Shown here in pieces: positions 1 through 64,000 of a stretch of 64,000 nucleotides of DNA (position 1 is the first letter of the stretch; each line of letters starts with the position of its first letter). Origin of the DNA: Kalaharituber pfeilii (taxonomy: Eukaryota; Ascomycota; Pezizomycetes; Pezizales; Pezizaceae); assembly GCA_015179045.1 (NCBI GenBank), contig WHUZ01000044.1, positions 434,001 through 498,000 of the forward strand. The letters are read 5' to 3'. The notes beneath the pieces are model-generated. The model had not been told where the DNA came from, did not search any database, and worked only from the letters and a program-made list of their open reading frames with translations. The position numbers and the translations under genes are program-made.

Positions 1-136
1 AGGCCACCCAGGCTATTGGATCGATTCTGGCCAGCACACAAAGAATGCGGTCTTGTTATGTCGTACGATCAATGAATCTGACAGGCCGTGATCTGCATTG
101 GACTGAAACCGCCTGGACCAGCCTGGACCGGCCTGG

Positions 137-439
137 TAGTGAGCGGCACGAGCTAGCTCGAGCCGAGCTGGAGGGTGAGCTCGAGCCTGGATTGAATATT
201 GACAAACTAAACTAAACTAAGCTAAATTTTCATCTTTCTCACTACTATGAGCTAAATTGTGCATTTCGAAGTTGTTGGTAGGTCAGAATGAACTCCAAGT
301 CTCTAATTATTACTATATTAGGTATTTACAGTTTATGAAACCTTGCACTGGCTAAGCATTTTAGCGAGCTGTCAAGAAAAACACTAGCATGATCTTGGCT
401 CGTTTGAGCTCGGGCTGGCTCGGCTCGTGCCGCTCACTA
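137..439. mobile_element. hAT-type MITE, copy 1
   Basis: A 303-bp non-coding element begins TAGTGAGCGGCACGAGC and ends with its inverse GCTCGTGCCGCTCACTA. It is flanked by a perfect 8-bp duplication CGGCCTGG (129-136 and 440-447), the length typical of hAT insertions. It is in the opposite orientation to the copies at 16312 and 63683. The subterminal regions are rich in GAGCTCGAGC motifs, possible transposase-binding repeats (inference). Confidence 0.92.
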
Positions 440-454
440 CGGCCTGGACCGCAC

Positions 455-517
455 TTTTTTTTTTTTTTTTTTTTTTTTTTCACGTAACCCCGCGTGCAGC
501 TGTTCGCCAAGGCAGGG
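455..517 (-). mobile_element. Type-2 LINE tail insertion (minus)
   Basis: A poly(T) run followed by CACGTAACCCCGCGTGCAGC and ending near GGCAGGG is the reverse complement of the type-2 hairpin tail. It lies inside the minisatellite just beyond the hAT MITE. I could not find a clear target-site duplication here. Confidence 0.75.
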
Positions 518-1704
518 CGCCTGATCCACATGAATCAGGTCAACCAGGGCAGTCCAGGCCAGCCAGGCCAGTCCAGGCCAACCAGGCCGGTCCAGGCCAA
601 CCAGGCCGGTCCAGGCCATTCAGGCCGGTCCAGAGGCCATTTACGCAAATTCAAGCGATTTTAGAATTTAACCCAGGTGAATTAGATTTTAATAGTCCTG
701 GATATTTCGACTATCAGTAATTGACAGTCGCCCATTAGGCAAAATTTCTAATAATAATCAATATTATTAACCTCTCAGATTCGACGGCCTATAACTCTAT
801 AAGTTTGTAACGGAATCAAGCAGTGGTTCTGAAGCAGAAAGGGTGCCGAAGTCTGAAAATACAGAGCTAAACTGGCTGGAGTGAATATTGGGAGATTTCG
901 CTGAAGGTATCATCATCGAAGAATTGAGTCTCGTCTGTTGATTATCTGGAAGGTCCGTTATTTCTAAAATATATATACTTGAATATAAAGTGTGATACAT
1001 ACTTGACTGAAGTTGTAGACCGCTGCTGTTTAAAATTCTAGATATACGGGAGATTTTACTAATTTGGATACTCAAACAATCTGGTAAATGCTGGCCTCAA
1101 TTCACCTGGAGTGATTCGTTTAATTGGCTCGAACCTGCCTGAATGGCCTGGACCGTCCTGGTTGGCCTGGACCGCCCTGGTTGGCCTGGACCGCCCTGGT
1201 TGGCCTGGACCGCCCTGGTTGGCGGCCCTCACGGCCTAGCCTGATTGTTCTGGCCAGGCCAGGCCCAGAATTTCACGGTTCCAGGCCTGGCCTGGCCTGT
1301 TGAATTCATTGCACGGTAAGATGCCAGCTATAAAACCCTTTCTGGGTCGGGTGACCTTGTTTTACAGAGAAACGTTATCATGTATTGGCGTCAAGACTAC
1401 CTGGCCTCTATTTATTATGTCTCTCAGTGTCCAGGAGGCAGCCACATGTACATTCCGTCAACTAGCCATCCGCTCGGTCAAGAGTAATCTCATGCCCCCT
1501 CAACCTGTCGTACGCAAACAGCAGGAACCCACCATTGGCCCTCATCACCTGGCGTAACGCAGACTTCTCAAGGCTATGCAAAGGATCGCTATAGCATCCG
1601 CCACTGTTCTTCTCTATTCGTTGTCCCTACTGCACGCCTACCGCAACAGACTCGTTTCCGGCTCTCAAAACTAACCTGGCAGTCACTCGTCGTCCCGGCT
1701 GGTT

Positions 1705-1742
1705 CGTGACCAAAAAAAAAAAAAAAAAAAAAAAAAAGAAAG
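1705..1742 (+). mobile_element. Extremely short tail insertion (7 nt plus poly-A)
   Basis: The insertion reads CGTGACC followed by a long A run. It is flanked by the perfect 13-bp repeat GTCCCGGCTGGTT (1692-1704 and 1743-1755). CGTGACC matches the last bases of the type-2 tail, so this is the same kind of target-primed insertion cut back almost to the poly(A). Confidence 0.8.
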
Positions 1743-2123
1743 GTCCCGGCTGGTTACCGCGCGCACAAAAGCAGACCTGATCTGCGCCAAGCCCTGCAGT
1801 CCTATTGTTGATAAAAAACTTTACTTCCTACCCACTTATTGGATCATCCATCAAGAGGGCACCCAACAAAACAACAGTCACGTGAGCAGTCACGTGGAGC
1901 TCCCACAAACAATCGTCCGGATATCAACACTTCTGTGCACAAGGACCATCAGGCTTCCCTAACGTTCTGTTCTTTCACAAAAGCCTGTCACTGCACTTTC
2001 CGCATCTCGCTATCTTCCTCAAGTCAACCAGTCCTACCAAACTTTTCCTCCTTCCTACCCATCATCTTTTCTCACCCACCATCTTTTCTCACCCATCATC
2101 TTTTCTCACCCACGTCCAGAATC

Positions 2124-3116
2124 ATGCTTCAAATCTGGAACCCGCTCCAAGTGGCCCGCAGTCTGAACCGAGACTGCAGCAGGTATTGGCTTTGGAGCCG
2201 CATCTACCCTCCTGGCCCCCCTCCAGAAGTCACCGAAGAAGCATTCTTCATCGACATTGCACGTAGGCAAGCCTTCAATTCGGTCCTCCAGCTCGTTCCC
2301 AAGATCCACAGGCACGTGTGGGAAATGGGCTGGATCCCAGCCGAGTTGGACTATATGTTTAAGCCCGGAGGCCAGTTTTTTGAAAAGTTCGAGAGGTTCT
2401 GTATTAAGGCGGTGAGTGAGCTGGGATTCCTTTGATGCTTGTTTCTATGTTCCAATTTGTGGTCTTTGCGGTTTTTTTTTTTTTTATATCAATACTCGCA
2501 TGCCGCCCTATGGGCTATGGCGAGCCAATTTGCGGTAACATTACATGTCTTGTGAGGCAACGACAATGGAATGAGCATGACTGACGCTATCATTCTCCAG
2601 GCCGGTGACCACATTGCATGGCTCTATGCACCGCTCGATCCTGCCCAACAGAGTCCCTGCCCCCCTGGCACCCTTCTACTGAAAGAATTCTTCAACACCC
2701 CGCAGCCCGAAGACAACTGCCTCGACCTTCAGCCCTTTCAACCCTATCTCCACCTAGACGAAGGCGAGTCCCAGATGCCTTACATCACCAGCCTCGACGA
2801 GTACTACGAGGCGGTAACCAAATCCCTCGACACCTCTTGGACAGTCTTCTTGCAGAACGTGCTCAGCGTGCTCGTGGGGGACTGTGAGGACTTTCCGATG
2901 AACGAAGACGAAGAGTGGAACAGCGTGTCGGAGCTCGGGTCGGAGGTTGAGTCCGATACAGAATCGGAGGATGATGCGTCGGAGGAAGGAGTCGACGAGG
3001 CTCAGCAGGAGGATGCTGGTGAAAAGAAAGGGGAGGAACAAAATGAGCTACAATGCCAGGTGTATATTGCCGAGGGTGATGGTGAAGGAGAGGCGGATAT
3101 GGATCTGAGTGACTGA
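2124..3116 (+). CDS. Two-exon orphan gene, acidic C-terminus (267 aa)
   Basis: Exon 1 is 2124-2411 and exon 2 is 2601-3116. The donor GTGAGT at 2412 and the acceptor CTCCAG ending at 2600, with CTGAC about 20 nt upstream, join ATTAAGGCG to GCCGGTGAC in phase 0. I chose the ATG in the context AATCATGC, because the longer upstream frame is low-complexity. The N-terminal half is aromatic-rich (NPLQVARSLNRD, RIYPPGPPPEV, MGWIPAELDYMFKPGGQFFE). The C-terminal ~60 residues are a strongly acidic Glu/Asp run, suggesting disorder. I do not recognise a family. The intron carries a type-1 LINE tail, so the intron is longer than its ancestral state. A protein-coding gene is well supported by the clean splice join; its function is unknown. 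Confidence 0.75.
2473..2528 (-). mobile_element. Type-1 LINE tail insertion within an intron
   Basis: A poly(T) run then ATATCAATACTCGCATGCCG and GGGCTATGGCGAG is the inverse of the type-1 tail. TTTGCGGT is repeated on both sides (2465-2472 and 2529-2536). It sits in the only intron of the 267-aa gene and leaves its donor, branch region and acceptor intact. Confidence 0.85.
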
Positions 3117-3369
3117 GGAAGCATGGTATCCTCGTCCCCAGAGGCATGGGTGGTTAATTATATGATTTCAAATCTCCTTTGTTTCTTCTTTTTCTTTTTT
3201 CCATTTCTTGGCTTTCTTCTCCCCTCTATTTCGGTTCCGTTCCCTTGGCACCCTTTACTTTGATTGTTCATTGCCTACCCTGTCTCATCTGTGTTAGAAG
3301 CCTTGTTGCTAGATTTTCTTATGCGATGGTTTTTGCTATTAATGGATAATACCAGACCGCTTTCCGATA

Positions 3370-3618
3370 ATTTTGTTCCCATTTTCTTTGCATTCTTTGT
3401 AACCTCGCATTGTGATGACGGGTCAACAGCATCCACTGTTTCGCACGGGTACCGGTATCTAGAGTTACTGTTATTGTTAGTCTCACTTCCGCTTCACACA
3501 GGAGTTTCCGGGGATTTCTACTTTTATATCTAGCTTTCCTTGTATTTCATATGTAACTAAACATCGCCATAGCCCTTAGGGCGGCACGCGATTAATGATA
3601 TTAAAAAAAAAAAAAAAA
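3370..3618 (+). mobile_element. LINE 3' end with type-1 tail
   Basis: The segment with CCGCTTCACACAGGAG, TTTCATATGTAACTAA and then the type-1 hairpin plus poly(A) matches the 3'UTR of the ORF1 element ending at 29855. The left boundary is approximate and no TSD was found. It lies just downstream of the 267-aa gene. Confidence 0.65.
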
Positions 3619-5340
3619 GAGCTGGCGGAACGAAGCCTCAAGGGCGGCCTCAATGATCAAATGTCAAGGAAAGGGTCTTCAATTGTCTTGTCTGTGCGTG
3701 TCCATATCTGTCCATGTCTGCTTATGTCTGTATATGTCCGTATGATCCCTCCACGTAGTCCTCTCTACATTTTATAGGCCGCCTTCCCCTCCAACTGAGC
3801 CTGTACAAACATATCTCGCTTCTTAAACATAATTTTCTTCCTCATCTCACGCATGTGTATCGTGTGGCCCTACCGATGAGTACCGCTCCGGCCCGCGTTT
3901 GGCCTTATTCTTTCCATCGGTACCGTGGTTACCACCACACCATGTGCTTGGCTATATCTAGACTCTTAGTCTCGAGACCCTTGCTCTTGACTCAACCTAC
4001 TCACAGCAGACTTCCCAATCCGCAAGACGTGCTTACCCAGACCCCGGTTGACCGACGTTAGGTGAGTACTGGACCATGTTATTCAGGTTAGCCTTCCCGG
4101 AAGGACATCCTGCATCCTCAGACTAGTCAGAAGACTACATCCCCGTTGCTCAAGCCTCCTCCACTTAAAATCCCCGCCTCTACCTACTAGTTTAGCTGAC
4201 TCCATGTACTATGCAAGTAGCTTACCGTATCCCACCCCCTGATAACCCACCTACCTATTCCACTCCACCCAGATTGCTTACCATCCCCTCTTCCAGACTT
4301 GAACAGTTCCCCCAAAACAGGATATAACCTTGTTTCCTGCCTCGTACTCCTTCCCATGTTTACCTATCTCCCAACCGTCACTATCTCTTTCCACATTAGC
4401 ATACTTCATCGCGTTTCTTCCTCACGCGAGGAGGGACTAGTGGTTTCTGTTTCTATGCGGCTTACCCTACCCTGCACGCTCTTTGGGAGGGATTGAATAA
4501 TCCTAGGCCTTCTTCAGTATCGGTGATAATCTACCAAAGGTATGCATGACAGAGACAGACTACCTGCTGCCGAAAAAGGGGGGAGGGCAAGTATGCCATT
4601 CCCCCCGTGGGATATAGAGATAAGGAGAGCACTTGTTTTATATCTACAACAATAAGACAGAGCGTTAGCATCCGATACTCCCTATATCAATAGCTACCTA
4701 GTCGGAAAAGAACTCTGAGATTTCCTGTTATACCCCTCCCCTCCCCCTCCACCCCCCGACGACTGCATTCCGGCCCTGCTGAGCTGCTGGCTAATATTCC
4801 ATCAAGATACTTAAGCAGCTAGCTGAGTCAGCGTTGAAAACGATGCAGCGGGTTTCCAATAGCATCGTGAAAGTAAGACTCCAGCAGCCTTTGTCGCCTG
4901 CAACAGAGCAACTGGTGACCTGCCGGCTTTCCTGGTCAGATAATTGGAGACTGCGTACCGCTGTTTTTTCGGGATAAAAGCTGTGCGAGAACAGGGTAAA
5001 TGTTGTCCCGGGTGAATCAATTTTTCAACTTTCATCAGTGATCGGGATGGGAGTTTATGGTGCGTGAAGGGGAATGGGTTTACGAGACTGGGGCGGGTCC
5101 CTTCGATGCCCAGACTTTGAGGGGAAAACTATGTTGCACAAAAGAAGGAGAGGCATCACGTGATTCTGCTGCCGATATATATCCACCCTCGGTGCTGTCC
5201 AACCGCTCTGTGCCCCTCCCTCCTCAACGCACACAAAAAGTAGCACACAACGCTCTCTAATACCAACGAGAAAGAAACAGTCAACAATACACACACAACA
5301 ACAAAGCACCGCTCTCAAAGGTGTGATCAATCGCTCGAAT
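3619..5340. other. No recognisable gene
   Basis: About 1.7 kb between two orphan genes. It contains pyrimidine-rich stretches (4700-4760 is C-rich) and only short overlapping frames without codon-level support. The last 200 bp probably hold the promoter and 5' leader of the 718-aa gene. Confidence 0.5.
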
Positions 5341-5403
5341 GCACAAATCTTTTGTGCACATCATGTATACTGACTAGTACTCCATCCTTCCCAGAAGCTC
5401 GAC

Positions 5404-7622
5404 ATGAGGCCAATTGTCCCGCCCCGGACCCCATCCAAGGGAAGGGGCCGGCCAGCGACGCCGGCTCGTTTGCGCAGGTCATCCGGGAACTGGATCCCTG
5501 CAGTCTACACGCCCACCGTTGTCCTCAATTACGAGCGTTCCAGAAAAGGCTTTGTCAAGCGTGGCGCTGAGAAAATCAAGGAGGAGCAGGGCGTGGAAGC
5601 TTCGGATGGAACAACGGTGGTGGCGAGTGCTACAAACGAGCACGTCGACGCGGACCCTTTCTATGGTCCAAACTCGGGTCTCACCACAACAGCGTCGTCG
5701 CCCACGCTTGCATCGACAACAACCTCAGGAGAGCCCACGTTAGTCAACACTCCGCCATCCACTCCAGTCGAGAGAGCCAACAGCACAGGGCCTGCAGAGA
5801 TGACGCACGATCCTCCGCCTCCGTGCCACGGAGTCCCGGAGCCTGCTCGTCCGCCAACGCCATGGAACCCCCACTACCAACTCATCATCTGGAGGACCTT
5901 CAAGCCCGAAGGAGAAACTGATAACAACAGCTCCACTGCTACTACCCCCAAGAAGATCTCCGGCCCCATCTCGGAAGCGTACGCCAGAACTCTGTGCAGA
6001 GTCGGCGGTACCGCCGCTGCAAATACTGATCCCAGCGATGCCCACGCACAAAGCCTTGCCGACATCCCCACCGAGGTCGTCTCCGGGCGAACTTTAAACG
6101 CGGTCTGGCTACCACTTACCCATCAGGCCAACGGTGCCCCGTTCCCAGCCAGCTACCAACTCGTTGCCGACGCCCAGTTTGCAGAGATCGTCGCTGAGGT
6201 GGTGGGGTACCAGCAGCAGGGGTACGGCAGATGGGCACTTGAGGGAGTCTTCAGGCGGGTAGTGGCCCCGCTGCCGGGCTCGCCGGACACGCGCGAGTAC
6301 CTCGAGGCTTTGATTGTTCTCAGCTGCCTTGGCAAAGCGCAGAGGGGAATGGAGATGCTCCCAACCTATGACCGCGACGGGCGGTTGGTCACTTACAGAG
6401 AACCGGCCCATGAGGGCGAGGAGGACGAGGAGAGGGAGGAAGGAAACCGTCCGTCCCCAAGCACTCCCAAGACGGGCAGTGGGGCCACGGCTGCGCGCTC
6501 AGGCAGCGGCTGGCCAGAGGGCTTTGTGGCCCATCAGCCGAACCCCGTGGCAAGCCCATCGAGGTCCATTCTCCGAGTGCCTGCCAGCTTCGCTCCCCAC
6601 ACCGAGGGCCGGCGCAGCCAGTCCGGCGACGATAACGGGTTGCCTGCCATCCAGCTGCCGGCGCACGGAGGCTTGGCGCTCAGGTCCACCGCGGGCCCAT
6701 CACAGGCACGCTCCGAGCCCGACCCCCCGCCAAGACTGAACCTCAGCGCGGCCGCGGCACCCGTGCTGCGCCCCGCAAAGCCGAGACCGCTCCCTCCGCC
6801 GCACAGCCCCGTCAAGAAGGGCTACTCGGACCGCATGCGCCAGGAGGAGTATCTCAAGCACCTAGCCGCTCCCCGGCAGCGCGACCAGAGCGACAAGGGC
6901 GGCAGCCCCAACGGCGCCAAGCACAAAGGCCAACAAAAAACGGTGAGCAAGAACCAGCCACAAAATTACTTGGTCCCAACAAGTCATCGCTAACGAGGAA
7001 GCAGAGAACTGTGCGTGACAGCCGGCAAAGCTCCCGAGCCGAGCAGGAGCTCAGAGCAAACGAAGGTCATGATCAGCGAGCAGCAGGCGAGTCAGGCGCC
7101 GCCACCAGCATCAGAAAAACAAGGGGCGGGAACGCGTCACCAGCCACTCCAGTGGAATCGCTTACCCCATGTCTCCCGCGAACCACGCCACAAGGAACTG
7201 AGTCCGCATCTAATTCTGGTACGCTCACTATCCGCCATGTTGGGCCATCTACCCCTGTTACGTACACTCCAAAAGGAACCGCCAAACCGGTGTCGTCGCC
7301 TCAAACACCCGCACACCATCACATGCCTCTCAAAATTGCGAGATCTAGAACCATGCTCAATGCCCTGCTTGAAGACCAAGTAACCGCGGAAACAGTACCC
7401 TCTCATGCACGTTCCAGGGGCCGATTCGATCTTCCAACCACAGCAAGCGAGGCTCGTCAAGCTGCGAGAGCTCTGGCCGAAACCGACAAGTCCAAACCTG
7501 TTTCGGGGTCTATTTTGGGAAGGAAGATTGCTGTTCCTAGGGGAATGCGTGTCGAAAACATGGTGTTGGAGCCCGGGCAATCGAGGTCTGGGGTTGTGCG
7601 CACCCCTACTCAGCATGATTGA
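5404..7622 (+). CDS. Two-exon orphan gene, Pro/Ser-rich (718 aa)
   Basis: Exon 1 is 5404-6942 and exon 2 is 7005-7622. The 62-nt intron has donor GTGAGC, a consensus branch GCTAAC and acceptor GCAG at 7004, and joins in phase 0 (...GQQKT to RTVRDSRQ). The encoded protein is 718 aa. Residues 1-160 and 330-718 are rich in Pro, Ser, Thr, Arg and Gly and look disordered. A more ordered block lies at about residues 225-335 (VVSGRTLNAVWLP, ASYQLVADAQFAEIVAEVV, REYLEALIVLSCLGKAQRGM). The C-terminus has a basic patch (ILGRKIAVPRGMRVENMVLE). I recognise no family. The base composition is GC-richer than the flanking repeats, as expected for a resident gene. Without the intron the frame stops at 6993, so the splice prediction decides the C-terminus. 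Confidence 0.75.
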
Positions 7623-8011
7623 GCGACATTACATAACGCCACGGCTACAAAAATCAATATTGCCGTAACTGGGTTGTCTTCGTTCCTTCGGTTAGTTTTT
7701 TTGTTTTTTTTGTTTCATTTTTATTTTCCTTTTCTTTGCGAGACTCACCGGTTGAAGATTAACTTGCCGCTAATTTGTCTTTGTTCAAATGGGGACCGAG
7801 TGGCGAACGCGTAAGAAGAAAATAAGGGGGGGGGTATGTAATGCGCTCCTCACAAAAAACTATGTCAAGCTGGTGTTGTTACTATTTTACCGACAGGGTG
7901 TGTGTTTCAATTGCTTTTTCTTTTGCAGCGGGGTATATCAAAGGTTGTTGTGAGTCATAGATCCGGAAGGATCCGATCGAACTTAGGTCCGTGTATTAAT
8001 GACCCTGGCTA

Positions 8012-8628
8012 TCTCTTGGGTGGGCAAAACTTCGCTAAATTCGATGCACTAGTTTCACTGTGTGGCGTCCAGCCAAGAGGGTCTGTGTACTATCAAATTC
8101 CTGACCTCAAGCAATGGCCAGTACATATATCTTAGGCACGGGAACAGCGTAGTCTCGTGCCCAGACGCTACGGCGCGCACGTGATTTACGTATTATTATT
8201 TTTTGCACGTTGCGACGCTAGGAGCACGAGACGCTAGGAACAGCGCATATCTATTCAATGTCTTTATATCTACTAGAACGTTCTCGAAGTTATTTATTAC
8301 AGTACTTGAAAGGAAGGTCAAAGCACTTGTAGTGAGATTTTAAATGCGTTTATAAATTTGTGCAATATGTCGTGTATCGCTTTGTCAGAACCAGTATTGT
8401 TTTTACTATTTCCACAGAATGGCAACAGCATAACTATTAGATCATGTAGTTAGTCCTAGCAGTCAATATAATATGGGCTTATACAGTCTCATCAGCCTCG
8501 TAGTAGGCGAGCGCAATCCTACAAGTAAATGTGTTGTTGCAAATTTGATATGATTGATTGGCATGACAAGGACCAAAAGTAGTGAAACTAGTGCATCGAA
8601 TTTAGCGAAGTTTTGCCCACCCAAGAGA
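8012..8628. mobile_element. TA-flanked MITE, copy 1
   Basis: Both ends carry an inverted repeat of about 47 bp starting TCTCTTGGGTGGGC and continuing through CTAAATTCGATGCACTAG. TA flanks each end (8010-8011 and 8629-8630), the target typical of Tc1/mariner elements. No transposase frame is present. A second, smaller element is inserted at 8150. Confidence 0.85.
8150..8236. mobile_element. 87-bp MITE with 9-bp TSD, nested
   Basis: The element begins TAGTCTCGTGCC and ends GCACGAGACGCTA, giving imperfect terminal inverted repeats. It is flanked by the perfect 9-bp repeat GGAACAGCG (8141-8149 and 8237-8245). The sister MITE at 9030-9545 lacks it at the same place, which proves it is an insertion. 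A 9-bp duplication suits the Mutator-like group, but no transposase is available to confirm this. Confidence 0.8.
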
Positions 8629-9029
8629 TAATGAAGGCCACGAATCTGACCGATTTAAAACTTCTTCTGGAAGGATTTGTGCACAAGGCAAGGATATCTA
8701 TCGGCCTTAAATTTTGGATCATCACAGATCCTGCAGGGGTACCTGTCACCAATTGAGCCTCGTAACAAAGCTCTTTTAGGGTGGGACAAAATTTTACTTT
8801 TACGATTTCGCATGCCCGATGGGTAGTCAGGGTCAGCTGTAAACGATAGCGTTACAGGGTATCCGTACAGCCGTTCGATGGGACGGACCGGTCGGTCAGC
8901 TAAGCTTAGGTCGGCTAGATACTAACTATGAATATATTTGGTCAAGAGTAATTTGCTATTTAATTTAGCGTGTACCATTAAGTGCCCTGTCGTCCGATAG
9001 TTCCGTCTCAACCTGAGCGCGGATTTTTT

Positions 9030-9545
9030 TGGGCGGGTGAAACTTCGCTAAATTCGATGCACTAGTTTCACTACTTTTAGTCCTTGTCATGCCGATCAAT
9101 CATATCAAATTTGCAACGTACACATTTACTTGTGCGATTGCACTCGCCTACTACGGGACTGATGAGACTGTATAAGTCGATATTATATTGACTGCTAGGA
9201 CTAACTACATGATCTAATAGTTATGCTATTGTTATTCTATGGTAGTACTTTATAGCTCGCTGCTCGAGTATGCTTTAGCTATGTCTACTCTACCAGCGGC
9301 TGCATAAATTCATGATAGTATTTAATATCTCGCTACAAGTGCATTGACCTTTCTTTCAAGTAACTTCGAGAATGTTCTAGTAGATACAAGGACATTAAAT
9401 AGATGTGCACTGTTCCTGTGCCTGAGATATATGCACTAGCCAGTGCTTGAGGTCAGGAATTTGATAGTACACAGACCCTCTTGGCTGAATGCCACACGGT
9501 GAAACTAGTGCATCGAATTTAGCGAAGTTTCACCCGCCCAAGAGA
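9030..9545. mobile_element. TA-flanked MITE, copy 2 (inverted)
   Basis: This is the same element as 8012-8628 in the opposite orientation and without the 87-bp insertion. The right end ACCCGCCCAAGAGA is followed by TA. The left end is eroded, starting at about TGGGCGGGTGAAACTTCGC after a T run. Confidence 0.8.
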
Positions 9546-9547
9546 TA

Positions 9548-10240
9548 ACACCATTATACACCCTCACGCCCCAACGCTCCGGCAGATAAGAAGGCGAATC
9601 CTGCACGTTAGACACGGTACCGGTAACTCCCGTAGGTCCGCGTTTGTGTCACCGTGCCCCCGTCATCTCATCATCATGTCGTACATATTCGGCTGCAAGC
9701 CGATGTAGGAGAGTAGAATACTTACTATTTGGTATACATAATTCATGCATCGCTAGCGTGACTTAATATTGTGGGTTTTGTTCAGCAACCCAATTAAATT
9801 TATACATTCATCACAGCCAGCCAGTCTTCAGACACCGGACACCGGCCATTTAACCTAATCTGGTTTATTTAAAGGCTGCTTATACACACTGTACATAAGC
9901 ATAAAAATGTTCAAATAAAAATGTAGCTATCGCTACTTCGCAATTTACTAGCGGGTGGAGTTACGTTACTGTCAGAGTGGGACAGGGAAGTAACTGCCAC
10001 GATGCAAGTTTGGGGGATATTCATTTCGAACTCGGGCTTGGCGTACCAAGTTACACAATCATGTGCTACAGTCGCATGTATTTAGGTCATCTGATAATAC
10101 AAACCAGAAGAAATTATTTTATTTACAGTACTTGCAAAATCGCTCACCTAAAAACAAACAAATTCAGAAACTGCAGAAATAAGATGGTACCAACCCTAGC
10201 TTACTTTACATTATCTTAGTATTCTATTAAAAATGGTGCC
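9548..10240. other. No recognisable feature
   Basis: AT-rich sequence with only short frames. One frame at 9977-10219 has no domain, homologue or splice context that I can see, so I do not call it. Confidence 0.4.
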
Positions 10241-11967
10241 TTGTATGGCATTATTACTTGCGGACAATGGCCAGTACCAACTTATGGTCAGGGAAGAACT
10301 GGAACGTTGGGCATCATACGTGCAAATAAAACCGCAATACCCTACTGTGCTCAGGATTTAATTACATCATAATAATTGCCACGAACCTAACCAAGACTTT
10401 CCTCTATAAAATTGCAAGAAATGCGGTGTTGGTTATTTATACTGCTGGCGTTATCACTACCCTAGTAGATAATGCATGCGGACGATCACTGCGCTAGAAC
10501 GTCTTTTCATCGTTCTGAGTACGATGGAGTCAGCATGCACGCTGTTGTCTCACTCCCTCCTTTTTTTTTTTTCTTTTCTTTTCTTTTTTCTTTTCTTTTT
10601 GCTGTTTTATTCAATTGCGAGGGGTTGCTCCATGCCATGGTGTTGAATTTTCCTAGCCCTCTATTTGCACAGTAGACCTATACTTAGCATTACCCAAAGA
10701 GACCAATGTTGACGATTCTTAGACAACTTGAGGTGCCCGTTGCAGGAATGGAAATACTTAGTCCTGCGGTTTGAGATTTTTGAGCACGCACCGCTAGCCT
10801 AGTTGGGAACAATACTGTCCGCAACTTTCGCCAGACAAGTTGTCCGGAGATTATAAGAATGTTCGCTTCAAGTTTTTGGTTACTTCGCGATTCCAGAACA
10901 CCAACTGGTATATTCTATAGCTAATGGTGAACAATATCTACATACGTAGATGATAATCCAATTCTCCGTTTGATGCTGAGGGGAAGCAGATGTAGCTGCA
11001 AGTCCGGCAGCCCGACTACTCTGTTACATTGAGTGACTTGCCCAACCCTACGCCGCAGCCGCTGTTGCCGTTAAGACGTCGACGTCGGGCGCTGCACCCC
11101 CTCATACAGCGCCCCTGAGCTTGTACCCGCATGTGCGGGATAGCCAAACTGGGTTCGTGTGACGTTTCTGGCTCACTCGCTTGGTGTGCTCTTGTGGTCC
11201 GCCCCAAAGTGGGGGTCCCAAACCCCGGTTCCTTTCCGATGAGGTCCTAAGGTGCATATGCACTTTGGGCATCCTGTGAGATCAAATGCATGACAGGTGT
11301 CCCAAATCAGCGGTTGGCTCATTTGATTTGTTTTCTTACCATTTTAGGAATCCCTTTTCTTTTTTCTTCAGGTCCACTTTGGGAAGTCATGCGCCTGTTC
11401 ACTGTTGTTTTCGTTTTTGTGCAATGAAGCAATTTCCGGTTTCCCCAGATAGATCCACGTACCAAGCATTGAAATGAACTTATTTATACAGCCACAGAAT
11501 CCTTCACTTTTCACATTCTCTCTCTGGCCACATCCAAGGTGCCCGGTCTTGAATTCACAACTACAACATCCGGACTCAGTTTTCTGCCCTGCTGGGCTTA
11601 GAGGAGGCACGGTCAGCGTGCGTGAGATAGACCTCCGCCTCGTCGCCACACTCCTCTCCACGGAAGCCCTCCTTCACCGCAACCACAAACTTCCTGATTT
11701 TATTTTCGATTGGTTTATTGATTTTTGTTCACGAAACTTTGCATACAGGCTACCAGTCTAGAACCGCAAACTCTTTGACACTGCCCACCCCACCCTCTTT
11801 CAATACCAGCCATTCCTCACCTCCTCAGTTCTTCTACGCTACTCCCCGACGCTTCCGGCACACTTCTACCCTAGTGGGTCACTGGCTCATCAGCCAACTA
11901 CGTCAATTCCGTACTCCAGTCATCTTGTTAAAAGCCCTGGTACCTCTTGATGATATATCAGTACTCC

Positions 11968-13066
11968 ATGGATCTGGTGGCTGGAACTCATGTGGACAAC
12001 GTTTATCAGCACATGAACGATGACAGTAGTCATTTGACTGCCCACTTCAGGGAAGGGGAAGTGATAAATCCGTTCAGTTTCAACTCGTGAGTATCATTTA
12101 ACCGATAGATAGAAATATTCTAACAGCGATTCTACAGCCCGTCCGGCATCGATTCATTAGAACTGCAAAACAACCTGTCCACCTCACGATCTTTTCACAA
12201 CGAATATATACTAGAAGGTCAACGCTATTTCTCACGCGAATATTTAGGCAACAGTGGCACTGATGGCATAAACACTTCCTACCCCGATGGACATGCCAAT
12301 TGGAATGCAGGTACAATTGCGCAAAGCCATCTGCCCAATATTGATATTGCCATCGTCGATAATGCCAGTGCTGTTCTGGATCTTTCTAAGCCCAATATCG
12401 AAGCCTTCCAATACCAGAATCATTCCTTGAACCTTTGCATGTGGGAGGCCTGGAGCCTGGGCCAAAGCACAAAGGCTTACGATACAAGCGTCACACCCAA
12501 TTTACCACCGGTTGCGGCAAGCATTGTTCCTGATGCTGGTTCTGTACCGGCGCACAACCGCAGTAATCCAGTGTTGTCCTCGTCCCGTGCGAACCACTCA
12601 GTGACTCATCTTCTCACTGAAGGTGGACTAAAAGGTGTAAATGAAGCCAGTGGAAATACTGAAAAGGGCAAAGAAGTTAACAGACGCAGGAAGCAAACAG
12701 AGGTCTGTGACTGGGACGACGATATCACTACCAATGGGCATGTTTCCGTTTCCCCAAAGAGAGCTGTAAGTTGAAACGTATTTCTATCAAAATACGTTCC
12801 TAACTAAGTACTTCCATGATTTCTTTTCAATATGCATTCACTGACCATTCTTAATTTGATAACTGCAGAAGATCACCAGTGGTAAGGCATCCCAATCCGA
12901 TTCCACACGGAGCGTCGAGGAACCTCAAATACGTCGCTGCACCCCTTTGGTGCACAACTTCATACCAGCTGCCATTCCAGCACACTATCGTGTAGAGTTC
13001 GCGGCAGTTGAGACTGTCTGCACGCCTACCCATTTACTCCCTGAAAGGTCAAAAGTATGTCTGTGA
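11968..13066 (+). CDS. Unrecognised multicopy family gene, copy A (314 aa)
   Basis: Three exons: 11968-12086, 12138-12765 and 12869-13066. Donors are GTGAGT and GTAAGT; acceptors are TACAG and CTGCAG. The frame is open throughout. The start MDLVAGTHVDNVYQHMNDD is matched by copies B and C, and the ATG lies in the same CCATGG context in all three. Exon 2 has conserved patches (RSFHNEYI, NTSYPDGHANWNAGT, LSKPNIEAFQYQNHSLN, AYDTSVTPN) and ends in a basic PKRA. Exon 3 carries the family signature YTPLV..FIPAPIPA.YRVEF.AVETVC in the form CTPLVHNFIPAAIPAHYRVE. No signal peptide or membrane segment is evident. I cannot assign a function. The last exon is followed by a tandem copy of itself. Reading through the GTATGT after PERSK gives a stop at 13066; alternatively GTATGT is a donor for a further tiny exon. 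Confidence 0.7.
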
Positions 13067-13285
13067 CACTTAGCAATACTGTCAATAGAAAATGCTGACT
13101 GAAGTGTAGCGTCGTTACACTCCTTTGGTAGGCAACTTCATACCAGCTCCCATTCCAGCACACTATCGTGTGGAGTTCGCGGTAGTTGAGACTGTCTGCA
13201 CGCCTACCCATCTACGCCCTCAAAGGCCAAAAGTATGTCTGTGACACTTAGCACTACTGTCAATAGAAAAGCTGACTAGTGTAGC
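12932..13285 (+). repeat. Tandem duplication of the terminal exon (178-bp unit)
   Basis: Two near-identical units start at 12932 (CGTCGCTGCACCCC) and 13110 (CGTCGTTACACTCC). Each encodes the family signature up to VCTPTHL...VCL. Unit 2 (LVGNFIPAPIPAHYRVEF) is closer than unit 1 to the sequence of copies B and C, so unit 2 may preserve the older form. Confidence 0.85.
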
Positions 13286-13391
13286 GAGCTTCCCATTGGA
13301 GGGGATAATGGCAGCTTGTTAGACAAGCGTGGTGGGATAGCGCAAGAATGTGCATATTCTGACGGACCTTTTGGTTGGCAAGATCGGTTAT

Positions 13392-13438
13392 TTTTTTTTT
13401 TGTCATTACACGCGTGCCGCCCTAAGGGCTATGGGGAG
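13392..13438 (-). mobile_element. Type-1 tail insertion (47 nt)
   Basis: Poly(T), then the inverse type-1 hairpin, flanked by the perfect 12-bp repeat AAGATCGGTTAT (13380-13391 and 13439-13450). Confidence 0.92.
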
Positions 13439-13581
13439 AAGATCGGTTATTGTAGTAATATTGGCCTTGTTGTTTGCATCATTTTTTCTTTTTTTCCATG
13501 TCATTACACGTATACCGCCCTGGAGCTAGTTACCACCAGTCGACGAGGCGATATATGCTTTTCGCCGCATTCAGGCCCATT

Positions 13582-13637
13582 TTTTTTTTTTTTTTTTATT
13601 TCATTAATCGCATGCCGCCCTATGGGCTATGGCGATG
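13582..13637 (-). mobile_element. Type-1 tail insertion (56 nt)
   Basis: Poly(T) plus the inverse type-1 hairpin, flanked by the perfect 13-bp repeat ATTCAGGCCCATT (13569-13581 and 13638-13650). Between this and the previous insertion, at about 13484-13520, lies a third, decayed tail (CATGTCATTACACGTATACC). Confidence 0.92.
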
Positions 13638-13701
13638 ATTCAGGCCCATTGTACATGCTCGTGTCTCTTTTTTAATGTCATTACAAAGCTGTCATATTGG
13701 A

Positions 13702-14058
13702 TTTTTTTTTTTTTTTTTGAATCACGTAACCCCGCATACAGGCTACCATCCTATGGCAGGAGCCCATATACCCGGGTCAGGTTAAAGCATCTACCTGTTC
13801 TCCGTACACATTTTGGGTATCTGAGGTATCATACCCTCCGGGGCCCCTCAGTTAGCCCGAATCGAGGCTGGTGAACATTCCTCGACCGGGTTGCCTTCTA
13901 CACTGAATCTACACCCTCCTGCCTCCACCCATTCTCCTCTAAGTCCTCCCAGCATTGCCAGGTGACTTGCACCCCATCCTTATCCTTCCTCTGGGGCCAC
14001 AACAGCTCAGCACACAGGAACACCACGTGGCCAGTACTCCACATCTCTCCACAGGTGC
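13702..14058 (-). mobile_element. 5'-truncated LINE ORF2 3' end, type-2 tail
   Basis: Poly(T), inverse type-2b tail, a short 3'UTR and then the decayed Cys/His knuckle of ORF2 on the minus strand (CGEMWSTGHVVFLCAELLWP, then VTWQCWEDLEENGWRQEGV). It closely matches the 3' region at 17234-17467. It ends abruptly at about 14058 against an ORF1 fragment in the other orientation. Confidence 0.75.
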
Positions 14059-14200
14059 ATTGCATGCAATTGCTCTGAGGAAGAATTTAGGCAATGTCCG
14101 CAATTGGCTGCAAGTCGAAAACAAGAAGTTAGCACGGATCACGAGGATTCGATGGTTGAGAAAAAAGGAAAAGCTCGTAGATGAGGTGAAAAAGTGTTGA
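14059..14200 (+). pseudogene. LINE ORF1 C-terminal fragment fused to an ORF2 fragment
   Basis: The plus strand reads AIALRKNLGNVRNWLQVENK then RIRWLRKKEKLVDEVKKC, the conserved ORF1 C-terminal block seen in the ORF1-only elements. It abuts a reversed ORF2 fragment at about 14058, so this is a chimeric junction (template switch or deletion). Confidence 0.7.
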
Positions 14201-14373
14201 TGTGCTTAATTATACATCATCATATGCTCATGATCATATATACCAAGTTTGGTGCTGATATGAGAATTGTAGCAGAAGTGCTGACTGAAAATATTTAGCG
14301 ATAGCAGCAATTCAGTAGTAATAGAAGTAGGCAGGTATTTTTTTTTTTAACATCACGTAACCCCGCTTGCAGC

Positions 14374-15409
14374 TGTTCTGGCCCACCGACGAACATTTCC
14401 GGTTCGCGAACCGGCCAGCCGATTCGCGAACTGGCCGGCCCCGTGAAAAACATATGGTGTTTTTCACGGGGCCAGCCCAGCCACGAACACCTGGCCCAGC
14501 GGCGAACCTGAATGTCCCTCGATGTACCTATATGTAATATATATACTCGCTTATGATTTAATGTAATAGTGATCTATCATACAGCTAACTAAGCAATTTC
14601 CACAGTCTCCTATCCCCCTATGCAGTCATCTATATACAAACAATAGTACTATATACATCACTGTTCTCATTCTGCTGGTTAGTACATTGACCAGTATTGC
14701 TTTTATTACAAGAATAAGAACATTTAACCTTTTGACGTATGCATGTACAACGAAGAGAAGAACAGGTACCTAGACAAGAACATGAAATTTTGTCTTTGAC
14801 AAGTTTTATCATGATGAGGTTGCTTAAAGTGGGTACTTGGCACTTGCAGGGAACTTATTATCTACTGTTTCTGGTAATACAACCACCAAAATTTTCATTC
14901 TTGGCATCAACGCAATCCCTGTTACTGCCATAATATAATACCGTGGCGGAGGATTCCGGATATCTCTACCTATGAAGAAAATTTCGCTTAGAGTAAGAAG
15001 AATACTAGAAGCATATTTAGTAATTTTCTTCTGGTGTCTCGGTTAACAATAATTTAGTTATGATTACAAATTGGTATTCTTAACTACAGTAGTCTAGAAG
15101 CGTAGTGAATTATTAATTAAACTCTCTGTGTTATCTTCTAGTATGTGGGTAAGAAGTAGCAACTTGTCAGTGGCAATAGGGCTGTGCTAGCACACAGTAA
15201 CTGGCTTATCAATTAACGCTGGTAGCAGAATGTTTCTCTATACTCAATCACTGGTAGTATGTAGAGGTACCTAGTGGTACTTGGACTAAACCAGTGTTCG
15301 TCGGTGGGCTGGCCCATTCGCGAATCAGCCAGCCCACCGACGAATTGGCCGATTCGCGAATGGGCCTGGCCGATTCGCGAACCGCAATGTTCGTCGGTAG
15401 GCCAGAACA
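14374..15409 (-). mobile_element. DNA transposon relic with CXC-like Cys cluster
   Basis: Terminal inverted repeats of about 40 bp start TGTTCTGGCCCACCGACGAA on the left; the right end is the inverse of TGTTCTGGCCTACCGACGAA. CAGC flanks both sides (14370-14373 and 15410-15413), a possible 4-bp TSD. The minus strand (14630-14812) encodes a 60-aa frame with the Cys spacing CSC-x3-C-x4-CTC-x6-C-x3-C ending in GQCTNQ. This spacing resembles the CXC-type zinc cluster found in several transposase and integrase families. The remaining internal sequence does not give an intact transposase. Confidence 0.8.
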
Positions 15410-15423
15410 CAGCTATTCGCCAT

Positions 15424-15991
15424 TTTTTTTTTTTTTTTTTTTTTTTTAATCACATAACCCCGCTTGTAGCACTTGGCCATGGCAGGGTCCCTGGGCAAGC
15501 CCTCATAGCCCGGAGACAGGCTAAACTAACTCTCTACGTACATGGCCCCCACGCGCCGTCGCCCCCGCTCTCCTAGCTTCTAGAACTTGACCCCAGCGAA
15601 GAAATTCTCCAAAACGTCATACTCCTCCCCATTCTCCGCCTTTCTCTTCCAATTCTTTTCCATGTCGCCCCACCTCTCAAAGCCTTCTGGACGGTTCTTC
15701 TGGTTTCTGCATCGGAAAGCGAGGTGCTCCCCGGTTTGCACCTCCCCGCACCTGCACTTATCCGACTCAGCCGCCCCTATCCTCTTCAACCACACTGCAC
15801 ACCTCCCTCTCTCCAGGCGCAAGGCAGTGAAATTGGATACTGCTATCCTATTCCACTCCATGACCTTTCCTCCTCCAAAGCCCTCCACTTCTCTCTTCTC
15901 CTTCCTCCACGCCTTCACCCTCTGGCGCACCCCACTTCCGGTGGCCACCTCCTTCCCCTGCATCACCGTCCCCTTCTTCGCCCACTCATCC
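15424..15991 (-). mobile_element. 5'-truncated LINE ORF2 C-terminus, type-2 tail
   Basis: Minus-strand insertion flanked by the 14-bp repeat CAGCTATTCGCCAT (15410-15423 and 15992-16005). It encodes the ORF2 C-terminal region, including RIAVSNFTALRLERGRCAV, the knuckle DKCRCGEVQTGEHLAFRC and the end FAGVKF. The knuckle (C-x-C-x7-H-x4-C) is the usual one after the RNase H domain in this LINE group. Confidence 0.88.
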
Positions 15992-16311
15992 CAGCTATTC
16001 GCCATGGCAGGGCTGGCCAAAGGAGGGGAGGGTTCTTACAACTTAAAGTATATAGTGAAGATTTATTATTGGGAGTTCTAAAGCTTTATGTAATAATTGA
16101 GAGTATATGAAATAGTATATTACTATCTATATTTTGTAGATATAGTATAGTAGTATAGTATACTTATAGTTTGATACACTAGATATATAAGATTCTATAA
16201 TAGAGTAAATTAATCTAGAATCAGAGGTAATAAGTTTGGTACTAATATACATCTTGTAAGAGTAGTAAGTGAAAATGTTTAGAATGAATAGTAGTTCGGA
16301 CGGCATGGCAT

Positions 16312-16651
16312 TAGTGAGCGGCACGAGCCGAGCCAGCTCGAGCTCAAACGAGCCAAGATCATGCTAGTGTTTTTCTTGACAGCTCGCTAAAATGCTTAGC
16401 CAGTGCAAGGTTTCATAAACTGTAAATACCTAATATAGTAAGAATTAGAGACTTGGAGCTCATTCTGACCTACCAACAACTTCGAAATGCACAATTTAGC
16501 TGATATTAGTGAGAAAGATGAAAATTTAGCTTAGTTTAGTTTAGTTTGTCAATCTTATGTATATAATCAATCCAGGCTCGAGCTCACTTACTCACGAGCT
16601 GGCTCGAGCTCACCCTCCAGCTCGGCTCGAGCTAGCTCGTGCCGCTCACTA
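16312..16651. mobile_element. hAT-type MITE, copy 2
   Basis: A 340-bp element with the same ends as 137-439 (TAGTGAGCGGCACGAGCC ... GCTCGTGCCGCTCACTA) and a perfect 8-bp TSD CATGGCAT (16304-16311 and 16652-16659). It is the most complete MITE copy in the window. Confidence 0.95.
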
Positions 16652-16728
16652 CATGGCATCCAGGCATATCGATGGCATGGTGAGTGCGTATACACACGAC
16701 GCGCACGGCTCATGCTAACTTCTTGAAT

Positions 16729-16792
16729 GTCCTGCCATGGCGAAGAGCCGCATGCGGGGTCATGTGACAAAAAAAAAAAAAAAAAAAAAAAT
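16729..16792 (+). mobile_element. Type-2 tail insertion (64 nt)
   Basis: Begins GTCCTGCCATGGCGAAGAGC, ends in poly(A) and is flanked by TTCTTGAAT (16720-16728 and 16793-16801). Confidence 0.9.
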
Positions 16793-17080
16793 TTCTTGAA
16801 TATTACAGTTCAACCGGTTTCCGGTTCCGGTATATATAGCGAGATCTGGTATAGCAAGGGTAGACTGTATCTATTGTATTGGTCGCACACAACATAATAC
16901 CAATGCGAGTACTGATATGAAAAAAAAAAACCAAAATAAAAAACATAATACCAAGAGGTAAAAAGGGTATTACATAAGGAATGTATATATTTTATTCCAT
17001 TTTTAATTAGCCATTTTCCTTTTTTGGCTAGATCACTATATACTATACTATATTTGGTAATTAGTAAAGGTTGACAATTA

Positions 17081-17594
17081 TTTTATTTTTTTTTTTTTTT
17101 ATTCACGGAACCCCGCATACAGGCTACCAGCCTATGGCAGGGACCCATATACCCGGGCCAGGTTTGAGACAACTAACTACGGAATCTACATACACCCTTG
17201 AGCACCCAGTGCCCTCCGTCCCCCGGTCCCCGGCTACCCCAGATCGAGGCAGGCAAACCAGTACTCGACCGGGTCACCTTCCACGCCTTCTTGCTTCCAC
17301 CCTTTCTCCTCTAGGTCCTCCCAGGACTGCCAGGTGACATGTGCCCCGTTTTTGTTCTTCCTCTGGGGCCGCACCAGTTCTGTGCATCTGAACACCACAT
17401 GCTCAGCACTCCATGCCTCACCACATGTGCATTGTACCTCCTCGCCACTGACCATCCTCCTCCACATAGCTCCGCCTTTTCCAGTTTGCAGCCATGTGTA
17501 ATTTGTGAGTGCTCTCCTGCCCCACTTTACGAATTTGCCCTTCCCAAACCCTGCACGCTCCCTCTCCTCTTACAAGGCGGCATGCGAGTAATGA

Positions 17595-17636
<42 letters not shown>

Positions 17637-18245
17637 CTCCTCTTTTCTTTTTCGAACTAACTCTTGACGCAGCCCACCCTCAGTGGCCTGCCCATCATAC
17701 CTCATGCCCTTGGCCCCCTCTTTAGCCAACTCATCCGCCTTCCCATTGCCTTCTATCCCCACGTGGGCCTTGACCCATGCCAGCTTCACTGCATCTGCCT
17801 TCCTTAGCCTCCGCCGCCTCTCTGCAATCAGCTCTATCACCCGCGCTAGGTCTGCGGTTCTTGCCTTGCCAGTTTTTCCTGCTTTCTGGACTGCACTGAT
17901 AGCTGCCTGAGAGTCTGCGAGTAGTAGTACTTTTGCACTGCCATCAACTGCTTCAAGGGCACCCCTCATTCCTGAGACCTCACCGTCCCACACAGTTGCC
18001 TTTGTGCCTACCCACCGGGACCCCTCTGACTCACCTGCTACCACCTGCCTCCAGCACCATCCGCCACCAACACCGCCTTCCTCACTGCGGCTGCCATCTG
18101 TAAAAATAGCCACCGAGTCACCCTTAGCCTCATTGATGGCCTTTTCCCATTTGGCTGGGGCGTCTTCCTTGCACAGCTTGAGGTCAATGACCTCAATGCC
18201 TGTCTGTGGTAGGTGTACACAATTATGACCCCTCTCCATATACAG
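17081..18245 (-). mobile_element. LINE ORF2 fragment: RNase H plus knuckle
   Basis: The minus strand has the type-2b tail and poly(A) at its 3' end. Upstream it encodes the Cys/His knuckle (VQCTCGEAWSAEHVVFRC), and before that an RNase H domain with all four acidic positions visible: TDGS, the E of WDGEVSGMRGAL, LLADSQAAIS, and the D of WVKAHVGIEGNGKADELAKE. RNase H and knuckle are separated by a short tail insertion at 17572-17631 that shifts the frame, so this copy is dead. The 5' end near 18245 is a truncation. Confidence 0.88.
17572..17631 (+). mobile_element. Truncated type-1 tail insertion inside ORF2
   Basis: The insertion is ACAAGGCGGCATGCGAGTAA, a few more bases, then about 43 A. 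It is flanked by the perfect 13-bp repeat TCCCTCTCCTCTT (17559-17571 and 17632-17644). The same insertion at the same position is present in the LINE copy at 38458-39247. Confidence 0.92.
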
Positions 18246-19505
18246 TAAAACTCCAGATCTTTAACTTTATAAAACACTATAACAAAAAATCAAATAAATA
18301 GATATCACTTTGTAACCTCATCCTTCATTGTCTGATCTATTATATAACAATGCAAAACTAGTTTTATCCATTTATTTTAGTTGCACTTTAGAGTGTTGAA
18401 CTTGGGATGCAATTTACTTCCCGTACAGATGCCCCCAACCATATGATTGATCAGCGACCCTTAAAAACCCCGGAGCTTCCCTACCACTGCTGTATCCCTG
18501 CTAGTCAACTATTGGGTCTGGAGCAGGGAACTGGGTGCATGTGTAGCTGCGCCGAATTAAGTGAAGTCCATGATCGACAACGGTTCCTTCCGCTTTTCCC
18601 CGGTGGCCCTTTGCAAAGCGGAACCTCTGGAGCTTATGCACAAGGTTCTTTTGGCGCCCTAGAGCGTCGACACCGTTGTTTGGAAGTTCCTCGGGTTTCT
18701 TCCGAAAGGGTCTCTAATTGATATAATTTTCGAGGCGACTTCCTCGGTTTCCTGAAAGATTGAACAAGGATCCCATGTCGCCCCTTGTCAACGTATGCTG
18801 CGAACGGTAGGTAAATCTCGCTGAATGAAATGCACGGTTACCGTAAGAACAGTAACAAATACGCCCGGTCAATTTTCCACGTCGTTAATGAAACCCCTCC
18901 TTTACAAACTTACGAGGATTAGGAAACTCTACATTGGGCGCCACAATAAGTATTAGTGTATCTAGGTTATCATATATTATTTATATGGAGGTACCTGGCA
19001 ATTCCTGTCTGGTCCGGTATTCTTAGTACGTCCGGCATACTAGTAGCAAGAGGGTTTTGTACGGGAACAGAATGCAGCAGCCTGAGAGCATCTGGTATAG
19101 CAAGGGCAATAAATGAAATTGAAAAATTGACATCGCGCTTGCTGGGAAGACCGCAATACTTATCCTGGGCTTAATTACATAAGTAATAAATACCATCTAC
19201 CCAACCAAGGAAAGTTCCGCGTGAATCCCTCGGAATACCCAAGCTTTTGAGTATTTCCTGAATAATTGATTAAGATAATGTGTATCAATCTGGAAGCGAC
19301 GTGTAGCGGATAGTAACCAACTGATCTATTAAAGCGCGTGCAATCTCAGATCACAATTATCCGTGTAAGTTAATTCTCCTACTATTTAATCACCATTTGC
19401 GGTATATTACAGTTGGTTTATGTACAATAGAATAATATCTATCATGGTACTCGAGTATAGGTGCGTTAACCAATGCCAACGACGCGCTCCTGTATCAGAC
19501 AGTAT
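18246..19505. other. Mostly unassigned; decayed duplicate at about 19090-19350
   Basis: No gene is supported. Segment 19090-19350 (GACATCGCGCTTGC, GGAAAGTTCCGCGTGAATCC, GTATCAATCTGGAAGC) matches about 45240-45470 with many changes. It is therefore a decayed relative of the left part of the copy A/B duplication. Confidence 0.55.
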
Positions 19506-19510
19506 TTGTT

Positions 19511-19930
19511 ACTATTTTTTTTTTTTTTTTTTAATATCATTACTCGTATGCCGCCCTTCGGGCTATGACGAGGTTTAGTTACATGATAGATGTGAGAGAA
19601 GAGAAGTAGAATAGGGAAAAGATAAGATAAAATATGAGAGAGTACGGTTTGCAGCGCCCTTATTATGCACCCTTATTCCTCGATCCAATTGAGCAACTCC
19701 AATAGGGGGTCCTTGTCCTTGTCCTTCAGTGGCCTTGTCAAATCCGCCATTCCACTTACTAGATCAGATACCTGGATGGCGTGTTGATCACATCCGTGCA
19801 GTTTCACATTCATGCCATAAATAGTCTTCCGTCTAGTCTTCTTAGTCGCAAGGCTCCAGCTGGGATTCATGCAACACGGGATCTATCCTGTAGAAAATGC
19901 GGAAGGAAATGAGGAACGTGACAAAAAAAG
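19511..19930 (-). mobile_element. LINE ORF2 C-terminal fragment, type-1 tail
   Basis: Poly(T) and inverse type-1 hairpin at 19515-19575, then a minus-strand frame ending KDPLLELLNWIEE. That end matches the C-terminal ORF2 ends elsewhere (PLQGLMEMMEEDRG at 49160-49347, AEVLDWAAS at 43724). The 5' boundary is uncertain. Confidence 0.7.
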
Positions 19931-20192
19931 AATGTGGGGTAAGAGCTCCAGAAGATCTAATCGAAAATCTTATCTCCGCTCCATGCTAGCCGCTTTTGTA
20001 TCCGGGCTGGGAAGTTAGGAGGTGGATTTAGTTAGCTTGGCGCAACGTGCAACTCAACTGATTATGAGGGCTTACTCACTCTTTAGCGTCATCCCTTCTA
20101 GCTGGCATTTTTCTTATTGATGTCGACTTTTGGAAGTGCTTGCCTTTTGTGTCGACCTGCATCTTTTAAATCCCAGGAGAAGCAACCGCTTG

Positions 20193-20590
20193 TATTTTTT
20201 TTTTTTTTTTTTTATCTCATTACTCGCATACCGCCCTATGGGCTATGGCGAGATTAGGTACATAGGAGACTAAAGGAAATAAGCCCCTCCCACCACCGGT
20301 GCTCTGAAAAGGGTAATTAACGAAATAAACTGCTCGGAAAAGATTTCACCGCCCCGCCCATTCTAGCATCGTGACCAACGGATCTCTGCCATCCTCCTCC
20401 AACGTTGGTTGCCTCACCGCCTCCTGGCCTCCAGGCCACTTCTGTCTCCAGACTCTGCATTCTCCCCAGACATGCTCCACCGTCTCTTCCCCTTCTCTGC
20501 CTAACCGGTACTCTGGGCTCTCCGCCTTTCCCTGTCGAAGGTGCGACAGACCTGATATCTCATGTTGTATGTTGCAAGCTAATGTTTAAA
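20193..20590 (-). mobile_element. LINE ORF2 C-terminal fragment, type-1 tail
   Basis: Inverse type-1 tail behind poly(T). The minus strand reads EETVEHVWGECRVWRQKWPG and then DPLVTMLEWAGR before the stop, that is, the knuckle H-x4-C end and the usual ORF2 terminus. The 5' boundary is uncertain. Confidence 0.72.
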
Positions 20591-20947
20591 AAAAATAAGT
20601 TCGCGATCCAAAGTATTTCGCAAATAGTTGATCAACCTTAAGCGTGGAGAAAGATAGATGATCGGGTGTTCTGGAAGCTGTGTCAAAGTATACCTCCTCA
20701 GGCCCAGGAAAGTAACTGAAGCAATTTTCATTTCTTTGTGCAGAAAGGAAGAACAAATTTGTTGGGGTTTGTATGCACAAGCTCACTGTTGGATAATGGA
20801 TCAATTCCCGTCTAGATGCTTTTAGAGCCTGTAGAATTCTGATCATGTAATATCTTTGATAAGCAACAGAGTTGAATCCTCTAGACCCTTATCATGCAAG
20901 TAAAGGGAGCAGGCCCCACCTGGAGGGCCGTCAAAGAAACAGGTTTT

Positions 20948-21022
20948 CCCTGCCATAGGCTGATAACCTCTATGCGGGGACATGTGATCGAAAACAAAAA
21001 ACAAAAAACAAGAAAAAAAGGC
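20948..21022 (+). mobile_element. Type-2b tail insertion (75 nt)
   Basis: Starts CCCTGCCATAGGCTGATAAC, ends in an A-rich tail with interspersed C and G, and is flanked by AAACAGGTTTT / AAACAAGTTTT (20937-20947 and 21023-21033). The mismatch and the impure A tail suggest an older insertion. Confidence 0.82.
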
Positions 21023-21691
21023 AAACAAGTTTTACTGGTACTTGTGAAGGTAAGTTCCAAAGTATGGACGGTTTCTTTCGTACTAATTGATTAAATACTC
21101 CTTTTGAAAGCAGAAGCACAGCACACCCCGGGAAATATCTAAGCTTGACTCTAGTTCGGGACAGGGAATATGTCGATAGCTGAGCTCTTTTTCCCAAAAT
21201 TGGCTTTACTTTGAGCATGTATGTACTGGTTGTTCGGAATAGTAATTTGGAGATTTTTGTTTCTTCGATTACACCTCGCATACAACTGTTTGCCATGGTA
21301 TCGCATAGTTCGGAAATAAACCCCCAAACAAGTGGTTTATCGCTTTAGAGCCACTACCACCACGTTTGATGTTAATCGACATATAAGAGCTGCCCTGGGA
21401 CACTAAGTCTCAAGAAACAGCAGTTGAGTTTTTCTGACAAGCACTAGATAGCCGTCAGGTATCAATGTTTCTAACAATCGAAAGGCTGTACTCTGGGGTG
21501 CGTAAGTTTCTGCTGGTGGATAAGAATGCATGACTGGATAAATGCAAGCATTGAATAGGCACAAATGATACAAATCTATAGTTGATGAATTTGAATATCC
21601 TCTATTTTGTATAGTTATTATAAATCATGATACTTCAGTAGTAGTGTACTATAACTGCTTCTCTAATTTATCGTTTATTGTTTATTCAACT

Positions 21692-22275
21692 GAATATTTT
21701 TTTTTTCTTTTTTAATATCAGTGATCGCGTGCCGCCCTAGGGGCTAAGGCGATTTAGTTACATAGGAGATAGATTATGGAATAGAAAATAGGAAATAATG
21801 AAAGTAATAATTACGGTGATATTGTAACTCTCCCATCCCCGGTTTACCGTTCCATCCATTCCATCAGGCCCCTGATCGGGTCCCCGACCCCTTCGCCTTT
21901 TTTCGGTGGCCTGAGCAGCGCGTCCCTCCCCCCGGGCTATTGTGTCTTCCATACACGGCGCCTGTCCAAGGCGTGGGTCGTGGTTTCCTTCTCTTCTCCG
22001 CACCATCTGCATTCCGATCCGTCGGTCCTTCCCAGTCTGTATTGCCACTGCTGGAGTCACTTGCCCCCCAGTAGGCCCGTCAGTGTCGCCACCCCGTGTC
22101 CCAGTCTTTGTAGTGGCCTGTAATTCATGCCTAGCCTGTTTCTCTCCTCCGCTCTCCAGCCTCTGGCCGGCTGCCGCATGCCTGCCTCCGTGATCATCTC
22201 GTTTTGGCTGCTTTATCGTCAACTGAATATATGGGTACCCTTCCCCTCTTTCAAAATAAGTTTTGGAATGCTCTA
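21692..22275 (-). mobile_element. LINE ORF2 C-terminal fragment, type-1 tail
   Basis: Inverse type-1 tail at 21692-21755. On the minus strand, with frameshifts, it encodes SECRWCGEEKETTTHALDRR and ends near LMEWMERTGDG. This parallels the knuckle ECRWCGKALENYRHISRECE of the 43-kb copy. Confidence 0.7.
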
Positions 22276-22651
22276 CCAAATAATAAAGCAGGAATACGGA
22301 CCCTAGTTTTATTCCAAAGCAGGGGTTTCAATTTCACATAAACCCTAAGCGGAAGGCACCCAATGTAGTACAAAATGCCTTGCAACCCAACGCATATGTT
22401 GTCAAAGGACCCAACGTGATCAAACATGTTTGAACAGTCACCCCCAGGGGATAACAGATAACGGCACGACCGATAATCACTGAACTTGGAAAACTGATGA
22501 TCTGGGAACTAGAACAGCTCAAGGTTTCGCCGCTTGTAGTCCAATATTATTTAATACATCACTCGCCAGCAGCTCTTCGGCATGACGAGCTCCCTTTGGC
22601 CCCCTATGATACCCTGAGCGCATTTTTCTTTTAAAGAAAAACTATTATTAC

Positions 22652-22976
22652 TTGTATAGCGCCATTTGGGTTCCTTATAGGCTCTTCTGCCCACAAGTTT
22701 CAACCTTTACCGTCGTCTTCGCCGGTTGCCCCTTCACCGGACGCAACGAAACACCTTTACTCCGGAGTTTTGTCCGCGATAGAAGGCCTTGCTATTTCAC
22801 AGTTGCCGTCAGCGGAGCACTTACCCGTCACTGCGACGGATCAAACGTTCATGACTTATGGCCTTCTAAATCTGGTCATTGATCTGGGCCCGAGCAAGAG
22901 AGGAACAAGTCGGATTTTGATGATTCTTCCATCTGGAGTCTCACTATTGGTGAATTTCAGGCCCATGTGAGTATAA
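22652..22976 (+). pseudogene. Exon relic similar to sequence upstream of copy D
   Basis: The segment reading STFTVVFAGCPFTGRNETP and later CDGSNVHDLW, with the DNA word CGTCGTC in common, resembles 58010-58230 upstream of copy D (TFTVVIGSCPGTNK, then NKSNNHDCSRN). A GTGAGT donor follows CAGGCCCAT at 22966-22973. It may be a leader exon of a lost copy-D-like gene. The similarity is weak and I judged it by eye. Confidence 0.3.
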
Positions 22977-23120
22977 AGATATTTATTACATATACAGAGC
23001 CTATGCTGACACCAAAGGTTATATAGGAGGGCCGCATCGGGCGGCCCTGAATCACTTTCGAACAACCACACAAACGGCTCAGAGTACCAACAGGTGGTTC
23101 ACACAGTGCTCGTTAGTGCG

Positions 23121-23906
23121 TTACATACGTAAACCACAGGCAACGAACTTCAGACTACCAGCAATCATGACGCCACTGCCAGCGGCCCAATTTACGGCAA
23201 TGTTTTGAAGTACGTGTTTTCGGTTGTACGTATTCTGCCGGCGGCCAACCACCTTGTTGGGGGTTCGGTTGATCAGAACCAGGAAAGCGCCGCTGAGATA
23301 TTCAGCGGCACCCTGCGCCAAAGAGATACTGGCACACACTTGGGTGGGGAAGGAACCAAGCATATCTCTACTACTCCCCCCGTAGCTTGTCAGCGAACTC
23401 AATAAATAACCTGGCAGGACCACGGAGACTTGGAATGGGCTGAAAATTTTAAGCTTAATTTTGAGGCAGCCGCACCGCGGGAAGAATATAAAATCACATT
23501 TAAGGAACCTGTCACCCTTGAGACTCCGCACGTACGCGCAAAGACAGGCCGGAGGTTTGCTTAATGCAAGAGTGGCATTGGTGAGTTGATTTGCCAGACG
23601 ACGGGCATAGTCAATTCTTGGCTTGGCCATGAGGCCTGCAGTGCGTTCTGAGTTAGTCATTGGGTGGGGAGATAGGTATGAGGATGGGAGGTTATAGGAA
23701 CAGCGCGCTCTTCTTTTTCTCTCTCCTTTTCTTAGTCTGGAACTACGTCGCCCGAAATGGCGGGGGTTGATTTCGGCGGCTTCCTTGACATGTAGGCCGC
23801 ACTGCTCTGCGCATATTTTGAGCGGCCGCATTTCTTGCATCCTTATTTTCTCTTGGGTTGTATGTTGGGTCTTGAGGAGTGTATTATCCATGTACTCCAT
23901 TTGCAT
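23121..23906 (-). CDS. Hypothetical protein frame with hydrophobic segments
   Basis: A 261-codon open minus-strand frame, the longest outside the recognised genes and repeats. The N-terminal third is basic and Cys-containing (ICAEQCGLHVKEAAEINPRH). The C-terminal half has hydrophobic stretches (VSVVLPGYLLSSLTS, ISLAQGAAEYLSGAFLVL, NIAVNWAAGSGVMIAGSL) that could be membrane segments. I recognise no family. An intron could be hidden in the middle, since KCDFIFFPRCGCLKIKLKIF looks non-coding. No paralogue is present in the window. Confidence 0.3.
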   Translation of the reverse strand: MQMEYMDNTLLKTQHTTQEKIRMQEMRPLKICAEQCGLHVKEAAEINPRHFGRRSSRLRKGERKRRARCSYNLPSSYLSPHPMTNSERTAGLMAKPRIDYARRLANQLTNATLALSKPPACLCAYVRSLKGDRFLKCDFIFFPRCGCLKIKLKIFSPFQVSVVLPGYLLSSLTSYGGSSRDMLGSFPTQVCASISLAQGAAEYLSGAFLVLINRTPNKVVGRRQNTYNRKHVLQNIAVNWAAGSGVMIAGSLKFVACGLRM

Positions 23907-23934
23907 AATTAATTTTTAATACCCCGTAATGCGT

Positions 23935-24571
23935 GATGTGAGATGAATAGTGAGTATAGTTTTACGAAAATACATACAGTGGCGACCCGCTGTCGGGTAT
24001 CCGGTCTCCTGGATTTTGGGTGGCTTTAGTTCCGGACTAATAGACCGGTTGTAGAATATTAAATATTCGGCTTGGGAACCTGTCGCTTTAGGCTGGGCAC
24101 GAGAACACTTTTTCTGCGCTATCCGACTGCCTATGCCTGTGCTTTATGATATAAATTCATTGCTCTATTTTGCCTTGCCACTGCTAGCTATTGGCTGCCC
24201 ACGAAGTCTGGATCCGGTCCTTTCATACATGCAGACGTAGTATCGTCGTATACACTCTGTCTGTCCACAGCGCTCTACCTTGACACGGCAGTATCATGAT
24301 ATTTGTATGCATGCTGAATTAAGCTAACTGACCTTTGAGTAAACTCAATCCTGTTCTTAAGGACCCTGCGTCACAGCCTCATTAAGGCATACTTGAGTGC
24401 TATGAATACTAACAGACCACGAGCTGGAGCAGTTGCCTTGCCCAAAAAGTCGCTTTCCACACACACACTTGCAGTCTCTCTCGCACATGCTCTCAGACAT
24501 GCGCTTACATGAGTACCACACTCCGCGACGCGAACTTCCCAACTCGATCCACTCGGGGGTCAATCTAGCTC
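23935..24571. other. No recognisable feature
   Basis: Unique-looking sequence between the 23.1-kb frame and the ORF1 element. Only short frames are present. Confidence 0.4.
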
Positions 24572-24584
24572 TGTAACTACCATT

Positions 24585-25327
24585 GACATCCACCGGGAAC
24601 AATGCGCGGAACAAAAAGCGCAAAGGCAGGATGCCATCAAGTCAGGATGCTTATGCCATCAAGCGCCAGCTGAACGACAAGGAGGCAAGGAAAATAGCAT
24701 CCACACCCCCGGTCAATACCTTACACAATACAGGCGGCGCACCCGCCACCACCGAAACAGCCCCAGCAGACACACCTGCAGGCAGCACGCCCGCCACCCC
24801 CCAGACACCAACACCCGAACCCGATCCACGCCCCCGGACCTCACCCCCACGCCCCAAAGCCAGGTCCCACCCGCCGACCCGCCCCGACATTACCACCACA
24901 AGACAAGGCATTGCCGTACACGGCATAGCCCTGAGGAAAGACTTGGGGAATGTCCGAAGATGGTTGGAGGCGTCCAACAAAGACATAGGCAAGACAACAG
25001 GGATCAGATGGCTACGGAAGAAGACAATCCTTATGGAGGAAGGCAAGGTGACAAGTTCCGTAGTAGTTTACCTGGAAACACCAACGGACATCGGGAAAGT
25101 CAGGCTCGGAGGAAGGTGGTTACGGGCGAACGTGTACGAGACAGACAGAGGGAGGAAGTAGACAGGTCACGGACACGATTCTGAGATTACTTACCCGCAT
25201 CACGCATTACACCGCGGGCAATACATGTACTTAGTGCTTAATTTTCCCTGTATTCTAATAAAACACCTCGCCATAGCCCATAGGGCGGCATGCGAGTATT
25301 GATATAAAAAAAAAAAATATAAAAAAA
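24585..25327 (+). mobile_element. 5'-truncated ORF1-only LINE element
   Basis: Flanked by the perfect 13-bp TSD TGTAACTACCATT (24572-24584 and 25328-25340). It holds an open ORF1 3' portion, about 190 codons to the stop at 25161. Features are a basic RNKKRKGRMPS patch, AYAIKRQLNDKEARKIASTP, a Pro/Thr-rich linker, and the conserved C-terminal block beginning GIALRKDLGNVRRWLEASNK and ending in DRGRK. The stop is followed directly by a 3'UTR with a CCCGC...GCGGG hairpin plus ACATGTA, then the type-1 tail and poly(A). There is no ORF2. I take ORF1 to be the RNA-binding chaperone-like protein of LINEs; it lacks the CCHC knuckles often seen in fungal ORF1. Confidence 0.9.
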
Positions 25328-25344
25328 TGTAACTACCATTTACT

Positions 25345-28300
25345 TTTTATCAAACATACGAAAGATGCCTAAAGGTGGTGTAGACGGAATTGTAAGCCCG
25401 TATTTTACTGTCACTTTCGTCCTGGTTTCTTCGTTTTTTCTTTGTTTTCGTCTCTGTTTTTTGTATACTTTTTGTATTATAGATGTTGCTCCCTTTATGG
25501 AAGCTTTCAATTTTCAACCTTTATCCGGATCACCTCTGAGTTTTATAGCCTTGGGAATGGAGGGCGGGGTTTCATTTAGAGCTCCTACTTTTCAACCACG
25601 CAAAGCGATGGACTGAAGTAGGGGTGCCGAGAAATGCCTGTTAAATTGCATGTTGGTGTGACTTAGCTTGTTTTTCCTTCTAGGCTCAGCCCGATACTTC
25701 GAGGAGGTGTGTCATTCGTTCCCCAATGTGATTGCAAGTACAAAAGAGAAAAAAGAGGCAAATACAAAAACGTATGATACTATACATGGGACTGCCAACA
25801 CCGCACTACCTCCGTTCTGCATGCCTCGGAGCCTCCACTTCAATGCAGCCTCCCCATGTTGAAAATAGGCGAACTCTAATTTGGCAATCTCTGTATCCTT
25901 CCAATCCCTGTAGCCTTGCATGTGTTTCATCTCTTTCAGTATTTGGTCATACCTCTAGTACTCTCTTTAATACTGCACCTCTTTTCTGTTCGACCCCGAT
26001 TTAGGGAGACTTCGTACCATCCTAATCCAGGCGTCCGCTTCCCCATATTTTCTTTCTACTAAAAAGTTGAATTTGGGAGATTTTGCCGTATGCGGTAGGA
26101 GCGCAGTTGTCCACTAGTAAAAAAGAGATAACAATCAGATGTTGCATCTAATTGCTGCTTCATCTGTTGTCTGTGAATTGAAGCAGGAGCCAAAACGGGC
26201 GGTGAGCGGTGCCCGACTGCACAGGGGCTCAGGGTAATTCACTGGCGATCCTTCGCAACGCTCCTGCTCATCATGCTCAAAGTGGAAATTAAGTTCAATT
26301 GGATGAAAATTGGGGGGTTGCGTTTTTGTAGGCTCTAAAAATCTTTCCGTCCCTGTCGCCATCCCTGTCACATTTTCACATAATGCATTACATAGCCCTC
26401 GAATGCATAGCTCTCTGAATTCCCTCCAGCTTCAATTAGCGCCGTCTTTGATGCATTCCTTGCTGTGCTGGGATCCGCGTCATTTGGGTACCTGATGATG
26501 TCTCAAATTCTGCACATCCACACCTTGTAGTAAACATTCCGCAGTTTCGGATTATCGGGATATTGCACTGCAGAATCTCAATGGAGTTCGAAGCCAGGAA
26601 GTGCGCGGGCTTGAGAAAGGGTTTGTTTCAGGTAAAGAACGCACACTTTGGGGAACTAGGTACTTTAGGTGACAAGGCGAAGTGGAAAGTGTGATTTTAG
26701 CACAAAAAGTGACAGGACCTCAGATGTTGTCAACGCAATTCTCATGAAGGTGTTGCGGTAGAAATACCATTGTAGTAGGGTTCAACCCGCTGTTCTTCCG
26801 TCAAAGGAAACCTCTCTAGCTAGATTTGTATCCAAACCACTATTGCCACTCCAACAAGCCAGCGCAAAGTACCGTATATGCGCCACAAGCCGTCACGTTG
26901 ACCACAGACAGCAACGGGCGCTCCTGATCCCGCGATCAAATTTCGCAAAATTCAAGGAAAAAAGACCCCTTCCTCTTCCAATCTCCTCCTGACACGAACC
27001 AGGGCCCTCATCTCTTTTCCGTGACAAGAGCAGCATCCATCACCACCAACGAGACAAGCATATCAATTATCAGGCAACTCTTACCTTCTGCAAGTTGTGA
27101 CAAGTTGAGGAGGCGATCTCAAACAGACTCACGCTTAGTTCACAACTACTTCATCTGGTTGTACTTACCTCCGTAGGGGACCATAGGCGAGGTGAGGAGG
27201 ATTTCCGTGGAATAGCAGGTGGCAAAGTCAAATGTGGCGATTAGTGTGGTGAGTTGAAAGCACTATCTCAACTGAACTTGTCAGGACAACAACTCCCTTT
27301 ATATGCATACAAATAAAGGAGAGCGGCATCCTTTCCGGTATGAAGGTGGGCCCGCGCTAATGCGGGTAAGCACTAATGTATATGGGGACATTATTTTGGC
27401 GCGGGGTTCCCTGTTACCGTACGGACAGGGGCAATCTGCAGAGGGACCTAGTCTGGTTGGAACGAACATACCCCAAAAGGCAGTTCTGGTCGAAGGCGAA
27501 GAATTAAACGTGAGGCGAGCCGTATGATAGTAGAGCGGATTGTTCCCTCTCCCGATTTCAATAGGAAATTTTTGCCGGTGCCAGGTATGCTCTCAGGGAG
27601 CCATTAGGGATAACTGCACCTGCGCTAGAAAACCCTATGGAAGGAATTTTCACCCTGAGCGTGGACGTTTGGATCTAGATCCCTGGAAAGGACCTGCTTT
27701 TTGAACCCCATTGATCCTCATCAGTTTTTTATCCAATTTCCAGTCCGAAACAGCATTCAGTTCTAGACTACGAAAATAAACAACGAAAAAGCTACAGAGG
27801 AAACAAAAATTCAATTACACTTTTTGCCAAGCTCAGCCTTTTTCTTTTTTTTTTTTTTTTTTTTGTTTTGCTTTGTTTTGTTTTGTTTTGTTTTTTGGCG
27901 GCAGGAAGTCTCAACTTGCCCATTAACGTTTGTGCCGCATGCTAAAAAGCCTTCATACCCTGCCGCATCCGTTGGTAGCGAAAGCCCCCTGATAATGTAC
28001 CTACTGTACTTGAGTATGCATCATCTTGGTACGATTCCTGATAGCCCAGCCTAAGAAACCCCGCGAACATTTCTCCTGGCTTTTCGGACATCTGTGCATG
28101 GAATGACCACTCTAGCTAATTGGCCCTTCCCGGAGGATGCCAGAGAAAGAAGATAGAGCCAGCCTGCCCCAAGTTTCTGTGGGCTAGCCTCGTTGTCCGT
28201 TTATGAGAGGGGTGCAAGCAGAGCAGTCAGGGTGCCTTCTAAGGGCCCCCAGTTAATTCCTGGGGCTCCCAGTCCAGTGGCTCACCCCCTGTTTTTGACT

Positions 28301-28670
28301 ACAGCTTGAGTTCGCAAACTCTCTAATTACAGATGCCATCCTTTTCCACAGCGCCTTGCTCATTATCACCCAGATTTGCCACATCTATCGCCTGCGTGCC
28401 CACTTGCTTCCTTGCCTGCCCCTGTGCCTGCGCCTATGCTCGCTTTGCCCGCCTTGCAGCCTTAGTGTTTGAAGCTGAGTTCTCACTGTCTGAAATGGCT
28501 TGCTGTCGCCGGCGCTTTTGAATATGTTGGCTCGATTGGGTTTGCCGCTTCTCTTGGTTGGTCTCCTTCCGCTGCTTTGTGACTTGGATTACCTGTTTGT
28601 TGGCCTCTTTTTCCCGCCGCCTAGTTGAGAAAAGGCCTAAAAATAATACGGACATTCTTGAGATACCACC
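25345..28670. other. 3.3 kb with no supported gene
   Basis: Candidate frames at 25365-25616, 26135-26371 and 27303-27527 lack domains, paralogues or splice context. A T-rich run with TTTTG repeats lies at 27840-27895. The sequence near 26990-27010 (GAACCAGGGCCCTC, minus-strand GGTTCGTGTC) resembles a tRNA B box, but no cloverleaf is visible. Confidence 0.4.
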
Positions 28671-28675
28671 ACACC

Positions 28676-28850
28676 TGTTCTGGCCCACCGACGAACATTT
28701 TCCGGTTCGCGAATCGGCCGGCCCAGTGAAAACATAGGGTGTTTTTCACGGGGCCAGCCCAGCCACGAACACCTGGCCTAGCGATGAACATCAATATACC
28801 TCTATGTATATAGTTTTGCGAACCACAATGTTTGTCGGTGGGCCAGAACA
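28676..28850. mobile_element. 175-bp MITE of the CXC-element family
   Basis: The ends TGTTCTGGCCCACCGACGAA and its inverse match the 1036-bp element at 14374-15409, including the internal GTTTTTCACGGGGCCAGCCC. Counted from GTTCTGG, the flanks are ACCT on both sides. It is an internally deleted derivative. Confidence 0.88.
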
Positions 28851-28984
28851 CCTTGAGAACTAAAGTAGATTTTGCGTACTTGGGTTCTCTGATTGACCCG
28901 CACGACTAGCAAGGATCAAGGGCCATAACGTTCTATTGTGCATTGTTATTATCCATTTCCCTAGTTTGTCCCTACATTATTGTA

Positions 28985-29855
28985 GGAGGTTATCAACACA
29001 TCAACCCGGCCGCCAAGAGCCAATAGGAGGCCGCAAACACCAACCCCGGCCCCCACCAATCAGAATGCCCAAAGGGAAGAAGACGGAGAAGAACCCTCCG
29101 CCAGTATCCCTTCCTGCGGAGAACCCCCCAGCGCCCCCTCCGCCCTCGCCTCCCCAGATGGAGGTACTAGACTGGGAGACCGTGCGGGCGGAAATGAAGG
29201 AACGGCTGAGCTTCCCATGGGGCATGGTTCTGGCTTCGATGTGGAAGCTCAAGTCAGGAAGAAATCACCACCCGCCGACAGGATCAACTTTGGCGATCAG
29301 ATGGGACAGCGACCAATCAATCACCTTCTACGGAGGCGGACCGGAAGACCCCCCCCCCATCCGACACACTTGGGCTCAGTCCCATCACCAATATAGACAC
29401 GGCATCGGTGCAGCCCACCACAGAAAAGCTAGGCTTCAGCACCATCATCACCTGCTCGGAAGATCCATCTATGGAGCCGAGGCCCACCCCGGGGTCAGCG
29501 ACCTCACCCGTCAACACCAGGAAGCGGAAAGGCAAAACCAACACCGGACAGAGTGAGACTGGGAGGGAAATGGCTAAAGTTGTGTGAGTACGAATGGGAC
29601 AGGAGACGGACTTGAGCCTTCATTCTTCCCTTAAGCCTGTAACACAGAAACAGTCACGGGCAACACAGGAGACGGAATTCATTTCCTCTTTCTTCGGTTA
29701 CGTGGTAACTCGTCAGTTCCCCTTCACACAGGAGGATCCGGGGATCTTTACTTAAATTCTTTCTTTCTTTCTTTTATTTCATATGTAACCAAATATCGCC
29801 ATAGTCCTTAGGGCGGCACGCGATTACTGATATTAAAAAAAAAAAAAAAAAAAAA
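28985..29855 (+). mobile_element. ORF1-only LINE element with internal deletion
   Basis: The start region ACCAATCAGAATGCCCAAAG resembles the ORF1 start of the 50.7-kb copy. The N-terminus is MPKGKKTEKNPPP, and LSFPWGMVLASMWKL suggests a folded segment. After a frameshift the family words LGLSPIT and GFSTIITC and the basic TRKRKGK appear. The main C-terminal block is missing and the frame rejoins at CEYEWDRRRT before the stop. The 3'UTR and type-1 tail follow. No TSD was identified. Confidence 0.75.
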
Positions 29856-29859
29856 TGCT

Positions 29860-30548
29860 ACTTAATTCCATTTGAAATTGATAGGGTTAGAGATTATTTA
29901 TTATTTTATATATAATAGATACTCGCATATATCAAAACTACTTCAACTTAGCTTTTCTAATAATATAAAAATTGGGTAAATTAGATAAAAACTGATAGTG
30001 TAGTATAACGTTGAATTTGTTAAGTTAAGAGTACAGCAAAGGAATGAGATTGTGACTTGCAGCTTAAAGTGGAGGATACTTGGCACTTGCAGAGATTTCG
30101 ATAAGTGCAACACAAGCATCAAAATTTCAATTCTTGGCATCAATACACTCCTTATTACTACCACAATATAATACTAGAAATGGCGGAGGAATCCGGATAT
30201 CTCTGCCTAAGAAGATAATGCTCTGAAATTTCACTTAGAGCAAGAAGAATACTAGAAGTACATATGCTAAGTTTTTTATAGTTATTATATCAATAATAAT
30301 TTAGCTACGATAACAAATCTATATATTTCGTAACTAACAGCAGTCTTAGAAGCATAGCAAATTTTTACCTTACGTTGTCTATTATCTTCTAGTATGTGGG
30401 TAGGAAGTAGCAACTTGCGAGTCATATTAGTAACATTACCGACAGCAACTTTCAAGTTGCAACTTGTCAATGGTAATGGGGCTATACAAGCACACAGTAA
30501 CTGGCCGGTTCGCGAACCGCAACGTTCGTCCGCATGCCAGGCCAGAAC
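29860..30548 (-). mobile_element. Left-truncated copy of the CXC-family element
   Basis: Segment 30060-30470 is collinear with 14826-15180 (GGATACTTGGCACTTGCAG, TGGCATCAA..C, GCGGAGGA.TCCGGATATCTC). The right terminal repeat CGCGAACCGCAACGTTCGTC ... CCAGAAC ends at 30548. The Cys cluster and left terminus are lost. Confidence 0.75.
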
Positions 30549-30819
30549 TTACCCATCTAGTTTAGGAAACAGCAATACTAGAGCCTTGCCCAATCTCAAA
30601 CCTGCCTTGGCTGTGCAGAAGCTACTGGCGCTTGCGCTTTGGGCCTACAGCAAGCGTGTCAAACTAGCGCAATTCCTAGTGCAATTTCTATATGTACCTA
30701 TAACCCCCCCTTTTTTTTGACGTGTTCCGGAGACTGGCCACCTCGGTCCGGTCCTGTGCACCGCTTACTACCCGCTTCACCTTTCACAGCTCGCTTTCAA
30801 TGCTGCTCGCTCTGCTTAA

Positions 30820-32650
30820 GTTTTTTTTTTTTTTTTTTTTTTTTTTTGTAGGTCACATAGCCCTGCATACATGCCTCCAGCCTATGGCGGGCGCCCATAT
30901 AGCCAGGTCAGGCTGCGTAACTACCTAATTGATCTATTCTCCCTACACAATTTGGGTACCCAGCGTACTCCCTGGCCCTTCTAGCCCACCTCGAGGCCCG
31001 CTCGCCATTCCTCCGCCGGGCTGCCCTCTGCTACCTCCCTTCTCCTTCCTCCGGAGCCGCTCCAGCTCAGCGCACCTGAACACCACCTGCTCAGCACACC
31101 ACACCTCTCTGTTTCTGCGTTGCCACTGATCTTCCTCCTCCACATGCCCCCCCCCCCCCCCCCAACCTTTTCCAGTCCACAGCCAAGTGTAGTTGTGACG
31201 GTTCTCCTACTCCACTTCACAAACTTTCCTTTCCCACAACTGACTTGTTCCCTCCCCTCCTGCATTTTCCGAACTAACTCCTGATCGTATGAAGCACACC
31301 CTTGGTGGCCTGTCCGTCATACCTCAGGAAACCAGCCCCTCTTTTGCCTTTTCATCAGCTTTTTCGTTGCCTCCAATCCCGATATGTGTGTTGGCCCATG
31401 AAAGCTTCACAGCCCCGGAATTTTCCAGCCTCCACCTCCTTTCTGCCACCAGCACCACCACACGTACCAGATCTGGAGTCCTCGTTCTCTCGGTCCTTCC
31501 TGCATTGTTGGAAGAGCTGATGGCTGCCAAGGAGTCTGCGAGGAGCAGAACCTTCACAGTTACGTGAACAGCTTCGAGGGCTCCCGCCTGCCTGCTGCCT
31601 CCCAATCCCACACGATAGTCTTGGTGCCTGCCCACTGGCACCCTTCCAACTTGGCTGCTACCACCCTTAGCTCCATTGATAGCTCTCTCCCACTTAGCTG
31701 GGATACCCCCTTCTCTAGTCTGAGATCGATGATCTCGACCTCTGGCAGTGGAGTTATACTGCGTCCCCATGATACCCTCTCCTCCTGCTCCACCTCAATC
31801 GTGGTTGCAATGCTGCTCACCACTGATTCAAAGCCTTCAGTCTTCTCTGCCCCCATCCTATGTTGAAGTGGCACCAGTCTCACCCTTCTGTCCCTCTTTG
31901 TCTGGATCTGTGACTTTAAGGCGTGTGAATATTTGTTGCCACAAGTCGCCTACCGATATGAGATCTCTTACTGACCTCAGTGCATATTGTACCTTCCCTG
32001 GCCCTGGCCCATGGCCGTTATTACATTGTTCACCCCTGCTATTGCCTCCACCTTCACTCTAGCCGCCCTCTGACAGCTCTGATATATTCTCAAAGCGCCT
32101 GATATTGTAGCCTCTCTAATCCTCCATCATTGTCTCTAGCTACTCCTGCCAATCTCAGACCCACATGGCCACTACCCTCACTTTTCGCCATGTAAGGGGG
32201 CACTGTTGCCCCACTGAGAGTTCCCCAGTTCGGATCAAGTCCCCAAAAGCTTTCTGGCCTTTTCAATCCAGCTTTCAGGTTCTCAACAGGCGTTCGAAAT
32301 CAAGAGTGCGGCCGCAAATCACCCCCAGCTCCCTGTCACGGGGTTGTAGGTTGTATGTGGCGTTATGTGAACCAAAAAGAAAAAGAAAAAAAAACACCCA
32401 CAGCCATTTGGTTCTCTGACCATGCGCCCGCCACTTGGCCTTCTTACTAATGACCGGGGGCTCCTCCTTCGAGGCCTCGAGTGACAGTTCATAGGCCTGA
32501 GCCACCTCCCTAAGTACTCCTTCAATCCTATCTCTAATTCGCCTTATATCTTTACTCCCCTTCCGGATCCCATGTTCACCACTGTGCAGTTGAGGTCACC
32601 GTCGAATGACAGTGGTTAACACCTCTCACAGGCACTCCCTTGCTGCCTTG
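30820..32650 (-). mobile_element. Decayed LINE ORF2: RT end, RNase H and knuckle relics
   Basis: Inverse type-2 tail behind a T run at 30820-30847. The minus strand then shows relics in order: knuckle region, RNase H (LLLADSLAAISSS, WANTHIGIGGNEKADEKAKE, and GTKTIVWDWEA at 31600), and upstream RELGVICGRTLDFERLL at about 32300, which resembles the LGV..D..L.F motif following the RT palm. There are many stops and frameshifts and a C homopolymer at 31146-31163. It is older than most other copies here. Confidence 0.7.
32330..32394 (+). mobile_element. Type-2 tail insertion (65 nt)
   Basis: Begins TCCCTGTCACGG, has GTATGTGGCGTTATGTGA and an A-rich end, and is flanked by CACCCCCAGC / CACCCACAGC (32320-32329 and 32395-32404). 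It interrupts the RT relic of the surrounding LINE, so it is younger than that LINE. Confidence 0.75.
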
Positions 32651-33227
32651 GCCGTCTTTTGCTACGTCCTCTCCACTTCGCCAGATGCTTCGATGTTGTG
32701 ATAATCGTCAAAAAAGGATAGGACTGACACGAGATTAAGAGCTGGAGGCCGATCACTCTACTGTAATTCACCACAACGCGACGTGCACCACGTCCCGACG
32801 CACATTTTACACCAAAACTGACCACGCGCGACAACATAAATCTCAACCACCAGAACAGAATTTTGTATGCATCTCGTAGACTGTTTAAATTGAGGACTAT
32901 TCTTCATACTCCACACCTTAGCTTCTTCAGATATGTTGCTTTGAAGGGATTTATCATTCATGAAATTCGCACTATAAATTGGCATAGGTTTGGCATATCT
33001 TTTTCGCTATGATTTCCCTAGTATTGAATTCCACTTATCACATCTGAATTAAATTTGATCAAAATAGTAGAACACTTGAATATTAATATTTTATGTTAAT
33101 CAAAGATGTGAGAAGCATATTAAGAAAGTTTCCAAAGAAGTGGTAGAGTTATTCACAAAATTCAGATTCTCATAGAAATTGTATGCAATAATTGTATGGG
33201 AAAACTACCAGAAATGGCAATTTGATG

Positions 33228-33291
33228 GGTTTTTTTTTTTTTTTTTTTTTTTGTCACGTGACCCCGCGTGCAACTGTTCGCCATGGCAGGG
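33228..33291 (-). mobile_element. Type-2 tail insertion (64 nt)
   Basis: Poly(T) then the inverse type-2 tail ending CCATGGCAGGG, flanked by CAATTTGATG / CAATTAGATG (33218-33227 and 33292-33301). Confidence 0.88.
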
Positions 33292-33535
33292 CAATTAGAT
33301 GTTTAAACTAGGCATTAAACAACATCAAGCCAATCAAAGCACTAATTATCAAGACGCCTATTAGGGACACTGTCTAGCTACAATTCTATAGCCATTATGG
33401 TGAGCATTGATGGGAAGTAGTGCATTCTACCCTCTAGTGCACTTTGTATGGGAATTCCATATAAATACATGCCAAGACATCAATGAAAAACTCATGGCGC
33501 CATTAACTGACCATCATGTCCTCTCAGTGCAAATA

Positions 33536-34109
33536 TGTTACGGGCGTGAGGGGCTCGGCTTCGCCGTGCGCTGGAAATGGATGTTACGGCTACGGAGGCT
33601 ATATACGGCGGACCGGAAGGGCAGCTACTCGGCGTGGGGCGCGCAGCGGAGCGGAGCGATTCACGGGCGTAATAAGGAAACGATAGGTTTCAGAGTTATA
33701 GAGAACTTAGAACACCGCTAGTGTCTTGATTTCTTTAACTAGGCTATCGCCAGCCAGCGCTTACATAGACTTAAGCGCAGTCATACATGACTAGTCAACA
33801 AGTGAATAAATGACTGGCAACGTGGCAATTCCTTATTACTGCCAATATATGTGTTAATAGGTCCACGTAGCAGAAACATGCAAAAATAGTACAGACGCAA
33901 GATAATGGCATGTACTAATGCATAAACTGAGTGCCTTAGAGGTCCGGAGACCCTACCATAAATAATGACACACACTTCCGTAGCACTACCCTATTCGAAA
34001 GACAAAGAACCTTCTGCCAAGCCTAACGGGCGCTCTATCAGCATTGGTCTTACTAATGGTTCAGGGTAAGTGTTCCTCTTATCGAGTAAGTCTCGCCTTA
34101 GCCGTAACA
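33536..34109 (+). mobile_element. Solo LTR, family 1 (574 bp)
   Basis: Starts TGTTACGGGCGTGAGG and ends TTAGCCGTAACA, so it has TG...CA ends with short inverted repeats. It is flanked by the perfect 5-bp TSD AAATA (33531-33535 and 34110-34114). No internal gag-pol is present, so it is a solo LTR left by recombination. A second, nested copy lies at 39257-40885. Confidence 0.93.
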
Positions 34110-34391
34110 AAATAGAGGTATGAATAGTGCAGAACAACTTTTTATTGCAGCATGGGGGGTAGCCTCGAGGCTAACACGATTGGCGCCCACCAAAAGACGT
34201 CAATTATACACCAGTATAGCCCGGACCATAGCAACTTGGGGTTGCTGGGCGTGGATGGACTACGCTTACGGATCCTCAGAAGGGGCCACTCTTAGGGACC
34301 TTGAGAAATGGCAATACACAGTGGCACGGTCAATCACCGGTGCCCCCTGGGGGACAGGGCGGGACTTAGTGGAGGGGGCCAACCTAGAATC

Positions 34392-35212
34392 CTGGGGCTC
34401 AGCCCCATCACGTGCACAGAAATAGTCCCGGCGGCACTCACCCCCGAGAACCCACCACCAACCTCCCGGAACCGGGTTCCCGCACGCAAGCAAATGCCAC
34501 CCCCTCCGGCACGCACTCAGTTGGAGCAGCCGACACCCACCCTTTCCGATTCATCCCCGGCGCGGAAAAAGAGAAAGCGCAAGGGAAAGAAACCGCTTCC
34601 CGGGGAACCATACGCGATCAAACGTCAACTCAGCGATGAGGTGGCCCAAAAGATCGCCTCCACCCCCTCAGTCGAGACGCACACACCTACACAGAACCCC
34701 AACCCTTTTTCAGGTACCACCCAGAAACCAGACACCCCTCCCCGCCCCCCCAAGACCGCCTCCCCCACCACCCCAGCTGCCAATACCAATCCCAGCGGCA
34801 TCGTCGTACATGGAGTTGCTTTGAGAAAAGACTTAAGCAAGGTCCGGAAGTGGCTGGAGGCCGACATCAAAGTCTTAGGTAAGACGGTGGGGATCCGATG
34901 GTTGAAGAAGAAGACAATGCTGGTTGACGAAGGCAAGAAGACCAGGTCGGTCGTAGTATACCTGGAAAACACATTCGAGGGTGGGAGAGTGAGACTGGGA
35001 GGACGTTGGCTGAGGACGGACCAGTATGAACGGGACCGAGGAAGGAAGTAGGAAGACATACAGGTCCGAAACCCGCACTACGCAGGAACTCCGCGGGCAA
35101 CACATGTAGCTAGACATAATTTTTTTCCTTGATTACTTTTAAATAAAACCTCGCCATAGCCCATAGGGCGGCATGCGAGTAATGAAATAAAAAAAAAAAA
35201 AAAAAAAAAAAA
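34392..35212 (+). mobile_element. 5'-truncated ORF1-only LINE element
   Basis: Flanked by the 11-bp TSD AACCTAGAATC (34381-34391 and 35213-35223), inside the RT region of the host LINE. The ORF1 3' part is open: RKKRKRKGKKPL basic patch, YAIKRQLSDEVAQKIASTPS, Pro/Thr-rich linker, GVALRKDLSKVRKWLEADIK, then GGRWLRTDQYERDRGRK and stop at 35051. The 3'UTR hairpin (CCCGC...GCGGG, ACATGTA) and type-1 tail follow. This is one of the best preserved ORF1 C-terminal halves. Confidence 0.9.
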
Positions 35213-35388
35213 AACCTAGAATCGATACAAACATTCGTGGAAGGGAACGCACGAGAGTCGAAACCAGGGCCCTGACATTCGGGCAAGAGACACTGAGCGA
35301 AGGAGAGGAGGACTGCGTATTCCTGAGGGGAAGCCTAGGCAACAAGGACCCCCTCCCCCTAGCCACCCTACCCCCTCCCCAGCAAACT

Positions 35389-35540
35389 CTTTTTTTTTTT
35401 TTTTTTATCACGTAAATCCGCTTGCAGCTGTTCGCATGGCAGGGTCCCTGGACCGAAGTCCTTATGGCCTGGAGACAGGCACCTGTGCAACTACCTACAT
35501 AAATGTCCCCTATATAACTAGAACAAAAACAAAAAAACAA
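35389..35540 (-). mobile_element. Type-2 LINE 3' end fragment
   Basis: A T run, the inverse type-2 tail, then GGTCCCTGGACCGAAGTCC and GGAGACAGGCACCTGT. This 3'UTR recurs at 49358-49400 and, diverged, at 15487. No TSD was found. It separates the RT and RNase H parts of the host LINE. Confidence 0.65.
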
Positions 35541-35607
35541 CCCTGTTTCCTCTTACAGCGACTCCCGAGTGACCATCAGCAGACTACAGCAGATTGCAGA
35601 AGGCAGG

Positions 35608-36067
35608 TGTTACGGTTTCTACGATAATGTAGTAAATATGAGGGTGTAACTTAGGACACGCTTGGTGCTTGACCTTTCGACAGGGCAGCTCTAGCTGGCC
35701 CTTCTTATAGTCAATCCGGCGTGCCTTCCTTCTATTGTCTCTCTATGCTATGATATCACGATGTTCTATCTATAGGCATTCCTCAGCCACTGCCTCGCCT
35801 CATCTAGAGGTCCATCCGGTGGCTCTGCTCCTGGAGGTCCGTTCAGTGGCTCTGCCCCTGGAGGTCCATTCGGTGGCTTTGCTCCTAGAGGTCCGTACAG
35901 TGGCTGTCGCTACGCTCTGACCAGGCCGACATTCCTTGTGATACACATCCGTGCCCAACCCATGTTTCACTGCCAGACTGTAGCTATCGGTTGATCAGAC
36001 CGAATTGTCACTCGCAGCTTTACAGGCCAGTGCGGGTGGATATCCCCTTCGCGGGTAGACCCTGACA
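35608..36067 (+). mobile_element. Solo LTR, family 2
   Basis: Starts TGTTACGGTTTCTACGATAA and ends CCCTGACA, with the perfect 5-bp TSD GCAGG (35603-35607 and 36068-36072). It sits inside the RNase H coding region of the host LINE. A three-unit tandem repeat (about 33 bp, GGTCCATCCGGTGGCTCTGC type) occupies 35810-35910. Confidence 0.93.
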
Positions 36068-36345
36068 GCAGGCCAACCCCCGATGGCGCGGCCCATACGG
36101 TGAGAAAGGCTTGGGAGGACAGGGCAGCGAGAGGGGACTTGGACGTGGCAGTAATGTGGGTCAAGGGTCACAGAGGCATCCGGGGCAACGAAGAAGCAGA
36201 TAAGGCAGCCAAGGTAGGCGCTTTCATGTAATACCAGGACCAAACGGTCACGGAAGCCGGCATGCGACATCAGGCCAAATGTCAGGGTCTACCCGCGAAG
36301 GGGGTATCCACCCACATTGACCTTAAAGCTGCTAGTGACGATTCG

Positions 36346-36349
<4 letters not shown>

Positions 36350-36376
<27 letters not shown>

Positions 36377-36418
36377 GTCACGTGACCCCGCGTGCAGCTG
36401 TTCGCCATGGCAGGGCGG
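36350..36418 (-). mobile_element. Type-2 tail insertion (69 nt)
   Basis: Poly(T) plus the inverse type-2 tail, flanked by the perfect 11-bp repeat CGATTCGGCCT (36339-36349 and 36419-36429), inside the inverted LTR. Confidence 0.93.
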
Positions 36419-36636
36419 CGATTCGGCCTGACCGACTGATACAGTCTGGCAATGAAACATGGGTTGGGCACGGATGTGTATCACAAGGAACGCCGGCATG
36501 GTCAGAGCGTAGCGTCAGCCACCGGACGGCCGAATGGACCTCCAGGAGCAGAGCCACCGGATGGACCTCTAGATGAGGCGAGGCAGTGGCTGAGGGATGC
36601 CCATAGATAGAACATAATGATATCATAGCATAGATA

Positions 36637-36990
36637 TTTTTTTTTTTTTTTTTTATATATCATTACTCGCTTGCCGCCCTATGGGCTATGGCGAGGTCTT
36701 TATTAAAGAACAGAAAAGAAAAGAAGTAACAGTGACTAAATACATGTGATACCCGCGGAACTCGTGCATGGTGCGGGTGGAGTGCAGGGGCCAGCATGTC
36801 TATCTTCTCTCCGACTCGTAACCCGCTGAGTGAGTTGATAGACATGCTCGAGGAGTGGGTCAGGCGGAGAATCTTCTTTATTCAAGAGCGGGGACGAAGA
36901 CGGTGAAGACTATCTTACTTTTGTCTTTTTCTTTTTCTCTTATGTATCTAGGACATCGCCATAGCCCATAGGGCGGCAAGCGATTAATGA

Positions 36991-37027
<37 letters not shown>

Positions 37028-37377
37028 CCGACTCGTACCGGCATGCCTTCAACCACTTCCCTCCCAAACGCACTCTCTCAATTTGGAACTCTTTTTCCAG
37101 GTATACCACGGGTGAGCTCGTCTTCTTCCCTTCCTCCAACAACAGCGTCTTGTGTCTCAGCCATCTGATCCCAGTGGTCTTGCCGATGTCCTTGTTTGCC
37201 TCCTCCAGCCATCTGCGTACTTTCCCCAAGTCCTTTCTCAGGGCGATTCCGTGAACGACTATGCCTATTTTCCTGGTGGCGGGGTTGGTCTTGGGGCTGG
37301 GTGTGGATGTCCTGGATTTCGGGGGGGCACGTTTCGGGGGGGTGGGGGTTGGAGTAGTGTCATCGGGGGTGGGGAGG
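36637..37377 (-). mobile_element. 5'-truncated ORF1-only LINE element
   Basis: Flanked by the 13-bp TSD CATAGCATAGATA (36624-36636 and 37378-37390) within the inverted LTR. The minus strand encodes GIVVHGIALRKDLGKVRRWL, GIRWLRHKTLLLEEGKKTS, the block up to CRYESERR and then a stop, once the insertion at 36821-37024 is ignored. The 3'UTR has the CCCGC...GCGGG hairpin and a type-1 tail. Confidence 0.88.
36821..37024 (+). mobile_element. LINE ORF2 terminus, 5'-truncated, type-1 tail
   Basis: Flanked by the perfect 13-bp repeat TCTCCGACTCGTA (36808-36820 and 37025-37037). It encodes LSELIDMLEEWVRRR near the ORF2 end, then a 3'UTR, the type-1 tail (GGGCGGCAAGCGATTAATGA) and poly(A). It disrupts the last codons of the ORF1 element around it. 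Confidence 0.92.
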
Positions 37378-37491
37378 CATAGCATAGATAGACAATAGAA
37401 GGAAGGCACGCAGGATTGACTATAAGAAGGGCCAGCTACAGCTGCCCTGTCGAAAGGTCAAGCACCAAGCGTTGTCCTAAGTTACACCCTT

Positions 37492-37556
37492 GCCCTGCCA
37501 TGGCGAACAGCTACAAGCGGGGTCACGTGAAATAGAAAAAACAAAAAAAAAAAAAA
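37492..37556 (+). mobile_element. Type-2 tail insertion (65 nt)
   Basis: GCCCTGCCATGGCGAACAGC onward to poly(A), flanked by the perfect 11-bp repeat GTTACACCCTT (37481-37491 and 37557-37567), inside the inverted LTR. Confidence 0.95.
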
Positions 37557-38457
37557 GTTACACCCTTATATTTACTACATCATCGTAGAAGCCGTAACAG
37601 GGATCCGCTGATGGCACTAATGGGATGGATGGAACAATAAGGGACTTGCCATGTCACTAGTTTGTCATTACGTTATTTTGTCTCTCCTTCTCTTTCAAGT
37701 AGTACCTAACATGTCGCCGTAGCCCCTAGGGCGGTATGCGACTAATGATATATTCTCTCCAATATTTTTTTTTTTTTTTTTTTTTTTTTTTATATCATTA
37801 CTCGCAGACCGCCCAATGGGCTATGGCGAGTTATTTATTAAAGAAAGAAAAGAGTAACCATCCCTAACTACATGTGGTGCCCGCGACTCTCTTACATGAT
37901 GCGGGTGGTCAATACAGCCTACTTTCTCCACCTGTCCGGCTCGTATTGAGTGGTCCTCAAAAACTTCCCGCCTAACCTGACTCTGTCTATGTCCGTCTCC
38001 TCCTCTAAATACACCACGACCGAGCTGGTCTTCTTCCCTTCCTTCCTCCATCAGCTCGGCCTTTCGTCTCAACCACCTTATCCCCACGGTCTTGCCAAGT
38101 CTCTTGTTCCCAGACTCCAGCCACTTCCTCACCTTCCCCAAATCCTTCCTCAGCGTAATTCCATGTACGACGACGCCGAATTTCGATGTGGTGGCGTCGG
38201 TGTTAGGTGTTGGGGCGGAGGGCTTACTAGTGAGTGGCACGAGCCGAGCTAGCTCGAGCTCGACTGATCTTGAGCTCGAGCTTGAGACAGCCAAGATCAC
38301 GCTACTGTGTTCTACCGGGATATTGCGCACAACCGGGATATTGCGCACTTTCGGAACATGCGAACTTTTGCAGTAGTGGCTGCAATTCATGTGCGAGTAT
38401 TATGAAACTTTAGGATGATGTTTTTAACATATCCTGAAATATATCCTGTGTCGCAGA

Positions 38458-38691
38458 TTGCATATATCGGAGGACAGCATGGTGTACTGTACTGAGATGA
38501 TTGCAGAGAGGCGGCAAAGGTTAAGGGAGGCGGATGCAGTGAAGCTGGCATGGGTCAAGGCCCACGTAGGGATAGAAGGCAATGAGAAGGCAGATGAGTT
38601 GGCCAAAGAGGGGGCCAAGTGCATGAGGTATGATGGGTAGGCCACTGAGGGTGGGCTGCGTCAAGAGTTAGTTCGAAAAAGAAAAGAGGAG

Positions 38692-38739
<48 letters not shown>

Positions 38740-39247
38740 CATTACTCGCATGCCGCCTTGTAAGAGGAGAGGGAGCGTGCAGGGTTTGGGAAGGGCAAAT
38801 TCGTGAAGTGGGGCAGGAGAGCACTCACAAATTACACATGGCTGCGGACTGGAAAAGGCGGAGCTATGTGGAGGAGGATGGTCAGTGGCGAGGAGGTACA
38901 ATGTACATGTGGTGAGGCATGGAGTGCTGAGCATGTGGTGTTCAGATGCACCGAACTGGAGCGACCCCAGAGGAAGGACAAAGATGGGGCGCATGTCACC
39001 TGGCAGTCCTGGGAGGACCTAGAGGAGAAAGGGTGAAAGCAAGGTGTGGAGGGCGACCCGGTCGAGTACTGGTTTGCCTGCCTCGATCTGGGGTAGCCGG
39101 GGACGGAGAGCACTGAGTGCTCAAGATGTGCATGTAGATTCCGTAGTTAGGTGTTGCAAACCTGGCCCGGGTATATGGGTCCCTGCCATAGGCTGATAGC
39201 CTGTATGCGGGGTTACGTGAATAAAAAAAAAAAAAAAAAAAAAAATA
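38458..39247 (+). mobile_element. 5'-truncated LINE ORF2, carrying a shared tail insertion
   Basis: Starts within RNase H (IAERRQRLREADAVKLAWVK, HVGIEGNEKADELAKEGAK), continues through the knuckle (VQCTCGEAWSAEHVVFRC) and ends in the type-2b tail with poly(A) at about 39222-39246. It is near-identical to 17081-18245 over the shared length and has the same internal tail insertion. The left boundary lies between 38450 and 38495; no TSD was found. Confidence 0.85.
38697..38761 (-). mobile_element. Truncated type-1 tail inside ORF2 (same event as 17572-17631)
   Basis: Poly(T), then ATGTCATTACTCGCATGCCG and CCTTGT. Flanked by AAGAGGAGAGGGA (38684-38696 and 38762-38774), the same duplicated target in the same LINE position as in the 17-kb copy. 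Confidence 0.92.
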
Positions 39248-39724
39248 CCTAATTAGTGTTACGGGCGTGAGGGGCTCGGCTACGCTGGGCCCGGAGGCTA
39301 GGTGTTACGGCTAAGGAGTGTATATGGCGGGCCGGAAGGTGTATATACGGCGGGCCGAAATGGCTACGGAGGTGTGTGGGCTGCGGGCCGGAATGGCTAC
39401 GGAGGTGTGTAGGCTGCGGGCCGAAATGCCTACGGAAGCGTATATACGGCGGGCCGGACGGGCAGCTACTCGGCGTGGGGCGCGCAGCGGAGCGGAGCGA
39501 TTCACGGGCGTAGTGAGGGAACGATAGGTTCAGAGTTATAGAGAACTTAGAACACCGCTAGGGTCTTGATTCTTTTAACTATGCTATCACCAGCCGGCGC
39601 TTATATAGACTTCAGCGCAGTCATACATGACTAGTCAACAAATGAATAACTGGCGACGTGGCAATTCCTTACCAATGCCAATACATGTAGTAATAGGTCA
39701 ACGTAACAGAAACATGCAATAATA

Positions 39725-40658
39725 GTAGTGGTTGTCACTGAATAATTGAGAATAGTTATCAGAAGTTATCAGAGAAAACACGCCAACCAAACTAGGCAGG
39801 AACCGTGAGGTACCCCTTTTACCCTGCGAAATTTATTAGTAAGTAAAATGAATTTCCACGACTAAACGCCCTACACATCCACGCATGTACTAGACAGAAA
39901 AATAAGTATTTGGACAGGGGAAAGATGCATATTATGCGCTGTGCGGTATTTGGCATATTTTGGTATGCTTGGCGGTAAAACAGGCCCAAATTCATTATGT
40001 CAGCTGTCCAAATTTCATCACGTCAGCTGTCCAAATACTTTCTTACATAATGAATTTGGACACCCTATCACGAAATTTGGACTGTCTTATGGCTATTACC
40101 AGCCAAGCATACAAAAATATGCTAGTTTCTGCTGAATACTGCATGAGGCATAATTATGCATTTATCTTCTGTCCAAATACTTATTTTTCTGTCTAGTAAA
40201 AGCTATTATAATGCTCATAGTTCTTGATTCAGATGCAGACTCCAACTCAGATTTAGAGAAAATGGCCAAAGATACACTTCTTATATCAATACAATATTTT
40301 AAAGTAAATTGATATATAAAAAAGATATAAATATAAATAGAATATGTTTGAATTACTTGTAGTTATAGATGCATGCTGAAGGTTGATGTGAATCAAGATG
40401 TGTATATATAGATGCTACATATAGTATGAAATGTTGTGGGTGTATGCAGTAAAGTAGATTACTAACTGAGCTCTACTTACTAGAATAGCTATTTACTAGT
40501 CCATTTTGACTGGTAAAAGAATTTATGCTAGTAAGTTGTACTATTATCTAATAGGCTAATGAACAAAGGGGCCAAGGTACTAAAAACGCTTTAGTTAAGT
40601 ATAGTAAAGTATAGCAAAGTGTAGTAACTATTCTCAATTATTTAGTAACAACTACTAG
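39725..40658. mobile_element. TA-flanked TIR element inside an LTR
   Basis: The ends GTAGTGGTTGTCACTGAATA and the inverse of CTAGTAGTTGTTACTAAATA form terminal repeats of about 30 bp sharing ATAATTGAGAATAGTTA. TA lies on both sides, and the uninterrupted LTR at 33536 shows the empty site (AATAGTACAG). It is AT-rich with no transposase frame. Confidence 0.82.
39890..40196. mobile_element. 307-bp Tc1-like MITE, innermost of the nest
   Basis: Terminal inverted repeats of about 28 bp, starting CTAGACAGAAAAATAAGTAT and continuing TTGGACAG, are flanked by TA. The AAGTATTTGGACA word is typical of Tc1/mariner termini. The interior has further inverted copies of GTCAGCTGTCCAAAT. A related, decayed sequence occurs at 56660-56790. 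Confidence 0.9.
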
Positions 40659-40960
40659 TACAGACACAAGATAATAATATATACTACTAGTATATGTATG
40701 CATATTAGCTTCAATAAGCTGAGTACATGTAGAGTATATAGGTGATCTAGAGATTATACTATTAATCGATAACATACACTTCCTTAAAACTATCTTATGC
40801 AAAAGACAAAGAACCTTCTGCCAAGTCTAATACAGTATTGGTCTTACTGAGGGTTCAAGATAAGTGTTCTTCTTATCAGGTAATAGTATTTGCATCGGTC
40901 CAAGTCAGTACAAGTCAGTTTTTCAGTACAAGTTTTTACTTTGAACTGACACTGACTCTC

Positions 40961-41022
40961 GCCATAGCCCGTTGGGCGGCACGCGAGTATTGATATAAAA
41001 AAAAAAAAAAAAAAAAAAAACC
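40961..41022 (+). mobile_element. Type-1 tail insertion (62 nt), plus older tail at 41075-41114
   Basis: GCCATAGCCCGTTGGGCGGC then poly(A), flanked by the perfect 13-bp repeat GACACTGACTCTC (40948-40960 and 41023-41035). A second, decayed type-1 tail (GCCATAGCCTATAGGGTAGC) ends in A15 at 41114. Confidence 0.93.
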
Positions 41023-41594
41023 GACACTGACTCTCTCTCCTTACTTATTCCCTATATACTTAATATTGCCATAGCCTATAGGGTAGCATGCGAGTAATGA
41101 AAAAAAAAAAAAAAGATAGTTGGCTAGCAACATCTGCTAGTCCTCTATGCAATTCATAACTGCGACTATCATATATGACCATTCTATCGCATATATGTAC
41201 TCAGTACATATTTGGCTGTGTACTGCTCTCATATAAGTATTGTGCACTCCACTCAGTACTTGCACTAGGTAAGCCTTAATATCTAATACATATTTGTAAA
41301 CTCCGTTCAGCAATGTGCTGAGTTGGCCTGCCTTCAAGGTCATAGGTCACTATAATCATAGTAGGTAGAGTGTCAGTGAGCGTTGCATGCATAAGATATA
41401 ATAGCAATAAGTATCACAATCAGTAACTCTATACTTACTACTCTATTGTTTTCATGCCTAGATAGCAACTCTATAACTTCATTGCGCAGTTCACAATTAT
41501 GGCAGAGAGTAATGTCAAGATAACTCACAAAAATGCAAGATTGGCAAAAAAAAAAAATATGCAGTATTAGAATTTATAACTTAAATAAGTAATT

Positions 41595-41655
41595 TTCAAA
41601 AATAGCTAGGTAATGCCCGCAGGTGGCTTGAAACTAGGGCACAGACTATGTCCTG
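41595..41655 (-). ncRNA. Possible tRNA-like relic
   Basis: On the minus strand, CAAGTGGTAATCACC resembles a tRNA A box, and TAGTTTCAAGCCACC about 32 nt downstream resembles a B box. A small CAG...CTG stem lies between them. An acceptor stem is not convincing. It could be a decayed tRNA or a SINE promoter. Confidence 0.25.
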
Positions 41656-41979
41656 GTGATTACCACTTGTCCCTACTTGTCTAGCGTTAGGAAAAATGCA
41701 TGGTTATTGTGGGTGCTACCGTTGCAAAAAAATCTTTCTGCCCTATGCGTTGCCATACTACTGGCAGATCAAGTGAAAGCACCCTCAGACAAGCGGAGGC
41801 ACCCGGTAGCTTGGGGCAATTCCATGGCCAGCTCGGACTCAAGCTGAGGCCCAGGCTGAGACCAGGCGATCATAAGTGGGAAAAACGGCCAGTGTGCGTA
41901 CAGGCAGAAAGTGCCTGTCCCGAGAGGTTTTGACATAATACTATCTCTAGCTAAGCTGACAATTTACTACAGGCAGGCA

Positions 41980-42090
41980 AAGTTCTCAACACACGCCGAA
42001 ACAGAATGGAAGGTGAGACTATGAGCGCTATCATATGCTACTGAATTTGGCAGATAGCAGTGATGAGGATGAAGATGAAGTTGTAGAATA
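41980..42090 (+). pseudogene. hAT transposase C-terminal relic
   Basis: The plus strand reads KVLNTRRNRMEGETMSAIIC followed by Y and a stop. This fits the hAT dimerisation-region end, commonly RRNR...ET...AL.CLK. In the next frame LADSSDEDEDEVVE then a stop gives an acidic terminus. The combination inside hAT-type ends supports the superfamily assignment. Upstream transposase sequence is not recognisable. Confidence 0.7.
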
Positions 42091-42750
42091 GTTTAGATTA
42101 GTTATTAATATCATATAATCAAGACTAGCTGGCTCAAGCCAACCTTCTATTTGATAAGCTCGGCTTGAGCCGAGCTCACTCACGAGCTGGCTCGAGCTCA
42201 CCCTCTAGCTCGGCTCAAGCTAGCTCGTGCCGCTCACAAGGGCTTACTAGTTTCTCGTCTTCATCTTGTGAGGTCTGGTGTCGGTACCGGGGATTTCGGT
42301 GTCGATGTAGGGGTTGGACGTGTCAGTGTCGGTGTCAGGGTCAGGAGCTTCGTTGGTGTGGTAGTGGCGTCGGGTGTCGCCGGGGTCCCGGTCGGGGACG
42401 AGTTCGTGGACCTTCTGGTCCAGCCATCTCTTTATCTCGTAGGGTGTATTGTCTGATGGCTGCTTCCCCTTCCTTTTCCTGGTTGGGGGGGTTTGCTGGC
42501 TGGTGCTACCTGCCGGTTTAAAGTCCGTGCACGGGGCCCCCGTTATTTCAGACGGGACGTGGTGGAAGGACTAACAAACCTGGAGTCCGTCGAGACGTTT
42601 GTTTACGGGGAGACGGAGAGGGTAGAAGCCCGGACATTGAGGTTCGATGATGAACCAGTCAGAAGACCACAGCCGGACACGATATACCTGAGAGGGGCTC
42701 TTGGGCACAGAGACCCTCTGCCCCTACATGTACACCCGATACACCCATCC

Positions 42751-42807
42751 AATCGCCATAGCCCGTAGGGCGGCCTGCGATTAATGATATAAAAAAAAAA
42801 AAAAAAA
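42751..42807 (+). mobile_element. Type-1 tail insertion (57 nt)
   Basis: AATCGCCATAGCCCGTAGGG to poly(A), flanked by GATACACCCATCC (42738-42750) and GATACCCATCC (42808-42818), a near-perfect duplication. Confidence 0.88.
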
Positions 42808-42827
42808 GATACCCATCCGATCTTCGT

Positions 42828-42865
42828 TTTTTTTTTTTTTTTTTTATTTCATTAATCGTATGCCG
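42828..42865 (-). mobile_element. Shortest hairpin-deficient tail insertion (38 nt)
   Basis: About 18 T then ATTTCATTAATCGTATGCCG, flanked by the perfect 14-bp repeat CATCCGATCTTCGT (42814-42827 and 42866-42879). Only the 3' arm of the hairpin was copied. Its TSD overlaps the TSD of the neighbouring insertion. Confidence 0.93.
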
Positions 42866-42927
42866 CATCCGATCTTCGTAAGGAGGAGTGGGAGAGACTA
42901 ATAGCCAGGGAGGAAGAAGAAGGATGG

Positions 42928-43724
42928 ATGAGCGTATACACTGATGGGAGCAGGATGGAGGACAAGACAGGCGCCGGAGTGCACCAAGCCAGAAAAGACA
43001 CATCCATATACCTAGGGGGAAGATGCACGGTCAATGACGCTGAATTGATAGCGGTGGGAGAGGCCATGCGCAGAGAGGGGGAGCTGCTAATCATAACGGA
43101 CTCCAGGACCATAGTGACAAGGATGAAGGGGATAGCCAGGGGGGACCTAACCCCAGGAGGAGCAGAGGAGTGGGTAAGGAGAAGGTGGGATGAAAGGATG
43201 TCAAGGGGGGATCGAGACCTGGCGATTCTGTGGGTAAAAGCACACAGAGATATAGCCGGTAACACGGAGGCGGACACGGCGGCCAAAATAGCCACGGCGC
43301 TACAATACCAGGACGAGACGGTGACAGAAGCGGGCATCCGACAAGAGGCGAAGGCTAGTAGAGGGGTGGAGAGAAAGAGACTACAGCTGACGTACAGGCC
43401 ACTCGAATACCTGGGGACCAGAAGGATGGTGGCCACACTCACAGGCATCATGGAGGACAAAGGATTGAGACAATGGAGACACCAGATAGGCAAGGAGGAT
43501 TCACCGGAGTGCAGGTGGTGTGGAAAGGCCCTCGAGAATTACAGACATATATCAAGAGAGTGCGAGGTGTGGAAGAAGAGACTACCAGGAGGAGAGACAG
43601 GGCTGAAGATGCCAACAGGAGTAGAGAAAGGGAAGGGGAAGGAAGAGGGAGAGAAGAAGGGGACGAAAGAGGGGAGAAGAAGGGGATGACACTAGCCGAG
43701 GTGCTGGACTGGGCAGCGAGCTAG
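42928..43724 (+). pseudogene. LINE ORF2 C-terminal region: RNase H, knuckle
   Basis: The best preserved RNase H in the window. The catalytic acidic positions are visible in VYTDGSRMEDKTGAG (D), VNDAELIAVGEAM (E), LLIITDSRTIV (D) and WVKAHRDIAGNTEADTAAK (D). A linker leads to the knuckle ECRWCGKALENYRHISRECE (C-x2-C-x7-H-x4-C). The first frame runs to 43689. The alternative frame to 43724 ends TLAEVLDWAAS, which agrees better with other ORF2 ends, so there is probably one frameshift near 43580-43600. The RNase H would digest the RNA template during target-primed reverse transcription; RT and endonuclease are absent here. Confidence 0.85.
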
Positions 43725-44529
43725 CTGATTTCTATCTGACTATTATTTTCCTTTACACTCTTTCCTTATCTATCATCTGCGATTTACATATTCTGTACCT
43801 AACACCTCGCCGTAGCCTGATAGGCGGCATGCGAGTAATGAAATAAAAAAAATAAAAAAAGTCCGTGCACGTGATGGGACTGAGCCCCAAAGTCTGTTAT
43901 GGTGGTGGTGGCGCTGGTTGTATGTCTATGCAGGTGATGGGGCTGAACCCCAATATCTGTTGTGGTGGCGTCGGCGTCGGCTGAGTGTCCACGCACGTGA
44001 TGGGGCTGAACCCCAGAGTCTGTTGTGGTGGTGGTAGTGGTGTGGGTGTCTGCATGGGCAGCGGGGTCATTGCATAATATGCGTCGACCCCCCCATGCCC
44101 AAACAGTTCGAGTCTGCGTGCCTCCAAGGCCTTTCTAAGTCTTTCCTCTCTGTCCGCGTCCCCCGGGGGGTGCAGTGTCTTTGTCTTTGTCGACGGGGGA
44201 GTCGGCGGGGCGGGGCGGGGGCGAGGGCGGGGCATTGTCTTATTGGCTGTTTCGTCTCTCTCCGCCGGAGGCTATTGGAGCTTGGCGCCGCGTTAGTGTG
44301 GGTGTTGTGCTGGCAACGGTGGTGGCGAGCTGCAAATCTCCTCGAAGTTTCACCCCGGGAGGAAACTTGTGGGTTATGTTTTTGGAGGATAAAAATTAGA
44401 TCAAAATACTCAGCACGCTGAGGGCTTTTGATCTATGTAGATTTCACTGGGGGGGACGTCGTGGTTGTGGAGTCGCTTCCAAACGCTCATCCTGTGGTGG
44501 TTGTTGTCGGTGTCTCTCCAATATTGATG

Positions 44530-45185
44530 GCATGAGATCAGAACCGATGCATGTGCATGCATATAAGTAAGATGGAATGAGGGCGACAGAACCATTAACC
44601 TACTTATGCGGTAGTCTCGTAACCAGACTTATGATACACGGAATATGTGGCTCGCTCGGCGCTAGCCGACCAGCTGCTGCGCCGCTAGCGCTCACGTGGC
44701 TGAATTACCCAAATTCGCACTTTCAATTAATCCTGGCCCCAAGGCGAGATCGCCTTTCCTCAGGCATCGGCGTATTAGCATAGGAGCGAGAATCTCCCCG
44801 CCCTTCGGACGCCTGTTAGCAGGAGACAAATATTGTAATAAAACATTACTGGAGATCACAGAAAGCTGTTTGTTTTTCTCACTATAATATTATAAACTGT
44901 GTGGGGCTGTGCTGGACAGTTCAAACCTTTCAATCAATGCATGCTTAGGGTAGGATCTCACCAGGCGACAAATCTGGTACGGTCTGCTCCGCAGGCACAC
45001 GCCAAACCTAGGTCCGGTCTTAGGAAGAGCAAATCGGGTGGATTAAGTAAAATTTGTAGATCCCTTTTGTTTTTCTTGCTTTTAAACTGATCTGCGTTAT
45101 TACCAACGTCGCTAACATTCCCCCGCTGTTTCAGCCTCCTCCTTTCTTTTTCATCCCCGCTTCTAGTCGCATAGAGTTACTAAGT
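44530..45185. other. No recognisable feature
   Basis: Between the ORF1 element and the copy B duplication. Short frames only, no terminal repeats recognised. Confidence 0.4.
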
Positions 45186-46812
45186 TGTCTACAACACTTG
45201 CGGTAACTGATCCTGGCAACAAACTTTAGTCAGGAAAGTTCTTGAAATAAATGGAATTGAAAAGTTGACATCATGCTTACCGGCAAGATCGCAATACTTC
45301 ATCCAGGGTTTAATTACATAAATAACAAATACCATGCACCTTACCAAGGAAAGTTCCGCATGAATCCCTCGGAAACCCCATTTTTTGGAGGCCTCCCAAA
45401 ATAGTCGATCAATATATCCTGTATCAATCTGGAAGCAATGAGTTGCGGAACTGATCTATCTAAGCGTGTGCAATGTCAGATGACAACTCTGACAAACATC
45501 GCTGAAGCTGAGCTCCACATTATGCCGCTAGCGTTACTACACTTAGGAGATAATACATGCGGATGCTCGCCGCAGTAGAGACGTCGAATCTCTGTATCCC
45601 AAGAGAACACTTTTTATGATTCTGAATTTGGACAGGTTACAATGGAATACATGCCAGCATGGGAAATCGACGTGCGCAATTGTCCTCGCTCCCCATTTTC
45701 ATTTTTATTTTCTAACTTTTTTTCACTTTTTGTTTTTTTTTAAAAAAAAAATCAATATTTGTTTTCTTTTTTTCTTGAGCGGCATCTGTGTGGTCTGTTT
45801 TATGTTGAGAACCCGACTGTGCTTGTTCACCTGAGAAGAGAAAGCGAATCCCTGGAATCTATTTCCTGGGCAGGGCCTACATATGCAGCTGTCAGATCGT
45901 CAGCTGATGATAGATATATCCTGGTTAGCATGTGCATTCACGGTTGAGATCTTGAGACCCCTGAACCCTAACTAGTACATCCTACTCTGTAAAACTAATG
46001 ATGAACAAAACATACATCCAGGGGTGATAATCCAATTCACTATTCATGTTGAGGCGAAGCTGTTCCGCAACTGCATTGAGCGACCGCACGGCCCCTTATG
46101 CCGGCGCGGTTGCCTTCAAAACGTCGGCGTCGCGCGCTGCACGCCCATGTTCGGCGCATTGTAGTCCGCCCAAACCCCCGTTTCCACTCCAATGAGGATC
46201 TAAGAAGAACATACGTTTGACTTATTTATACAGGCGCAGCATCCTTCACTTATCACATTATCCCTCTTTCCACATTTAAGGTGCGCAGTCTTGAATTCAA
46301 AACCACAACATCCGGACTCATAATTCGCTCCAGCTAGACCTAGACGAGGCGCGGCTAACGTTGGAGAGAGAGACACTACATATACAATAAGACGACACCT
46401 TCAAACCTCGGCCTCTCCACAGAACCTCCAAGTATTTCCTCGACTACCTCCCCTTCTCCCTCCTTCACCTCTTCTCTTCACGTCCCTCGCCCGTCGGGCC
46501 TCCTCTCCACGGAAGCGCTCCTCCACCGCAACCACAACTCCTGTTCTTATTTTCATTTATTTATTCATTGATTTATGCTGAAGAAACCCCGCATACACGC
46601 TACAGCCTGTGATAGGAACCGCAAACTCCTTGACCCTGTCCACACCTCCCTCTGTCAATAACAGCCACCTCCTCAGATCTTCCACGCCAGTTCCCAGTAT
46701 CTTGGGCACACCTGCACCCAGTTAGTTTCTGTCTCATCAGCCCCCTGCGGCAATACTGCGCTCCAGTCTTCCTATCAAATCTCTGCTAGCGCTTGAGGAT
46801 ACATCCAGTAAC

Positions 46813-47290
46813 TGTTACGGAGTCTACGATGATGTAGCTAAAATGAGGGTGTAACTTAGGACTTTTTTTTTTTTTTTTTTAATTCATTAATCGCATGCCG
46901 CCTCGAAGGCTATGGCGATATGTAACTTAGGACAACGCTTGAAGCTTGACCATCTCTCGAAGGCAGAAGGCCCTCCTTTTATAGCCAGCTCCCCACGCAT
47001 GCCCACTGTATGTTCTATTGCTTATGCTATCTATGCTTAACAATCGATATGAATGCTTAACAATCAATAACAATGTCTGAGGCTGTGCACAACAAGCCTA
47101 CGCGTACTCTTGCCACTCAGTGGCGCAACTCACTCAACCATGTGCTCCGCTTGTGATACGCTTCCGTGACCCGACCTGTCAATTGTATTGCCCTGCTGTA
47201 GCTATCGGTTGATCAGGCCGAATGGTCACTAGCAGCCTTACGGGTCAACTCAGGTGGATATCCCCAGCCTTTCTGGGTAGGCCCGTGACA
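46813..47290 (+). mobile_element. Solo LTR, family 2, directly upstream of copy B
   Basis: TGTTACGGAGTCTACGATGA ... GCCCGTGACA with the perfect 5-bp TSD GTAAC (46808-46812 and 47291-47295). Only CC lies between the right TSD and the ATG of copy B, so the LTR separates that gene from its former promoter and leader. It contains a type-1 tail at 46863. Confidence 0.95.
46863..46920 (-). mobile_element. Type-1 tail insertion (58 nt) in an LTR
   Basis: Poly(T) plus the inverse type-1 hairpin, flanked by the perfect 13-bp repeat TGTAACTTAGGAC (46850-46862 and 46921-46933). Confidence 0.95.
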
Positions 47291-47297
47291 GTAACCC

Positions 47298-48511
47298 ATG
47301 GATCTGGTGACTGAAGCCCATGTCGACAGCCTTTATCACTACATGAATGATGATATTTATCATTTGACTACCCACTTAAGCGAAGGGGAAGTGACAAATC
47401 CGTTCATTTTCAACTGGTGAGTAATATGTAGTCATTGAATAAAAATATTCTAACAAGATATTTACAGCCAGCGTAGCATCGATTTATCAGAAATCCAAAA
47501 CGACCCTTTCACTCCACGATCTTTTTACAGTGAATCCATACCCGAAGAACAACGCTTTTTCCTACACTTTGGATATTTTCCCCAAAGTGGCAGGGCTGGT
47601 ATGAACACTTGCTGCCTCAATGAGCATGAAAATTGGAATGCAGGTACAGCTGTACAAGATTATCTACCCACTGCCGATATGGCTACGGTTGGTAATGCTA
47701 GTGTGCTTCAGGATCTATCTAAGCCCACTATCAAACTCGCCCAATACCGGAATCATGCCTCAAACGTTTGCATGTGTGAGCTTTGGAGCATGGATCAAAA
47801 CGCGGAAGGTTACGATACAAGTGTCGCACCCAATTTGGCACAGGCTGCACCAAATGTTATTCCTGGTGCTAGTTCTGAACCTGGACCCAGCTACAGTAAT
47901 CCAGTGCTAACCTTTCCTCCTGCGAGTTACCCAGAGAGCAATATACTTGCTGAAGGTGGAATAAAAGTTTCGAATGAAGCTAGGGGAAATCCTGCAGACA
48001 GCAAAGAGGTTAACAGACCCAGGAAGTGAATAGAGGCCTGCGATCAGGAAATGGATGTAGTTAACAGCCAGCAGGTTTCTGTTCATCCAAAGAGAGATGT
48101 AAGTGAAACATATCCATATTTTTTTTTTTTTTTTATATCACATGACCCCGCATGCAGCTGTTCGCCAAGGCAGGGCAAACATATCCATATAAAGAAGCCT
48201 GTCCAAACTAACTTGCTACAAAAAATCTTTTTACACTCGTTCACTGACTATTTTTAATTAAGCAACTGCAGAAGACGAACAATTCCAAGAGATCTCAGTG
48301 TGACTCCATCTGCGCTGCTGAAGATGATCAAATAACATGGATTTCTTATACACCTTTGGTGGAATATACTTTTGTACCAGTTCCAGTTCCAGCGGAATAT
48401 CGTGTTGAGTTTGCAGCAGTGGAAACGGTCAGCACAGCTGCCTATCTATGCTCTAAAATGCAAAGAGTATGTCTATTAAAACCGCCATTAGTGTCAATCA
48501 CAAGAAGCTGA
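47298..48511 (+). pseudogene. Unrecognised multicopy family gene, copy B (decayed)
   Basis: Three exons equivalent to copy A: 47298-47416, 47468-48098 and 48273-48511. The start MDLVTEAHVDSLYHYMNDD and exon 2 patches (PRSFYSESI, MNTCCLNEHENWNAGTAV, LSKPTIKLAQYRNHASN) are conserved. A TGA at 48027-48029 stops the frame 23 codons before the exon 2 donor, where A and C are open. In exon 3 the signature WISYTPLVEYTFVPVPVPAE is present, but the frame arithmetic indicates one base missing near 48300 relative to copies A and C. An LTR sits 2 bp before the ATG region and a LINE tail lies in intron 2. It is probably non-functional. A truncated 185-residue product up to 48029 cannot be excluded. Confidence 0.75.
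48120..48176 (-). mobile_element. Type-2 tail insertion (57 nt) in intron 2 of copy B
   Basis: Poly(T) plus the inverse type-2 tail, flanked by the perfect 14-bp repeat AAACATATCCATAT (48106-48119 and 48177-48190). The intron donor begins at 48099, so the insertion is about 20 nt inside the intron. A decayed type-2b tail also occurs at about 48595-48645. Confidence 0.95.
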
Positions 48512-49099
48512 CTTGGACACAGCGAACTCGCCGGCATGGGAGGTCATAGGTGGCTTGTGGAGTAAAGTGTAGTTTTGGCAGCAGAACAAGGCTGTGCACA
48601 TTCCCTGCCACAAGCCGGTAGCCCATGTGCGAGGTTATGTGGCCCCCACCCAAAGAGAAACAAAGAAGAGTACAATTCTCACGGGGCTTTTAGCATACCT
48701 GTTGACTACTGCAAGAGTGTTTTCGTTTTCAGTCAGATAACCTCTCATGCAGACTACCAGTCTATTGGGGGATTTCACTGGTTAATGAAGCTATAAGTCA
48801 TTGACTAGAGGGGATTGAGCTCCCCATTGAAGGGGTTAAAGGTGGCTTGTTTTACAAGTATGGGATGGGATAGTCCAATCCTATACAGAATCTGAGGAAG
48901 CTTCTAGTTTGCTAGACTGCCACATCGGGCTCTTGTTTGCCACCATGTAACGAGGCTATATATGTATTTTTGTTACCTTATAATCTGCTTCACATACTGA
49001 TATTTCTCTTCTTCTTCTACAGCTACTCCTGTCCCTCACCCCCGCATCTGTTAGTTGTATGTATACTGCGCGCCAGTTGAAGACAACTTGAAAGGTTGT

Positions 49100-49900
49100 T
49101 TTTTAACATAATATTACATAACCCACTTACTGCTATTCGCTATGACATGGTCCCTGGACGGTGACCCACTACAGGGGCTGATGGAGATGATGGAAGAGGA
49201 CAGAGGGTGACTTCAGTTACATTTCAGTGTGCCAGTATTTTATTTTCTCTATCTCATTTAGTTCCTGTTGATCACATGTACCTAACACATCGCCATAGCC
49301 CACAGGGCGGTAAGCGATAAATGATAAAAAAAAAAAAAAAAAAAAAAGGTCCCTGGACCGAAGTCCTTACAGCCTGGAGCTAGGCACCTGTACAACTGCT
49401 TACAAAATTGACCTCTATGAAAACAAAAAAGGAAATCTATGACTTTCAGTGACACAGAGGAAACACAAAGCGAAAGCCTAATCTTCCAAGACAACACTCC
49501 AGTACAAATACCTAAAAAAATCCCCAGAAAAATTAAGCAGCCATGTCCATTTCCTCCACGCCCCTTCCCAACCTTACCTTCGCCGGTGTTTGACTATCTG
49601 ATTCCACCTTCCCTTCTAGATAGATAAATAAGCAAGCTAGTCTTCTTTCCGTCCCTCCTTTCTTTCCTCAACAACCATCTTGCCACAGTAATCTTCCTAT
49701 CTTTGGGTTCGCCTTTTCCATCCAGTCTCTTACTTTCCCAAGTTCGTTCCTGCTATACCATGCACCACAACTGCATGGCAAGATTGTGGGAGTCTTTCAT
49801 TCTGGGCTGGTGATGGTTTCAGATATGTTTCTGGAGGCTTTTTTTCCTTCGCTGGTTTGAATGTGTAGCTTGGGGTATTGGCACTCAGTCCCTTTCAGCT
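49100..49900 (-). mobile_element. Decayed ORF1-type LINE with type-2 tail
   Basis: Decayed inverse type-2 tail at 49100-49150, then the 3'UTR GGTCCCTGGACCGAAGTCC shared with 35440. Further on, a minus-strand ORF1 relic (WMEKGEPKDRKITVARWLL, then KERRDGKKTSLLIYL at about 49620-49740) corresponds to the RKWLE...IRWLRKKT...GKKTSSVVVYLE block. Many substitutions mark an old copy. Confidence 0.65.
49160..49347 (+). mobile_element. LINE ORF2 terminus, type-1 tail
   Basis: Flanked by the perfect 11-bp repeat GGTCCCTGGAC (49149-49159 and 49348-49358). It encodes DPLQGLMEMMEEDRG and stop, the ORF2 end, then a 3'UTR with ACATGTACCTAACACATCGC and the type-1 tail. Confidence 0.92.
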
Positions 49901-50114
49901 TTCTTGGATCGGGACGGGTGGACTTTGTTCAGCATTCTGGTGGCGGCACTGCCGGAGGTTGGTTAGAATTTTGTGTCGGTGGTGAGCTCGGTAGAATGTC
50001 TTGAGACAAGATTGCTGTATAAAACAGCGCTGGTGTTGCCTCGGGTTCGGTTTGTTGACAGATCCAACACCCTACCGAATGTCAAATCGGTCAAACACGC
50101 GACATGAGCTTCCA

Positions 50115-50730
50115 TAGAGGCTCAAGATGTAGCCACTGAGGAAATCGGTTTGTACCAGCTACTCCACAGCCATCAGCACCTACAGCTCCACCATCGCCAC
50201 CACTAAATCAATCAATACCGCCACATGCTCGCCTACCACTGAACTTCAACTCCTCCGCCAAGGAATGGGCAGCCCAACTCCAAAAAACATCACCAGCTTT
50301 TGTGTTGGGTGTGACAAACAATCATATGTTTGCGATAGCGATCGCAGAAAGAGTAGATCTTGAGAAGAGATATGAGCTGGCATATAAGTACCTTAAGAAT
50401 ATTCAACTCTTCATAAGTTCTGTTTGCAAAAAGTACTATAGAGATAGGGAGTCAGACTCTACCAAAACAAACACAACTACTCCACCTATACGTAATATGG
50501 ATACGCAAACAGAGCAACAGTCTTATGTGGAAGCAGTTGTCCAAACCTCCATATTACAAAATGTGGATACCCAAACAGAGTGACCATCATATGCAGAAGC
50601 AGCTGCCCAAACCTCCACAGCTCCCCCAAAGATCAGGACAGCTCCTCCCACTCTAGCCAGTGTTAAAAAGAGAGACCCACCTGCCCATGCCAAAGGAAAG
50701 ACCACCACTCCTAGGGCCACTTCTACCACA

Positions 50731-50767
<37 letters not shown>

Positions 50768-52600
50768 GTCATTACTCGCGTGCCGCCCGATGGGCTATGG
50801 CGAGGATTTATTATAGATAAGTAAAGAAAAGAAAAAGACTTAGATACATGTATATTCCGCGGTACTCATACATGATGCGGGTGGGACGACAAGTGCCGAG
50901 CCTGCCTATTTCCTTCCTCTGTCCGGCTCGTACTTGCTCGTCCGCAACCACCTTCCCCCCAGTTTAACTTTCCCAATGTCTTTCTGTGTCTCCAAGTATA
51001 CTACTGCCGAGCTTGTCTTCTTGCCTTCCTCCAATAAAATTGTCTTCTTCCGCAGCCATCTAATTCCGATAGTCTTTCCTATTTCTGTATTGGAAACCTC
51101 CAACCATCTTCTGACATTCCCTAAGTCATTCCTCAGGGTTATGCCGTGTTTTGTGGTGGTGTTGTCGGGGGTGGTCGGGGCGGCTTTGGAGCGTGGTGGT
51201 GAGGTCTGGGGGCGGGGAGTTGAGGTCCGGGGCTGGGCGGACGGGGTGTGGATGGGTTTCGTTTTGGTGGTGGCAGGGGCGCCTGGGGGAGGGGGTGTCT
51301 TGACGACAGGCACCGCGGGGGGGATGTCGTCTTGGGTGACCGCGGGTGCTGTGGCAATTTTCTTTGCCTCTTTATCGTCGAGTTGTCTCTTGAGGGCGTA
51401 CAGGGTGGCGGACACCGCTTTACCCTTTCGTTTCCTGGTGTTTGCGGTCCCTGGAGTGGGCGCCGCGTGGGTGCTCGGGGAAGGCCCCTCCGCGTGGGAT
51501 GACTCCTCCGAGAGCAGGGTGTGGGTGGGGCTGAACCCCAATTGTGGTGTTGCTTCCGGAGTGGGTTCCGCCGGAGCCTTGTGTATGGTAGTGATGGTGT
51601 GGCTGGTGGCGGTCGTGGCATGGGCGATGGTGGCGGGAGCTCGGAGTGGCTAGGGAGGCGAACTTCCGGCCACAAGTCTTGGCCCCATACGGTCTCTATG
51701 ATCGCTCCTGGTGTTGGCTCGGGGGCCGCATTGTAGGCGTCTTCTGTCGCATGTCTCCAGAGCGACCTGGCTATAACCATTTCCCAGTCGTAGCCTTTCG
51801 TGTATAGCTCGAGCGACAGGTCCGTCCGCCAGGCTCTCACGGGGGGGGGTCGGGTGGTGGGAGGAGGGGCAGTTTCTCGTCGTGGAGGAGGAGGGGGATT
51901 TCCTCGGTGGCGCCCTTTTGGCGGCATTCTATTGGTGCTTCGCGCAGGGTTGGTGTGTTGGCAACGAGGTTGGTGAGCTAAAGATTCCTCAAAATTTTAC
52001 CCTCAGGGGGAAATTTACAGTGTCGGGTATCTGGGAATAAAAATTAGATCGAGACTCAGCTCACTGAGAGCTTTCGATCTATGTGGTTTTTCGCTCGGGG
52101 GGACGTTGCGGTGGAGTCGCTTCCAAACGCTCGTCCTGAAGTAGTTGGCGAACTCGGCAGGCAGACATTGAGGTCATTGACCTCGTATGGAAGCAAGAGA
52201 GGAGGGACGGAAAGGCGACTAGTTCTGTTGTTGTTTACCTGGAGGGGGCAGGTAGAATTAAGAGAGACTCTACGCATCGGAGGTAAGAAGTACAGATAGA
52301 ATGTGTATGAGTGGGATAGGGGAAGGAAAGACAAAGGCAAGCAGGTAGATAGAGCTGGGGAGGATGAAATGGAGACTGATTAAGAACCCATTGTGTGTAT
52401 TGTTGTGCTTGGTCCACTGTCTGTCTGCATTTGTTCATCTGCAGCCACTGTGAAGCCGTGTAGATAGATATGTAGTATGGGTGATCCGGCCCACAATCCG
52501 GTGTCACAGACCTGCCTCCGGGTAATAAAGGGGTCCTGCCATAGGCTGAGAGCCTCTATGCGGGGTTACGTGATCAAAAAAGAAAAAAAAAAGAAAAATT
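50115..52600 (+). mobile_element. LINE ORF1 of a second family, split by an ORF1-only element
   Basis: The left part (50115-50735) encodes AKEWAAQLQKTSPAFVLGVT, a helical basic segment, and a repeated DTQTE..SYVEAVVQTS motif. The second repeat follows a TGA at 50581. The right part (about 52165-52600) carries the ORF1 C-terminal words ATSSVVVYLEGAGRIKR and NVYEWDRGRKDKGKQVDRAG, then the type-2b tail (CCTGCCATAGGCTGAGAGCC). The minus-strand ORF1-only element lies between them. The two parts may be one element, but no TSD of the inserted element confirms the join. Confidence 0.6.
50736..52160 (-). mobile_element. Full-length ORF1-only LINE element (about 1.4 kb)
   Basis: Minus-strand order: 5'UTR (about 52160-51928, matching 44512-44240 in CGCTTCCAAACGCTC and in the GATCTATGT hairpin-like region), ORF1 from MPPKGRHRGNPPPP at 51927, a folded-looking N-terminal segment (LYTKGYDWEMVIARSLWRHA), a frameshift near 51650, then ATPQLGFSPTHTL, RKRKGKAVSATLYALKRQLD, a Pro/Thr linker, and GITLRNDLGNVRRWLEVSNT to DRGRK with stop at 50906. 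The hairpin 3'UTR and type-1 tail follow. Length and organisation equal the reconstructed 37767-44512 element. I could not identify its TSD. Confidence 0.85.
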
Positions 52601-52905
52601 CAAGGGTGTGTCATATCAGGAACGGACTCAGTTACACACATGTATACAGTAAAGGGTAAACAATGTCACCACTGAAAGGCCAGCGGCGATTGGACACTTA
52701 TGGAAGCATTGTTCAACTAGTGTGATATATTCGATTTAGAGAAGCAATACTTCCTTGGAAGAGGAAGAGACACATCAGTATGTGGGGTAGACCTGCCTGA
52801 AGCAAAACACATATATAATCTGGTCAACTGGTGCTGATTAACGCCAGGGAGGTATACGAGCAATAACATAGGAAAAAAGATAAAAAAGGATCAACGAGGC
52901 CAAAT

Positions 52906-52976
52906 TCCTGCCATAAGCTCGTAGCCTGTATGTGGGTTACCAGTCCAACAAAAAAAAAAAAATTAAAAATAAACCT
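52906..52976 (+). mobile_element. Type-2b tail insertion (71 nt)
   Basis: TCCTGCCATAAGCTCGTAGC to an A-rich end, flanked by AGGCCAAAT (52897-52905 and 52977-52985). It lies just downstream of copy C in the intergenic space. Confidence 0.85.
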
Positions 52977-53140
52977 AGGCCAAATACGGCTACAATATGA
53001 CTATCTTGACAACCAAAAAGCTCTGTCAGAACGTGCACAGTTCTGCCCCCCATTTATGCCAAACACGCTGCCATTAACTCCTACAGCGGGCAGCTCGCTA
53101 CACTTGAGTCAGCTTGTTCTATTGAGAATAGTGAGAAGTG

Positions 53141-54242
53141 TCACAGACATACTCTTGGGCGTTGAGGGCCTAGATGGGCAGGCGTGCAGACCGTCTCAAC
53201 TGCCATGAACTTGACACGATAGTTTGCTGGAATGGGAGCTGGTATGAAGTTGTATTCAATGAAAGGGGTGTAAGGAATCCATGTTATTTGATGTTCCTCA
53301 GCACTCCAGATGGAATCGGGCTGGGACCTCTTGAAATCATTCATCTTCTGCCGTTACCAAATTAAGAATGGTCAGCGAATAAATGTTAAAGAAGATTTTT
53401 GGATGTAGGTACTTAGGAAAGGTATAGTTATAGAGATATGTTTTACTTACAGCCCTCTTTGGATAAACCTGCTCATCATCACGGATATCGATATCTGGAA
53501 CACAAACCTCTATTTTTTGTTTGAGCCCGTTAAGTTCTTTGCCCCTTTCAGATCTTTCATACGAGTTGGCACCGTTTTTACGCGCTTCATTCGCAAGTTT
53601 CATTCTTCCTTCAACAACAGTATGGGTCTCTGAGTGATCCGCACAGGATGAGGTCAATGTTGAACTGCTGCAACTGTCTGCAGGCGCCGAAGTAGCATCA
53701 GAAACAATATCTGCCACAATGAGTTCCCAATTGGGTGTGATGCTTGCATCGTAAGCATCTGTGCTCGCGGCCGGGTTCCAGATCTCATACGTGGCAAAGT
53801 TAGAGGGATGATTCAACTTTGGGAAGTATTCAATTGTGGGCTCATATAGATCCTTAAGATCGATGTCAACAGTAGGTAAATTGCATTGCACCGCTGTACC
53901 TGTATTCCAATTGGCATGCCCATTGAGGCCACAAGTGTTTATGCCACCCATGCCTCTGGTGCCTAAATATTGAAGATATGAGAAATAGCATTCATCTTCT
54001 GATTTAGATTCATTGTAGAAGGATCGTGAGTTGAACAGGGTGTGTTGCATATCTGCTACATCTCTGCCGGACTGGCTGTGATTTTTTATTAGAATATCTT
54101 ATATCTGCTGGCTGAAGGGTACTCACCAGTTGAAAGTAAACTGCTGTGATATTTCATCTCCATTCAAGTGGGCAGTTAAATCGCTTATCTCATCTCTCGG
54201 GTGCTGATAAATGTTGTCCACATGAGGCTCAGGAAGATCCAT
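53141..54242 (-). CDS. Unrecognised multicopy family gene, copy C (315 aa)
   Basis: Minus-strand exons 54242-54127, 54075-53451 and 53347-53141. The donors are GTGAGT and GTAAGT; the acceptors are CACAG and CGGCAG; all joins keep frame. The protein starts MDLPEPHVDNIYQHPRDEIS. Exon 2 carries NSRSFYNESK, NTCGLNGHANWNTGTAV and a Lys/Glu-rich end (RSERGKELNGLKQKIEV) before YPKRA. Exon 3 holds the family signature EHQITWIPYTPFIEYNFIPA followed by PIPANYRVKF.AVETVC. An upstream in-frame extension exists, but copies A and B support this ATG (CCATGGAT). It sits in the opposite orientation to A and B, and downstream sequence (AGCGAGCTGCCCGCTG) is also similar to that of A. No domain is recognised; a lineage-specific family is the best description. 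Confidence 0.72.
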
Positions 54243-54569
54243 GGATACTGGGTATATCCTCAACAAGTGCCAGGGATTGGACAGGATGCTATAGTACAGT
54301 ATTGTCGTAGGACGCGAACTGCAGATTGTCGGAGGAGGCAGAGAAGGAGGTGAACCACTAGATGGAGGGTAACGAGGGCGCCGAGGACGATGCGAACAAC
54401 TGTGGAGGTGGATGGCACCGCAAAAGGCGAAGTGGATTAGGTCAAGGTGTTTCTGGTTTGCAGTGAAGGAGGGCTTACGTGGAAATGAGAAGTGACGAGG
54501 AGGGCCTGGAAGAGTTGAGGGGAAGAAGGGAGAAGTAGTGGTGATCCGGAAATGATTTTTCAAAGGCCG

Positions 54570-55490
54570 TATGTGAGGACTGATGGGGAGAAGCTCTGTT
54601 CTTATTATGTATATATCTAGCCTCTCATTGACGCACGTTAGCTGTACTTCGTCATAGTCTAGAAGGGCTGCACATGAGTACTGAACAAAAATTTTTGCCG
54701 TCGTTGTTCTTGGCTATGGCTGAAAACAAAAGAGCAATTCGAATGTGAGTAGAAGGCACTCAAATGTTGCTATTGTGAGTTCCAGACTGAGAGCTTAGTT
54801 GACAAAAGCGAGAGAGAATGTCATGAGTGAAATATGCCGCGTCCGGCCCGGTATAAATATTTGATATTTGAGTTCCATGGCAGGTACGTAGCTATATCCG
54901 TGGAACAAAAGCAATAGCTTCATCCTGCAAAATTATCAAACAACAGAGAGAAGTGGATGAAATTCCCAACTTGGAACGGACTCTGCCGCTTGACAAAAGC
55001 GTGATATGAATTCTTAACGACCAATCAGCTCAAATTTATCTGAATGCTCATTTGGGACACCCGGAGTGGTTCATTGGTTAAAGGTGATGACGCTGATTGG
55101 AAGTGGAAACGTAGCACAGGTTTATGCAACACCCGGAACAAAATCTAGAGAAAGTGGTGTGTGCCTTTGGATATCATTGCATCATACGATCAGGAACGGA
55201 CAGGAAACGCCGACATTGAAAAAAGCAAAGAAACGTGCCTTGACTCTTGTGGGACTCTAAAGTAGTTGACATCCTGTTTAATGCTTGGACTACTCTATCC
55301 TAACGTTAATTCATTGGCCTACACATGAGTGAAGATCCTTGACTAGTGGGCGCCCAAGAATTACTTGTCATCATCTCCCAGGCTTAAGTACCATGCATTG
55401 CATAGCCACCCCTGAGACATGACATGGGTCTGTACCCAGACCATAGAGATAGTTGTGTACTGGTTTACGAGATTAGGTTTTGTATATGGC
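54570..55490. other. No supported gene; decayed tail near 54650-54700
   Basis: A degenerate type-1 tail (CGTCATAGTCTAGAAGGGCT ... TACTGAACAAAAATTT) follows the copy C promoter side. The frame at 55066-55260 has no support. Confidence 0.45.
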
Positions 55491-55497
55491 ACTAGTA

Positions 55498-55556
55498 TGC
55501 CCTGCCATGGCGAACAGCTGCGAGCGGGGTCACGTAATAAAAAAAAAAAAAAAAAA
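55498..55556 (+). mobile_element. Type-2 tail insertion (59 nt)
   Basis: TGCCCTGCCATGGCGAACAG to poly(A), flanked by GGCACTAGTA (55488-55497 and 55557-55566). Confidence 0.95.
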
Positions 55557-56353
55557 GGCACTAGTACTGGACGTGTATATATAGAAGTTATTCAGAGTTA
55601 GTAATCTGGTTGCACTACCCTCGGACAGGTTAAATAAGTAGATCATTTCTGTATAAGGTTAATTCCTCTTACTCCACTAATACTAATTAAGTGAAGCTAG
55701 CAATCTTGACGTGTAACAATTTAAGGGCCTCTCATACAAAGTATAAAATCTTCAATTTCAACAACGCCTTCATATTTTTCAAATTTGAAAGCGACTGATT
55801 GTAGAGCAGACATAATTTCGTTCTTTAAACTTTAATCAGATGTTGTTGGGTGGTGAAATTGAATCTCAAGTTTGAAGTCCTAAATTTTAATCCACCGTAC
55901 CTAGTTGTTAGACAAGGATCTAGCTGCGATAAAGGGGAGGCAGTGAAGCAAGTGGGCTTAGCGTGGTTACATAATAATATTTGTCCAAGTCCGTCTACAT
56001 TAGCTGGCGGCAATGTATTCGCATGCATCATCCCTCGAATTCGAGCTTGCGATTCAGCAACATTTCGCGCAATTATTGCAATTCCTGCACCCTGTAACAG
56101 ACCTCTTGAGAAAATTTTGGACAAGCCTCTTTTTCCTTAAGCTCACCAATTCAATGGTCGTCAAGGCGCATGTCTGCTCTCATTCTTGGTATCATGGATG
56201 CAGATTATGAAGAATATTCCTTCAAATGCACTTTAGTAATTGGGCGCAATGCGCACTGCGTTAGTGCAGTCTCAAGATTTCAAATGATAAACTTAGGCCC
56301 ATAATCTTTCATTCCGATAAAGGCGAGCGACGGCTATTTTGAGGAGCTCACTT

Positions 56354-56502
56354 GTATGTAGGGCGGGGTTAGGATTGGGGTTTTTTAGGCGGGTAGTTTC
56401 TGTCGTTGTTGTTAACTTTTTCTTTTCTTATAGCACAACATCGCCATAGCCCTTAGGGCGGCATGCGATTAATGATATAAAAAAAAAAAAAAAAAAAAAA
56501 AA
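56354..56502 (+). mobile_element. LINE 3'UTR plus type-1 tail (149 nt)
   Basis: Flanked by the perfect 13-bp repeat GAGGAGCTCACTT (56341-56353 and 56503-56515). It contains about 85 nt of 3'UTR before CATCGCCATAGCCC. It is an intermediate between tail-only insertions and longer truncated LINEs. Confidence 0.95.
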
Positions 56503-56659
56503 GAGGAGCTCACTTTAACCCTGCAATCCAAACTATTACGCCTGTTCCTTTGTGCTGGGATTCCCAAAAGAAATAAATGGTGGTTACCAGATGCTAGGGT
56601 TCTTTCCAAGATACATGGCCAGGACTTAGTTAGGTTCAATCATCCAAGGACTAGCTAGT

Positions 56660-56790
56660 AAAAGTTGTATTCGGATATTAGCGCATAATGTGCATTAGTA
56701 CCCTGTCCGAATACTTTACTGGTTGGTAGCCATAAGACAGTGGCCAAAGTCATTATGTGAGGTATTGGACAGCTGACGTGATGAAACTAT
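56660..56790. mobile_element. Decayed Tc1-like MITE relic
   Basis: Words such as CCGAATACTTTACTGG, GGTAGCCATAAGACAGT and GGACAGCTGACGTGATGAAA match the interior of the 39890-40196 MITE in inverse orientation with many differences. The termini are not preserved. Confidence 0.5.
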
Positions 56791-57550
56791 GATATTATTA
56801 ATCAAGAATCACCTAAAGAGATATAGTAAGGTGCTGCATCTAATTTGCCCTCATTTGTTGAATTGTAGAGTTAATGTAGAATTATCTATCTTTGGAGGCT
56901 GTTCTCATACATATGGTTTCTATGGGAAATATGAATAATTTCACAACCACTACAGGTACTTCCTAACTACGTTGCTCATAACTTCCAACTAAGTTATCCT
57001 ATTATCTGTGAGAGTCTGAGTTTTGTTAATGAATTTATTACAGGTGTAGCATGCAGAATTCAAGAGTGGTGACATTTGTATGGGGATCCCATGCAACAAA
57101 ATAAATGCCAAGCCTCCCAGCAGAAATGCGACAAGCCATAATTCCTTCGCATCCACTATTTTCGACGAACAAAGTGCTAGATAGCAGGAATTACCCTTTG
57201 CCTAATATCTACATAAAGCGCATTAACAAATGCTGTTGTGGTTGTTGAAATATTGAGTGCGAGAGTTGCCCAGTTTTGGTGATAAATGTGTCCGGGAAAG
57301 TGGTGACTTGATTTTGGTGTTGGTATAAGCTGCCGGGGCCTGCACATCTTATCCTCGCATGCACACTGCCGCAGAACCCACAGCCAGCAATTCCTCTACA
57401 AAAAGCAATACCCCCTGTTAGTTTGGTTTTGCTGTTTGGTTGCACAAATAGAGCCCTGTTAGTTTGATTATTATCTTTGGTTGCACTACCTTGCCCCGCA
57501 AGTTGCAAGTGAGTTTGCAAGTTGCGAGTGAGCTTGACACTACCGACCTT

Positions 57551-57845
57551 TTTTTTTTTTTTTTTTTTTTTATATCAATAATCGCGTACCGCCCTAAGGG
57601 CTATGGCGACCAGATGAACGAATCAATGAAACCACAGCCTCCGGCACGGTAAACAAAATCGACCCAACGCTCTACCAGTTATTCCTCTATGTGTCCCTAT
57701 ATAATCCGAACGATGAGACCCGGAAGTTTCTCCATCTGCATATTTCAGTTCCGCATCTACGTGGAAGTGCTGGCGTTCCCTATTACTACTGCTTCAGGGA
57801 TTCTTTTTTTTTTTTTTTATATCATTCCTCGCATGCCGCCCTTGG
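57551..57845 (-). mobile_element. Two type-1 tails (57551-57609 and 57805-57842)
   Basis: Each is poly(T) followed by the inverse type-1 hairpin (TATATCAATAATCGCGTACC and TATATCATTCCTCGCATGCC). The second lacks the 5' arm. Flanking repeats are short or unclear (CGACC; GGATTC / GGATCC). Confidence 0.7.
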
Positions 57846-58226
57846 ATCCCAAGGAAGACTATACCTTCTTATGACGGGTGCGAGCATCCTGCCTGCTAAA
57901 CCTTTTGTCGTCATCGCAGATCTCGCATCTTACTTTCTCGCGAGTTGTATTGTGAATTGTATCTTCATGACGAGTGAGATCATAAGGCCGTGAAAACACA
58001 GGGATTCAACCTTCACCGTCGTCATTGGTTCTTGCCCCGGTACCAACAAAGCACTTCTACCATCAACCGTTGTCATCAATGGACGATCATCTGATGCCAG
58101 AACTGCTGTCCGCAGAGCTCTTGCCTCTTGCTACAACAAGTCTAACAACCATGATTGCTCCCGCAATAGCTCTGGACCCAGGTCTGCAAAGGGCAAATCA
58201 GTTCCTGATACTTCTTCCACCAGGGA

Positions 58227-58835
58227 TTGAGCCACGGAGGATTCTTTACAGGTAGTTATGCATCATTTACAGATTCCGAACCCATTTCACAGTTTTCAGG
58301 TACTGATCTGCCAATAAACGAACATAGTCGGACTGTATCAGAAGGCCATGAAACCTTTTCAGACAACCCTTTGAGCGGATCGCATCATCAACAGGAATTT
58401 GCAAGAGCACTACCAAATATGTACATTTGCAGCCAACTCCCAATTCAAGACAGCCAGTTTCCTGGACTTGATACCTTGGTTACCGACGTTTCAATTTCCA
58501 ACACGATTTTTGACAACATACATTCAGCAGTACCACCACCCTGCATTACCTATCCACAAGTGATCAATAACCTCATTAGGTATTCACTTCATGAGAGCCA
58601 GGAGAGCCCTGAGATATTCAGCAGCACCATGGACCACAAAGACGACCTTACACATTTTCACAGCCAGAACGCTCAGTCTGTCATCAATGCTGCAGCTGCA
58701 GCTTCTCAACAACCTCAAGTCATGTGCTGGATGTCTCCTAATATTCCAAATGACTTTGTGCCAGCTCCATCATGTCCGGAATATGAAATCAGATTCGAAG
58801 AGCCTACAATTTGTGGAGGCTCCTCCCCTAATTGA
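58227..58835 (+). CDS. Distant family member, copy D (partial model)
   Basis: An open frame of about 200 codons (SHGGFFTGSYASFTDSEPIS ... ) with Gln/Ser-rich sequence and INAAAAASQQPQVMCWMSPN. It ends with a relative of the family signature, MSPNIPNDFVPAPSCPEYEI. In the next frame VEAPPLIDMQRVC resembles the VETV...MQRVC ends of B and C, so a one-base shift may separate D from its original end. There is no intron between the exon 2- and exon 3-like parts. The 5' exon is unresolved: 58010-58226 contains TFTVVIGSCPGTNK in another frame, and a splice at ACCAG 58220 or CAGGTAGTT 58247 is possible. Function unknown. Confidence 0.4.
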   Translation: MSHGGFFTGSYASFTDSEPISQFSGTDLPINEHSRTVSEGHETFSDNPLSGSHHQQEFARALPNMYICSQLPIQDSQFPGLDTLVTDVSISNTIFDNIHSAVPPPCITYPQVINNLIRYSLHESQESPEIFSSTMDHKDDLTHFHSQNAQSVINAAAAASQQPQVMCWMSPNIPNDFVPAPSCPEYEIRFEEPTICGGSSPN

Positions 58836-58839
58836 CATG

Positions 58840-60850
58840 CAGAGGGTATGCTCAACACGACGCCAATCGGTAATATTATGGGTTTTTCGTGCATGCATGC
58901 AGAACCAGGCTGACTGTGACCCTTAAAGCAGACTCATGTCAATACCTATGGATCCTATGTTCCAACCTCTCTGTCCGGGGGCAAGCGGGAGAAAGAAACA
59001 TTTATCGGAGGTGTACGTAGCTCCTTGCGAAAGATGAATGCATGGAATTGTTACATTTTACATTGCTTTTGCTGCTGTTGTATCTTTCGGGTATACTGTA
59101 TTAGCCATGCATCCTAGGGTTTCCCCCTACTCTGCAAGTAACAGCGCAAAGTGCTTCGGTCAATTGCTTTTTGAATTGCTTCAGCTTGGTTTTTGTCAGG
59201 TTTACTTATATTTTTTCATGCCATATTTATTTTATTTTATTTTATTTTGTTTTGCTTTGTTTTATTTGATTATTTTTATTTTATTTATTTATTTATTTAT
59301 TGTTTTTTGTGCTTTCGTGCTACGCAAAGCGTATTCAACGTAGACTTCATTTACAACTTTCGTTATCACTCATACGCAAGAAAATCAGCTACAGCTACGA
59401 TACATCTGAGTGCCAAGACCTTTTTTCTCTACCAATTGGATTCAATCTCCTTGCATAGAACATACCACTTTCTCTCAATAACATTTGGAACAAGAAGGAA
59501 AAGTTTATGCGTGTCCTTTACGTAATAGTTATTGCAAGTACTGCCGCTAGTAACGTTCCGGAATTAGATGAAGTTATGTATTTGGTACCTTTGTAATATT
59601 CCCGAATGGAAATCGATTTCTACAAAATTCAAAATTTAATATACAGTAATGATATCCTGGCCCTGTTGTGGGCTGTGTACTCATCAGGTAACAGAACCAA
59701 GCAAGAAGAATTTTTCCAGTTTTTCGTTCTTGCCTCGCCGCCAGCGTTCGCAGGCAAGCACCATACCCATGTTGCGTAGGTACCAATTACATGTCTGAAT
59801 CTTCTTTCTCTTTCGCCTTTTTGCTTTTTTCGCGTTTTGTTGATCTACACCCCGTAAGTTGTCGCACCAATTAAACCCGGTCGTGCTAGGAGCGCTGGCT
59901 GCGAACAATGTGTGTTCGGGTTAGCTGTGCAGGTGAAGCTCCACTTCTGGCATGCGCATGGGCCCACAACCCTGGCTGTGCGGTGTTCTAATTTGGCCGG
60001 TGCCAGGGAGCCCTGCCACGCCTGGAGCGGCAACCACCGCAATGGCTGAATCGTTTGCAAAAACAGGCCTGATCGTCGATGAGTGCCGGAACTGTGCTGC
60101 GTTTTAGGCTAGCTGCAGCGCCCAGGCAGCACGCACACACCCACACTCATTATTTTCATATTATTATTCCGAGCGCTTAAAAGAAGGAGCCTCCCAACCT
60201 GATTGTGCACGCAGCTCCCAACTTGATTTTTCAAAAATTCTGGAACTATTAGCAGCACGTCTACTTCATACGACATGACTCCTGAAAGTTCAACTCGACA
60301 CAATGACCTTTGCAGAACGCGCCCTTGGAACCGACTCCTCAACTACAGCTACCACGTGCGACACCTACACAGACCGAAAGCTCTCAGCACGCTGACCTAA
60401 TTTCTTATTCCAAAATGCCACACCCCTTATGCTTCCCCTTTGGGTGAACTCGTGAGGATTATTCAGCACTCACCGCTGTTGTCAAAACATTCAACTTCAC
60501 GCCAAGAGCTAATAGGAGGACTCAAATACCAGTAACTACCATTCGACATACCGAAGGAAGGACGAAGCCAAGCCCTCTCCCGGAAGTTCCTCATCCCGCC
60601 CCGCCGGAGCGCTGTACCCCCTCTTGAGAAGGATCGGAATCTACATTGGGGACTTGTCAGGAGTAAGTTGGGGGAGGTAGGAATGAGTTGCAACTTGGTT
60701 GTGGAATGGAAATTAAGGTCCGAAGGAGGCACTCTATCGATGCGATGGTGAGATCCAAATTGGGGTTAGATTCACAAGAGATGGAGTTTTGATAGTCTGG
60801 GCGGTTAGTGGAAGAGGAAGCTTCGTTGAGCAACTTTGGAGTTTTCAGCC
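58840..60850. other. No supported gene; AT-rich low complexity at 59215-59320
   Basis: A TTTTATTTTA-type tract at 59215-59320 and short frames on both strands. Nothing similar to other parts of the window was noticed. Confidence 0.4.
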
Positions 60851-60852
60851 AC

Positions 60853-60912
60853 CCTGCCATAGCGAGTAGCAGTAAGCGGGTTTACTTGATTAGAAAAAAA
60901 AAAAAAAAAAAA
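60853..60912 (+). mobile_element. Type-2 tail insertion, diverged
   Basis: ACCCTGCCATAGCGAGTAGC, then AAGCGGGTTTACTTGATTAG and poly(A). The TSD is unclear. Confidence 0.75.
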
Positions 60913-61059
60913 ACCTATACCCCTGGCACTCATGGACTCAATCACAGTCAGAGAATCCTCCACAGCCTGCAACGAGTCCCGGCAAGGTCCATTACAGTAC
61001 TACATTCGATAAAATCCAGCCCTGAGCTCTCGACAACACAACAGCTGAAATACAACCTC

Positions 61060-61850
61060 CGAAAGCAGCCTGAGCATCTCTCAAATCAGAAATAACTCCG
61101 GGAAATGTCAGTAAGCTTCAGCAAAGCAGAGCCAAAGAGCGTGCTAAAGAGAATGGAAACATCAACATTTGCAGGATTTGGCCCTACCTGCCCACCCCCT
61201 CAGCCACCATACCATCACCACTACGGACCAACCCCCCCTCCCCCAACCCATCAGCGTCAACTCCCCGAGAAAGCGGCAATTAGATTGGGAAAAAGTAACG
61301 AAGATTATGCCTTTTGGTCAAGTGCGATGATGGTGCATGGAGGAACCTTGAGGCGAAGCTAGAGAATATCCTTTATTGACTGGAAACCGCAATCAAAGAG
61401 ATGGAAAGGACTCCTGGGTTTCAATAATGGAGGGAATGGGGGCATTCATTGAAGAGGGGTGAAAGACTAGTTTGGTCGCGGTAGGACTAAATCAGTCGTG
61501 GTCGTGGTATACCTGAAGGAAGAAGTCGAGTTAGCACTGCCGAGGTGAGATTGAGAGGGAGAAAGTGGAAGGAGGGAAGGGGGAAAATCGTGGACACTGA
61601 CGTGAACTTGTTTTCTTGTTTTGGTTTTTGTGCCATAGGTGTGTCGTGGTGCTTCTTACTCTTTTTTTTTTTTTTTTTTTTTTTTTTTCCATATCAGTTA
61701 TTCTGGTTTACTTACTTCGGTTCTCGGGTCTATCTTCGGAACGTGGGTCTGTTCCTTGGCTTGTTTTTGTACCTAGTCCTTTGACGCAACTTTGCTATGG
61801 CTCGTCATAGTCAAGTAGGGCTATATACTAGTACTGAATGGAAAAAAAAA
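61060..61850 (+). mobile_element. Decayed ORF1-type LINE with degenerate type-1 tail
   Basis: Pro-rich N-terminal part (CPPPQPPYHHHYGPTPPPPT). Frameshifted C-terminal relics AMMVHGGTLRR, VVVVYLKEEVEL and VRLRGRKWKEGRG correspond to the VVHGIALRK, SVVVYLE and VRLGGRWLR parts of ORF1. A degenerate tail (CGTCATAGTCAAGTAGGGCT ... GTACTGAATGG) and A run end at about 61850. A T run at 61664-61688 marks a further minus insertion. Confidence 0.6.
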
Positions 61851-61859
61851 AATAAGAGG

Positions 61860-62895
61860 GAAAAAAAAATAGAGGACAGCTATGACAGGCAGGGCATGGA
61901 CACAAAGCAGGGCAGAAAACTCACCGTTGTAATGGGAGGGTCTTCAGCAATTCCATTCCAATGCTCAACTACTACTATTGTTACTGTTCCTACTTAAACC
62001 CAATTTATTCGCTCACTGGGGGTTACTTTCCATCTCACGTTCTAAATCCCTACCCACCGTCTTTTCACTACTCACCTGCCTAAGTTGCAGTTGCCACCCA
62101 TCGTCTTGCTACTGCTCATAATTTTATGGCACAGCTGACGTCTTGCGAAAAGGCGTTTTGGGATTATTCCGGATCGTATCATATCAGTATTGTGGAGGCT
62201 CATTCTATAAAGCCAGCCAATGGCGCAGATTCCGCAGGCTACATACTTATGACTCGTAACCAATCAGCAGGGATTCAATTTGCGATCGCCTTTGCGTAAG
62301 AATATGCAGGTTTTCGCCTCGGCCCAATACAGCGCTGCCAAAACGGGCTCAAGGCTAGCTCGCCATGGAGGATGGATGGTGTGCCTTGTATCGTTGCACA
62401 GCCGTGTCGGGGGAAAAAGCAAAGAGCAGCAATAGACGTGGCCAGATGCAGTATCTCGAGCCAGCCCGCTCCAGTTCCCCCCTACCGTGCCCGATGTGGT
62501 AACAATGTGCCCAATTTCCTCTCTTGGCACTCCTTGTCATGCATTCCTTGCAACACTATTTATTATGGATATATTGCAACTATGGAAATTGCATAGCATT
62601 ATACTAATTTGATATCGCTGAATTAGAATTTTTGCCATCATTATAGAGAAAAAATCAAAATCCCAATATTTACAACCAAAGTCATCATTATTCACCTAAA
62701 TTGAGCCCTCGCTGTATATAACATAGCTCAATATTTACAGGAAAAATAATATAGGAAACTAGTGATACTCATCCATCTAGTGCTGGTCTTTTTATTTGAA
62801 GTCAAAAGTTTCACAACCAGATCATATGGGACACAGTTCACCTTCAAATTTATAGAAGTGGTTCACATTCTGGAGCTAATCTTCATCCTTATCAA
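61860..62895. other. No recognisable feature
   Basis: Short frames on both strands without support; AT-rich toward 62600-62890. Confidence 0.4.
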
Positions 62896-62897
62896 TA

Positions 62898-62948
62898 TTA
62901 AAATTTTGGCCCTGCCATGGCGAACAGCTGCATGCGGGGTCATGTGAT

Positions 62949-62975
<27 letters not shown>
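62898..62975 (+). mobile_element. Type-2 tail insertion (78 nt)
   Basis: Twelve extra bases (TTAAAATTTTGG) precede CCCTGCCATGGCGAACAGCT, then poly(A). Flanked by the perfect 11-bp repeat CCTTATCAATA (62887-62897 and 62976-62986). Confidence 0.93.
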
Positions 62976-62979
<4 letters not shown>

Positions 62980-63030
62980 ATCAATACTGTACCCAGAGTG
63001 CTCAAGTGATTCAGGATTACTGGGACTTGT

Positions 63031-63057
63031 AGTAGTAGTAGTAGTAGTAGTAGTTGA
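63031..63057. repeat. (GTA)n microsatellite
   Basis: About eight uninterrupted GTA units. The surrounding sequence to 63680 has no supported gene; 63150-63480 is pyrimidine-rich. Confidence 0.9.
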
Positions 63058-63682
63058 AGCACCAGGGGTAAAGCAATAACTCTTTCTGAGGTGTCAGGTG
63101 TGACATAAGAGGCTTGTGCCTCGAGATCTGCTGCTGGAGCCTCCTTCCCTCCCTTCCTATTCTAGTATTCAGATCCTCCCATCTCAGGCACTAGAGGCCT
63201 TCTCCAGCTCCAGCGTAAATCCCCCATGGACTCTTTTTGTAGCTCGCTCAGCTGCAGCCATTTCTCTCTATTTCTGTTCCTCTTCTGCCTTCCTTTCATG
63301 CTCCTCCGCTGTTAGGTATTTTGCACATCAACTGCTTTTTTCTTATCCTACTATCCTAGGCTATTTTCGCAACTTCCAGAGTTTCTCTTCCGCTTTTCTC
63401 ACCTTCTCTGGTACTTTCTGTTCCTTTTTCAGCATCTTCCATTGTTTCTTTTCCTCCGCTTGCAGTGCTGCTTTGACTTCAGCTCCAAGCGGCAAAGGAG
63501 CGAGTGTAATGGGGTCGTAGGCGCAGAGAACCACCGTCCCCCCTGGTTAGCAAAGAAACCCTTGACTAGGAATACTTACCAGTCCTCTGTGTAGCTCACA
63601 TAGCAATGCCCGCCTGCGACCCATATATTTGCTGTCGCATATTGCATGCGTCGCATATGCGCTCCATCGGCCACCCACCATG

Positions 63683-64000
63683 TAGTGAGCGGCACGAGCC
63701 GAGCCAGCTCGAGCTCAAACGAGCCAAGATCATGCTAGTGTTTTTCTTGACAGCTCGCTAAAATGCTTAGCCAGTGCAAGGTTTCATAAACTGTAAATAC
63801 CTAATATAGTAATAATTAGAGACTTGGAGCTCATTCTGACCTACCAACAACTTCGAAATGCACAATTTACCTGATAGTAGTGAGAAAGATGAAAATTTAG
63901 CTTAGTTTAGTTTAGTTTGTCAATATTATGTATATAATCAATTCAGGCTCGAGCCGAGCTCACTTACTCACGAGCTGGCTCGAGCTCACCCTCCAGCTCG
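63683..64000. mobile_element. hAT-type MITE, copy 3, cut by window end
   Basis: Begins TAGTGAGCGGCACGAGCC and is nearly identical to 16312-16651. The last terminal repeat and the right TSD lie beyond the window. Confidence 0.92.

Follow-up and report, generated by a model that had tools for sequence, protein, structure and literature searches.

Short insertions of LINE 3′ hairpin tails with poly(A), and the accumulation of their 5′ ends at the hairpin base, in Kalaharituber pfeilii

Why LINE copies are so often 5′-truncated has long been asked, and TPRT is difficult to observe in its early steps. Stringent-type LINE 3′ tails are represented by UnaL2, ZfL2-1, and ZfL2-2 of the L2 clade, and the cited sections of the ZfL2 study demonstrate both binding and retrotransposition (PMC4176376). 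The two tail families analyzed here, T1 and T2, likewise have a predicted 3′ stem-loop, and nearly all insertions with poly(A) and TSD in the DNA examined carry one of these tails or a piece of one. In the MINE chimeras of Magnaporthe grisea (WEIRD-MGL), as described in the cited part of that work, the RT switches template at many MGL sites, the chimeras retain 230 to 5461 nt of MGL, and the authors link preferred sites to predicted hairpins (PMC2104539). The K. pfeilii units would resemble MINE in that a fungal LINE RT quits its template at preferred, hairpin-linked sites, but they show no second RNA, and their preferred site is the terminal hairpin. With 5′-truncated LINE copies, the units share TSD, poly(A), 3′ anchoring, and TPRT origin, to which they add a narrow peak of start points at one structural boundary. 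Like SINEs, they are short, carry poly(A) and TSD, and are presumably mobilized by LINEs via a common 3′ end; unlike SINEs, they have no 5′ head, occur with many hairpin variants, and show no visible Pol III promoter. In the open-access literature, judged by titles and abstract openings (subscription journals fall mostly outside it) and including the cited part of a paper on LINE-1 chimeras (PMC13174262), we found no description of insertions that end at the 3′ hairpin of a LINE.

The DNA analyzed (the window) is a stretch of 64,000 nucleotides from the genome of the desert truffle Kalaharituber pfeilii, in which positions 1705 to 62975 hold 19 sites listed in the original prediction as tail-plus-poly(A) insertions. 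These insertions are real, since a hairpin tail, or a 3′ remnant of one, followed by poly(A) was found at all 19 positions, with a flanking direct repeat detected by script at 17. The TSDs had been described as mostly perfect and 8 to 14 bp long; they are present, but their lengths range from 8 to 17 nt, and four contain one mismatch. The near-constant 5′ start, also described, needs qualification at 1705, where only 7 nt of tail are left, at 17572 and 42828, which start inside the hairpin, and at 62898, which extends 11 nt further. The sites, together with two RNase H frames, are as follows.

1705..1742, + strand: T2 3′ remnant (7 nt, CGTGACC) plus poly(A); TSD GTCCCGGCTGGTT
2473..2524, − strand: T1 tail-only; TSD probably TTTGCGGT (by eye)
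13393..13438, − strand: T1 tail-only; TSD AAGATCGGTTATT
13582..13637, − strand: T1 tail-only, 5′ start at the hairpin base; TSD ATTCAGGCCCATT
16729..16792, + strand: T2 tail-only; TSD TTCTTGAAT
17418..18239, − strand: RNase H frame in a second LINE fragment, into which the 17572 tail is inserted
17572..17631, + strand: T1 partial tail with its 5′ start at the hairpin loop; TSD TCCCTCTCCTCTT (scan)
20948..21022, + strand: divergent T2 tail-only; TSD AAACAGGTTTT/AAACAAGTTTT
32330..32394, + strand: divergent T2 tail-only; TSD CACCCCCAGC/CACCCACAGC, by eye, one mismatch
33228..33289, − strand: T2 tail-only; TSD GGCAATTTGATG/GGCAATTAGATG
36350..36418, − strand: T2 tail-only; TSD CGATTCGGCCT
37492..37554, + strand: T2 tail-only; TSD AAGTTACACCCTT
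40961..41018, + strand: T1 tail-only; TSD GACACTGACTCTC, extends to 17 nt if one mismatch is allowed
42751..42810, + strand: T1 tail-only, within a T1 LINE copy; TSD ACCCATCC
42828..42865, − strand: T1 partial tail, starting in the hairpin 3′ arm; TSD CATCCGATCTTCGT
42928..43689, + strand: RNase H frame of a 5′-truncated T1 LINE
46863..46920, − strand: T1 tail-only; TSD TGTAACTTAGGAC
48120..48176, − strand: T2 tail-only; TSD AAACATATCCATAT
52906..52976, + strand: divergent T2 tail-only; TSD AGGCCAAAT
55498..55556, + strand: T2 tail-only; TSD GGCACTAGTA
62898..62975, + strand: T2 tail extended by 11 nt at its 5′ end; TSD CCTTATCAATA

At site 2473, the TSD called by script (CCAATTTG at 2452-2459) is probably false, and TTTGCGGT is better by eye. 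The tails at 17572 and 38753 (− strand) represent a single insertion in two repeat copies that are 92.7% identical, and the insertions at 20948, 32330, and 52906 belong to one divergent T2 variant. The partial tail at 42828 sits in the same LINE copy as the 42751 insertion; the LINE with the 42928..43689 frame has its own T1 tail at approximately 43806-43845, a TSD (AAAGTCCGTGCACG), and a 5′ junction near 42534.

Pattern searches of the genome gave 1,840 matches to the T1 3′ end and 1,328 to the T2 core, and the reversed-pattern controls gave none for either. From the samples described below and these pattern counts, we estimate that the genome contains many hundreds of hairpin-bounded insertions. 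The T1 tails terminate APE-type non-LTR LINEs with EN, RT, and RNase H, as seen in the one copy examined (L120), whose 1151-aa frame matches RVT_1 (4.6e-26), RNase_H (3e-13), and Exo_endo_phos_2 (1.2e-9) and whose T1 hairpin base lies ~43 nt past the stop codon. The RT of the T1 LINE matched fungi, animals, and metagenome records among the 120 of 408 matches listed; a phage search gave no match, as expected. The T2 tails terminate a second group, of putative LINEs, and RNase H-like frames were found, by eye only, upstream of T2 in two copies (L041 and L087), with RT unseen within the 1.5 kb examined.

Junction positions were measured in samples drawn in contig order, which place a subset of the genome copies, as distances from an anchor on a scale where 21 is the outermost hairpin pair. 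In these samples, 31 of 92 T1 copies and 43 of 63 T2 copies with a TSD have start points in a narrow peak at the outermost hairpin pair or 1 to 2 nt beyond it (the base class). The T1 base class (n = 31) has one copy at distance 18, two at 19, two at 20, eight at 21, six at 22, ten at 23, and one each at 24 and 25, and the same peak is found whether the T1 stem is of the C-G subtype (n = 19) or the A-T subtype (n = 9). The T2 base class (n = 43) is sharper, with 22 copies at 21 and eight at 20, two each at 18, 19, 22, 23, and 26, and one each at 17, 24, and 27. Elsewhere in the samples, no well-supported T1 stops lie directly upstream of the hairpin base, and five T2 insertions with an exact TSD of at least 10 nt begin 26 to 60 nt from the anchor.

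An anchor-free scan of 382 poly(A) runs, 132 of which had a TSD, agreed with this distribution. A T1 or T2 tail, or a piece of one, was present in 131 of these 132 insertions when the DNA was examined by script and by eye. The 77 T1 inserts comprised 8 of 18 to 32 nt, 37 of 36 to 47 nt, none of 48 to 86 nt, and 32 of 87 to 565 nt, while the 42 T2 inserts comprised one of 30 nt, 37 of 38 to 52 nt, and four of at least 201 nt. The remaining 13 inserts include remnants of 9 to 27 nt, which indicates that synthesis sometimes stops inside the hairpin. Thus, the claim that 5′ ends accumulate at the hairpin base is borne out, and the junctions in the placed samples are not spread smoothly. A smooth, ordinary 5′ truncation, with the peak arising as a search artifact or because LINE bodies were deleted later, could be argued from the preference of the TSD finder for near repeats, the contig-order samples, and the tails that lack a TSD and hence were not placed (51 of 143 for T1 and 26 of 89 for T2). 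However, the anchor-free scan repeats the peak and leaves the T1 interval of 48 to 86 nt empty, and the peak is absent from a control with swapped 3′ flanks, in which 755 trials gave 40 false TSDs, of which one lay 17 to 25 nt and another 26 nt from the anchor. Deletion would also not be expected to leave TSDs repeatedly adjoining the units, and uninterrupted relatives exist for some sites, so we regard this explanation as very improbable. Since 19 of the 40 false TSDs fell in the T1 zone inside the hairpin, some of the 13 T1 stops assigned to that zone are false.

We also found that, in every class, tail-only or long, the median TSD length is 12 to 13 and the median poly(A) length is 20 to 25. 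A pyrimidine precedes the TSD in 27 of 31 base and 43 of 48 long T1 copies and in 36 of 43 base and 12 of 17 long T2 copies; the target context is similar between T1 base and long copies and somewhat different between those of T2. Insertion is precise at one site (L046), where the joined flanks align without gaps to uninterrupted relatives, three in number, at 99.3, 98.6, and 93.6%. The insertions therefore have the TSD, 3′ poly(A), constant 3′ end, and, for some sites, uninterrupted relative that identify TPRT products. The units had been called autonomous-looking, but because they are LINE 3′ ends, as in the protein-coding T1 copy, with LINE-like TSD and poly(A) lengths, they appear to be non-autonomous and presumably rely on LINE enzymes.

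Counted on single-sequence folds, the outermost T1 pair is C-G in 71 and A-T in 31 of 107 rows, an inner T1 pair is C-G in 83 and T-A in 18 of 107, and the outermost T2 pair is G-T in 57 and A-T in 9 of 70. The predicted stem pairs, including the outermost, thus covary, as for a 3′ stem-loop that appears to be kept by pairing over sequence. Against this, RNAalifold picked other stems for both tails than the single-sequence folds did, and in a 140-nt context the predicted fold of the L120 LINE end disfavors the hairpin (outermost pair probability, 0.04). The hairpins are also diverse, with 23 distinct cores among 30 T1 base copies (one further copy had no readable core) and 21 among 39 T2 base copies (four further copies). 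In 14 of the 30 T1 and 20 of the 39 T2 base copies, the core is identical to that of a long copy or a copy without TSD.

This variety bears on the proposal that a discrete small RNA is mobilized, since it disfavors a single source gene, while mobilized RNA fragments remain a rival. A dedicated small-RNA gene that carries a LINE tail, as in SINEs, might be suggested by the T2 cores, most of which have no LINE sequence ahead of them (CCAGGGR precedes only 340 of the 1,328 genome pattern matches), and by the T2 TTA subtype, in which G precedes the hairpin in most tail-only copies and A does so in 7 of 7 sampled long copies. By script, the base before CCCTGCC in non-long TTA rows is G in 10 of 20, A in 7, C in 2, and T in 1; by eye, it is G in 12 of 14 when six rows that are long-like or divergent are excluded and two misaligned ones are read again. 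However, G also occurs in long TTA copies (3 of 22 sites in the listed range), so the G may be templated, and we do not claim that it derives from a cap. An internal Pol III promoter would also hardly fit into a LINE tail of ~40 nt, and of the features of a SINE, neither such a promoter nor a tRNA-, 5S-, or 7SL-like head was seen in these headless units. Rfam had no family at the gathering threshold for the window and gave only sub-threshold, chance-level matches for a site of each tail family (L004 and L053). Given the variety of cores and the many copies whose core recurs in long or no-TSD copies, we consider a dedicated gene improbable.

Our preferred explanation, to which we give an even chance, is that the units are products of LINE TPRT aborted once the RT had copied the hairpin that holds it. 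The LINE protein would hold its own RNA by the terminal hairpin, prime on the poly(A), and then copy through the hairpin. As the hairpin is turned into an RNA:cDNA duplex, the protein would lose its anchor and either escape to long synthesis or release on the spot, and the stub would then be joined to the target as a complete insertion flanked by a TSD. The hairpin is probably a mark for the copying of LINE RNA, and an abortive-initiation step of TPRT would have been recorded many hundreds of times, by our estimate, in one genome. In the direction of RT travel, the stop is beyond the hairpin, on its far (5′) side, unlike that of a simple roadblock, which is expected to halt RT on the 3′ side.

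The original prediction that the RT stops, or the RNA is cut, at the hairpin base stands, and the choice between these two models remains. What counts against abortive TPRT is that the same junctions would result from a 40-nt template RNA with its end at the hairpin base, and T1 overhangs of 1 to 2 nt are compatible with both; mobilized hairpin RNA fragments are a serious rival. Also against it are the predicted folds that disfavor the hairpin or choose other stems, the false TSDs inside the T1 hairpin, the tails left unplaced for lack of a TSD, the five T2 insertions that begin 26 to 60 nt from the anchor, and the somewhat different target context of T2 base and long copies. LINE RNA might be trimmed to the hairpin, for instance by a 5′-3′ exonuclease that stalls where protein is bound to the hairpin or by endonuclease cleavage at the single/double-strand border, with ~40 nt of hairpin plus poly(A) serving as a complete template. 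The 5′ side of the hairpin is where a 5′ nuclease would halt and also where a run-off copy would end, and both the sharp 5′ ends, especially of T2, and the diverse tail-only hairpins, as expected if many LINE RNAs are trimmed, point the same way. On the other hand, remnants of 9 to 32 nt occur too, and a 5′-3′ nuclease would first meet an upstream T2 hairpin, yet only two T2 copies stop 1 nt past the base of that hairpin, compared with 43 at the 3′-most one, the first that RT meets. The latter objection is void if protein binds the 3′ hairpin alone, and we consider trimming possible, though tentatively so. It is somewhat less likely, and on balance doubtful, that a ~40-nt RNA (hairpin, short linker, and poly(A)) freed from LINE transcripts acts as a mobile entity in its own right, inserted about a thousand times or more; if it is, it would be among the smallest known retrotransposed templates.

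The hairpin-bounded insertions, many hundreds by estimate, would naturally document an abortive TPRT step or else a processed template, and a single protein with a single RNA would suffice to test both readings. If TPRT is aborted, tail-only insertions may record copying attempts that fail at one fixed step. The genome also shows that 40-nt LINE stubs can be a common class of insertion that is readily overlooked by repeat annotation.

One site with several tails (L064) was considered as a template-jump chain, a reading that we dropped because tails inserted into earlier tails fit better. Among nine further sites where poly(A) adjoins a T1 tail, three (L109, L110, and L115) are, like L064, better read as tail-in-tail insertions, in which the 5′ arm of the older hairpin serves as the TSD; six (L111 to L114, L116, and L117) were not assigned to this class. 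Two further copies (L068 and L077) carry an additional piece that resembles the T2 5′ end.

Tail units in the window take two forms. A T1 unit reads (C/A)TCGCCATAGCC-loop-GGCGGCAYGCGA(G/T)TAATGA and a T2 unit, of which variants occur, reads GCCCTGCCATGGCGAACAGCTGCATGCGGGGTCACGTGA, in each case followed by a few bases and then poly(A). All 19 tail-only units originally listed proved to be T1, T2, divergent T2, or 3' remnants, each with poly(A), and their target-site duplications (TSDs) were recovered by a script for 17 (that at 2473 being doubtful), by a separate scan at 17572, and by eye at 32330. An RNase H protein, whose ten protein matches are all from the desert truffle Kalaharituber pfeilii, is encoded at 42928-43689. 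Two copies of a LINE fragment, at 17077-17834 and 38494-39246, are 92.7% identical across 764 aligned bases and share one T1 partial-tail insertion (at 17572 and 38753), indicating that it was duplicated or re-mobilised along with its host element. Within positions 1-1300 of the window there is a stretch with short, GC-rich direct repeats (GGCCTGGACCGCCCTGGTT type) near both ends, and one tail is also found in it:

About 460-520, minus strand: T2 tail in the stretch with GGCCTGGACCGCCCTGGTT-type repeats

The hairpin-tail phenomenon extends far beyond the window. Pattern searches of the K. pfeilii genome (78.0 Mb, 360 contigs) found the T1 3' end plus A8 at 916 + 924 sites, the strict T2 3' end at 81 + 66, and the T2 hairpin core at 649 + 679, and reversed-pattern controls for all three gave 0 matches each in the whole genome. 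CCAGGGR, which precedes the T2 core in the long copies seen, stands directly before it at 166 + 174 sites, by a pattern slightly looser at its 3' end than that for the plain core. By this estimate, which counts mutated or divergent long copies as tail-only, even the first upstream LINE bases are missing from about three-quarters of T2 cores. At one locus, L118 (C293:476500-476860), tandem duplication has copied a T2 tail together with its flank, the repeat period being about 80 bases. The sole mention of Kalaharituber in the main text of the genome paper concerns cell-wall enzymes (PMC7550596).

The claim that tail-only insertions start at the hairpin base is borne out by TSD junction samples, a tail-blind scan, and a swapped-flank control. 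The junction sample comprised 68 search-derived loci, 40 stretches (20 T2-centred and 20 T1-centred), and the window; it was taken in contig order, not at random, with T1 weighted to two contigs (C1 and C2). It held 238 tails, or 234 without duplicates, and the 232 with sufficient 3' flank (143 T1 and 89 T2) were used. TSDs above threshold were found for 92 T1 and 63 T2 tails and for none of the other 51 and 26. Distances were anchored on GC[AG][TC]GCG for T1 and GC[AG][TA]GC for T2, the outermost stem pair being at 21 in both. Among T1 junctions, 13 were inside the hairpin, 31 at its base (18-25), and 48 longer (39-1352; the TSD of the one at 39 is T-rich and doubtful), and T2 gave 3, 43 (17-27), and 17 (30-1461), respectively. 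The tails on which loci were centred gave, for T1 (n = 49), 12 base, 5 inside, 19 long, and 13 without TSD, and for T2 (n = 48), 28, 2, 11, and 7. When exact TSDs of at least 10 were taken, 29 of 83 T1 junctions fell at 18-25 and 0 at 26-60, and 31 of 48 T2 junctions fell at 18-25 and 5 at 26-60. Two T2 tail-only units (L068 1502 and L077 3002) have an extra 10- to 12-nt piece between TSD and unit that resembles a second T2 5' end.

In the swapped-flank control, pairing each tail with the 3' flank of another gave 40 TSD calls in 755 trials (5.3%). These included one T2 call at 22, one T1 call at 26, and 19 T1 calls between -12 and 11, so some of the 13 T1 inside junctions are spurious; L014 is one such call by inspection, and those at 17572 and 38753 are a single event counted twice. 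The tail-blind scan had two requirements, A9 or more and, within 600 nt, an exact TSD of length 11 or more; L001 was excluded as part of the window. Its 382 poly(A) runs yielded 132 with TSDs (77 T1, 42 T2, and 13 other). T1 inserts were 18-32 nt (8), 36-47 (37), 48-86 (0), and 87-565 (32) long; of the T2 inserts, one was 30 nt, 32 were 38-42, 5 were 49-52, and the last four 201, 417, 525, and 544. By eye, 12 of the 13 others were T1 or T2 tails, or remnants of such tails, that had escaped classification; the TSD called for one of these 12, in L114, is false and lies within a tail. The thirteenth (in L091) is 40 nt with arms CCCGC..GCGGG. No poly(A)-TSD insertions of unrelated mRNAs were seen in the DNA scanned, which was itself selected for T1/T2 tails.

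We also joined the flanks of 89 tail-only insertions and sought matches spanning the join. These were found for 21; by reading, 6 matched their own locus only, L014 was misassigned, and 14 matched elsewhere with varying strength. Among the best cases, the joined flanks of L046 matched L084 (99.3%), L079 (98.6%), and L044 (93.6%) ungapped, as well as L053 (87.9%, three gaps), and those of L093 matched seven places at 85.8-92.9% with 1-6 gaps. At four loci (L109, L110, L115, and L064), found with a pattern that itself selects tail-in-tail cases and so gives no measure of preference, a tail-only unit lies inside the 5' arm of an older hairpin and the TSD starts at the hairpin base, possibly because, in the LINE, the hairpin frequently has an A-run in front of it.

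Single-sequence folding of T1 predicts a 5-bp outer and a 4-bp inner stem (-13.9 kcal/mol in the C-G form and -12.0 in the A-T form), and that of T2 (-14.3 kcal/mol) has a G-U outermost pair at -21. Of 107 distinct T1 rows, 104 have a standard outermost pair (C-G 71, A-T 31) and 105 a standard inner pair -9/-5 (C-G 83, T-A 18); of 70 T2 rows, 66 have a standard outermost pair (G-T 57, A-T 9). The junction peak is present with either T1 stem form. Counting against the hairpins, RNAalifold favoured other stems for both T1 and T2 tails, and the hairpin of L120, a T1 LINE, was not the predicted fold in its 140-nt context.

The peak lies 5' of the hairpin, and a plain roadblock does not account for it, since a reverse transcriptase (RT) travelling 3' to 5' and blocked by the hairpin should halt 3' of it. 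The original proposal of an RT stop or an RNA cut stands in that two models fit the peak. In one, the RT would hold its own hairpin, copy it, and then release, leaving a stub that ends at the hairpin base; some stops do lie inside the hairpin, and T1 is without any good-TSD stop over the next 35 nt. In the other, the template RNA would be trimmed to end at the hairpin base, as the sharp 5' ends would suggest, but a nuclease from the 5' end would meet the second T2 hairpin first, yet only 2 T2 junctions are there versus 43 at the hairpin base, which favours RT release. Those two (L066 1528 and L085 1298) both lie 1 nt upstream of the AAGCC/GGCTT base of the second hairpin, hinting at a second stop site. 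The ZfL2 LINE protein is reported to bind its own 3' stem-loop via the region between its endonuclease and RT domains (PMC4176376), and by analogy the T1 and T2 LINE proteins may bind theirs. MGL of Magnaporthe is described as quitting its template at preferred sites, which the authors connect with hairpins (PMC2104539).

The tail-only units are best described as hairpin-bounded insertion stubs made by LINEs, of which we found no report in the open-access literature searched; nothing points to the autonomy first proposed for them. A single small-RNA gene as their source is unlikely. With 1 T1 and 4 T2 base copies left out as unreadable, the other 30 T1 base copies carry 23 different cores and the other 39 T2 base copies 21, and 14 and 20 copies, respectively, have cores identical to ones in long or no-TSD copies. 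Medians per class are 12-13 for the TSD and 20-25 for poly(A), and the base before the TSD is a pyrimidine in most copies of each class: 27 of 31 (T1 base), 43 of 48 (T1 long), 36 of 43 (T2 base), and 12 of 17 (T2 long). This likeness across classes points to one type of machinery; the case is clearest for T1.

In L120, an 1,151-aa second frame encodes an APE-type endonuclease, RT, and RNase H, and the T1 hairpin lies about 43 nt 3' of its stop codon. The upstream frame runs off the start of the locus, so that its 631 aa are a minimum, and has a Cys/His motif by eye and no Pfam match. The K. pfeilii genome holds at least 150 RNase H relatives, and the long T2 copies L041 and L087 have RNase H-like frames by eye. 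Two other T2-tailed elements (L046 1818 and L084 2460) have a 312- to 319-aa frame before the T2 end that is unlike the RNase H frames, and are perhaps internally deleted or non-autonomous relatives.
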